Assembly (NCBI GenBank): GCA_947624155.1
Contig: CANQJB010000010.1
Span: forward strand, 1 to 38,118
From: an uncultured Clostridia bacterium
GTDB lineage: Bacteria; Bacillota; Clostridia; Oscillospirales; Ruminococcaceae
Direction of reading: 5' to 3'
Length of the DNA: 38,118 bases
Below are positions 1-38,118 of this stretch, piece after piece. Both the position numbers and the translations under genes were made by a program. A model generated the notes under the pieces. The model did not search any database. It saw only the letters and a program-made list of their open reading frames with translations, and was not told the origin of the DNA. Numbering within the stretch: the stretch's first letter is position 1; each line of letters begins with the position of its first letter.

Positions 1-530
1 CCATCAACCTCTCGTGTGCCGATGTTGCGGTTGCACTCCACAAAGCCGAGCTTTTCGGCACAGCGGAGCATACGGACATTGCCCGACCAAGTTTGTGTGT
101 AAAGCTCGTTCAACCCGTTCTCAAAGTAATAGTGAACAAACGCACGGAGGGCGTTTGTTCCGATGCCGTTACCATACAAATCTGGTTCACAAATGTCAAT
201 GCCAATCGCGCGATAAACGGTCTGACCGTCCTTGATCTCGCCAACCCATTCGTAGTTTTCGTCAATGCAGTAGGAGCTGACCCAGCCAATGTGTCTGCCG
301 TTCCATTCGATTTCAAACTTCCAACGGCGAACATTGTCGGAAAGGTCTTTCACGGACTCATAGTATTCACGCCAAGACGCGCGCTCGGTTTCTTCGTCCG
401 ATTCGATCGGCTCCCATGGTACATCGGTATTCGACCACTCGGTTTCGGTGGTGAACCAACGCACATAGTCCTCAATGTCGGACTCAATCATATCACGAAG
501 AATAATGTTGTCAAATTCTATTTTCATCAT
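1..530 (-). CDS. GNAT-family N-acetyltransferase (RimJ/RimL-like), C-terminus outside window
   Basis: Read on the minus strand, an open frame runs from an ATG pair at 530/527 off the window edge. An AGGAAG Shine-Dalgarno lies 4 nt from the first ATG and 7 nt from the second, so 527 is slightly favoured. The protein starts MKIEFDNIILRDM, a typical opening for RimJ/RimL-type GNAT acetyltransferases. The acetyl-CoA-binding loop reads DLYGNGIGTNALR, followed by a later NVRMLRCAEKLGF helix typical of the fold. It would acetylate an amine on a small molecule or a protein N-terminus; the substrate cannot be told. Base use is visibly more AT-rich and less biased than in the neighbours, which hints at recent acquisition. 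The gene begins 60 nt after the aminopeptidase stop on the same strand. Confidence 0.8.
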   Translation of the reverse strand, partial: MMKIEFDNIILRDMIESDIEDYVRWFTTETEWSNTDVPWEPIESDEETERASWREYYESVKDLSDNVRRWKFEIEWNGRHIGWVSSYCIDENYEWVGEIKDGQTVYRAIGIDICEPDLYGNGIGTNALRAFVHYYFENGLNELYTQTWSGNVRMLRCAEKLGFVECNRNIGTREVD

Positions 531-590
531 CTATCTTCCTTCAAATCCCGATTTATCGCTCCATATCGGCACGCCGCTCTCTCCGTCTTT

Positions 591-2153
591 TTATGCTTCG
601 AGCTCATATCCCCCGTCGGGAGTGCGGGTGATCTTTGTTCTGAAAAATTCCGCCGCAGCGCGTTCGAGATAGAGCGTGTCGTAGCTTCCGCCGGTCTCAT
701 AGGACGAGTGCATCGCGAGTTGGGCGAGGCCGATGTCGACGGTGTTGACCGAGAATCTTGTCGCCGAAATGTTTCCGAGAGTTCCTCCGCCGGCCATATC
801 CGAGCGGTTCGCAAAGCTTTGAACCGGGACAGCAACCGAGGCGCAGATTTTGCGGAAAATAGCGTCGGAGACCGCGTCGGTCGCGTAGGACTGGCGGGCG
901 TTGAACTTTATCACTATCCCCTCGTTCATAAACGGGCGGTTCTGCGGGTCGGCATATTCGGGGTGGTTCGGGTGGACTGCGTGGGCATTGTCGGCCGAGA
1001 CAACAAAGCTCTGAGGCTGCATCTGCGCTCTGCTCTTGCCGAGAGACGCGCAGATTCTGTCGATCACGCCGAGCAGGAAGTCGGAATCGGCGCCCTGCTT
1101 GGTCGAGCTGCCCACCTCCTCGTTGTCGAACACGGCATAGACTGAAACGGTGCCGTCGTTGGAGCCGTTGAGGATTCCCTGCAAGCCGGCGTATACGCAC
1201 TGGAGGTCGTCTAGCTTCGGCGTTGAGACATATTCCCCGCCGTCGCCCCAGATCACTCCCGGAGTCTTGTTATAGAGGTAGAGATCGGCGCTGACTACCT
1301 CCTTTTCCTTGACGCCTGCGGCCTCGGCGACAAGCGCGGCGAGGCTGCCCTCAGCCTTTTCCGAGCCGAGAAGCGGGATCGTGTCGGTCTGGGGGTTATA
1401 GTTGTATCCGTCGTTGATGTTGCGCTGGAAGTGTGAGCAGACATTCGGGATCACAACCGTTGTGTCCGAGAGGTTGACAAGAACGCTCTTTAGCCCGCTT
1501 TGGGTCTGAACTATCGCTCTGCCCGCGATCGAGAGCGGCCGGTCAAGCCACGACGGCATAATACCTCCGCCGTAGCGCTCGGTGTCGAGCCGGACATAAT
1601 GGCCGAGTGTGAGCATTTCGGACAGCGGCTTTAATTTAAAGGTCGGGGAATCGCAGTGTGCGGCGTAGATATTGAAGCCCTGAACGTCGCCGGAGCCGAT
1701 TCTGAACGCGATCAGCGCGGAGCCGTTGCGGGTGGTGAAATAGCTTTCGCCGCGATCGAGCTGCCAGTCCTCCCACTCGTTGAGCGGCTTGAAGCCTTCG
1801 TTAGAGAGCTTTCTCGAAATATTGTCAACGGCGTGGAAAACGGTCGGCGAGGCGCTTATAAAGCTGAGGAGCTTTTCGGCGCTCGAACGGTTGTCGGTCA
1901 TGTCAATCAGGTTTTCTCCCTCCTGAGCGTTGTCGGCGGAGTGACCCATTTCGGAGCTCAGCCCGAGGATATATTCAGCCGAGACGTCATATAGCCGCGC
2001 GAGCCGCTTTATCGTCTCGGGGCTGGGGGCGGTGTCGCCCTTTTCATAGCGCGAGAGCGACTTATTTGAAAGCCCGATCGCGTCGAAGACGTCCATCTGC
2101 GAGAGGCCCTTGCGCTTTCGCGCCTGCCTCAGTCTTTCACCGAATGTTGTCAT
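591..2153 (-). CDS. XRE-family HTH domain fused to M18 aminopeptidase
   Basis: A single uninterrupted 520-residue frame. Residues about 4-65 form a helix-turn-helix of the XRE/Cro type (GERLRQARKRKGLSQ, then LSRYEKGDTAPSPETIKRLA). From about residue 93 it is a complete M18 (aspartyl aminopeptidase-like) zinc peptidase. Visible catalytic and metal residues are H166 and D168 in AAHCDSP, D315/D316 in KLDDLQ, E345/E346 in DNEEVGS, D388 in SADNAHAVHPN and H482 in AMHSSYE, so the enzyme looks intact. M18 enzymes remove N-terminal, often acidic, residues in the cytosol and normally lack a DNA-binding domain. M85 (1901) lies just before the peptidase and an AGGAGG sits at 1924-1919, which may be a relic ribosome site of a once separate gene. 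It follows mtn by 54 nt and is probably co-transcribed. A frameshift or lost stop in the assembly is a possible alternative. Confidence 0.9.
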   Translation of the reverse strand: MTTFGERLRQARKRKGLSQMDVFDAIGLSNKSLSRYEKGDTAPSPETIKRLARLYDVSAEYILGLSSEMGHSADNAQEGENLIDMTDNRSSAEKLLSFISASPTVFHAVDNISRKLSNEGFKPLNEWEDWQLDRGESYFTTRNGSALIAFRIGSGDVQGFNIYAAHCDSPTFKLKPLSEMLTLGHYVRLDTERYGGGIMPSWLDRPLSIAGRAIVQTQSGLKSVLVNLSDTTVVIPNVCSHFQRNINDGYNYNPQTDTIPLLGSEKAEGSLAALVAEAAGVKEKEVVSADLYLYNKTPGVIWGDGGEYVSTPKLDDLQCVYAGLQGILNGSNDGTVSVYAVFDNEEVGSSTKQGADSDFLLGVIDRICASLGKSRAQMQPQSFVVSADNAHAVHPNHPEYADPQNRPFMNEGIVIKFNARQSYATDAVSDAIFRKICASVAVPVQSFANRSDMAGGGTLGNISATRFSVNTVDIGLAQLAMHSSYETGGSYDTLYLERAAAEFFRTKITRTPDGGYELEA

Positions 2154-2207
2154 TGTTATTCCTCGCTTTCATTTTGCGTTTATTTCACGGCTATGCTGCC
2201 GATACAT

Positions 2208-2894
2208 TCAATTTATTACCTTTTCAAGCACTGCGAGCAGAGCGGCGACGCAGCTTTCCGCCGCCTCTGTGACCATTGCGCTGAATTCCTCAGCGCCGGC
2301 GTTGACCGAATCGGAGACCGCCTTTATCATCAAAGCCGGAACTCCGGCGCGGTTGGCGGTCAGAAGTATCCCCGCCGACTCCATTTCGCAGATCTTTGCG
2401 CCGTAAAGGCGGTTTAATTCCCGCTTTCTTTCGGGGTCGGCGACAAATTTGTCGGCCGAGGCGCAGACAGCTCTCCCGAGCAAGGGGACGGCTTCGACCG
2501 CCGCCTCGACAAGCTCTTCGGGCGCGGGAATGCAGATATCGGGGTAATCGGGGTATCTCGCGGGCTCCCAGCCGTCGATCGGTGAAGTGTCGAAATCGTA
2601 GTGAACGACCTTTTCAACGACGACCGCACGCTTCAGCGACATATCGTCGGTCAGGCCGCCGCAGATTCCGAAGTTGACGATCAGATCAACGGAATATTTT
2701 GTAATCAGCATCTGAGCGGCAGAGGCGGCATAGATTTCGCCGACGCCGCTGCGCACGACATAGAGCTCATTTTTGCGGACAGAATACTCCGAAACATCGA
2801 AGCCCTGAAAGGATTCCGAGCCGACCGGCTCCCCGATTTTTGACAAAAGCGCTTCGACCTCGCTTCTCATCGCGACTATCATTCCGACCTTCAT
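2208..2894 (-). CDS. mtnN: 5'-methylthioadenosine/S-adenosylhomocysteine nucleosidase
   Basis: A 228-residue phosphorylase-superfamily protein that hydrolyses MTA and SAH to adenine plus a thioribose sugar, acting in methionine salvage and in clearing by-products of methylation. Residues matching the E. coli enzyme are visible: E12 in MRSEVEALL, the GVGEIYAA and NFGICGGL loops, the CEMESAG active-site segment with E172, and the general acid D195 in KAVSDSVN. Length is normal. The start has a GGAGGG ribosome site 6 nt upstream and a clear promoter at 2923-2951. It is the first gene of a minus-strand unit that continues into the HTH-M18 fusion. A purely MTA- or futalosine-directed relative cannot be excluded. 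Confidence 0.9.
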   Translation of the reverse strand: MKVGMIVAMRSEVEALLSKIGEPVGSESFQGFDVSEYSVRKNELYVVRSGVGEIYAASAAQMLITKYSVDLIVNFGICGGLTDDMSLKRAVVVEKVVHYDFDTSPIDGWEPARYPDYPDICIPAPEELVEAAVEAVPLLGRAVCASADKFVADPERKRELNRLYGAKICEMESAGILLTANRAGVPALMIKAVSDSVNAGAEEFSAMVTEAAESCVAALLAVLEKVIN

Positions 2895-2922
2895 TTTTAT
2901 CCCTCCGATTCTTTATATTTTA

Positions 2923-2951
2923 ATAATATCACGCTTCAAAGCGATTTTCAA
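2923..2951 (-). promoter_or_regulatory. Sigma-A promoter of mtnN
   Basis: On the minus strand, TTGAAA (2951-2946), a 17-bp spacer and TATTAT (2928-2923), 29 nt upstream of the start codon. The spacer contains the palindrome CGCTTTGAAGCG (2932-2943), positioned where a repressor could block RNA polymerase. Confidence 0.75.
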
Positions 2952-3040
2952 CAGTTTTCTGAAGTTTTTAGGTCACAGCGCCTTTGCGGGCGCATTTTCC
3001 TTGAAAATTTCATAATTCGGACACACTTAACGCCTGCTTT

Positions 3041-3051
3041 TGATATATAAT
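3041..3051 (+). promoter_or_regulatory. Extended -10 promoter of the two-component operon
   Basis: TGATATATAAT gives an extended -10 element (TG-N-TATATA, or an overlapping TATAAT at 3046-3051), 34 nt before the response regulator start. No good -35 hexamer is seen 16-18 bp upstream, so the promoter may be weak or need an activator. Confidence 0.5.
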
Positions 3052-3084
3052 AGTCTCAACAAATCTTCTTTGGAGGGATAATCT

Positions 3085-3762
3085 ATGGCAAAAATACTGA
3101 TCGTCGACGATGAAGCGAAGCTTCGCGAGGTCGTCAAGGAATACGCTGCCTTCGAGGGCTATGAGGTCGTCGAAGCGGCCGACGGAATGGAGGCGGTCGA
3201 GAAGGTCAGAGCCGACCACAGCTTTGACTGCATTATTCTCGACATCATGATGCCGAAGCTCGACGGATATTCCGCCTGCAAAGAGATCAAGAAAATCAAG
3301 AACATTCCGGTCATTATGCTCTCGGCGAGGGGCGAGGAATATGACAAGCTGTTCGGCTTTGAGGTCGGGATCGACGACTATGTCGTCAAGCCCTTCTCGC
3401 CGAAGGAGCTGATGGCGAGGATAAAGGTCGTCATCAAGCGCGGCTCGCGCCCAGAGGTCGACGACATCATCACCTATAAGGGGCTTGTCATCAACTTTGC
3501 TGCCCGCGACGTCATTATCGACGGCAAGCGCGCGCAGATGACCCCGAAGGAATATGACATTCTGTTCTTCCTCGCGAAGAATATGAACATCGCGATGTCT
3601 CGCGAGAAGCTTCTCGAAGAGGTCTGGGGCTTCGATTTCTACGGCGACGACCGAACCGTCGACACCCACATCAAGATGCTCCGAAACAGCCTCGGCCCAT
3701 ACCGCGACCTGATCGTCACACTCAGAGGAATGGGGTATAAATTTGACAACATCAAGCAGTAA
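3085..3762 (+). CDS. OmpR/PhoB-family response regulator
   Basis: A 225-residue DNA-binding response regulator. The receiver domain (about 1-118) has the acidic pair D8/D9, phospho-acceptor D53 in ILDIMMP, a serine at the usual Thr/Ser switch position (S80) and K102 in VVKPFSP. The winged-helix effector domain (about 130-225) ends with REKLLEEVWGFDFYGDDRTV and HIKMLRNSLG, the OmpR recognition-helix region. The start follows GGAGGG by 9 nt. It overlaps the histidine kinase gene by 20 nt, so the two form one coupled operon. The regulon is not given by the sequence, but GTAAC direct repeats upstream of the nearby 5651 gene are candidate sites. Confidence 0.95.
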   Translation: MAKILIVDDEAKLREVVKEYAAFEGYEVVEAADGMEAVEKVRADHSFDCIILDIMMPKLDGYSACKEIKKIKNIPVIMLSARGEEYDKLFGFEVGIDDYVVKPFSPKELMARIKVVIKRGSRPEVDDIITYKGLVINFAARDVIIDGKRAQMTPKEYDILFFLAKNMNIAMSREKLLEEVWGFDFYGDDRTVDTHIKMLRNSLGPYRDLIVTLRGMGYKFDNIKQ

Positions 3763-5173
3763 ACCGAAGCGGATAATCTCGCTGCGCTCGACGATCTGGG
3801 TTTATTTCGCGGTCTTTACCTTCGTCATTCTCTGCATCGTCTGGTTCTTCCAGGTCGGAACTCTTCCGAAATATTACGAGGCTTCGACCCGCTCGAAGAT
3901 AATGAGGATCAGCGCGGCAATATCCGCGGACTTCGACGACGAATATCCCCTCTCGAACCGGACGCTGATCGAAGACCTCGCCTATAACAACACAATGACG
4001 ATAGTCATCACCGACCTGAACGGCAACGCGCTCATCTCCTATGACTATATGGGCGGGTTCTCGGTTCTGACCGTCGGCAGCGGCTATCAGCTCTATAAAT
4101 ACCGCTCCGACGTTCTCGCGAGCGACACCAAGAGCTTTCTGACAACGATGACCAGCGAGCGGTTCCAGACCACCGAGCTTCTTTACGGCGGTATGCTCCA
4201 CGACAAATACATGGTCTTTATTAACACCTCTCTCGAACCGATCGGCCCCGCGGCGGAGGTAATAAAAGAGCAGCTTGTCTTTATCTCGCTGATAACCTTC
4301 TTCCTCGCGCTATTCATCACCTATATGCTCTCAAACCGCCTCTCATCGCCGTTTAAGCATATAATCGCCTCGGCGGAGCGGCTCGCCTCGGGTGACTACA
4401 CCACCCACTTTGAGGGCGGCGGATATCTCGAAATCAACGAGCTTTCTGACGTTTTAAACTACGCCGGCTCGGAGATCTCGAAGGTCGACAGCCTGCGCAA
4501 CGACCTGATCGCAAACGTGTCTCACGACCTGCGCACCCCGCTGACGATGATAAAGGCCTACGCCGAGATGATTCGCGACCTCTCGGGCGACAACCCCGAG
4601 AAGCGCGCCGAGCACCTCAAGGTAATCATCGACGAGTCGGACAGGCTCTCGGCGCTCGTCAGCAACCTGCTCGAGCTCTCGCGGCTCCAGAACGGCACGA
4701 TCGAGCTCAACCGCAGGCAGTTCTCGGTCTGCGAGTTTTTGGACAGCGTCGTCTCGCACTATCAGGTCCTCTCGGAGCGCGAGGGATATGAGTTCAAGAT
4801 CGAGCACGACGCCGACATGATCTGTGTCGGCGACGATACGCGGCTCGAACAGGTTCTCAGAAACTTCATCGACAACGCGGTCAATTATTCCGGCGATTCG
4901 AGGAAGATTATCATTCGCCAGCGGAATCTCGGCTCGGTGGTCAGGATCGAAGTTGTAGACTTCGGCGTCGGAATCGAAAAGGAAAAGCTGCCGATGATCT
5001 TTGACCGCTATTACCGCGACGAGCGCACCAAGCGCGACGTCACCGGCACCGGCCTCGGCCTTTCGATCGTCAAGGAAATTCTGAAGCTCCACGGTATGCG
5101 CTTCGGAGTTCAGTCCGAGGTCGGAAAGGGCTCGACATTCTGGTTCGATATTGAGGTCTCGCCGCAGAACTAA
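3743..5173 (+). CDS. Membrane sensor histidine kinase
   Basis: A 476-residue class I histidine kinase, partner of the preceding regulator. The first membrane segment is about residues 17-38, the extracytoplasmic sensor about 40-175, the second membrane segment about 176-197, then a HAMP linker to about 245. The HisKA domain carries H261 in NVSHDLRTPLTM. The ATPase domain has the N box (LRNFIDNAVNYS), the G1 box (VVDFGVGIEKE) and the G2 box (GTGLGLSIVKEIL). The best start is a TTG at 3743, 7 nt after GGGG and inside the regulator gene; later ATGs would remove the first membrane helix. The sensor segment resembles no ligand-binding family I can name, so the signal is unknown. Confidence 0.93.
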   Translation: MTTSSSKPKRIISLRSTIWVYFAVFTFVILCIVWFFQVGTLPKYYEASTRSKIMRISAAISADFDDEYPLSNRTLIEDLAYNNTMTIVITDLNGNALISYDYMGGFSVLTVGSGYQLYKYRSDVLASDTKSFLTTMTSERFQTTELLYGGMLHDKYMVFINTSLEPIGPAAEVIKEQLVFISLITFFLALFITYMLSNRLSSPFKHIIASAERLASGDYTTHFEGGGYLEINELSDVLNYAGSEISKVDSLRNDLIANVSHDLRTPLTMIKAYAEMIRDLSGDNPEKRAEHLKVIIDESDRLSALVSNLLELSRLQNGTIELNRRQFSVCEFLDSVVSHYQVLSEREGYEFKIEHDADMICVGDDTRLEQVLRNFIDNAVNYSGDSRKIIIRQRNLGSVVRIEVVDFGVGIEKEKLPMIFDRYYRDERTKRDVTGTGLGLSIVKEILKLHGMRFGVQSEVGKGSTFWFDIEVSPQN

Positions 5174-5209
5174 GAGTATATTTAAGGCTGATTATAACAA
5201 TTAGTATAC

Positions 5210-5248
5210 AAAAATCACCCCTGAATTTGAGTTCAGAGGTGATTTTTT
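5210..5248. terminator. Bidirectional rho-independent terminator
   Basis: AAAAATCACC/CTGAA pairs with TTCAG/GGTGATTTTT around a short TTTGAG loop, with one mismatch. T-runs at the outer end of each arm allow it to stop the kinase operon from the left and the 5274 gene from the right. Confidence 0.85.
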
Positions 5249-5273
5249 ATATGTGTGGAGGAATTATTCGTTG

Positions 5274-5651
5274 TCAGGCTCGCTGCGACTGCGAAAGCTT
5301 CATTACGGCCAGCGACGCCCAGGAGAGCGCGAAACCGCCGAGCTCAACTGCCAGAAGCAGACAGAACGCCGCCGCGGTCACTCCCGCGCTTCCGCCGGAA
5401 GCCGGAACCGGCGAGAAAAATCCGTCGGCGATCATCACTGCAAGGCAGACTGCTTGAGCGGCAAAAGCGAGAACCGGCGGCAGAAGCCTCATTCCGGGGA
5501 AGCAGTGGAGCGCGGTCTGGACCAGAAAGCCGAAGATCGCCGCCGAGCAGAACAGCAGAAATTCGCTTGTCACCATTGTTCTGAGCAGAAACGCCGTTCC
5601 GCCGAAGAGCGCGGCGGCGGTTAAAATCAAAACAGAAATCTTACTTTTCAT
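5274..5651 (-). CDS. Small membrane protein, unrecognised
   Basis: A 125-residue hydrophobic protein with about four predicted membrane segments (near residues 5-22, 28-47, 55-74 and 90-113) and a short basic N-terminus (MKSKIS). I do not recognise a family. The ATG at 5651 is preferred: a TTG 12 nt upstream (5663) would directly abut the AAAGGAG ribosome site (5670-5664), leaving no spacer, whereas the ATG sits 12 nt away. It has its own promoter and lies downstream of a GTAAC repeat array. It ends against the bidirectional terminator shared with the two-component operon, so it is a plausible target of that system. Confidence 0.6.
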   Translation of the reverse strand: MKSKISVLILTAAALFGGTAFLLRTMVTSEFLLFCSAAIFGFLVQTALHCFPGMRLLPPVLAFAAQAVCLAVMIADGFFSPVPASGGSAGVTAAAFCLLLAVELGGFALSWASLAVMKLSQSQRA

Positions 5652-5675
5652 TGTATAAACCAACTCCTTTATTCT

Positions 5676-5704
5676 ATAATATCAAAACCGCGATGCAAAT
5701 TCAA
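5676..5704 (-). promoter_or_regulatory. Promoter of the 5651 membrane protein gene, embedded in a hairpin
   Basis: On the minus strand, TTGAAT (5704-5699), a 17-bp spacer and TATTAT (5681-5676). The -35 lies in the loop of an AACCGCG/CGCGGTT hairpin (5686-5717) that could also terminate the upstream 6169 gene, so terminator and promoter overlap. Confidence 0.6.
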
Positions 5705-5714
5705 TTACACCGCG

Positions 5715-5740
5715 GTTACAAATAGTTACAGTTTGGTAAC
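5715..5740. promoter_or_regulatory. GTAAC direct-repeat array, candidate response-regulator site
   Basis: On the minus strand GTAAC occurs at 5729-5725 and 5719-5715, separated by 5 bp, with a mirror copy GTTAC at 5740-5736. The 10-11 bp period, just upstream of the -35 at 5704, is the layout used by OmpR/PhoB-type dimers. The assignment is an inference. Confidence 0.4.
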
Positions 5741-5749
5741 GGATTCCGG

Positions 5750-6169
5750 CTACTTTCTCAGCGCGCGGATAAAGCAGATTATCGCGTAGACGATCAGCGC
5801 GCCGACAAAGCCGAGGATCTGATAAACAAAGACGACGCCGCTGTTCATTCCGAGAGCGATTGCCGCGAGAACTCCTTTTCCCGCGCCGGCCTGGGTTGAG
5901 AAAATGTTGGCGAAATATAGAAAGTCCAGCAGGACAAAGTCTATTATCGAGGCGATAAACGGGAGCATCAGATGGATAGTCCGTTCGGCGGAGAAGCAGA
6001 GCAGAAGCTGGATCGCGAAGGCGTAGGCGACTATGAAATAGGCCGCGTCGAACCCTGTCAGGGCGGATATAACGACGATTATTCCCGGGACGACGCTTAT
6101 CATTCCGAAGATTGCGAAGCCGAACCCGACCGGATAGCGGTCGGAAAGATAGGAAAGGTGTGAGATCAT
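5750..6169 (-). CDS. Small membrane protein, unrecognised
   Basis: A 139-residue protein with about four predicted membrane segments (near residues 14-37, 42-62, 67-88 and 108-135) and a short basic C-terminus (RALRK). No family is recognised. The ATG at 6169 has an AAGGAG site 8 nt upstream; an in-frame GTG directly before it (6172) is also possible at 5 nt. The ribosome site follows immediately after a 10-bp stem-loop (6191-6219), so its access could be affected by that structure. No convincing promoter was found between it and the FtsX gene upstream. Confidence 0.6.
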   Translation of the reverse strand: MISHLSYLSDRYPVGFGFAIFGMISVVPGIIVVISALTGFDAAYFIVAYAFAIQLLLCFSAERTIHLMLPFIASIIDFVLLDFLYFANIFSTQAGAGKGVLAAIALGMNSGVVFVYQILGFVGALIVYAIICFIRALRK

Positions 6170-6190
6170 CACTTATGCTCCTTCTATAAA

Positions 6191-6219
6191 TCTGCCTGCA
6201 CATTTAATATGCAGGCAGA
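6191..6219. repeat. Perfect 10-bp stem-loop in the leader of the 6169 gene
   Basis: TCTGCCTGCA (6191-6200) and TGCAGGCAGA (6210-6219) are exact inverted copies around a 9-nt AT-rich loop. On the minus strand it is followed by TTTATAG and then the AAGGAG site. The T-run is weak, so it could be a poor terminator for the FtsX operon, an attenuator, or an mRNA-end stabiliser. Confidence 0.65.
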
Positions 6220-6224
6220 CGGAT

Positions 6225-6266
6225 TAGATGTTAGAGGCTAGATGATAGAAGTCAGATTCTAATACA
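6225..6266. repeat. Heptad tandem repeat, TAGAnGn units
   Basis: Four consecutive 7-bp units beginning TAGA (TAGATGT, TAGAGGC, TAGATGA, TAGAAGT), followed by two degenerate units (CAGATTC, TAATACA). Noncoding. The remaining stretch 6267-6395 holds a GC-rich segment with a CGCCGC-GAAA-GCGGCG tetraloop hairpin (6300-6315) and no gene that I can support. Confidence 0.6.
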
Positions 6267-6395
6267 TAGCGCTTGCGAACTCTGTCCGGATGAGGCCGGC
6301 GCCGCGAAAGCGGCGTGCGAGGCGGGAGCCGAGTAGGCCGAGGCGAATGCGACCATAGCGAAAGTAATAGTTGTATCTATTTTTGAGGCCGCATT

Positions 6396-9212
6396 TTAAT
6401 CTTCACCGAGCTTCAGAGCCTTGTTGATATTGATCTGCTTGATAAGTCTCGCGATGACGAGGAAGCCGACCAGAAGCATTACCGCGACGATTGCATAGAG
6501 CTTGTAGTAGTCGCTGCGCTGGGAGACGACCTTGAACGGCGGCACCTGATCGGTGACATTGTAGAGCACCTGGAAGAGCGGGACAAAGATGTCGGAGGCA
6601 ATTCCGCCGATAATTATCGAGAGGAAGATTGAAACGCCGGAGACGAGAATCTGCTCATAAATTATCATCGAGATTATCTCTCTGAAGGACATACCCATTG
6701 CGCGGAGGATACCGAACTGGAGAGTTCTGCCCTTGATCGAGAGGATCCAGTAGATCAGGAAGCCGATGAAGCACATCGCCATGATCGTGATGAAGCCGAG
6801 AGTCAGAGCGCCGTTGACGCCCTGGAGGACTGCGTCGGTCTTTGAGGAGACGATTAGCTGAGTTGCAACGTCGAGGCGGGTCGCGGTGATGTCGTTGGCG
6901 ACGATTCCGTCATAGAACGCGGCGATGTCGGCGTCGTCAGTCATATCGAGCCAGACTTCATAGGGCTCGGTGATCGTCATTATGCTGACATAGTCATAGT
7001 TCATGATGACAAAGTCTCGGTATTCGCCGGAGGAGTTCTTTTCATAGGGGTTGACGCTCGGCCAGAAGTCGACTATCGCGACGACGGTTGCTTCAAACCA
7101 GTCGTTTCTCGCCCATTTGACCTCGATCACGTCGCCGAGCTTTATTCCCTTCTTGTCAGCATAGGACTGGGAGATAATCACGCCGTCCTGACACTCGCTG
7201 AGGGCGTTGATGTAGTAGTTGATATGAACCGGCAGGAGGTCGGAGCGGAACCAGGCGACCTGGGCGAACTGATCCGGAATGATCGCGGTCAGGTGGCAGT
7301 CGGGCTGGGTCGAGCCCTCATAGCGGAGCTGGACGCTGTCTCTCTGGAAGACAGGCGTTGCGAGCTCGACGCCGGGGAGGGTCGAATAGCGCTCAAACTC
7401 AGGCTCGGTATATTGGGTGGTTGAGCTTTCCTCGCCGGTCTCGGGGTCGATCACCTTGACGCGGCTGGTCTTCCACGCTTCGGTAATTACCGCGTCGGCG
7501 CCGAGGTTATAGCGAATGCGCTCTTCTGTGTTGCGGTTTATCGCTCGGGCGGTGTTGGCCGAGAATATTCCGAGCGCAACGGTCAGGATCAGGAAGATCA
7601 TTATGAACTTTTCACGCCCGGTCGAGGAGCGGCCGATGTTGTTGAGCGAGATATATGCCGCGGGGGACCAGTGCTTGCGGCCGATATTATAGACAAGCCT
7701 GATGAAATAGGGGTAAATTCTGACGCAAAGCAGACCCGCGCCGAGGATAAATACCGTCGACGCCGCAAACATCAGCGGGTTCATATTCGCCGAGGTATCG
7801 ACAATTCCCTGAGAGATCAGGTTTTCGTTGGTTCGGTTATACCACCAGAGCCAGACGACCGGCAGGACAACGCAGAAGATATCGAGGAAGGAGCGCTGCC
7901 AGAACGGCTTTTTCTGCTCGTGGGCCTTCGACTGCTTGTGGGCGACGATTGAAACTCTCGAAGCCGGAATTATCGGCAGGAGTGTGGTGACAAAGAAGAC
8001 GGCGACCGCGATCAGCGCATAGACAAACGGCGCTAAAGAAAGCTTTGCTTTGAGCGCAGGGCGGTTGACGAACTCCATAAAGCCGTTGGAAACGCCGAGG
8101 ATATTGCAGAGCCCGAGGCCGACAAACGGGCCGATCAGCGCGGAAACAGCGCCGAGGATCAGGGTTTCATAGGCGTAGATTCTGAGTATCTGCCAAGAGG
8201 AAGCGCCGCGCGATTTAAGCATCGCGATCTCGTTTCTCTCCGACTCGATATTGAGCTGGGAGACCATGAACAGATAGAAGACGAGCATCAGAACAACAGG
8301 AATGTCGAGCATCAGAAGGATATACCTGAGCGAAGCGGCTTTACCCGCATATTCTTCGAGAACTTCCTTCGCGGGGACCTCAAAGGTGCAGTTTTCCTCT
8401 TTATACTGCTCCTCCTGAGTGGCGAAGCTGTTGCGAACGTGCTCGATCACGTTCATGTCGATATTCTGGTAGTCGATGATGATTCGGCAGTCGACATTGT
8501 TGAGGTTGACGACGCCGGTAAAGATCATATCCTCGGTCAGGGTGGTGAAGTCGGCGAAGAAGGTGTTGTCATATTCCGACAGACCCTCTGACCAATATGT
8601 ATCGGTTGGGCTGACGAGGTCGAAGGTGCCGACGATCTTGATCTTGACCGTTTCGCCGGGGGTGATGATGTTCGTGACCTCATAGACCTCGTCCATCATT
8701 ACCTGAGAGACCTGGAGAGCGCGCTCGGTGCATATTACTTCATAAGCGCCGTCCTCGTCCTTGCCGGGATTATACATTCGGCCGTTGGTGATCTGGATAT
8801 GGCCGTCCATCTCGGTCATTGAACCGAGCTTTAACATCGAGGGCTCGCCCGACTCCGTCTCGATATTCGTTACATAAAGATAGGAGTCACAGGTGAACGC
8901 CTTGTAGTTTTCGTAGGGAACAAGAAGGTTGTTGAAGCGGTCTACCGCGCGCGCATAGACGTTCAGAACATTTGCGCGCTGGTTAGCGGCGTTGGTGCCG
9001 CTGACGATAGTCTTTGACACGGCATATACGCCGGGATATTGCCCCTCTTCCTCCTGATATGCCTGCATATCCTTTATCAGCATACGCTGAAGAGAAGCGT
9101 GCATATATATCGGAATGGTACTTGTCATCGCGGTGGCCATTACAAAGCCGATCAAAAGACATATTACCATCCACTTTGTATTGCGCATCTTGCGCAGCAA
9201 TAATGTCAGCAT
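6396..9212 (-). CDS. ABC transporter permease with two FtsX domains (MacB/LolE-like)
   Basis: A 938-residue membrane protein with an N-terminal membrane anchor (about 15-37), a large extracytoplasmic domain, a first FtsX block with membrane segments near 300, 350 and 400, further middle segments (about 445-565), a second extracytoplasmic domain (about 570-810), and a C-terminal FtsX block with three segments. The cytoplasmic motif IKGRTLQFGILRAMGMSF in the last block is the characteristic FtsX loop (ilRamG). Such permeases do not form a substrate channel in the membrane but pass mechanical force from a LolD/MacB-type ATPase to substrates or hydrolases outside. No ATPase domain is present in this protein; the partners are probably the two ATPases at the far end of the cluster (24134-25769). 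It follows the fusion-protein gene by 42 nt and is the last gene of the transcription unit. Confidence 0.9.
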   Translation of the reverse strand: MLTLLLRKMRNTKWMVICLLIGFVMATAMTSTIPIYMHASLQRMLIKDMQAYQEEEGQYPGVYAVSKTIVSGTNAANQRANVLNVYARAVDRFNNLLVPYENYKAFTCDSYLYVTNIETESGEPSMLKLGSMTEMDGHIQITNGRMYNPGKDEDGAYEVICTERALQVSQVMMDEVYEVTNIITPGETVKIKIVGTFDLVSPTDTYWSEGLSEYDNTFFADFTTLTEDMIFTGVVNLNNVDCRIIIDYQNIDMNVIEHVRNSFATQEEQYKEENCTFEVPAKEVLEEYAGKAASLRYILLMLDIPVVLMLVFYLFMVSQLNIESERNEIAMLKSRGASSWQILRIYAYETLILGAVSALIGPFVGLGLCNILGVSNGFMEFVNRPALKAKLSLAPFVYALIAVAVFFVTTLLPIIPASRVSIVAHKQSKAHEQKKPFWQRSFLDIFCVVLPVVWLWWYNRTNENLISQGIVDTSANMNPLMFAASTVFILGAGLLCVRIYPYFIRLVYNIGRKHWSPAAYISLNNIGRSSTGREKFIMIFLILTVALGIFSANTARAINRNTEERIRYNLGADAVITEAWKTSRVKVIDPETGEESSTTQYTEPEFERYSTLPGVELATPVFQRDSVQLRYEGSTQPDCHLTAIIPDQFAQVAWFRSDLLPVHINYYINALSECQDGVIISQSYADKKGIKLGDVIEVKWARNDWFEATVVAIVDFWPSVNPYEKNSSGEYRDFVIMNYDYVSIMTITEPYEVWLDMTDDADIAAFYDGIVANDITATRLDVATQLIVSSKTDAVLQGVNGALTLGFITIMAMCFIGFLIYWILSIKGRTLQFGILRAMGMSFREIISMIIYEQILVSGVSIFLSIIIGGIASDIFVPLFQVLYNVTDQVPPFKVVSQRSDYYKLYAIVAVMLLVGFLVIARLIKQININKALKLGED

Positions 9213-9254
9213 TTGGGTCCTCCTTAATCAGACTGGCGAAAAGTTGAAGCTTAA

Positions 9255-10304
9255 TTACCGGATAATTACTTCATCGCCGGGTTCGAGACCGGAGGTGATT
9301 TCAACGAGCGAACCGCTCTGGAGACCCTTTGTGACTGTTACCTGAACTCTTTCGTTGTCCTTAAATACATAGACTACATCGACTCCGTTGACCTTTTTAA
9401 CGAGGTTGGCGGAGATTACGATCACGTTCTCGCGCTTGTCGAGAATCAGAAGCGTATCGGCGATGTTGCCGACGGCGGAGGACTCGGGAATGATGTCGTT
9501 GAACTTTACGATGATGTCCTCAGACTGCTCGCCGAGAACATCTTCGCCGGCGGAGTCGACCTTTGCGCTCTCGGTCGTCTCGTCCCACTGGCGGCCGGAC
9601 TTGTTGCGGACAATCGTTCCGTCGAAGTATTCGCCGTTGTAGCGAATGGTGATCGGGCGGCCGATCAGAAATTCGCCGACGTCGTTATTCGGGTCGATTT
9701 TTATGTAGAGGTCGGTGATGTCGATAACCGTCGCGACGGTCTCGCCGGGGTTGACCCAGTCGCCGGGGGAGCAGGTCTTGACATAGGAAACGGTTCCGCC
9801 GACGTCGGTATAGAGCTTTGCGCCCTCCTTTTCGGCATAGAGCTTATCGAGGTCGAGCTGCATCAGGTCGATGTCGAGCTGCTCCTTGGCCTTGACGTTT
9901 TCGGACTCGTGCTTTTCAATCGCGATCTCAAGCTCGAGCTTTTCGCGCTCCATTTCCATTTCCTTGATCGCAATCTCCTGATCGAGCTCATAGGTGTCGA
10001 ACTCGGCGATCAAATCGCCTACCTCGACCATCTGACCGGCAGTCACATAAACGGCCTTGATGTTGCCGCCGCGCTCGGTGAACCGCGCGTTGTATTCGGT
10101 GCCGGAAGCGATGGTTCCGGGAGTAAGGACCTGGCGGGTGATGTCTTTAAGAGTCGCGGTCGTGGTGGTGTATGAGACTTCGCTGGCCTTAACGACCGGC
10201 GCCTCTAAAAGCTCCTCTTCCTCCGGCAGAAAGTAGCAGCCGCTCAGAGAGGTCAGCGCCAAAAGCAGCGCAAGCGAAAGCGAAATGATCCTTGATATTT
10301 TCAT
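9255..10304 (-). CDS. HlyD/MacA-like periplasmic-adaptor lipoprotein
   Basis: A 349-residue membrane fusion protein. The signal peptide ends in SLSGC, giving a lipid-modified C23. A biotinyl-lipoyl-like half motif lies at about 65-110 (TPGTIASGTEYNA, VYVTAGQMVEVGDLIAEFD). A short charged alpha-helical hairpin (about 110-160) and the second lipoyl half (DVGGTVSYVKTCSPGDWVNPGE) follow, then a beta-barrel domain and a C-terminal membrane-proximal domain (TVTKGLQSGSLVEITSGLEPGDEVII). In Firmicutes such proteins pair with MacB-like FtsX permeases, here the next gene. An excellent AGGAGG site and a separate promoter (10365-10393) allow expression apart from the rest of the cluster. Confidence 0.9.
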   Translation of the reverse strand: MKISRIISLSLALLLALTSLSGCYFLPEEEELLEAPVVKASEVSYTTTTATLKDITRQVLTPGTIASGTEYNARFTERGGNIKAVYVTAGQMVEVGDLIAEFDTYELDQEIAIKEMEMEREKLELEIAIEKHESENVKAKEQLDIDLMQLDLDKLYAEKEGAKLYTDVGGTVSYVKTCSPGDWVNPGETVATVIDITDLYIKIDPNNDVGEFLIGRPITIRYNGEYFDGTIVRNKSGRQWDETTESAKVDSAGEDVLGEQSEDIIVKFNDIIPESSAVGNIADTLLILDKRENVIVISANLVKKVNGVDVVYVFKDNERVQVTVTKGLQSGSLVEITSGLEPGDEVIIR

Positions 10305-10364
10305 GTTGTTCCTCCTATGGTAAATATCAAAAAATTGAGTCCGAAGTATTTCCGAATTACTTCT

Positions 10365-10393
10365 ATTTTATCAGAAATTGCGGAATAAATCAA
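10365..10393 (-). promoter_or_regulatory. Internal promoter for the MacA-like/FtsX pair
   Basis: On the minus strand, TTGATT (10393-10388), a 17-bp spacer and TAAAAT (10370-10365), 60 nt upstream of the lipoprotein start. Between it and the GH26 stop lies a GGCG-AAAA-CGCC hairpin without a good T-run, so read-through from the long operon is also possible. Confidence 0.7.
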
Positions 10394-10464
10394 TAGCTGT
10401 GAAAGATTTTTTGGCGTTTTCGCCGAAAATATATTTTAACAGTATGTAATAATCAAATCACATA

Positions 10465-12045
10465 TTACTGGTTGTTGTCAATTTCATCGAGAGTCAGCAC
10501 AAGGCTGCTGTTATAGAACCGAATCCATGCCGCGTCGGGCATATATTCGCCGCCGGGAGAGTAGTCGCCGGTCCAGGCGGAGGCGAAGGACCAGAAGGCT
10601 CTGTCCATCGCGGAATAGTCGGGAATCGGGAAATTCGAGCACTCGCTCAGCGCGACCGGCTTTTCGGCTGAGACGCCGCGCGCGGAGAGAAAGAAGTTTA
10701 TTCCGCTCCTGCCCGCGGCGGGACTGCCGGAGGGGTAATAGACGTCGAGCGAAATAATGTCGCAGTATTCGTCGCCGGGGTACCACTCGGCGTCCTGACC
10801 GTTCCAGACCCAGATCAGGTTGGTCAGGCTGTGATACTCGGTAAACCTCTCGTAGATCAGCTTATAGAGCCAGAGATAGCTGTCCTTGTCGCGCGACCAC
10901 CAGAAAATCCCGCTGCTTGCCTCGGGAAGAGGGCGGAAAATCACCGGCACTCCTGCGTCGCAGAGCCTTTTAAGCTGAGCTGCAGCGAGGTCGATTCCGT
11001 CGATGATCGCGAGCGTTTCGGCGCTGACCTCCTCGGCGTCATATTTTTCGACCAGTTCCGCAGGCTCGACCGTCGCGAGGTCGAGGTCGGAGACAGCCTT
11101 TTGGAGGTCGAAGCCGGTGCGGCTTTGATATACCGAACCGCTCATCGGCCAATTCCAGACATAGCCGACGATTCCTCCGCCGCTCGCCCATTCGAGCGCA
11201 AGCTCGATGTCGCCGGTGTCGGACCCGGCGGAATAGTCCATCAGCTCGCCGAAGCGTATCGCCGGGTATCTGCCGGTTGTCTCGTAGACCAGCTCTAACT
11301 CGGCGTTTGTCCCCTGAGAGACCTGCTGGCCGCTCAGGATTTTTTCGCCGTAGTTGGCGAGAATATAGGAATAGAGCCGAGATGAGTTTTCGTCAGAAGA
11401 TGGGTTAGAGAGCGCGGCGGAGTCAAGATCGTAGGAAAGATCAATAATATCTGAGGAGTTCGAGATCATTATGCAATCGAGATCGACGTTTCCGCTCAGC
11501 CCGGCGACGCTCAGAGTTATCTCCGAGGCCGAAAGATAGATGTTGTCGAATCTCAGCGCCTCGAACTCACCGCTGCCCGAGAGGGTGAATTCCGCAACAG
11601 GCGAACCGTTTATCGTCAGGCTGCCGGATTGCTCGGAATCGGACGCGGCGCGAAGAGTAAGGTTATAGTGCTGCGGCGAGGGTATCTCTGCCGAGACCGA
11701 GACGCTTCCGTCGGGGTAAAGGCCGGTGACGCAGCCGCCGCCCGACCAGCCCTCGCGCACGTCGCTGATCTCGGCGCTCCCCGAAAGGACTCCGCTTTCA
11801 AATTCGACGAGCTGTTCAAATTCCGACGGTTCGATCGGGTAGACCCCCGGGTCGGTGTCGCTGAGGTGAGGTATCTCGGGCTCGGTGACGGCCGGAAGAG
11901 TCTCAAGAGGAGCGGTTTCGGGCGTAGGTTCGGTTTCGGTCGTGTTGCCGGTCATTATCGAGATACCGGCGGTTTCGGCAGGCTGCTGCTGAACAGGATC
12001 GGACCCGGAGGCACAGCCGCAGAAAATCAGCCCGCAGAGGAGCAT
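10465..12045 (-). CDS. GH26-family glycoside hydrolase lipoprotein (beta-mannanase-like) with CBM35-like domain
   Basis: A 526-residue secreted lipoprotein predicted to cleave beta-mannan or a related beta-glycan at the cell surface. The N-terminus is a hydrophobic signal ending FCGC (C11), followed by a Thr/Pro/Glu linker. Residues about 75-197 form a beta-sandwich like CBM35 sugar-binding modules. The GH26 barrel (about 220-515) has the acid/base E375 in RPLPEASSGIFWWS and the nucleophile E468 in VALSECSNFP, plus LIWVWN. GH26 enzymes usually have His directly before the acid/base Glu; here it is Pro. The ATG at 12045 lacks a ribosome site and the signal then lacks its basic residues. An in-frame ATT at 12069, 9 nt after GGGAG, would add ILPKRLLI and restore them, so the true start may be non-AUG. 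It follows the second permease pair. Confidence 0.85.
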   Translation of the reverse strand: MLLCGLIFCGCASGSDPVQQQPAETAGISIMTGNTTETEPTPETAPLETLPAVTEPEIPHLSDTDPGVYPIEPSEFEQLVEFESGVLSGSAEISDVREGWSGGGCVTGLYPDGSVSVSAEIPSPQHYNLTLRAASDSEQSGSLTINGSPVAEFTLSGSGEFEALRFDNIYLSASEITLSVAGLSGNVDLDCIMISNSSDIIDLSYDLDSAALSNPSSDENSSRLYSYILANYGEKILSGQQVSQGTNAELELVYETTGRYPAIRFGELMDYSAGSDTGDIELALEWASGGGIVGYVWNWPMSGSVYQSRTGFDLQKAVSDLDLATVEPAELVEKYDAEEVSAETLAIIDGIDLAAAQLKRLCDAGVPVIFRPLPEASSGIFWWSRDKDSYLWLYKLIYERFTEYHSLTNLIWVWNGQDAEWYPGDEYCDIISLDVYYPSGSPAAGRSGINFFLSARGVSAEKPVALSECSNFPIPDYSAMDRAFWSFASAWTGDYSPGGEYMPDAAWIRFYNSSLVLTLDEIDNNQ

Positions 12046-12086
12046 TATCAGAAGTCTTTTCGGTAAAATATCACAACACTCCCAAA

Positions 12087-12140
12087 CAGGCTTAATAGCA
12101 GGTTTTAAGCCTGCCGCCTCGTTGAAAGGGACGGCAGGCT
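12087..12140. terminator. Two mutually exclusive hairpins before the GH26 gene
   Basis: AGCCTGCCG/CGGCAGGCT (12108-12116 with 12132-12140) and CAGGCTTAA/TTAAGCCTG (12087-12095 with 12105-12113) are each exact 9-bp stems and share the bases 12108-12113. Only one can form at a time. On the minus strand no strong T-run follows, so attenuation, processing or mRNA stability are all possible roles. In the plus direction the first stem is followed by GTCAAAGTTTTTT. Confidence 0.55.
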
Positions 12141-12186
12141 GTCAAAGTTTTTTGCGTTATACTGCGGGTTTACGCAGTTCCGGCAA

Positions 12187-13308
12187 TTACATACCGGTCA
12201 GACCGGATCTCGCGAGACCCTCGGTGAAGTATTTCTGTAAGAATACATACATAACGAGGATCGGCGCGATCGAGAGCAGGCACCCTGCCTCAAGCCAGAC
12301 TATCTTCTTTCTGGTGCCGACCTGAGCGCCGTTAAACAGCTGCTGGTCGAGGGTCGTCGACAGCTTTTGGAGCTGGAGCGCGACGGTGTGGTTGTTTGTG
12401 AAGAAGGTCGAGCTTACATAGAAGTCGTTCCAATACCAGACGATTGCGAAGAGGAAGACGGTCAGGAAGGAAGACGAGGCGTTAGGAACCATAATGCGGA
12501 TAAAGGTCTTGAAGGGGCCGCAGCCGTCGAGATAGGCGGCGTCTTCGAGCTCGATCGGCAGTCCGCGGAAGAACTGACGGAAGATGAAGATAAACAGACC
12601 AGATTTAATACCGTTTGCAAAGATCGCAGGAGCGTACATAACTATGTCGACGTTGATAAGCGAGACATACCATGAGCCGCCGCCCTCGGTCTGCATTATG
12701 GTTTTGCCGAAGATCTCGGTGACGCCCAGATTATGGAGCAGGCTGACAAGGCCGAAGCCCTTGAAGAATGCCCACTGGAGATAGAGCGGGATAACGGTGA
12801 TCTGCGGAGGAACGATGATCTGCATAATGACTATTGCGAAGCAGATGCCCTTGCCCTTGAAGTTAAATCTCGCGAGGCCGTAGCCGGTCAGCGCACAGAC
12901 GACAACCGAAAGCAGCGAGCAGACGATGTTGAGCTTCAGGGTGTTCCAAAGGGTCGCGCCGAAGTCCATTGTTTCCCAGACGTCGATCATGTTGCTGAGG
13001 GTCAGAGACTTCGGGAGCCAGATTACTGACGGGTCGGTCATCTGAACGTTGGGCCTGAACGCAGTCGAGAACATATAGATCAGCGGATAGAGGATTACGA
13101 AGCAGAGGCCGAAGAGAATCATGAAGCGGAAGATCGGCCATACCTTCGAGAGGATCGCCTTGCGGCGAAGATAAGCGGTATGCTCAGGAGAGATTACGCG
13201 CTCATCGAGGGTTCCTGCTTTTTTAGCGGCTTTATAAGCCTTTGCACGCTCTTTTAGAGCCTTTGCGCGTTCTTTTTCAAATTGTTTTTCTTCTTTTGCA
13301 GTTGCCAT
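12187..13308 (-). CDS. Carbohydrate ABC transporter permease, MalG type (pair 2)
   Basis: A 373-residue inner-membrane permease with six predicted membrane helices. The cytoplasmic EAA loop reads EDAAYLDGCGPFKTFIRIMVP (split here at DGCG), the docking site for a MalK/MsmX-type ATPase. The N-terminus carries about 60 extra highly charged residues (many Lys/Glu/Ala) before the first helix, longer than usual MalG proteins. There is also an insertion of about 20 residues near 185-210 (a QTEGGGSW segment) between helices. It starts 14 nt after its MalF-type partner stops, so the two are translated together. Substrate is unknown; the downstream GH26 suggests mannan-type oligosaccharides. Confidence 0.9.
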   Translation of the reverse strand: MATAKEEKQFEKERAKALKERAKAYKAAKKAGTLDERVISPEHTAYLRRKAILSKVWPIFRFMILFGLCFVILYPLIYMFSTAFRPNVQMTDPSVIWLPKSLTLSNMIDVWETMDFGATLWNTLKLNIVCSLLSVVVCALTGYGLARFNFKGKGICFAIVIMQIIVPPQITVIPLYLQWAFFKGFGLVSLLHNLGVTEIFGKTIMQTEGGGSWYVSLINVDIVMYAPAIFANGIKSGLFIFIFRQFFRGLPIELEDAAYLDGCGPFKTFIRIMVPNASSSFLTVFLFAIVWYWNDFYVSSTFFTNNHTVALQLQKLSTTLDQQLFNGAQVGTRKKIVWLEAGCLLSIAPILVMYVFLQKYFTEGLARSGLTGM

Positions 13309-13322
13309 TCAGTATCCCTCCC

Positions 13323-14342
13323 TTATACCTCGTAGTAGACGAATTTGTTGAGTATCGGCAGAACGATGCAGAGCGCGAGAATTACTATCAGGAAGTAGGC
13401 CCACGCCATAGCGGCCGAATACCCGTGGTACCAGTTCGACGCCTCTCGCAGAACTATTGTCATGACGCCGTTGTTCGGGTCGATGAAGGAGTCGACGATG
13501 GTGTAGATCAGGTTGGTGACGATCATCGGGCTGATATAGGGGATAGTAATCTTCCAGAAGAATTCCCAGCCGGTCGCGCCTTCGATCGAGGCGGCTTCTC
13601 TCGCGGAAACGGGAATGTTCTGCAAAGCAGAGAGGAAGATGATGATCTGGATACCGGCGTCCCAAACGAGGTTGAAGATGTTTGAGGTCAGAGTCGAGAT
13701 CAGGTCGGTGATCTTGTCGCTGATGTTGTAAACTCCGAGGAAGTTCATCAGCGCTCCGGTCATATCCGTTTCAAACATCGTCGAGAACTGCTCGGCGCCT
13801 CCGGAATAACCCGAGGTGTCCATATCGCCGTTGATGATCGAGATTACCGGGCCGGTGGCGATTATAACCGGCAGGAAGAATACCGCGCGGGCGAAGGTTC
13901 TGCCGTGGAACTTCTGGTTGAGGATAACCGCGATGAAGATCGAGAAGACGATGATCAGCGGAGTCTGCCAGAGAGTGTCTCTCAGAACGGCGAGAAGAGC
14001 TTCGGTGTATTCGGTGTCGCTTCTGAAAGCGTCGATATAGTTCTTGAGGCCGATGAAGGTTGTTCCCATATAGCCCAGCTCAACAGAGGTCTCATTGAAC
14101 GAATACCAGAGCGAAACCAGAAGAGGTTTCAGGAAGAAGTAAATGGTGCCGATGATCCAGATTGCGAGGAATCCGTAGGCATACAGCGCTTTGCGCTTTT
14201 CATAGGGGATCCTCATGCCCTTGGCCTTCGGCTCTTTGGGAGCCTTGGGGGCTTTGGGCTCTTTGACCTTAGCTTCTTTAGGAGCCTTTGGAGCCTTGAC
14301 TTCCTTGACGGCTTCGGCAGCCGCGTTGTTGGTTTCAGCCAT
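13323..14342 (-). CDS. Carbohydrate ABC transporter permease, MalF type (pair 2)
   Basis: A 339-residue permease with six membrane helices starting near residue 52 and the EAA loop REAASIEGATGWEFFWKIT. The first 50 residues are a cytoplasmic, low-complexity Lys/Pro/Ala tract built of repeats such as KAPKAPKE and VKEPKAPK, not usual in this family. Its ATG overlaps the stop of the DUF5696-like gene as TAATG (shared A at 14342), so translation is coupled. It pairs with the MalG-type permease that follows 14 nt later. No solute-binding protein gene adjoins this pair. Confidence 0.9.
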   Translation of the reverse strand: MAETNNAAAEAVKEVKAPKAPKEAKVKEPKAPKAPKEPKAKGMRIPYEKRKALYAYGFLAIWIIGTIYFFLKPLLVSLWYSFNETSVELGYMGTTFIGLKNYIDAFRSDTEYTEALLAVLRDTLWQTPLIIVFSIFIAVILNQKFHGRTFARAVFFLPVIIATGPVISIINGDMDTSGYSGGAEQFSTMFETDMTGALMNFLGVYNISDKITDLISTLTSNIFNLVWDAGIQIIIFLSALQNIPVSAREAASIEGATGWEFFWKITIPYISPMIVTNLIYTIVDSFIDPNNGVMTIVLREASNWYHGYSAAMAWAYFLIVILALCIVLPILNKFVYYEV

Positions 14343-16810
14343 TATTTCGAACCTCCTTTGACATATTCAGCATAGCTGTAAGTCTTTCCGCCGGCCTTAA
14401 CGGTTCTCGCGTCGAGATCGACGACGGTCTCGTAGCCGTTGGAATAGGTGGTGGTGAGCAGCTTGCCGTCATTCTCGACCTTGTAGTCGCTGATAGTCGC
14501 GCCGGCAGCGGGAGTCAGAACTTCGCTGACAAGCTGATAAGCCTTGGCCGCTTCGTCGAGCCAGCCCTCTGCTGTGCAGTAGAACAGGTTGACGTAGTCG
14601 GTGTTGACCAGCTCGGTCGCTTCCTCGCTGATGAAGTCAAAGTGAATGTTGGAGCCGGCTGCTATTGCCTTCAGCACCGCGATTGTGGTGTCCGGAGTGC
14701 CGTTGATTGCCTCGCAGGAGTAGTCGACATAGCCGTGGATAACCATCTGATAGAACGGGATATCGACGTCGATCAGCTTATACTGGGAGGACTGGAGCGT
14801 CAGGTTCTTGATCCTTGTTACATGAGGAATCAGGAAGGCGTTCGGAGAATCGGCAATCGTCTTTCCGCAGGCTTCGTTCGCCGCTTCGTAGTAATCGGTT
14901 ATGTACTTCGCGGTGGCGCTGCGGTTGGTGCGGTATTTGTTCGAGAAGTCTGACCAGAGCGTTGTCGAAACAAGGCCGAGGCCGGCGCCCTGATCAAATT
15001 TCGAGAGGTTCTTTGTAACCTTATTTGAAAGCTTTTCTATGGATCTCGGGCTCAGGAGCGCGGGAGCGATTCCCGAGTCGGGAGTTCCGTAGGCGATGTT
15101 ATAGGTGTACTGACGGGAGTAGGATTTCGATACGCGGTAAGCGGTGTTGAACAGAGTCCAGAAGCCGTTGCCGTTCGACTCAAAGGTGATGCCGGAAACG
15201 GTCGCGTAGTAATCAACTCCACTGTCGTTGAACGCCTTTATCATCTTTTTATAGGCGCCCTTGCCGCCGAGGACCGAGGCAACCGAGTCGCCGGTGTCGA
15301 TCATCGGGTCCATCGAATCTTCGGTCCAGTCGTTGTAGTTGACGACGATGCTGTCGGCTCCGGATTCACGGAGAGTATCGACTATTTCGGTAGCTTCATC
15401 GAAGGGAGTGAAAGCAGTCTTGATTCCGACCGGAACGCCGAGGATCGACTTTGACTTGCGGGTGCCGCCGTAGAAGTCGATATAGAGCGCGGGCTCTGAA
15501 GCGCCGGGCTGCTGAGTGAGCCCCTCTTCTTCGATGAGGTAATTGCGGTAGACGTCTGCGATCTCGCCGTAGGTGACGGTGTCGCCCTTAGCGGTGATCG
15601 GGAAGTATTTGACGCCGATTCTGTCGACTGCGATGGTTCCATCGCCCTTTTCAAAGACCATAATCGCCGAGGAGTCGCCGGTCATATAGTAGTTGTCGGT
15701 GGAGCGGAGGGTGAAGGAGAAGTAGCAGTCGTTATAGCTGGAGTTCTCGGTCTTGGAGTGTGAGACGTTGGCGTTTGCCGAGGCGAAGGTGTCGCCGTCG
15801 GTGGCGATCATTACTAGGCCGTCCTTGCCGGTGACCATTGCCATTATCGGCAGATAAGCCTGCTCGCACATATCCGGCTCAACCTCGCGGACCTGAGTTA
15901 TGTCGCGGTTGTAGACATACTGAGAATAGTCGGAGTAGTTGCCCTTGCCGTTGTTGAGGTTGATGATCGCGCCGGAGCCGTCCGGAACGAACATATATCC
16001 CTCGCCCTCGTCGTTGACCGCGCCCATGTAAGGAGTCAGGGCGACTTCGGTCAGAACGATGGTGTCGGTGTCGGCCTCCTGGTCGTCGACGCCTTCTTTA
16101 TAGCCGTTGCGCTCGTTGATCTCTTTGGTGTCGATATAGACATAGAGAGCGTCGTCTTCGAGCTCGAAGTGAACGGGGACGACTGCGCCGGCGGTTGAAA
16201 GGGCGTTATAGGTAACGATCAGGCCGTTGTCGGTGGTCTCAAACTCGGTCTTGCCGTTTTCTGTCGCCTGGCGGTAAGAATACAGGAACGCAGAGGACTG
16301 AATCAGGTCGGTCGCGTTGCCGTATTTATAAGCGAGGTTGGACATACGGTTCTTGCGGTTGTTGCCGGTTGCGACGCTGTCGTTAAGAGCGTCGAGAGGA
16401 GTGGTCCAATAGATTTTTCCGGTCGCTTTGACATAAAGGCCGATTCTTTCGAGAGCTTCCTCGATATCGTTTTCCTTGTCATAAACGCCTTCGTCATAGT
16501 AGAGGATAAAGCTGTCGTTTTCGGCGGCGACCTTGCAGTTGGCTATTGCCTCTTCGTCGGTCGGGACATAAACGCGGGGCTCTTCCTCTTCTTCCTCGGC
16601 TTCGCCTTCGGGAGCTTCGGCGTCGGAATCAGCTTCGGTCTCCGAATCGGCGTCTGCTTCGGGAGCGGCTTCGTCGGTTACCTCGGGGGCATCTTCGGGC
16701 GCGGCGCCGTCGGCGTCGGCGAAGACTGTCACAGAGGTCGACATCAGGATTGCCGCGCAAAGCAGGCAAGCCAGTAATTTAAGAATGATATTTCTCATAA
16801 TTTTACTCAC
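14342..16810 (-). CDS. Large secreted DUF5696-like protein
   Basis: An 822-residue exported protein. A signal peptide (about 1-32, ending VFADA) is followed by a very acidic Glu/Asp/Ala linker (about 34-80). The folded remainder alternates beta-rich segments (about 90-420, including MFVPDGSGAIINLNNGKG) with a probable barrel-like half (about 430-780, including PALYIDFYGGTR and DSIVVNYNDW). The overall layout recalls the DUF5696 family and, more loosely, beta-sandwich plus TIM-barrel glycoside hydrolases; both are judged from memory without a search. No lipobox or C-terminal anchor is seen, so it is released or held by partners. It lies between Yip1 (11 nt upstream) and permease pair 2, with which it is translationally coupled. 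A role in handling an extracellular glycan is an inference. Confidence 0.75.
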   Translation of the reverse strand: MSKIMRNIILKLLACLLCAAILMSTSVTVFADADGAAPEDAPEVTDEAAPEADADSETEADSDAEAPEGEAEEEEEEPRVYVPTDEEAIANCKVAAENDSFILYYDEGVYDKENDIEEALERIGLYVKATGKIYWTTPLDALNDSVATGNNRKNRMSNLAYKYGNATDLIQSSAFLYSYRQATENGKTEFETTDNGLIVTYNALSTAGAVVPVHFELEDDALYVYIDTKEINERNGYKEGVDDQEADTDTIVLTEVALTPYMGAVNDEGEGYMFVPDGSGAIINLNNGKGNYSDYSQYVYNRDITQVREVEPDMCEQAYLPIMAMVTGKDGLVMIATDGDTFASANANVSHSKTENSSYNDCYFSFTLRSTDNYYMTGDSSAIMVFEKGDGTIAVDRIGVKYFPITAKGDTVTYGEIADVYRNYLIEEEGLTQQPGASEPALYIDFYGGTRKSKSILGVPVGIKTAFTPFDEATEIVDTLRESGADSIVVNYNDWTEDSMDPMIDTGDSVASVLGGKGAYKKMIKAFNDSGVDYYATVSGITFESNGNGFWTLFNTAYRVSKSYSRQYTYNIAYGTPDSGIAPALLSPRSIEKLSNKVTKNLSKFDQGAGLGLVSTTLWSDFSNKYRTNRSATAKYITDYYEAANEACGKTIADSPNAFLIPHVTRIKNLTLQSSQYKLIDVDIPFYQMVIHGYVDYSCEAINGTPDTTIAVLKAIAAGSNIHFDFISEEATELVNTDYVNLFYCTAEGWLDEAAKAYQLVSEVLTPAAGATISDYKVENDGKLLTTTYSNGYETVVDLDARTVKAGGKTYSYAEYVKGGSK

Positions 16811-16821
16811 TTTCTGCTTTG

Positions 16822-17457
16822 TCAGCTTCTAACTCGATAGAGTATCTCGGTGTAGATGGTTGCGAAGAATACATAGACCTGCTGGAAGAGCGACATGACC
16901 AGCGCGAGAAGGCAGAGGATAAGGACCATGCCCAAAACGGTGCAGATCATACTGACGATGGTCATTGTGAAGTTATACTGGTGGCAGGCTTTCATTCCGA
17001 AGACCATCAGGACAACCGACCACCAAAGGCCGACCTGGGAAATTGCGGTGTACCAGATGCTCTCATCAAGGGTGAGGCCGTAGGTAATCGCGGTTGAGAG
17101 GAAATTGCAGACGATGAACGGAACGAGCGCGTAGGCGGTGTAGATCGCGACTCTGCGCATATTTCCTTCGCCGTCGAACAGGGTGCAGATACTCCAGTTG
17201 GAGACTACCCAGGTTGCGTAATAGGCAACGGATTGAACAAGGATCGGGACGATGTTGAATACATCGCTGTAAGCCTTCATGTTGTAGGCAAATCCTCCGT
17301 AACGGGAGGAGAAGACCTGGGAACAGAAGAGAAGGAAGACGATGAAGAAGGCGATTTTAATTGAGCCGGCCTTTTTCCATCTCATGTCCTCATATCCCTC
17401 TGTCGGGTGGAAGACGACGTGCTTGACCCATTGCCACGGTTTCATATCATAGATCAT
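16822..17457 (-). CDS. Yip1-family membrane protein
   Basis: A 211-residue protein with five predicted membrane segments. The N-terminal cytoplasmic motif VFHPTEGYEDMRWKKAGS is the signature start of bacterial Yip1-domain proteins, and the polar residues between helices fit that family. Bacterial members have no established function. Its ATG overlaps the stop of the NHL-repeat gene by 4 nt (ATGA at 17457-17454), strongly suggesting that the two proteins are made together and interact in the membrane. The DUF5696-like gene follows after 11 nt. Confidence 0.85.
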   Translation of the reverse strand: MIYDMKPWQWVKHVVFHPTEGYEDMRWKKAGSIKIAFFIVFLLFCSQVFSSRYGGFAYNMKAYSDVFNIVPILVQSVAYYATWVVSNWSICTLFDGEGNMRRVAIYTAYALVPFIVCNFLSTAITYGLTLDESIWYTAISQVGLWWSVVLMVFGMKACHQYNFTMTIVSMICTVLGMVLILCLLALVMSLFQQVYVFFATIYTEILYRVRS

Positions 17458-19142
17458 TTACCCTTGCCCCCTTTCTTTTGCTTTGCGTCGGCGACCGCCT
17501 TGACTACGGCGTCCCTGCCCTTGTTATAGACATATCCGACGCCGGTGGCGATAAGCTTCTGCGGGATCTTTCCCTTCTTCTTGAGGTGCTTGATTACGAA
17601 CCACACGATTACAAGGAGAATTATGATTATGACATAGAGGGTGAAGTTATCTCTGAGGCCCTCCTGGCGGTTTGCCTCGAAAGCGCGGTCATAGTCGGTA
17701 TCGGTGAAGGCGAGCTTCGCATATTTCATCGCGCCCTCGTAGTCCTCCTGATTGTAGAGGGCCTTCGCGGTTCCGACGAGAGCCATATAGAAGCCGCCGT
17801 CGCGCTTTAAGACCTCCTGCCAGACATCGTAGGCTTCTTCATAGAAACCGGCGTTGTGCAGAGCGATCGCCTGGTGGACATAGGAGCCGAACTCGGTCAG
17901 ACCGAAGACGGTGATGTCGTTGTTGCGGCCGTCGAGGATATAGATGTTGTCGCCGTAGGTTTCGATCGCGTTCGGGTTGTTAAATCCGCCGCGCTGCTCC
18001 TCCTGGTCGAAGCCGAAGATAAGAAGCTGGTTGCAGCGCTCATCATACTGGAAGATTCGGCCGGAGGTATAGTCGAGAATGTTGACGAACTTGTCGTCAG
18101 AGATCGCGATGTCGGTAAGACGTGTAGCATAGGTGGTGCCGTTGTAGGTTACCGAGACCTGGTCGCCGAACTGGTTGTTGTCGGCGGTGAGCTCCAAAAT
18201 GTTGTAGCCCGCGGGGTTCATCTTCTTGACCGCGTCGGTGGTGGTGTTCGCGACCTCGGTAACCGTCCAGATAAAGCCCTCGTCGTCGATATCGAAGTTG
18301 GCGTATTCGACAGGTGTGGACTTTGTCAGCGAAGCGAGCTGCTCTTCGGAAGCGATCTTTCTCCAGATCCTGTTTCTGATAACCTCGGCGGTTACCTCAA
18401 CTCTGTTCTGACCGTAGAACCCGATAAAGGTTCCGGAGTCGGAGAACATTATCGCGCCCTTGTTGACTGCCGGGCAGATGACGTAAACGTTGCCGGCGGC
18501 GTCGACACAGACCTTGGTGCAGTAGAAGGATACGGAGTCATAAAGCTCGGTTTCGGGCTTGTAATACTCGTTGAGGATCTTGGCGGTAGTCTTTGTCGAC
18601 TCAACGCACTTGACGATTCTCTGGTGGTCTCTGTCGGCGATATACATGACGTCGTCCTTGTCGACAAAGATTCCGTAAGGGCTCTTAAGAGTCTTGAGGT
18701 CGTCCTCGTCGAGCTCGATCACGTTGCCTTCCTCGTCGACGACCGTGTGTTCCTCGTCGTCGTCAAGACCGCTGAATGTCTTGTAGCAGGCGAGAAGGTT
18801 GAAGTTGATATCGGTTCTGATTATTCTGTTGTTGCCGGTATCGGCGATGAAGAACTCGTCATTAGGAGACAGATAGAAGTCCTTCGCATCGCCGAGGGTT
18901 ATCGGCTCTTTTTCGCCGATGAAGAATTCGCTGGTCGGATCTCTGAGCTGTTTGAGCTGATCCTGGAGGTCGACGGTATTGATGACCTCATAGCCGGCCT
19001 GAGAGGGAACTGCATTCCACCAGGCGTCATAGTTGTATGTAGTGTAGGGATCGACCGCGCTGACGACCGAGGTCATCAGCATTACTGCCGCAAGCGCCGC
19101 GATCAGTACACTCGAGAGTTTTTTAAATTTCATACTCGTCAC
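17454..19142 (-). CDS. Membrane-anchored NHL-repeat beta-propeller with TPR segment
   Basis: A 562-residue exported protein. A signal peptide (about 1-30) precedes an NHL-type propeller (about 75-420) with repeats such as FYLSPNDEFFIADTGNNRII, GIFVDKDDVMYIADRDHQRI and IETYGDNIYILDGRNNDITV. Two TPR-like helical pairs follow (about 428-495: AIALHNAGFYEEAYDVWQEV, ALYNQEDYEGAMKYAKLAF), then one membrane helix (about 512-531) and a Lys-rich cytoplasmic tail. The propeller and TPR therefore face outward. NHL propellers bind proteins, glycans or RNA; here a docking or scaffold role for the secreted partners is likely but inferred. The start is a GTG 7 nt after AAGGTG; ATG at codon 4 is an alternative. 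It is coupled to Yip1 by an ATGA overlap. Confidence 0.85.
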   Translation of the reverse strand: MTSMKFKKLSSVLIAALAAVMLMTSVVSAVDPYTTYNYDAWWNAVPSQAGYEVINTVDLQDQLKQLRDPTSEFFIGEKEPITLGDAKDFYLSPNDEFFIADTGNNRIIRTDINFNLLACYKTFSGLDDDEEHTVVDEEGNVIELDEDDLKTLKSPYGIFVDKDDVMYIADRDHQRIVKCVESTKTTAKILNEYYKPETELYDSVSFYCTKVCVDAAGNVYVICPAVNKGAIMFSDSGTFIGFYGQNRVEVTAEVIRNRIWRKIASEEQLASLTKSTPVEYANFDIDDEGFIWTVTEVANTTTDAVKKMNPAGYNILELTADNNQFGDQVSVTYNGTTYATRLTDIAISDDKFVNILDYTSGRIFQYDERCNQLLIFGFDQEEQRGGFNNPNAIETYGDNIYILDGRNNDITVFGLTEFGSYVHQAIALHNAGFYEEAYDVWQEVLKRDGGFYMALVGTAKALYNQEDYEGAMKYAKLAFTDTDYDRAFEANRQEGLRDNFTLYVIIIILLVIVWFVIKHLKKKGKIPQKLIATGVGYVYNKGRDAVVKAVADAKQKKGGKGK

Positions 19143-19191
19143 CGCTTTTCACCTTTCATTATTATAGTATAGCAATATGTCGGAGATGGTC

Positions 19192-20169
19192 TTAGTCCTT
19201 CATACCGGAGTTTGCCATTGTTTCCATAACATTACTCTGGGCAATCAGGAATATGACAAGCGGAGGGATCATAAGTACGACAGCCGAGGCGTAGATGATA
19301 CCCTGACGGGCGATACCTGCGGCGGCGATCTGGCTCATGATGGTCGGCAGAGTCTTGAGGTCTTCCTTATAGACGAGCGCGCCGCCCTGAACGTTCCAGG
19401 CGCCCTGGAACACGAAGATAATCAGGGTTGCAATCGCAGGCTTCTGGTTAGGAATGACGACCTGCCAGCAGGTGCGGAATGCGCCCGCGCCGTCGACCTT
19501 TGCCGCGTCGATGATCGCGTCGTTGATGGTCGACATATTCTGTCTCATCAGATACAGACCCATCGAGGTTGCGACGTTAGGCAGGATCAGCGCCCAATAG
19601 GTATTGATCATACCCATTTTCGCCATAACGACGAACTGCATGATCCATGTCGCGGTCGAGGTGAACAGCATCGAAGTGACGATGATTTGGTTTGCGAATT
19701 TATAGCCGGGAATATTCGGGCATTTCGAGAGGACGTATGCACAGCAGCAGACCACGAAAACGTGCATCAGGGTGATGACGATTGTGATGAATACCGAGTT
19801 GAAAACGTATCTCGAGAAGGGAACCCAGAGGTTTCCTGCGACCTTGAACAGATTCGAGAAGTTCTCGCCTGTCGGTGATACGACATAGAGCTTAGGCGGG
19901 AATACGAAGAGTTCGCTTATCGGCTTGAAGGATTGGATAATCGAATAGTAGAGCGGGAAGATCATAAAGATTCCCAACAGAGCGAGAAGAATGAATATCG
20001 CGATATCTCCGCCGAGGGAGCCGTTAATGTGCTTGCCCTTCGACTTCTTGACTCTTGCCTTTTCGATGTCGCCTCTTCTCTTCTGGCGCTTTCTGAGCCT
20101 TTTTAACGCTCTCGCGTTTTGAGCTTCAACTGAATCCATTACGGGATTCTTGACAGCGGTTTCAGCCAT
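19192..20169 (-). CDS. Carbohydrate ABC transporter permease, MalG type (pair 1)
   Basis: A 325-residue permease with a basic N-terminal tail (about 1-48), six membrane helices and the EAA loop DAAKVDGAGAFRTCWQVVIP. It begins 19 nt after the MalF-type partner and pairs with it. The adjacent solute-binding protein (21155-24067) is the obvious delivery protein. It needs a MalK/MsmX-type ATPase, and none is encoded in the window. Confidence 0.93.
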   Translation of the reverse strand: MAETAVKNPVMDSVEAQNARALKRLRKRQKRRGDIEKARVKKSKGKHINGSLGGDIAIFILLALLGIFMIFPLYYSIIQSFKPISELFVFPPKLYVVSPTGENFSNLFKVAGNLWVPFSRYVFNSVFITIVITLMHVFVVCCCAYVLSKCPNIPGYKFANQIIVTSMLFTSTATWIMQFVVMAKMGMINTYWALILPNVATSMGLYLMRQNMSTINDAIIDAAKVDGAGAFRTCWQVVIPNQKPAIATLIIFVFQGAWNVQGGALVYKEDLKTLPTIMSQIAAAGIARQGIIYASAVVLMIPPLVIFLIAQSNVMETMANSGMKD

Positions 20170-20188
20170 TTATGTTCCCCTCCTTTTG

Positions 20189-21136
20189 TTAATCGGTGTA
20201 TTTGCTCAGCACGTTTCTGATGACTTGGTTACAAATCAGCATAACCGCGAACAGAACGAAGCATATTGCCGAGGCGTAGCCCATTTCGTAACGGATGGAG
20301 CCGTAGTCCTGAGCGTGGTTCATAACGGTATGAACCGCGTAAGCAGTTGACGGCATTCCGCAGAGGGCCGCGCCGACCGAGCCGACGGTGAACGCGCCGG
20401 AGATCGCGAGAACGGCTGCGAAGAGGAGCGACGGACCCATCGCCGGAATGGTGATGGTGAAGAGCTCCTGGAAGCGGTTCTGGATTCCTTCAATAGCGCC
20501 CGCTTCATAAAGCGAGGTATCGATTCCCTGGAAGCCCGCGCGAAGAGCGAGGAAGCCGGCGCCCATCGACATCCAGAGCTGAACGATGATGACGACGGTC
20601 ATCATATAGGTTACGTCGGTCAGCCACTGTTTCGCGGTGTTGATGATTCCCCAGTCGAGAAGAACCGAGTTGAGGTAGCCGTAGGAGTCGCCGGAGAAGA
20701 CGAGCTGCCAGATAACGAAGGCGGAGGGGGTCATCGAGGGAGCGTAGAACACGAAGGTGAAGAATACCTTCAGGAAGGGGTTCATCTCATTTATCAGCCA
20801 TGCGAGAATGAAACTGAGAACATAAGAGAACGGGCCGGTGAATATCGCGAAGATAAGGGTGTTGCGGACTGCGGTCAGAAATACGTCGTCGTTTACGAAC
20901 AGGGAATAGAAGTTCTGGAGGCCGACGTAATGCGGGAACTGAACGAGGTTGAAGCTCGTGAGACCCAGAGGCAGCGACATCAGAACCGGAACCGCAGTAA
21001 AGAGAATGAACAGAGCGAAGAACGGGGCCATCATCCAGTAGCAGGCCTGGTTCATTTTCATAAGGTGAAGCGTGTAATGCCACTTGCTGTCGGTATTAAG
21101 GGGCTTTACAGCCTTTTGTTCTTTAACCTTTGCCAT
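20189..21136 (-). CDS. Carbohydrate ABC transporter permease, MalF type (pair 1)
   Basis: A 315-residue permease with six membrane helices and the EAA loop YEAGAIEGIQNRFQELFTIT. The family signature in the last cytoplasmic loop is intact. It follows the solute-binding protein gene by 18 nt and precedes its MalG partner by 19 nt, the standard order for a sugar importer. Substrate is not evident. Confidence 0.93.
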   Translation of the reverse strand: MAKVKEQKAVKPLNTDSKWHYTLHLMKMNQACYWMMAPFFALFILFTAVPVLMSLPLGLTSFNLVQFPHYVGLQNFYSLFVNDDVFLTAVRNTLIFAIFTGPFSYVLSFILAWLINEMNPFLKVFFTFVFYAPSMTPSAFVIWQLVFSGDSYGYLNSVLLDWGIINTAKQWLTDVTYMMTVVIIVQLWMSMGAGFLALRAGFQGIDTSLYEAGAIEGIQNRFQELFTITIPAMGPSLLFAAVLAISGAFTVGSVGAALCGMPSTAYAVHTVMNHAQDYGSIRYEMGYASAICFVLFAVMLICNQVIRNVLSKYTD

Positions 21137-21154
21137 TATTTATTCCTCCCTCCT

Positions 21155-24067
21155 TTAGTCTTTTAAGAGATCCTCGATATCTATACCGAGTTCCTCGTAT
21201 TTTCTGATGATCTCATCGTTTGTATCCTTATTGTACCAGATCAGAGTGTCGCGCGGGTTAGAGGAGAGGTTGACGGTTTCTCTGAAGGCGTTGGTGATGT
21301 TACGGGTAACGATGTAGGTCGCGGGAATGATGTCGATATCGACGGTGTACATCATCTGCTCACGGATCAGATCGAGTTCTTGCTGGTTCCAGGCGAGCTT
21401 TCCGAGCGCTTCGTAGTTAGCGGTGTCGAAACGTCCGAGAGGGCCTAAGAGTGCTTCGATCGAGCGACCGTATTCAGACTGAGTCTCGGCGGAGGTGAAC
21501 CACTTGATCAGCTCCCAGGCGTCCTTTCTCTGCTCTTCGTTGAGCTTGGAGAAGATGATTCCGCCGGAGGAGGAAGAGGTTGTCGAGCGGTTGATGTTGC
21601 CGTTCTCGTCCTCGGTGCCGGGAATGAGGTTCAGAGACCATGTTCCGCGGATTTCCGGAGCAGCCATGTAGAGCTGGTTATAGAAAGTATAACCGGTAAC
21701 GATGATCGGGTATTCGCCGGAACGGAAACGTGTGAACTGGTCAAACGATTGCTGGAAGCTGTAAGTGTTGTAGAACTTGGTCCACATCTCGAACGCCTCA
21801 ACAGCGGGCTGAGTGTCGAAGATTGTTGCGGTCTTGGACTCGTTGTAGTAGCCGAGGCCGCGCTGGACCATAAAGGTTCCGAAGACGTCGAAGTTGAAGC
21901 CGACGCCCATATAGCTTCTCTGAAGAGTCGGGAGCATATCAATCAGCTCGACCCAGGTATCGGGTCCCTTTTCGAAGCCGAAGGAATTGAGAACGTCGTC
22001 GCGGGTGAACATCATCGAGAAGCTCTGGGAGATCGGCAGTCCGTAGACGCCGCCCTGATATGTATAGAGCGTCATAACGTTCGGCGCGAAGCGCTTAATT
22101 ACATCCTGATAGTCGTCGAACTGAGAGATGTCGACGAGGGTGTCACGGGCGGCCAACTGGATCGGGAGGTCGCCGCCGACGAAGAGAACGACGTCAGGTC
22201 CCTTGCCCGCGAGGGTGGATTCGAGGATACCGCCCTGAACGAGGTTGATGCTGATTGCGATTCCGGTGTCTTCAACGAAGTAGGAATCAACGAGCTCCTT
22301 AACGACCTGAGCCTGGTCACGTCCGAGGGAGACCCAGACGTTGAGCGCGGACTTGTTGTCCTCCGAGAGAATGTTATAGTCGGCGAAGAAGGAGCCGATG
22401 AAGGACTGGAAGCTGAAGCCGAGCTGCTTGATAAAGCTTTCCTTGACGGAGCTTGCAGCCTCGTCGGCGGAAATCAGCTCGATCATGTCGACTTCGAGAT
22501 ACTGGCTGCGGTAGTCGGTCATCCACTGGGACAGCGAGGAGACGTTGTCCTTGATCTGGCCGAGGCAGCCCGGAATATCGTCGGGGCGCTTGACAAGTCT
22601 GTCGAGCAGCTTAGCCATCGTGTCGAGCGAGACGGCCTCGGTGCCGGCGGTTCCCGCGAGAACTTCGATGTCGGCCTTAAGGGCGCGGAGCTGTTCGGCA
22701 TAGCTGGCGAAGTCTTCGAGAATGCCGTGGATCTGCTTGTGAATTTCGTAGTTGTTGTATTCGTCGGGAGAAGGAGAGGTGATCTGAAGGATCTGGCGGT
22801 AGTAGCTGTTGAGATAGTAGACAAGGTCGTCGAGCTGACGCATAATGTCGCCGATCTCACCGGGGATCGCATCGAGAGTCAGAGTGTGCTCGCCGGCTTC
22901 GAGATAGAAGTAAAGGTCGTTGCCGTCGGCGTCGGTCGGAGAGACAACCTGCCACTCGGTCGAGTAGTAGAACTTGATCTGGTCAGCCTCTGCGCAGGGG
23001 ACGACTCCGTCGATATAAAGTCTTCTGTTGGAATAGAGGCCGCGCATCTGGTCCTGTCTTGCGCGGATAGCGACCTTGACCCAGCCGGCTTTGTCCATGT
23101 TAAAGGTCCATGTGACATTCTGTCCGGCGTCCTTCCAGTTCTCCTTGCCGATGGTGTTGTAGATCATCTTGACGGGATCGTGGGGGGATGTCAGATATGT
23201 AGAGCGGTCATAGGTGGGGTAAAGAGTGATGTCGGACGCGCTTGAAGGAGCCTCGCCCTCGAGAGTGAGGTGAATGCCGGCTGAGGAACCGGCCTTCGAG
23301 GCATCGGTGGTGACATTGTCGCACTGAGCTGCGGGCTTGGGAGATTCGGGGTTGTTGAAGGTGATCTTTTCGATCGCGAATTTCGCCTTGACCGAGGTCA
23401 GGGTAATGGTGTGAGTGCCGGCGGTGATATAGAATCCGAGCGGATCGTTAAAGAGTCCGTCGATATCCTTCAGATAGTCCGACATCCACGCGGGTTCTTC
23501 CTCAAGAGTAGGTCTGATCTGGTTTCCGTGAACGTCGGTGCGGAAGGAACGGGTTCCGTCCTCATTGACTTCATAGGATTTTGAGGCAGCGACCCACTTT
23601 TTGGCGAGCGCGACGCGCTCAGCGGTGCTGAAAGCATATTCGCCGTCGATCATCAGGCCGAATTCGATGTTGTTCGCCGCGCCCTCGAGGGCGTAATAAT
23701 CGAACTTGATCGAATACATACCGGTAGTCGGAATGTCGACGGTAAATTCGACCGTTCCGCTTGCCTCCGGCCAGACCAGGGCCTCTCTGCCTTCAAAGGT
23801 TCCGGCATAAGCACCGGAGTCCTCGGAAGCCGAGACGTAATCCTTTCCCCAGATGACCGCTTCGGCGTCAGGTCTGGGGTCGCCTATGTGCTTATCATAG
23901 TAGGTGCTGTAAGTGCGGGCTCTGTTTTCGTCGTCAAGCGACTGGGCAGAAGTCTCTCTGACCTCTTCGGTCTCGGAGGAATCCGCCCAAACAGCTCCGG
24001 CTGTCGGCACTATCATCACTAACGCTATGACCAGCGATATCAGGCGCCTGAACATTTTGTCTTTCAC
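21155..24067 (-). CDS. Giant extracellular solute-binding protein with CBM-like N-terminal domains
   Basis: A 970-residue exported protein; ordinary family-1 sugar-binding proteins have about 420-450. A signal peptide (about 1-28, AVWA cleavage) has no lipobox cysteine. Two beta-sandwich regions resembling carbohydrate-binding modules follow (about 70-240 with VEFTVDIPTTGMYSIKFDY, and about 260-440 with FYLEAGEHTLTLDAIPG). A helical segment (about 445-560) leads to a standard solute-binding fold (about 580-970: GPDVVLFVGGDLPIQLA, VYGLPISQSFSMMFTRDDVL, ELIKWFTSAETQSEYGRSI). It probably captures a polysaccharide or large glycan and hands it to permease pair 1. The GTG start has AAGGTGG 7 nt upstream. 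With no lipid anchor it must be held by partners, and the NHL protein is a candidate (inference). Confidence 0.88.
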   Translation of the reverse strand: MKDKMFRRLISLVIALVMIVPTAGAVWADSSETEEVRETSAQSLDDENRARTYSTYYDKHIGDPRPDAEAVIWGKDYVSASEDSGAYAGTFEGREALVWPEASGTVEFTVDIPTTGMYSIKFDYYALEGAANNIEFGLMIDGEYAFSTAERVALAKKWVAASKSYEVNEDGTRSFRTDVHGNQIRPTLEEEPAWMSDYLKDIDGLFNDPLGFYITAGTHTITLTSVKAKFAIEKITFNNPESPKPAAQCDNVTTDASKAGSSAGIHLTLEGEAPSSASDITLYPTYDRSTYLTSPHDPVKMIYNTIGKENWKDAGQNVTWTFNMDKAGWVKVAIRARQDQMRGLYSNRRLYIDGVVPCAEADQIKFYYSTEWQVVSPTDADGNDLYFYLEAGEHTLTLDAIPGEIGDIMRQLDDLVYYLNSYYRQILQITSPSPDEYNNYEIHKQIHGILEDFASYAEQLRALKADIEVLAGTAGTEAVSLDTMAKLLDRLVKRPDDIPGCLGQIKDNVSSLSQWMTDYRSQYLEVDMIELISADEAASSVKESFIKQLGFSFQSFIGSFFADYNILSEDNKSALNVWVSLGRDQAQVVKELVDSYFVEDTGIAISINLVQGGILESTLAGKGPDVVLFVGGDLPIQLAARDTLVDISQFDDYQDVIKRFAPNVMTLYTYQGGVYGLPISQSFSMMFTRDDVLNSFGFEKGPDTWVELIDMLPTLQRSYMGVGFNFDVFGTFMVQRGLGYYNESKTATIFDTQPAVEAFEMWTKFYNTYSFQQSFDQFTRFRSGEYPIIVTGYTFYNQLYMAAPEIRGTWSLNLIPGTEDENGNINRSTTSSSSGGIIFSKLNEEQRKDAWELIKWFTSAETQSEYGRSIEALLGPLGRFDTANYEALGKLAWNQQELDLIREQMMYTVDIDIIPATYIVTRNITNAFRETVNLSSNPRDTLIWYNKDTNDEIIRKYEELGIDIEDLLKD

Positions 24068-24133
24068 TGTGAATCCACCTTTCCGTTGAATTTGGATTGC
24101 GATATATTTTCTCCGTTTAGGGTATAAAGGATT

Positions 24134-25108
24134 TTATTGAGCCTTGTGGATATAAATCCGCTGCTGCTCAAGATCGAGGTCGGCTTTGACCTTGGAGCCG
24201 CCCTTTATTTCAAGGGCCTCGAGGTAGTCCTTCGGAATCTGGAGTCTGCCGGTGCGGTCAAGAACCACCAGCTCCTCCGAAACCTCGACGGGCTCCGCTC
24301 CTTCTTCTTCGGCGCCGTTGTCCCAACCCTTCGACTCCTGCATTATCTCGGCGTGAGTTTTTCTGATAATCTCACTCGAGGTGCGGCCGTCGCGGATCGA
24401 AACAACGCGGTTTACCTGCTTCGCAAGCCTGAGATCGTGGGTGACGATAACGACAGTCACTCCGCGCTTTTCGTTTATATCCTTGAAAACCTGCAAAAGC
24501 TGGTCTGAAGTCTTGGTATCGACAGAGCCGGTCGGCTCGTCGGCGAGAAGTATCACCGGGTCGTTCGCAAGAGAGATCGCGATCGCGACTCTTTGCTGTT
24601 CACCGCCCGACATCTGGTCGAGCCTGGAATTGATTCTGTGCGACAGCCCGACGACGTCTAAAAGCTCGAGAGCCTTTTCGCGCCGCTGCTTCTGGCCCTG
24701 AAGGAGCATCGGAAGCTCGACATTCTGGACCGCCGTCAGATAAGGAACGAGGTTTCGCGCGTTGTTCTGCCAGACGAATCCGACGGTGTTGCGCTTATAT
24801 ATCATGTAATCCTCTTCGGTGAATTTCAGAAGATTGCGCCCGTTGACGGTCAGCGCTCCCGCGGAGGGCTTGTCGAGTCCGCCGAGCATATTCAGTAGTG
24901 TCGACTTGCCGGAGCCGGAGGTTCCGACGATCGCGACAAGCTCGCCCCGCTTGATCTGAAGGTCAAGACCCTGGAGCGCGACGACCTCGATCTGGTCGGT
25001 TTTATAGATCTTAACGAGGTTCTCGCATTCTATCGCGTACTCCGACTCGGCCATCAGCTCCTGCTCGTGCTCGAGTTTTGCTTTCTTTCTCTTAGTCAAT
25101 GATCTCAC
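24134..25108 (-). CDS. LolD/MacB-type ABC ATPase with C-terminal AbrB-like domain
   Basis: A 324-residue ATPase. It has Walker A GTSGSGKST (about 62-70), signature MSGGEQQRVAIA, Walker B VILLADEPTGSVD and switch VTHD, with the spacing of the LolD/MacB/FtsE class that powers FtsX permeases. After an acidic linker (about 255-277), residues about 279-323 align by eye to the AbrB/SpoVT swapped-hairpin fold (VVLDRTGRLQIPKDYLEALEIK, shown in two halves: VVLDRTGR and IPKDYLEALEIKGG). That fold usually binds DNA. ABC ATPases of this class normally end before it. The GTG start at 25108 overlaps the previous gene by 17 nt; a TTG at 25099 or the ATG of codon 19 are alternatives. Confidence 0.88.
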   Translation of the reverse strand: MRSLTKRKKAKLEHEQELMAESEYAIECENLVKIYKTDQIEVVALQGLDLQIKRGELVAIVGTSGSGKSTLLNMLGGLDKPSAGALTVNGRNLLKFTEEDYMIYKRNTVGFVWQNNARNLVPYLTAVQNVELPMLLQGQKQRREKALELLDVVGLSHRINSRLDQMSGGEQQRVAIAISLANDPVILLADEPTGSVDTKTSDQLLQVFKDINEKRGVTVVIVTHDLRLAKQVNRVVSIRDGRTSSEIIRKTHAEIMQESKGWDNGAEEEGAEPVEVSEELVVLDRTGRLQIPKDYLEALEIKGGSKVKADLDLEQQRIYIHKAQ

Positions 25109-25769
25109 CGTCCTCTAGCGTGTAAACCCTGTCGGCGATTTCAAGAAGGCTGACGTCGTGGGTGGTCATGACTATCGTCATGTGCTCGTCAAGAACAAGG
25201 GTCTTGAACAGCTCGACGATATGGTGGCTGGTGCCGGAATCGAGCTCGGCGGTCGGCTCGTCGGCGAAGATTATCTTTGGCTCGTGGGCGAGCGCTCTCG
25301 CGATCGCGACTCTTTGCTGTTCGCCGCCCGAAAGCTCGCCGGGGCGGTGGTGCATTCTCTTTGCGAGGCCGACCTCTTCGAGGCACTTTGTTACCCTTTC
25401 CTGGCGCTTATCTAGCGGGAAGCCCGCCAGCCGAAGCCCGAAGTCGACGTTTTCATAAGCGGTCATCGAGCTCATCAGCGCGACCGACTGGAAAACAAAG
25501 GCCATCTGATAGCGGCGGATCTCGTCGCGCTTCGCGTCGGAAAGCTTTGTGATGTCCTGGCCGTCGAAAATAACCTCGCCGGAGGTCGGGCGGTCAAGGG
25601 CGCCGAGCATATTTATCAAGGTGGTCTTGCCCGAGCCGGAACGGCCCTTCAATATCGTCAGCTTGCCCTCGGCGACGTTCATATTGATGTCTTTAAGAGC
25701 GTGGATCACGCTCCCGTCGCCGATCACAAAGTCGCGGCAGACGTTTTGTGCTGTAAGTAATTCTGACAT
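25092..25769 (-). CDS. LolD/MacB-type ABC ATPase
   Basis: A 225-residue stand-alone ATPase with Walker A GRSGSGKTT, signature LSGGEQQRVAIARAL, Walker B IIFADEPTAELD and switch TTHD. It belongs to the class that drives FtsX-type permeases, not to the MalK class, since it lacks the C-terminal regulatory domain. The ATG at 25769 (MSELLTAQ) is chosen because GGAGGG lies 11 nt upstream; the open frame extends further but would include a Cys-rich stretch unlike the family. It is the first gene of the long minus-strand cluster, with about 170 nt of structured leader in front. With the next ATPase it may form a heterodimer that energises the FtsX protein at the cluster end. Confidence 0.92.
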   Translation of the reverse strand: MSELLTAQNVCRDFVIGDGSVIHALKDINMNVAEGKLTILKGRSGSGKTTLINMLGALDRPTSGEVIFDGQDITKLSDAKRDEIRRYQMAFVFQSVALMSSMTAYENVDFGLRLAGFPLDKRQERVTKCLEEVGLAKRMHHRPGELSGGEQQRVAIARALAHEPKIIFADEPTAELDSGTSHHIVELFKTLVLDEHMTIVMTTHDVSLLEIADRVYTLEDGEIID

Positions 25770-25945
25770 TCTGTCGTTCACCCTCCATAGGGACGTGATT
25801 GTGCAATCTGCACAAAAAACCGGTGCAAATCTCATAAACGACTTTAAGCAAATACTTTTTTCACATTACTCACAAAGGCGGTGAAAAAGGATATTTGCTC
25901 CAATTCGTCAATATTCAATTGAGACTCGAGTTACTTTGTGTGTAT
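25770..25945 (-). promoter_or_regulatory. Structured 5' leader of the 19.5-kb operon
   Basis: About 170 nt of noncoding mRNA. A long interrupted stem (25849-25898) pairs GCAAATA and TTTTTCAC with GTGAAAAA and TATTTGC around a 16-nt loop. A second hairpin, TTGTGCA-ATC-TGCACAA (25799-25815), competes with a GCAC/GTGC pairing further upstream. A small CCCT/AGGG hairpin covers the ribosome site. Known riboswitch motifs are not recognised. The stretch holds no supportable gene. Confidence 0.55.
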
Positions 25946-25974
25946 ATTATACCAAAGTGAAAGCCTTGTGTCAA
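25946..25974 (-). promoter_or_regulatory. Consensus sigma-A promoter of the long operon
   Basis: On the minus strand, TTGACA (25974-25969), a 17-bp spacer and TATAAT (25951-25946) match the consensus exactly, with AT-rich sequence upstream. Such a perfect promoter driving a 13-gene unit usually needs a repressor or leader control. Confidence 0.9.
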
Positions 25975-26013
25975 GCCCAAACACACGATTTTCACAAAAA
26001 AATTTCTGAAACC

Positions 26014-26047
26014 GCCCGCTTTTTTTACATTGTTACAATATGCGGGC
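26014..26047. promoter_or_regulatory. Nested inverted repeats upstream of the operon promoter
   Basis: GCCCGC (26014-26019) and GCGGGC (26042-26047) enclose the palindrome ATTGT-T-ACAAT (26029-26039), about 55-65 bp upstream of the -35. It could be an operator for an activator. A plus-strand terminator (TTTTTG follows) is the alternative, though no plus-strand gene reads into it. Confidence 0.4.
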
Positions 26048-26106
26048 TTTTTGTGCATATTTGAATACAAGATGTGGATAAAAATACCTGCCAGCCCGAA
26101 AGAGAT

Positions 26107-26144
26107 ATAAAAAATCCCGCCACCTGTCTGCATCAGGTGGCGGG
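26107..26144 (-). terminator. Rho-independent terminator of the surface-protein gene
   Basis: A perfect 11-bp stem CCCGCCACCTG/CAGGTGGCGGG (26116-26126 with 26134-26144), followed on the minus strand by ATTTTTTAT. It lies 49 nt after the stop codon and insulates the long operon from the highly expressed gene upstream. Confidence 0.93.
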
Positions 26145-26192
26145 TTCTTTACCCGTTTAGATAAACGGTGTTATCCTTCTTTATAGGAGGAA

Positions 26193-28271
26193 TTAGTGCT
26201 TCTTAGCAACTACTGCAGCAGCAGCAGCAACGAGCATCGGGACAACCGCGAGGACAAGACCCGTAGGAGGGTTCTGCTCAGCGGGAGCCGGAGTAGTCTC
26301 AGCGGGCTCATCAGTGTCGCCGACATCAACCTGCTCGTCGTCGGCGGCCTGATCGGTCTCCTCGGTAGGAGTGGTGACAGTCTCGTCGGGAGCGGGCTCA
26401 GCCTCGGGCTCAGGGAAGTTGAGGTAGATGGCGGTAGCCATTACGTCAGCCTTGTTGTTGGAGAAAGCATTGCCGGAAGCAGTGTAATCAGTGATAGCGT
26501 CGGGATCGTCAGCATCGCAAGGAACCTTGGTAGCAGCGGGATCGTCAGCAGTAGTGGTTACACCCTTGATAGTGCCGTCAGCATTGAACTGGGAAGCATC
26601 GCGAATGGTGCAGGTAGCAGTCCAAGTACCCTTTGCCTTATCAGAACCGAAGAGGAGCTGCGGGCCGTAGCTGTCGTTACGAGCCTCGATAACAGTCTTA
26701 CCGGAGATAGTGATAACGCCGTCAACTGCGGGGAACTTAGGCTGATACTGTTTGCCTTCAGCGGAGAGATCCCAACCGTGAGTCTCGTCCTGCATCATGA
26801 TGTCGTTGGAAGCCTTGCCGTTAGCGTCAACAGCGGTGAAGGTAACAACGGAATCTTCCTTGATGGTGCCATCGTCAACGAGAGCATTGAGCTCATCCTT
26901 GAAGCTGATAGCGGTGCCAGCCCAAGTGCCTTCTGCCTCATTGGTCTGGGTCTTGGTAACGACCTTAGTAGGATCAGCGGGCTTTACATACTTGTAGTAG
27001 CCGGAGACTGCACCCTGACCGGCCATACCGGTACGAGCGTAGTTGACTTCAACGCCGTCATAGGACAGTCTGTTGCCAGCGTAGGACGGACCCCAAGAGA
27101 GTCTGCCGAAGGTGTTGTTAGAGCTGCCGTAAGAGAAGCCGTTGGCCTCAACCTTAGCTCTGTCAACTTCGAGGTAGTTGGACATGATAGTCGGCTGGAG
27201 AAGGGTGATGTTCTCAAAGATAACGAACTGACGGTTGTAGGTGCCGTAGTTGGTCTCATAGAGGAACTTAAGGTCAACAGGGAAGCGGAGCTCAGAAACA
27301 GCGCCGTCTACATAGACCTGGGAAACATACTGACGAGCATCGCTGTAGTTCCACCAGAGGCCGTTGTAGTCAACGGGATAGAGAGCGTCGCCCTTGTTGG
27401 CGTAGAGGGTGTAAACAGCCTGACCGGCAATCTTCTTGTTGAGCTCAACAACGAGTTCAGCAGAATCAGCGCCGTAGATGATAGCTCTGTTGCCGAGGTT
27501 GTGGTCCCAAGTGAGCGGAACCTTAGAATCGTTGTAAGCAGAAGCTGTCCACTCGTTGGTTACGAAGTCGTAAAGGCCAACAGAGTTCTTGTCGGTGGAA
27601 TCAGCAGCCTGTGCGTTCCAAGTGGAAGCATAGCTGATAGAACCGGGAACCTCAGTGCCATCGTCATAGTGCCAAACAGCCTTGACGAGGTTGCGATAAG
27701 CGCCGTCCTTAGCGTTGAAAGCATTGACGTCAGCGCGCTTGTTCCAACCGGGGTTCCAACCGGAATCGTAGGTCATCTGAGCTACGAGACGGACGGAGTT
27801 GATGGTGTTGTAACCAATGGACTGCGGGATAGCGGTATCGCCGTTGTCGGTGTAGTCATCATCAGCAACGTCCTTGCCGCCATCATAGTGGTGAGCGAGG
27901 AAGCCGAGAACGACGTTGGTCTTGAAGACATCGTCATAACCAGACTTAGTGGTTGCGTGAGTAGGAAGCGCATAGGAAGCACCGTTGACAACGATGGACC
28001 AGTTGACTTCTACTCCGGCGGGAATGTTCCAGCCCCAGTTAGCGGGGAGGGTGAGTTCCATATAGTCACCGGCGGTAAGATAACCGTAGAGACCATAGAC
28101 AGGAATGTCGAATGTGACCGTTTCGGTGACGAAATTATGACTATCATTAGCATAATTACCGGTCTCTTCGTAAGGATAGAGATCGATTCTCTGATCAGCG
28201 AAAGCGGTGACGGCCATTGCAGAGACAGCCATCATGACAGCCAGAACGACTGCCAAAATTTTCTTTGCCAT
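26193..28271 (-). CDS. Sortase-anchored surface protein, function unknown
   Basis: A 692-residue cell-wall protein. The signal peptide (MAKKILAVVLAVMMAVSAMA, about 1-27) leads into a large beta-rich region with no family I recognise. A Pro/Thr/Glu/Asp-rich linker (about 610-665) precedes an NPPTG sortase motif (667-671), a hydrophobic helix and a KKH tail, so a class of NPxTG-type sortase should attach it to peptidoglycan. The ATG at 28271 is supported by AAGGAGG 9 nt upstream. Its own strong promoter, terminator and distinctive codon choice (many GCT, AAC and TAC codons) suggest high expression. It could be a binding or shape-forming layer protein; this is inference. Confidence 0.85.
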   Translation of the reverse strand: MAKKILAVVLAVMMAVSAMAVTAFADQRIDLYPYEETGNYANDSHNFVTETVTFDIPVYGLYGYLTAGDYMELTLPANWGWNIPAGVEVNWSIVVNGASYALPTHATTKSGYDDVFKTNVVLGFLAHHYDGGKDVADDDYTDNGDTAIPQSIGYNTINSVRLVAQMTYDSGWNPGWNKRADVNAFNAKDGAYRNLVKAVWHYDDGTEVPGSISYASTWNAQAADSTDKNSVGLYDFVTNEWTASAYNDSKVPLTWDHNLGNRAIIYGADSAELVVELNKKIAGQAVYTLYANKGDALYPVDYNGLWWNYSDARQYVSQVYVDGAVSELRFPVDLKFLYETNYGTYNRQFVIFENITLLQPTIMSNYLEVDRAKVEANGFSYGSSNNTFGRLSWGPSYAGNRLSYDGVEVNYARTGMAGQGAVSGYYKYVKPADPTKVVTKTQTNEAEGTWAGTAISFKDELNALVDDGTIKEDSVVTFTAVDANGKASNDIMMQDETHGWDLSAEGKQYQPKFPAVDGVITISGKTVIEARNDSYGPQLLFGSDKAKGTWTATCTIRDASQFNADGTIKGVTTTADDPAATKVPCDADDPDAITDYTASGNAFSNNKADVMATAIYLNFPEPEAEPAPDETVTTPTEETDQAADDEQVDVGDTDEPAETTPAPAEQNPPTGLVLAVVPMLVAAAAAVVAKKH

Positions 28272-28330
28272 AGTAGTTTTCCTCCTTATAAAATTTGGAT
28301 ATGGTTTCATCCCTATACGGGTATAGGAAT

Positions 28331-28353
28331 TTGGGTTTGTCTCGGGAACCCAA
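28331..28353 (-). promoter_or_regulatory. 5'-end stem-loop of the surface-protein mRNA
   Basis: TTGGGTT (28331-28337) and AACCCAA (28347-28353) are inverted copies around a 9-nt loop and begin within a few nt of the predicted transcript start. Such 5' stem-loops protect mRNAs from RNase Y-type decay. Confidence 0.5.
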
Positions 28354-28364
28354 GACATAAGGCT

Positions 28365-28393
28365 AGTATAACATCAATCGCGCAAATTGTCAA
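28365..28393 (-). promoter_or_regulatory. Strong sigma-A promoter of the surface-protein gene
   Basis: On the minus strand, TTGACA (28393-28388), 17 bp and TATACT (28370-28365). A/T-rich runs just upstream (28394-28425) look like an UP element. The rest of the gap to rny (to 28596) holds the rny terminator and a long-spaced inverted repeat, with no gene. Confidence 0.9.
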
Positions 28394-28543
28394 CCCTTTT
28401 CCAATTTTATTTTGAAAAAGAGGGGAAATTCGCGGCGAACGGCCAAAAGCCCTGTCTTCGCTTCCCGCTGTCTAAATAGTGTCGCATTGAGTTGGTTTTG
28501 TTGCAAAAAAGTTTTTAAAATTTTCTGATTTGTTAGAAATGAC

Positions 28544-28569
28544 AATCGGCAGCCCCAAAACTGCCGATT
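28544..28569 (-). terminator. Probable terminator of rny
   Basis: A perfect 9-bp stem AATCGGCAG/CTGCCGATT (28544-28552 with 28561-28569), 27 nt after the rny stop. The following minus-strand sequence GTCATTTCTAAC is only moderately T-rich. Confidence 0.6.
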
Positions 28570-28596
28570 ACTTTGTCGATTTTAAACAATAAAACA

Positions 28597-30165
28597 CTAT
28601 TTAGCGTAGTCAACCGCGCGGGATTCTCTGATCAGATTGACCTTAATCTGGCCGGGATAATCCATTTCGGCCTCGATTTTTTTGGTGATCTCGCGGGCGA
28701 CGATGACCATTTGTTCATCGCTGACCTTTTCGGGCATAATGATGATTCTGACCTCACGTCCGGCCTGGATCGCGAAGGATTTTTCGACGCCGTCGAAGCT
28801 CGAGCAGATTTCTTCGAGCTTTTCAAGGCGCTTGATGTAGTTTTCAAAGTTCTCGGAACGGGCCGCGGGCCTTGCCGCAGAGATAGCGTCGGCGGCCTGA
28901 ACCAGCGCCGCGATAACGCTGTGGCACTCGACGTCGCCGTGGTGGGCCTCGATAGCGTGAATGATGTCGGGCGATTCTTTGTATTTCTTGCAGACATCGA
29001 CGCCGATCTGGACGTGTGAGCCCTCGATCTCGTGGCTGAGCGCCTTTCCGATGTCGTGGAGAAGTCCGGCTCTGCGGGCGAGCGTCGGGTCGACTCCGAG
29101 CTCCGAGGCCATCATTCCGGCGAGGTGTGCAACCTCGATCGAGTGGTTGAGAACATTCTGGCGGTAGCTGGTGCGGTAGTGCAGACGGCCGATCAGCTTA
29201 ACCAGCTCGTGGTTGAGGCCGTGGATATTTGCCTCGAGGATAGCGCGTTCGCCCTCGGACTTGATTACCTGCTCGACCTCGCGGCGGGCCTTGTCGACCA
29301 TTTCCTCGATTCTTGTCGGGTGGATTCTGCCGTCCTGAATCAGGCGTTCAAGCGCAATTCTCGCGACTTCGCGGCGAACCGGGTCGAAGCAGGAGAGGGT
29401 GATCGTCTCGGGCGTGTCGTCGATAATGAGGTCGACGCCGGTAAGCTGCTCGAGCGCGCGGATATTGCGGCCCTCGCGGCCGATTATTCTGCCCTTCATT
29501 TCGTCGTTGGGCAGAGGAACGACGCTTACCGCCGACTCGGAGACCTGATCTGCCGCGCATCTCGCGATCGCAAGGGAAATAAGCTGTCTCGCCTTTGCTT
29601 CGCACTCCTCCTTGGCCTGCTGTTCGTAGTTCATGATCTTGACTGCTTTTTCGTGGATCAGCTCGTCTTCGAGCTGTTTGAGCAGATATTCCTTCGCCTG
29701 TTCAACGGTGAACTGAGAGATGCGCTCCAGCATTTCGATCTGGCCGCGTCTGACCTCCTCAGCTTCGTTGAGCTTCTGCTCTGCCTGAGCGAGCTTTTGG
29801 TTGACCAGCTCGTTCTTTCTGTCGAGGTTGTCGAGCTTTTTGTCTAGCGACTCCTCTTTCTGTTGAATACGTCTTTCCTGACGCGAGACTTCGGTGCGGC
29901 GCTCTTTGATTTCGCGCTCGGCTTCCTGACGCGACTTATAGATCTCGTCCTTTGTCTCGATCAGCTTTTCCTTTTTCAGCGAATCGGCTTCCTTTTTGGC
30001 CTCGTCTAAAATCCGCGAGGCTTCCTGCTCGGCCGAGCCTATCTGTGCTTCTGCTTTTTCTTTTCTATCGTTATAGCCGCGCTTGTAGAAGATAAAGCCG
30101 CTGATTGCGGCGCCGAGAACAAGCGCTGCCACTAAAAGCAGTATAACCCAAATAACAGATATCAT
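28597..30165 (-). CDS. rny: Ribonuclease Y
   Basis: A 522-residue membrane-tethered endoribonuclease that starts mRNA decay. It has an N-terminal membrane helix (about 2-25), a long charged coiled coil (about 30-190), a KH RNA-binding domain ([19 protein letters not shown]), an HD metal-dependent nuclease domain with LLHDIGK, and the conserved C-terminus ending [19 protein letters not shown]. Length matches the family. The second of two ATGs (30165) lies 7 nt after GGAG, while the first (30171) is only 1-2 nt away, so 30165 is preferred. It is monocistronic, with promoter 30253-30281, divergent from thrS. Confidence 0.97.
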
Positions 30166-30252
30166 CGACATTCTCCTTTCATAAATTTTTTACACTATAT
30201 ATAAGGGTATAGTAGCGTTTCATATAAGCATAATAATGCAATATACAGATAT

Positions 30253-30281
30253 ATTTTATACTCATTTTGCCCGCCTGTCAA
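30253..30281 (-). promoter_or_regulatory. Sigma-A promoter of rny
   Basis: On the minus strand, TTGACA (30281-30276), 17 bp and TAAAAT (30258-30253). It leaves a 5' leader of about 80 nt without recognised elements. The thrS promoter diverges 51 bp away. Confidence 0.85.
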
Positions 30282-30332
30282 GAACTTTTTAATAATATTG
30301 TGCGCAAAATTCGATTTTCCTTCAAAAAGCGC

Positions 30333-30361
30333 TTGACATTTTGCGCTCGGCGTGGTATTCT
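30333..30361 (+). promoter_or_regulatory. thrS: Sigma-A promoter of thrS
   Basis: TTGACA (30333-30338), 17 bp and TATTCT (30356-30361). The transcript would start near 30368, just before the T-box leader. Confidence 0.88.
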
Positions 30362-30369
30362 TTAGGCAC

Positions 30370-30626
30370 AAAACGTCGAAGGGAAAACCCGCCGGAACGG
30401 CTTTTTAAGAGAGCGCCGCGCTTTTTGGTGCGAGCGGCGCAGCCCGAACGGCAGAGCAGCCGCAGCTTTTGCGCCTGCCGGTTTAAAATACCGGGTACCG
30501 CTCCCCGAGTGCGCCCAACCAGCGCCGGAATGCTCCGTTATCGGCTTAAAAGATATAAATCCGGGTGGAACCGCGGCAATTTAAGCCGCCCCGCGAGCAG
30601 AAATGCTTGCAGGGCGTTTTTGTTTT
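30370..30626 (+). ncRNA. T-box leader controlling thrS
   Basis: A T-box riboswitch that senses uncharged tRNA. The T-box core GGGTGGAACCGCGG is at 30563-30576. An AGAGAGCGCCGC...GGTGCGAGCGGCGC arm (about 30411-30434) matches the distal part of stem I. The likely threonine specifier is ACC at 30497-30499, followed by GCTCCCCGAGTG, which resembles the usual post-specifier motif; this codon is tentative. The terminator stem is 30588-30599 with 30604-30615 plus TTTTTGTTTT. When tRNA-Thr is uncharged, the T-box bulge would pair with its ACCA end and prevent termination. It lies 200 nt before thrS. Confidence 0.88.
30588..30626 (+). terminator. T-box terminator hairpin
   Basis: GCCCCGCGAGCA pairs with TGCTTGCAGGGC around GAAA, then GTTTTTGTTTT. 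It is mutually exclusive with the antiterminator built on the T-box sequence just upstream. Confidence 0.88.
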
Positions 30627-30635
30627 CCCTGCCGG

Positions 30636-30804
30636 CATTAAAGAGGAGGCTTTGCCACGGTGCGGATTTGAAATCGAATCCTGCGATAAGTCGTACTATC
30701 ACAAATGGGATAAATCCGACAACGAGTTCGGCAAACAGGCCGAACGCGTAGGCGTTGAAATAGGAGACATCACCACACTGTATGTTCTGAGAAAAGTTTA
30801 ATAC
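30636..30804 (+). other. Unexplained open frame between T-box terminator and thrS
   Basis: About 190 nt separates the T-box terminator from thrS. One plus frame is open to a TAA at 30799-30801 and has coding-like composition (the ending VGVEIGDITTLYVLRKV is typical). A GAGGAGG lies near its start, but no good start codon follows at proper spacing; a TTG is 2 nt away. It bears no resemblance to the TGS domain that this ThrS lacks. It may be a short leader ORF, a gene remnant or chance. Confidence 0.2.
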
Positions 30805-30826
30805 TATATAAATAGGAGGATACACC

Positions 30827-32590
30827 ATGAAAGTAATCTATTCAAACGGAACCGTCGGCGAGTGCGCGCCCGAGGAAGAGCTGCACATAATCCGCCACTC
30901 GGCCGCCCACATTATGGCCCAGGCGATCTCTCGCCTCTGGCCGGAGGCAAAATTCGCCTACGGCCCCGCAAACGAAACCGGCTTCTATTATGACGTCGAT
31001 CTCGGCGACAAAACTGTCGGCGAGGAGGACCTCGCGAAGATCGAAGCCGAAATGAAAAAGATCGTCAAGGAAAACCTGCCGATCCGCCCGTTTATTCTCC
31101 CCCGCGAGGAGGCCGTCGCTTTTATGCAGGAGCGCGGCGAAAAATACAAGGTCGAGCACATCGCCGATCTTCCGGAGGACGCTGTCATCAGCTTCTATAA
31201 GCAGGGCGACTATGTCGATATGTGCGTCGGGCCTCATATCACCTATACAAAGGCTCTGAAAGCCTTTAAGCTCACCGCCGTCTCGGGAGCTTACTGGAAA
31301 AACAACAAGGACAACAAGATGCTGACCCGAATCAAGGGGATCGCTTTCCGCAATCAGCAGGAGCTCGACGACTATCTCAAGCTTCTCGAAGAGGCCGAAA
31401 AACGCGACCACAGAAAGATCGGCAAGGAGATGGGGCTCTTTATGCTCGCAGAGGAGGCCCCCGGCTTCCCGTTCTTCCTGCCGAAGGGAATGGCGGTAAA
31501 GAACGCGCTGATCGACTATTGGCGCGAGATTCACACCCGCGAGCATTATGTCGAGGTTCAGACTCCGATGATTATGAACCGCCGTCTCTGGGAGACCTCG
31601 GGACACTGGGATCACTACAAGGACAATATGTATTCGACGGTCATCGACGACGAAATCTACTGCGTCAAGCCGATGAACTGCCCCGGCGGAGTTATGGTTT
31701 ATAAGTCTCAGCCTCATTCCTACCGCGATCTGCCGATCAGAATGGGCGAGCTGGGGCTTGTCCACCGCCACGAGCTAAAAGGCACTCTTCACGGGCTGTT
31801 CCGCGTCCGCTGCTTCACTCAGGACGATGCTCACATCTTTATGACCAGAGACCAGATCACCGACGAGATAATCGGCGTCGTCAACCTTATCGACGAGGTA
31901 TATAAGAAATTCGGCTTTAAATACGCGGTCGAGCTCTCGACCCGCCCCGAAAATTCAATGGGCTCTGACGAGGACTGGGAGGCCGCGACAAACGGCCTCA
32001 AGCTCGCGCTTGAAAAGCTCGGTCTGCCCTACACGATCAACGAGGGCGACGGCGCGTTCTACGGCCCGAAGATCGACTTCCACATTGAGGACGCTCTCGG
32101 GAGGACATGGCAGTGCGGAACGATTCAGCTCGACTTCCAGATGCCGCTCAACTTCAACCTCGAATATGTCGACCAGAACGGCGAAAAGCAGCGCCCGATA
32201 ATGGTTCACCGCGTCGTCTTCGGCTCGATCGAGCGCTTCATCGGCATTCTTATCGAGCAGTTTGCGGGAAAGTTCCCGACTTGGCTCGCGCCGGTTCAGG
32301 CGAAGGTGCTCCTCGTCTCCGAAAAGGCCTCGGAATACGGCCACGGAGTTTATGAGGCCCTCAGAGCGGCAAAGGTCAGAACCGAGCTCGACGAGCGCAA
32401 CGAAAAGATCGGCTATATGATCCGCGAGGCTCAGGTCGTCGACAGAGTGCCTTATATGGTTATCGTCGGCCAGAAGGAAGCCGAGGAGGGAACCGTCTCG
32501 GTCCGCCGCCTCGATTCGACCGCGACCGAAACGATGACCCTTGACGAATTTGTCGCGAAGATCACAGAAGAAATAAGGGAGAGAGTGTAA
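30827..32590 (+). CDS. thrS: Threonyl-tRNA synthetase lacking the TGS domain
   Basis: A 587-residue class II aminoacyl-tRNA synthetase that charges tRNA-Thr. The editing domain is intact (HIIRHSAAHIMAQ with H24/H28; YVDMCVGPHIT). The catalytic core has the zinc cysteine in PMNCPG, motif 2 (HRHELKGTLHGLFRVRCFTQ), DDAHIF and the motif 3 region VHRVVFGSIERFIGIL; the anticodon-binding domain ends near 585. Usual bacterial ThrS proteins have about 640 residues with an N-terminal TGS domain of about 60; here the protein opens only about 20 residues before the editing domain. The start has AGGAGG 7 nt upstream and there is no in-frame upstream extension with TGS character. Expression is set by the T-box leader. 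Confidence 0.97.
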   Translation: MKVIYSNGTVGECAPEEELHIIRHSAAHIMAQAISRLWPEAKFAYGPANETGFYYDVDLGDKTVGEEDLAKIEAEMKKIVKENLPIRPFILPREEAVAFMQERGEKYKVEHIADLPEDAVISFYKQGDYVDMCVGPHITYTKALKAFKLTAVSGAYWKNNKDNKMLTRIKGIAFRNQQELDDYLKLLEEAEKRDHRKIGKEMGLFMLAEEAPGFPFFLPKGMAVKNALIDYWREIHTREHYVEVQTPMIMNRRLWETSGHWDHYKDNMYSTVIDDEIYCVKPMNCPGGVMVYKSQPHSYRDLPIRMGELGLVHRHELKGTLHGLFRVRCFTQDDAHIFMTRDQITDEIIGVVNLIDEVYKKFGFKYAVELSTRPENSMGSDEDWEAATNGLKLALEKLGLPYTINEGDGAFYGPKIDFHIEDALGRTWQCGTIQLDFQMPLNFNLEYVDQNGEKQRPIMVHRVVFGSIERFIGILIEQFAGKFPTWLAPVQAKVLLVSEKASEYGHGVYEALRAAKVRTELDERNEKIGYMIREAQVVDRVPYMVIVGQKEAEEGTVSVRRLDSTATETMTLDEFVAKITEEIRERV

Positions 32591-32612
32591 AAGGCTCTTG
32601 CAAGAATGAATA

Positions 32613-32646
32613 TAGCCTCTGTTTTCTAACAGAGGCTAATTTTTTA
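32613..32646 (+). terminator. Rho-independent terminator of thrS
   Basis: An 11-bp perfect stem TAGCCTCTGTT/AACAGAGGCTA around TTCT (32613-32638), followed by ATTTTTTAAC. Confidence 0.92.
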
Positions 32647-32673
32647 ACTGTCCCGTATTCCGATGCCCGCAAA

Positions 32674-33483
32674 TCACACCCCAGCGAGCACTCTTACCCT
32701 TTCGAGACTTCTGTTCATTCCCTCGAGATCGAGACTGCCGTCGGGGCGGAAGGCGTTGGCTTCGACTGTAAAGTCGCCGGAATAGCCGGTCTTTCTGAGA
32801 TTTTTAAAGAAGGTAACAAAATCGACGTCGCCATAGCCGATATTCAGCGCGCGGATGCTCGACCAGTCGCGGTAGCCGCCCCTGCGGTCGTTGACATGAA
32901 GATGACGGACGCTCTCCCAGAGGCCGATGTTCTCCGGCTCAAAGGCGGCCTCGTTCAAAAAATCGAACTGCGCCATTTTGGTGTCGTATGTAAATTTCGC
33001 GTCGGGCGAGGTCTTCAGAAGCCGGCACCACAGCTCGAGCGGGCTGGAGCCGTTCGCAATAACGTTTTCGGCGGTCAGGACAAGGCCGTATTCCTTCGAG
33101 ATCGCCTCAAGCTCGGGATATGCCGAAAAATTCGCGGAGATGTTGCTGTCCGAGATCGGGCCGTTCCAGAGGTGGAGGATCAGAAGCTTCGCGCCGATCC
33201 TCTTTGCGGTCACGCAGTTTGTTCTGAACCGCTCAAAAGCTTTGTCGAAGCGCTCCTCCGCCAAAAGCTCGCCGATCTTCTTTTCGACGTGAAGCGTCGG
33301 GAAGTTCAGGCCGGTTTTCTCTATGCAGCCGCAGAGCTCATCTTCGCGGCCGTACCAATCCTCATAAAATATCAGCTCGAAGCCGTCGCAGCGGATTCTC
33401 GGCGCGAGCTCGGCGATCAGCCGGAAATCGCGGCCGTTGGGACGGCCGATAAACGCGCCTGTCGAAGCAAAGACCCTCTGCAT
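32674..33483 (-). CDS. Sugar phosphate isomerase/epimerase-like TIM-barrel protein
   Basis: A 269-residue protein of the xylose-isomerase-like (AP_endonuc_2) superfamily. Recognisable elements are CDGFELIFYEDW with a metal-binding Glu, LLILHLWNGP, HLHVNDRRGG, NIGYGDVDFVTFF and FTVEANAF with the last Glu. Members isomerise or epimerise sugars or inositols or cleave DNA; the substrate here is unknown. The ATG at 33483 (AAGGAG 8 nt upstream) overlaps the stop of the metallophosphoesterase as TGATG, so the two are translationally coupled. A longer open frame to 33699 runs inside the upstream gene and is not coding. Confidence 0.82.
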   Translation of the reverse strand: MQRVFASTGAFIGRPNGRDFRLIAELAPRIRCDGFELIFYEDWYGREDELCGCIEKTGLNFPTLHVEKKIGELLAEERFDKAFERFRTNCVTAKRIGAKLLILHLWNGPISDSNISANFSAYPELEAISKEYGLVLTAENVIANGSSPLELWCRLLKTSPDAKFTYDTKMAQFDFLNEAAFEPENIGLWESVRHLHVNDRRGGYRDWSSIRALNIGYGDVDFVTFFKNLRKTGYSGDFTVEANAFRPDGSLDLEGMNRSLERVRVLAGV

Positions 33484-34304
33484 CAGCGAAACTCCTTTCT
33501 GAGAGTGACCGAAACGACCTCGGGGGGATTGTTGATTCTGACCGGTATCAGGCTGTTGCCGAGGCCGCGGCTGATGACCGTTGCGCGGTCGCCGAAGCGG
33601 TGGATCCCCTCGCTGTATGTCGGGAAGAAGAGCTGGTCCGGGGCGATCAGCCCGCCGACAAACGGAATTCTGAACTGGCCTCCGTGGGCGTGGCCGCAAA
33701 AGCTCAGGTCGATGCCCGCGGCGGCATAGTCGGGCGCAAACTGCGGGCGGTGGTTCAGCAAGATGTTGAAGCCGTTCGGCCTGAGAAGCTCAGAGACCTG
33801 AGAGGCGTAAAAGTCTTTTTTATCAAACATTCCGATTATATTGACCTCGCTGCTTCCGACCTCAAAGCGCTCGGCTCTGCCGTCCAAAAGATGCACTCCC
33901 CGCGCCGAAAGCTCGCTCAGAAGATGATTATAGGTCAAGGTCGGGAGATTTTCCTCGTGGTTGCCGGTGACATAATAGACGTCGGCGATCAGGGTTAGCT
34001 GAGAGACCAGCTCATAAGCCGCCTGCGGGTCGGGATGCCGGCCGTCGACAAGGTCGCCGGTTATCAGGATTATATCCGGCCGCTGGGCGTTCACAAGCCC
34101 GACGAGGCGGCTGTTCCCCCGGCCGAACCGCTTGCCGTGAAGGTCGGAGAGGTGGACGATTTTAAAGCCGTCGAGCGAATCGCTCACCTTCGGCGACTCG
34201 AAGACATATTCGCTCAGGGTCAGCATATTGTTTTCGGCGTTGAGTCCCGCCGCCGCGATCGCCGCTGCCGCCGCAAATATGCAGAGTGCGCGTTTTCTGT
34301 TCAT
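33483..34304 (-). CDS. Membrane-associated metallophosphoesterase (YkuE/YaeI-like)
   Basis: A 273-residue calcineurin-type phosphoesterase with an N-terminal membrane or signal segment (about 4-24). All five family motifs are present: HLSDLHG (D54, H56), GDLVDG (D84), GNHE (N115, H116), LNHRP and GHAHGGQ. YaeI/YkuE relatives act on lipid-linked or UDP-diacylglucosamine-like substrates; the substrate here is not known. The AAGGGGG site is 8 nt before the ATG, and a promoter lies at 34335-34363. It is the first gene of a two-gene unit. Confidence 0.87.
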   Translation of the reverse strand: MNRKRALCIFAAAAAIAAAGLNAENNMLTLSEYVFESPKVSDSLDGFKIVHLSDLHGKRFGRGNSRLVGLVNAQRPDIILITGDLVDGRHPDPQAAYELVSQLTLIADVYYVTGNHEENLPTLTYNHLLSELSARGVHLLDGRAERFEVGSSEVNIIGMFDKKDFYASQVSELLRPNGFNILLNHRPQFAPDYAAAGIDLSFCGHAHGGQFRIPFVGGLIAPDQLFFPTYSEGIHRFGDRATVISRGLGNSLIPVRINNPPEVVSVTLRKEFR

Positions 34305-34334
34305 TTGGCATACCCCCTTCTTGATTATATTTAC

Positions 34335-34363
34335 AGTTTATCACATCATAGGAGGGAAGTCAA
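34335..34363 (-). promoter_or_regulatory. Sigma-A promoter of the metallophosphoesterase unit
   Basis: On the minus strand, TTGACT (34363-34358), 17 bp and TAAACT (34340-34335). Confidence 0.75.
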
Positions 34364-34489
34364 GGAGGGGAAATCAGAAATGCGCCCAATATCGGATACA
34401 TCATGAAAAATCGAAGGTCGGATTTTAAAGCGCTGCAATTCGGTTTTGTCCCTTCATTTTCATTTCCTTTCATTTCTTTTAAATAAAAC

Positions 34490-34518
34490 TTGCAAAAGAT
34501 GCGGGATTGTGATACAAT
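34490..34518 (+). promoter_or_regulatory. Sigma-A promoter of the Ap4A-type Nudix gene
   Basis: TTGCAA (34490-34495), 17 bp and TACAAT (34513-34518). A stem-loop GAAGCC/GAGCG with CGCTC/GGCTTC (34540-34570) sits in the leader directly before the AGGAAGG ribosome site. Confidence 0.75.
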
Positions 34519-34583
34519 ATATACGAATATATCTTAAAAGAAGCCCGAGCGGTTTTTCGCTCAAGGCTTCAGGAAGGAAAAAT

Positions 34584-34988
34584 ATGCTGCACGAAAAGTC
34601 CTGCGGTGCGATCGTTTACCGCAAGTTTCACGGCAATACCGAGATTCTTTTAATCAAACACATCAACAGCGGCCACTGGTCTTTCCCGAAAGGCCACGTT
34701 GAGGCCGGAGAAACCGAAGTTCAGACCGCCCACCGCGAAATACTCGAGGAAACCGGAATCGACGTTATCATCGACTCCAGCTTCCGCGAGACCGTCAGTT
34801 ATTCGCCCAAGAGAGGCACCCAGAAGGTCGTCGTCTATTTTCTCGCAAAGGCAAAGAACACCGACTATGTCCCTCAGGAGGACGAGATCGCCGACATTCG
34901 CTGGATCGAGATCGACAGGGCGCAGAACGTTCTGACCTATGAAAACGATAAGAGCATTGTCAGCAAGGCCAGAGCAGTGATCGCCTAG
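34584..34988 (+). CDS. Nudix hydrolase, Ap4A-pyrophosphohydrolase-like
   Basis: A 134-residue Nudix protein. The Nudix box runs from G37 (GHVEAGETEVQTAH then REILEETGI), with the preceding HWSFPKGH segment typical of asymmetric diadenosine-tetraphosphatases. It would hydrolyse dinucleoside polyphosphates or similar nucleoside diphosphate-X compounds in the cytosol. The ATG at 34584 is chosen for its AGGAAGG site 6 nt upstream; the longer open frame overlaps the promoter and leader hairpin. Its TAG stop shares CTAG with the convergent spoVG stop. Confidence 0.88.
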   Translation: MLHEKSCGAIVYRKFHGNTEILLIKHINSGHWSFPKGHVEAGETEVQTAHREILEETGIDVIIDSSFRETVSYSPKRGTQKVVVYFLAKAKNTDYVPQEDEIADIRWIEIDRAQNVLTYENDKSIVSKARAVIA

Positions 34989-35257
34989 CTCGGGGCAACC
35001 TCGCTCAGCGCGCGGTAATAGGCCGAGAGTATCTCACCCTCGATCTTTTCCCGCGCCTCCTGCGAAATCGGGTGGACAATGTCGCGGAACGCCCCTGTGT
35101 CGTCACGGCGCGAGGGCATCGCGACAAAAAGCCTGCCGTCGCCCTGGACAACCTTGATATCGTGAACCGCGAAGGCGTCGTCGAAGGTGACGCTTATTAT
35201 CCCCTTGAGCCTGCCTTCGGGGATAATCTTTCTTACTTTGATGTTTGTGATCGTCAT
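34985..35257 (-). CDS. spoVG: SpoVG RNA/DNA-binding regulator
   Basis: A 90-residue protein matching the whole length of SpoVG. The conserved opening TITNIKVRKI, the VTFDDAFAVHDIKV segment and FVAMPSRRDDTGAFRDIVHP are all present. SpoVG is a broadly conserved nucleic-acid-binding regulator tied to sporulation, cell division and envelope functions. The ribosome site AAGGA is 7 nt upstream. It diverges from murC across 142 nt and converges with the Nudix gene, overlapping by 4 nt. No clear promoter was found in the T-rich gap. Confidence 0.96.
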   Translation of the reverse strand: MTITNIKVRKIIPEGRLKGIISVTFDDAFAVHDIKVVQGDGRLFVAMPSRRDDTGAFRDIVHPISQEAREKIEGEILSAYYRALSEVAPS

Positions 35258-35399
35258 AATCCGTTCCTTTCTTCGGTGTGTTTTTTTTACTGCAACGGTA
35301 TTTTTGGCAGGGCTTTGCTTTTTTATGCAAAAAACGCGGTAAAAATTCCCGAATCGGAATATAATAATATCAGCGATAAATTTTTGGGAGATTGATATT

Positions 35400-36767
35400 G
35401 TGACTGATGAAAATATTCTGGCCGGACGCCGGCATATACACTTTATCGGAATAGGCGGCAGCGGAATGTATCCGCTCGCTCAGATACTCCACGAAAAGGG
35501 CTATTATCTCACCGGCTCGGACAACAACGAGACCGAGACGCTCGAAGCCGTCAGGAAAATGGGGATACCCGTAGTTCTCGGCCAGCGCGCCGAAAACATC
35601 GAGGGCGCCGACCTGATCGTTCACACCGCCGCAATAATGGAAGACAACCCCGAGCTGGCCGCCGCGAGAGCGTCCGGCGTTCCGGTTATCGAGCGCAAGG
35701 AGCTTTTGGGGCTGGTAACAACTTGGTATTCAAACGCGATCTGCATCAGCGGCACCCACGGCAAGACCACAACGACAGCGATGACCGCGCAGATACTCCA
35801 CGAATGGGGAAACGACTTCGGCTGCGTTATCGGCGGAAAGCTCCCCGCGATCGGCGGCTCGGGCCGCGCCGGAAGCTCCGACATAATGGTGTGCGAGAGC
35901 TGCGAGTTTGTCGACACCTTCTTAAAACTCAGCCCTGACATCGCGGTGATCCTTAATATCGACGCCGACCACCTCGATTATTTCAAGACGATGGATAACC
36001 TCAAAAGGTCGTTTCATAAGTTCGCCGAAAACGCCTCGAAGTGCCTGATATATAACGGCGACGACGCAAACACCTTGGAAGCAGTCGCGGGTATCGGCGG
36101 AAAAGAGCTTATCACCTTCGGCTGGGATCATAAAAACGACTACTACCCGGTGATTCTCCAAAGAAGCGGGCTGACCACCGCCTTTGACGTCTATTACAAG
36201 GGCGAAAAGCTGCTCGGGACCGAGATTCATGTCCCGGGGAAGCACAATGTCCTCAACGCGGTCGCCGCGATAGCTGCGGCGAGATATGTCGGCGTTCCTT
36301 TGGACTCCGCCGTAAAGGGAATTTCGGTCTTTCACGGCGCGCTGAGGCGGTTCGAGAAGATCGCCTCGGTCGGCGGAGTTACAGTCGCCGACGACTATGC
36401 ACACCACCCCGCCGAGATCGCCTCGACTCTCAGAGCCGCGCGGGAGCTCGATTTCAAGCGCATAATCGCCGTTCACCAGCCGTTCACCTATTCGCGGACA
36501 TATATGCTGATGAACGACTTTGCCGAAGCCCTCTCGATCGCCGACGAGGTTGTTCTGACCGAGATAATGGGCTCGCGGGAAAAGAATGTCTACGGAGTCA
36601 AGGCTGCGGATCTCGCCGAAAAGATCGACCGCTGTGTGCTCACGCCGACATTTGCGGAATGCGTCGATTATCTTAAATCACACGTCCGCCCGGGCGATCT
36701 GGTTATCACCATGGGCTGCGGAGATATATATAAGGTCGCGAAAAGTCTCGCGAAAGAGCTGGAATAA
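35400..36767 (+). CDS. murC: UDP-N-acetylmuramate--L-alanine ligase
   Basis: A 455-residue cytosolic enzyme that adds L-alanine to UDP-MurNAc using ATP in peptidoglycan precursor synthesis. Visible motifs are the N-terminal UDP-binding GIGGSGM, the ATP loop SGTHGKTTT, NIDADHLDYF, the GKHNVLNAVAAIA core and DDYAHHPAEI. Length is normal. The GTG start has GGGAG 9 nt upstream, and a -10-like TATAAT is at 35360 without a good -35. It is the first gene of a plus-strand unit with lexA 22 nt behind it. Confidence 0.97.
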   Translation: MTDENILAGRRHIHFIGIGGSGMYPLAQILHEKGYYLTGSDNNETETLEAVRKMGIPVVLGQRAENIEGADLIVHTAAIMEDNPELAAARASGVPVIERKELLGLVTTWYSNAICISGTHGKTTTTAMTAQILHEWGNDFGCVIGGKLPAIGGSGRAGSSDIMVCESCEFVDTFLKLSPDIAVILNIDADHLDYFKTMDNLKRSFHKFAENASKCLIYNGDDANTLEAVAGIGGKELITFGWDHKNDYYPVILQRSGLTTAFDVYYKGEKLLGTEIHVPGKHNVLNAVAAIAAARYVGVPLDSAVKGISVFHGALRRFEKIASVGGVTVADDYAHHPAEIASTLRAARELDFKRIIAVHQPFTYSRTYMLMNDFAEALSIADEVVLTEIMGSREKNVYGVKAADLAEKIDRCVLTPTFAECVDYLKSHVRPGDLVITMGCGDIYKVAKSLAKELE

Positions 36768-36789
36768 ACTTTAGAAAGGGCGGTGCCGA

Positions 36790-37380
36790 ATGACGCTGAG
36801 CGACAGAGACAGAGAGGTTTATGAATACGTTAAGACCAGGATCGGCGAGGGATATGCCCCGTCGGTGAGGGAGATCTGCCGGAGCCTCAATATTCCCTCC
36901 ACCTCGACCGCGCACGCCTGCCTCAAAAGGCTGGTCGACGCGGGGCTGCTCGAAAAGCAGGGAGACAACCTCAACCGCGCGATCAGGCTCGCGGGCGGCG
37001 AGAGCATTCAGGTCCCGCTTATCGGAACCGTCACCGCCGGTCAGCCGATCACCGCAATCGAGCATATCGAGGGCTATTTCGGCTTCAAGCCGAGGCGGAG
37101 ATATGACGGCGAGCTCTTTGCGCTAAAAGTCAGAGGCGAGTCGATGATAAACGCCGCAATCCTCGACGGCGACACCGTTGTCGTCGAGCAGACGCCGGTC
37201 GCCGAAAACGGCGAGATAGTCGTCGCGCTGACCGACGAGGGCGAGGCAACCGTCAAGCGCTTCTTCCGCGAAGACGGGCATTACCGGCTCCAGCCCGAAA
37301 ACGACAGCATGAGCCCGATAATTCTGGACAGCGTTTCGATCCTCGGACGGGTCATCGCGGTCCTGAGATACATAGACTGA
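36790..37380 (+). CDS. lexA: LexA SOS repressor
   Basis: A 196-residue self-cleaving repressor. The winged HTH (about 1-65) includes APSVREICRSLNIPSTSTAH. The cleavage site is A83-G84 in GTVTAGQPI, and the serine/lysine catalytic pair is S118 (RGESMINAAI) and K156 (EATVKRF). It represses DNA-damage genes and is inactivated through RecA. The ribosome site is AAAGGGCGG just upstream of ATG. It sits 22 nt behind murC and 14 nt before a Nudix gene, an uncommon setting for lexA; no GAAC-N-GTTC-type operator is seen in front. Confidence 0.96.
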   Translation: MTLSDRDREVYEYVKTRIGEGYAPSVREICRSLNIPSTSTAHACLKRLVDAGLLEKQGDNLNRAIRLAGGESIQVPLIGTVTAGQPITAIEHIEGYFGFKPRRRYDGELFALKVRGESMINAAILDGDTVVVEQTPVAENGEIVVALTDEGEATVKRFFREDGHYRLQPENDSMSPIILDSVSILGRVIAVLRYID

Positions 37381-37394
37381 AAGAGGCGGCTAAA

Positions 37395-37940
37395 ATGAAT
37401 CCCGAGCATTTATTTGAAAAGACGCTTTCGAGCGAGCAGATCTTCGACGGAAAGGTGGTAAAGCTTTTCCGCGACGAGGTTCTTCTCGAAGACGGCAGCG
37501 AAGCGGTCCGCGAGGTGATCAAACACCCCGGCGGGGTCTGCGTTCTGCCTCTCGACGCCGACGGAAATGTCTATATGGTCAGGCAGTTCAGATATCCGTT
37601 CCGCGAAGTGCTTCTGGAGATCCCTGCCGGAAAGCTCGAAGAGGGTGAAAAGCCGCTTGAATGCGGTATTCGCGAATTAAAAGAGGAAATCGGCGCCGAG
37701 GCGGACGAGATCGTTTATCTCGGCAAAATGCGCCCGACCGTCGCTTATGACACCGAGACGATTTATATGTATCTTGCGCGCGGGCTCAGCTTTTCGGAGC
37801 AGAGCCTCGACCCCGAGGAATTCATCGACGTGGTAAAAATGCCGTTCGGCAAGGTTTGCAGAATGGCCCTCAACGACGAGATCCCCGACGCAAAGACACA
37901 GCTTGCAGTCCTTAAAGCAAAAGAAATGTTGAAGAGGTAG
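37395..37940 (+). CDS. Nudix hydrolase, ADP-ribose pyrophosphatase type
   Basis: A 181-residue Nudix enzyme of the NudF/YqkG type that cleaves ADP-ribose to AMP and ribose-5-phosphate. The Nudix box starts at G79 (GKLEEGEKPLECG then IRELKEEIGAEA), after the family-typical VYMVRQFRYPFREVLLEIPAG. A start with GAGGCGG about 8 nt upstream and a 14-nt gap from lexA indicate one operon. Clearing ADP-ribose fits with NAD turnover during DNA damage responses, but that link is inference. Confidence 0.93.
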   Translation: MNPEHLFEKTLSSEQIFDGKVVKLFRDEVLLEDGSEAVREVIKHPGGVCVLPLDADGNVYMVRQFRYPFREVLLEIPAGKLEEGEKPLECGIRELKEEIGAEADEIVYLGKMRPTVAYDTETIYMYLARGLSFSEQSLDPEEFIDVVKMPFGKVCRMALNDEIPDAKTQLAVLKAKEMLKR

Positions 37941-38024
37941 AAGAGAGCGTCGCGTCTCTGCGCGCTTTTAAAAAGTTGATCTCAAGCTTTCAATTTATGA
38001 TTTTGACTTATAACTTTAAAAAAT

Positions 38025-38055
38025 AAAATTCGGGAATTCATTTCCCGAATTTTAT
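38025..38055 (+). terminator. Rho-independent terminator of the murC-lexA-nudix operon
   Basis: A 12-bp perfect stem AAAATTCGGGAA/TTCCCGAATTTT (38025-38036 with 38042-38053), then ATACGTTT. A weaker hairpin with TTTT (37946-37970) precedes it. The window end (38060-38118) is GC-rich with an ATGGCC/GGCCAT inverted repeat and no supportable gene. Confidence 0.85.
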
Positions 38056-38118
38056 ACGTTTATGGCCGGAGCGGCGAGCGAAGGCCATGCAGGAGAGGTT
38101 TACGGAGAACCCGCTCGG

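Follow-up and report, generated by a model that had tools for sequence, protein, structure and literature searches.

Operon structure and gene content

Thirteen minus-strand genes in the 38,118-nt stretch of DNA analyzed here (the window) join sugar importer components to a MacAB-like pump, raising the question of whether they encode a single envelope machine. Our analysis resolves them into two modules, an eight-gene importer and a four-gene pump. The 13 ORFs span positions 6396-25835, with a coding share of 97.4% and gaps, from LolDa to the double-FtsX gene, of -17, 66, 18, 19, 49, -4, 11, -1, 14, 141, 160 and 42 nt. All ORFs and gaps described in a first-pass annotation were re-found, as was the perfect promoter in front of them: a sigma-70-type TTGACA-17-TATAAT site with a TG before the second hexamer (25946-25974, minus strand; 12/12 match, spacer 17). 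When the window was shuffled 100 times, such a perfect site arose in 2 of the shuffled sequences. A terminator-like hairpin with an 11-pair stem and a T run (26116-26144, minus strand) closes the upstream unit; no minus-strand terminator-like site was found in 6100-26000, where all 26 sites listed are on the plus strand. From this arrangement we infer a single operon. The two widest gaps (141 and 160 nt) flank the GH26 gene, and weak promoter-like sites are present at 10456 and 10393 (9/12 match each); a second promoter could thus precede the adaptor gene. A two-component pair lies on the opposite strand at 3085-5173.

All of the domains previously claimed for these genes were found with Pfam and NCBIfam models, some of them below the model cut-offs. 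The operon (all coordinates on the minus strand) begins with two ATPases that are nearest to LolD models yet fall under the LolD equivalog cut-off. LolDa (25092-25835) matches ABC_tran (9.4e-36) and TIGR02211 (206.9 bits, below cut-off); judged by eye, its start is more plausibly the ATG at 25769, behind GGAGGG, than 25835. LolDb (24134-25108; ABC_tran 5.3e-32) carries an AbrB/MazE-like C-terminal tail (24134-24346; MazE_antitoxin E 0.0033, below cut-off), and a similar tail is present in relatives. The pump is completed at the 3' end by a MacA/HlyD-type adaptor lipoprotein, here called MFP (9255-10304; RND_mfp 5.4e-15, below cut-off; HlyD_3 6.2e-6), and a 938-aa double-FtsX permease (6396-9212; two FtsX stretches, 6.1e-21).

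Between these lies a giant family 1 solute-binding protein (SBP) of 970 aa (21155-24067; SBP_bac_8 4.2e-21; SBP_bac_1 2.4e-12), laid out as a signal peptide, CBM-like N-terminal stretches, a helical linker and the family 1 SBP. At E up to 0.1, its relatives match Golvesin_C (33/49) and CBM_35 (8/49), and these matches are weak in the window protein. Sugar-binding proteins of the PDB align to the giant-SBP profile from position ~530 onward. A lipobox pattern, crude and with visible false positives, was found in 21 of 138 giant SBPs versus 76 of 114 ordinary SBPs. Two permease pairs are encoded: MalF2 (20189-21136; BPD_transp_1 3.7e-9) with MalG2 (19192-20169; UgpE model 3.3e-24, below cut-off), and MalF1 (13323-14342; UgpA model 3.6e-14, below cut-off) with MalG1 (12187-13308; BPD_transp_1 3.3e-11). 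MalF1 (24.3 bits) and MalG2 (19.0 bits) fall under the Pfam BPD_transp_1 cut-off of 26.4 bits. The EAA coupling loops are intact in both pairs, and their glycine is conserved in 136/136 MalF2, 140/140 MalG2, 148/150 MalF1 and 150/150 MalG1 sequences. The remaining genes encode an NHL propeller protein with weak TPR matches and a C-terminal transmembrane anchor (17454-19142; NHL 9.7e-11), a Yip1-family membrane protein (16822-17457; 8e-15), a secreted DUF5696 protein distantly related to GH129 (14342-16810; 6.7e-137) and a GH26 lipoprotein with a CBM35 (10465-12045; GH26 2.1e-33; CBM_35 8.9e-7).

An eight-gene importer core is conserved across Bacillota

The expectation that the operon genes recur together elsewhere was borne out for eight of them. 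Comparison of loci across Bacillota identified a core in near-fixed order: giant SBP, a MalFG pair, the NHL/TPR protein, Yip1, DUF5696 and a second MalFG pair. Counts were restricted to loci with a DUF5696 score >250 bits and drew on every family genome that matched DUF5696 strongly (37 of 46; the matches in the other 9 were only weak or partial), on 25 of 37 strong-match phylum genomes (the window's genome and G063, among the rest, were already in the family set) and on named loci, the best 80 of 582. After removal of duplicates (L118/L158, L125/L211 and L032/L198), 156 distinct loci remained. NHL accompanied DUF5696 in 145 of 145 testable distinct loci; 112 of these have a separate Yip1 gene, 32 have an NHL-Yip1 fusion and 1 has no Yip1 that was detected. 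With the duplicates still included, NHL and DUF5696 were no more than 1.5 kb apart at 148 of 148 loci. MalF1 and MalG1 were both present in 146/148 testable distinct loci, and the giant SBP, MalF2 and MalG2 shared the strand of the stretch in 130/134. These counts are not independent, because loci were chosen for DUF5696, profiles were trained on them and the titles of 61 of the 80 named loci place them in Paenibacillaceae. At the loci that match DUF5696 weakly (L077-L083), the only core genes were a MalF/MalG-like pair, in L081. Besides the window's own genome, the 37 family genomes include one from its genus, G044 (L061, L271), with the full set of thirteen genes and another, G065 (L060, L269), with twelve of them, GH26 not being in place.

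The proposal of one machine that captures and imports a glycan is thus supported, at the level of gene organization, for the importer core, which is eight of the thirteen genes: its order is near-fixed across the phylum, its neighbors include hemicellulases and it matches an operon of Caldicellulosiruptor bescii (see below). Like CUT1 importers (MalFGK2, UgpAE, MsmEFG), the core has a family 1 SBP and MalF/MalG permeases with EAA loops, and it probably relies on a shared ATPase encoded elsewhere. Unlike them, it has one giant SBP for two permease pairs, along with NHL, Yip1 and DUF5696; we know of no standard CUT1 sugar importer with these three proteins. None of the thirteen operon genes encodes a MalK-type ATPase, and a candidate with OB/TOBE domains, identified by its domains and with no permease beside it, is encoded elsewhere in the window's genome.

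Neighboring genes point to plant polysaccharides

Genes near the core include hemicellulases (GH26, GH2, GH113, GH10 and GH43) and, in relatives, LacI or AraC-type regulators. The recurrent neighbor clusters that were annotated comprise hydrolases of plant polysaccharides, binding proteins and regulators of the sugar type. Of the importer, glycoside hydrolase and regulator that make up a Gram-positive polysaccharide utilization locus, the window has the putative importer and GH26 side by side, and the two-component pair is on the opposite strand. To judge from these neighbors, the importer probably takes up plant-wall sugar chains. GH26 follows the core in 35 of the 156 distinct loci, and its lack near most cores suggests that the substrate varies by lineage, which makes any assignment for the window tentative.

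The first-pass annotation knew of no described system with this gene set. The core genes had already been listed, without recognition as a unit, in the xylan degradation locus of C. bescii (xloEFG-X-GH129-axoFGE-xynF..., Athe_0174-0185; Rodionov 2021, PMC8579813). In that study, the locus is induced by xylan and Avicel, its genes are assigned to two distinct CUT1 transporters, with others left unassigned, and the CUT1 systems of the organism are taken to share MsmK (PMC8579813). The locus has a binding protein, two permeases, X, a GH129-labeled protein, two further permeases and a binding protein, and, like the window core, no dedicated ATPase; this likeness is one of gene order and domains. 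It differs from the window in its xylan context, instead of GH26, and its extra ordinary binding proteins. Similar arrangements are found at L134, where the core precedes two family 1 SBPs and a GH43 enzyme, and at L144, where it precedes a 650-aa ORF and a GH43-CBM-GH43-CBM6 enzyme. NHL and Yip1 are fused at both, and neither LolD nor MFP-FtsX genes were found within the stretches read there.

DUF5696 is a remote GH129 relative of doubtful activity

In a PDB profile search, the DUF5696 family profile matched the GH129 structures 5opq (2e-6) and 5wzn (7.8e-5). Its likeness to the corresponding enzymes, a 3,6-anhydro-D-galactosidase and the alpha-N-acetylgalactosaminidase NagBb, covers an N-terminal strand and the beginning of the catalytic domain. 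A C-terminal DUF5696 profile had no GH129 match in the PDB. The Pfam GH129 model matched none of 299 genomes, among them that of the window, and was also silent in 14 control genomes.

DUF5696 may be an active GH129-like exo-glycosidase that trims side chains before import, a reading that we consider somewhat unlikely. In its favor, besides the distant likeness to GH129, the corresponding position of the C. bescii operon is occupied by a GH129-labeled gene, an RDLG aspartate is found in 79 of 80 named loci, and an alignment of 59 sequences shows no variation at Asp144 and Asp621 (window numbering). However, the RDLG aspartate is patchy in the phylum (16/32) and family (9/44) sequences and missing in the window, the Asp that precedes the GW motif of NagBb has no counterpart, and no column is fully acidic among 156 DUF5696 proteins (position 621 is Asp in 145). 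DUF5696 therefore appears to be a remote relative of GH129 with doubtful catalytic competence. The residue before the acid/base Glu is His in 43 of the 45 GH26 proteins collected and Pro in the window GH26. Both features cast doubt on the earlier suggestion that the system trims its glycan.

A two-ATPase pump is repeatedly associated with the core

The pump comprises the two LolD-type ATPases (one with an AbrB-like tail), the adaptor and the double-FtsX permease. It resembles YknWXYZ of Bacillus and MacAB in combining an adaptor, a LolD/MacB-type ATPase and an FtsX permease, and differs from them in its two ATPases, one with an AbrB-like tail, and its double-FtsX permease. Two ATPase genes, the second bearing the AbrB-like tail, were found at all 13 complete stand-alone pump loci, at L189 and in the window. 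In Bacillus, the Yip1-family protein YknW modulates assembly of YknWXYZ (PMC4887032). Unlike YknW, the Yip1 protein here belongs with NHL and DUF5696, mostly with no pump nearby, and a Yip1 profile had no match in the stand-alone pump stretches read in the family and phylum sets.

In family genomes that lack the core, the four pump genes are together in 5 of 6, and the sixth locus ends at a contig edge after the third gene. Of the phylum pump loci read, 8/10 have all four together and the other two end at a contig edge. In the window's clade, the pump genes are separated, with the ATPases first in the importer operon and the adaptor and permease elsewhere or, here, at its 3' end. Among core genomes whose upstream DNA could be read, MFP-FtsX genes were found in 12/12 with LolD versus 0/13 without it (Fisher p 1.9e-7, with no correction for kinship). 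For this comparison, G106 was read as having no LolD, and G035, G028 and G118, where the upstream DNA ends, were left out; FtsX is present in G035 and was not found in G028 or G118. The absence of FtsX from G103 is weaker evidence, as that genome is 88% complete. No ATPase gene directly adjoins MFP-FtsX in the nine LolD-positive genomes where this pair is away from the core (L240 ends within MFP). A close FtsX match was seen in G070, a 78% complete genome in which DUF5696 was not found.

Throughout one clade (support 1.0), the core operon begins with the LolD pair, and two distinct branches within this clade carry MFP-FtsX after the core. On the tree, a history of LolD losses has only a small parsimony advantage over one of several gains. 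The pump is also beside the core in G065 (L060) and in Thermobacillus (L189), where all four genes are 3' of the core; in G459 (L259), ~4 kb separate it from a giant SBP. Across the phylum, co-occurrence was 8/13 versus 31/385, with two of the 31 being weak matches, and of the 13 phylum genomes that match FtsX strongly, 5 lack the core. Because most cores have no nearby pump and these five FtsX genomes have no core, neither module appears to need the other.

Competing explanations and a proposed mechanism

Two unrelated systems may have come under one promoter by rearrangement, an ordinary CUT1 pair with accessories and a YknXYZ/MacAB-like stress or peptide efflux pump, and we regard this as a serious possibility, though a less than even one. 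Peptide-responsive pumps often follow response-regulator and sensor genes, and by eye the pump copy at L259 follows apparent genes of these kinds; stand-alone pump operons also exist without the core, and the core mostly occurs without a nearby pump. Against chance union stand the LolD-headed clade, the two branches with MFP-FtsX behind the core, the four-gene case in Thermobacillus and the co-occurrence in the phylum, as well as the sugar-enzyme genes (GH29, GH2, GH26 or L-fucose isomerase) near 4 of 15 off-core family pump stretches, a count that covers eye-picked neighbors only. The opposite reading makes importer and pump one working envelope machine, in which NHL-Yip1 would organize both, the pump, through ATP-driven motion of its adaptor, would free or deliver large glycans or else export a surface component that their capture requires, and DUF5696 would be the receptor for the second MalFG pair. 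We consider this unlikely. If it is true, DUF5696 would be an ex-glycosidase receptor that replaces the ordinary SBP, which is mostly lost in the window's family (near the core in 6/47 family versus 72/80 named loci). The earlier proposal of one envelope machine is supported for the importer, to which the pump is joined by genomic inference only.

The alternative half of that proposal, a machine that senses and remodels the cell's own wall glycans, strikes us as very unlikely. FtsX-type permeases and propeller proteins are known in wall-remodeling systems, and both types are encoded here. The one positive sign beyond these protein types is an NlpC/P60 gene near a split MFP-FtsX pair (L241), but the annotated recurrent neighbors are of the plant-polysaccharide type and the C. 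bescii counterpart is xylan-induced. More improbable still is a hybrid importer with LolDa and LolDb driving the MalFG channels. Such an arrangement could explain the lack of a MalK-type gene from the operon and the position of the LolD pair directly upstream of the giant SBP gene, but most core loci have no LolD pair, the pair tracks FtsX genome by genome and joins it in core-less genomes, and a separate MalK-type gene exists.

We consider it fairly probable that the locus encodes an importer of hemicellulose-type oligosaccharides that is supplied with a MalK-type ATPase from elsewhere and co-expressed with a complete MacAB-like pump. Ancestors of the organism would have placed the pump gene set under the importer's promoter. 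The giant SBP, mostly without a lipid-anchor motif, would catch sugar chains with its CBM-like front and its SBP tail. The NHL-TPR protein, which is encoded next to Yip1 and sometimes covalently joined to it, may form a membrane platform on which the giant SBP and a glycan-binding DUF5696 protein dock. The two MalFG channels would then import the chains, driven by the MalK-type ATPase encoded elsewhere. GH26 would work at the cell surface, and LolDa and LolDb would power the MFP-FtsX pump rather than the importer. Gene content, conservation, fusion, co-occurrence and co-location are observed here, and protein contacts, substrate, transport direction and pump cargo are all predictions of this model.

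The importer core is widespread yet almost unstudied: in a literature search of open-licence PMC papers, no title or abstract described the eight-gene unit, and the term DUF5696 did not occur. Conservation of core order from Paenibacillus to Clostridia points to a large, overlooked class of glycan importers, within which DUF5696 and bacterial Yip1 proteins gain a testable context. The repeated union of this core with a two-ATPase MacAB-like pump raises the question of what such pumps do in carbohydrate uptake by Gram-positive bacteria.

Architecture of the predicted operon

ORF calling and domain scans recovered all thirteen minus-strand genes of the operon (6396-25974) as first described, with intergenic gaps of -17 to +160 nt. 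They lie behind a perfect TTGACA-17-TATAAT promoter (25974-25946, minus strand), a site that also arises in 2 of 100 shuffles of the window. No minus-strand terminator-like site was found in 6100-26000, and the terminator-like hairpin at 26144-26116 (minus strand) belongs to the upstream unit; the thirteen genes are likely to form one predicted transcript. Because the two widest gaps flank the GH26 gene, the genes for the MacA/HlyD-type adaptor (MFP) and the double-FtsX permease (FtsX) may also have their own start. Pfam and NCBIfam scans taken to E 0.01 gave nothing for a 721-aa ORF (26193-28358, minus strand) that adjoins the promoter on its upstream side. A two-component pair, response regulator plus histidine kinase (3085-5173, plus strand), is oriented toward the 3' end of the operon and could encode a sensor of pump or glycan signals.

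A conserved eight-gene core of a probable importer

Matches to the DUF5696 protein were found in 46 of 119 genomes of the window's family and 46 of 398 genomes of a Bacillota (phylum) sample, 37 being strong in each case. Phylum loci were drawn from 25 of the 37 genomes with a strong match, and a scan of named genomes gave at least 582 relatives, of which the best 80 were used. Profiles of all thirteen proteins were built from the stretches around DUF5696 matches, and every stretch was searched. The order giant solute-binding protein (SBP), MalF2, MalG2, NHL-propeller/TPR protein, Yip1, DUF5696, MalF1, MalG1 was exact in 101 of 159 loci and was kept with an NHL-Yip1 fusion in 19 more; deviating loci were mostly cut stretches or had extra downstream permeases or a downstream SBP block. 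Among the 156 distinct loci left after removal of three duplicates, NHL lay beside DUF5696 in all 145 with enough upstream DNA, Yip1 was separate in 112, fused to NHL in 32 and undetected in one of 145 testable loci, MalF1 and MalG1 were found in 146 of 148, and the SBP-MalF2-MalG2 block in 130 of 134; these core counts describe conservation rather than independent events, because loci were picked by DUF5696, profiles were trained on them and lineages are clumped. NHL and Yip1 appear to act as one part, the fusion being the strongest sign.

Candidate substrates of the importer

Genes flanking the core were grouped into clusters, each represented by one domain-scanned member. Across the 156 distinct loci, core neighbours included an ordinary SBP (99), LacI (51), an AraC-type response regulator (25), GH26 (35), GH2 beta-mannosidase-like (13), GDSL (11), GH10, GH43 and GH113 (10 each), and GH5, GH9 and GH95 (8 each). 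A study of Caldicellulosiruptor bescii describes an operon, xloEFG-X-GH129-axoFGE-xynF..., whose expression is induced by xylan and Avicel and which is placed in the XynR and AraR regulons (PMC8579813). Downstream of the core, locus L134 has two family 1 SBPs plus a GH43 enzyme, and locus L144 has a 650-aa ORF plus a GH43-CBM-GH43-CBM6 enzyme, gene orders consistent with that operon. The C. bescii CUT1 systems are described as having no ATPase of their own, with poorer growth on oligo- and polysaccharides after msmK deletion. Retention of the EAA-loop glycine in both MalFG pairs argues that each probably couples to a MalK-type ATPase, and the window's genome encodes a candidate that combines OB and TOBE domains and lacks an adjoining permease. 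The solute-binding half of the giant SBP resembles solved sugar-binding proteins in profile comparison, and its front is CBM-like, weakly in the window and more clearly among relatives. A Paenibacillus O199 report records GH129 proteins, which may or may not be DUF5696 proteins, during growth on crystalline cellulose only (PMC4867992). The importer half of the first-pass annotation is well supported by the conserved core order, the hemicellulase neighbours and the gene-order match to the C. bescii operon. Eight genomes of the Bacillota sample (G158, G180, G200, G219, G253, G283, G453 and G459) have three near-full-length DUF5696 matches each, which suggests paralogous importers for different glycans.

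In the window's GH26 (10465-12045, minus strand), as in that of L061, the residue preceding the acid/base Glu is Pro, whereas it is His in 43 of the 45 GH26 proteins collected; the activity or specificity of the window's enzyme may differ because of this replacement. Another locus (L146, G000 contig 29) has a second GH26 (1945-2913, plus strand) with the usual HE motif and no evident signal peptide, adjoining a sugar-type ABC ATPase and permease.

A profile of 59 DUF5696 sequences matches GH129 structures (E 2e-6 to 8e-5), the aligned region spanning an N-terminal strand and the beginning of the catalytic domain. The LHLDGW motif of NagBb, a GH129 alpha-N-acetylgalactosaminidase, aligns opposite YxGW, so the motif aspartate is not retained. 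The aspartate of the RDLG motif is carried by 79 of 80 named sequences (the best 80 of at least 582), by 16 of 32 from the phylum sample and by 9 of 44 from the family; the window's protein lacks it. No acidic column is complete among 156 aligned DUF5696 proteins, the best being Asp303 (148) and Asp621 (145); Asp144 and Asp621 are invariant within the narrower 59-sequence set. Glycan binding is at least as likely as catalysis.

The pump as a separate module

The two LolD-type ATPases (LolDa and LolDb), MFP and FtsX form a unit of their own, distinct from the core. Of the six family genomes that have a distant FtsX but lack the core, five show the order MFP-FtsX-LolDa-LolDb; the remaining one (L248) is cut by the contig end after LolDa. 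Ten phylum pump loci have LolDa-MFP-FtsX-LolDb in seven cases and MFP-FtsX-LolDa-LolDb in one (L261), and two are cut. LolDb has a C-terminal AbrB/MazE-like tail (24134-24346, minus strand) that recurs in pump loci from the gut family, from Paenibacillaceae and from elsewhere; a swapped-hairpin fold at this position may pair both ATPases or bind DNA.

Within the window's clade, family genomes that carry the core have a split pump, with the LolD pair at the head of the core operon. Nine of these 12 genomes encode MFP-FtsX away from the core and without a directly adjoining ATPase gene; the L240 stretch breaks off inside MFP, and in L243 an ATPase-like ORF lies about 1 kb off on the opposite strand. 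All 12 genomes with LolD upstream of the core had FtsX, versus 0 of 13 without LolD there (p 1.9e-7, kinship ignored, three genomes with cut upstream DNA left out). On the tree, LolD occurs in a 24-locus clade (support 1.0) and is absent from an 11-locus branch and L065; FtsX is absent from all twelve genomes of that branch plus L065. Because FtsX tracks LolD across genomes and tree, the ATPases and the distantly encoded permease most likely belong together. Elsewhere, L244 (G000 contig 81; 180-4912, minus strand) holds that genome's second LolDb-like ATPase (328 aa), a 789-aa ORF and then a 487-aa ORF resembling, by eye, a MacB-type permease. The FtsX gene of L270 (G049 contig 127; 26-2916, minus strand) reads as two ORFs with overlapping ends, perhaps through a frameshift or assembly error.

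Association of the pump with the core

The window and the sister genome both have MFP-FtsX directly behind the core, with GH26 between; G065, on another tree branch, also has it directly behind the core. In Thermobacillus L189 the complete four-gene pump set lies behind the core. A giant SBP gene starts about 4 kb past the pump in G459 (L259), with a LacI-like gene between (judged by eye), and an ordinary-sized SBP-like gene follows the pump in L257 and L265, only the latter giving a weak profile match. GH29, GH2, GH26 and L-fucose isomerase genes, chosen by eye, lie near some stand-alone or split pumps (L245, L249, L242 and L236). Within the phylum sample, a strong FtsX match was accompanied by DUF5696 above the cut-off in 8 of 13 genomes, versus 31 of 385 among the others (two of the 31 being weak matches), kinship ignored. 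However, most cores have no pump nearby and the pump also occurs without the core, which counts against coupling. The thirteen genes had been read as one envelope machine; the gene set stands, the importer reading is well supported, and the pump is a second, recurrently associated module. The predicted importer is of the CUT1 type with unusual surface parts, and the pump is MacAB-like with two ATPases.
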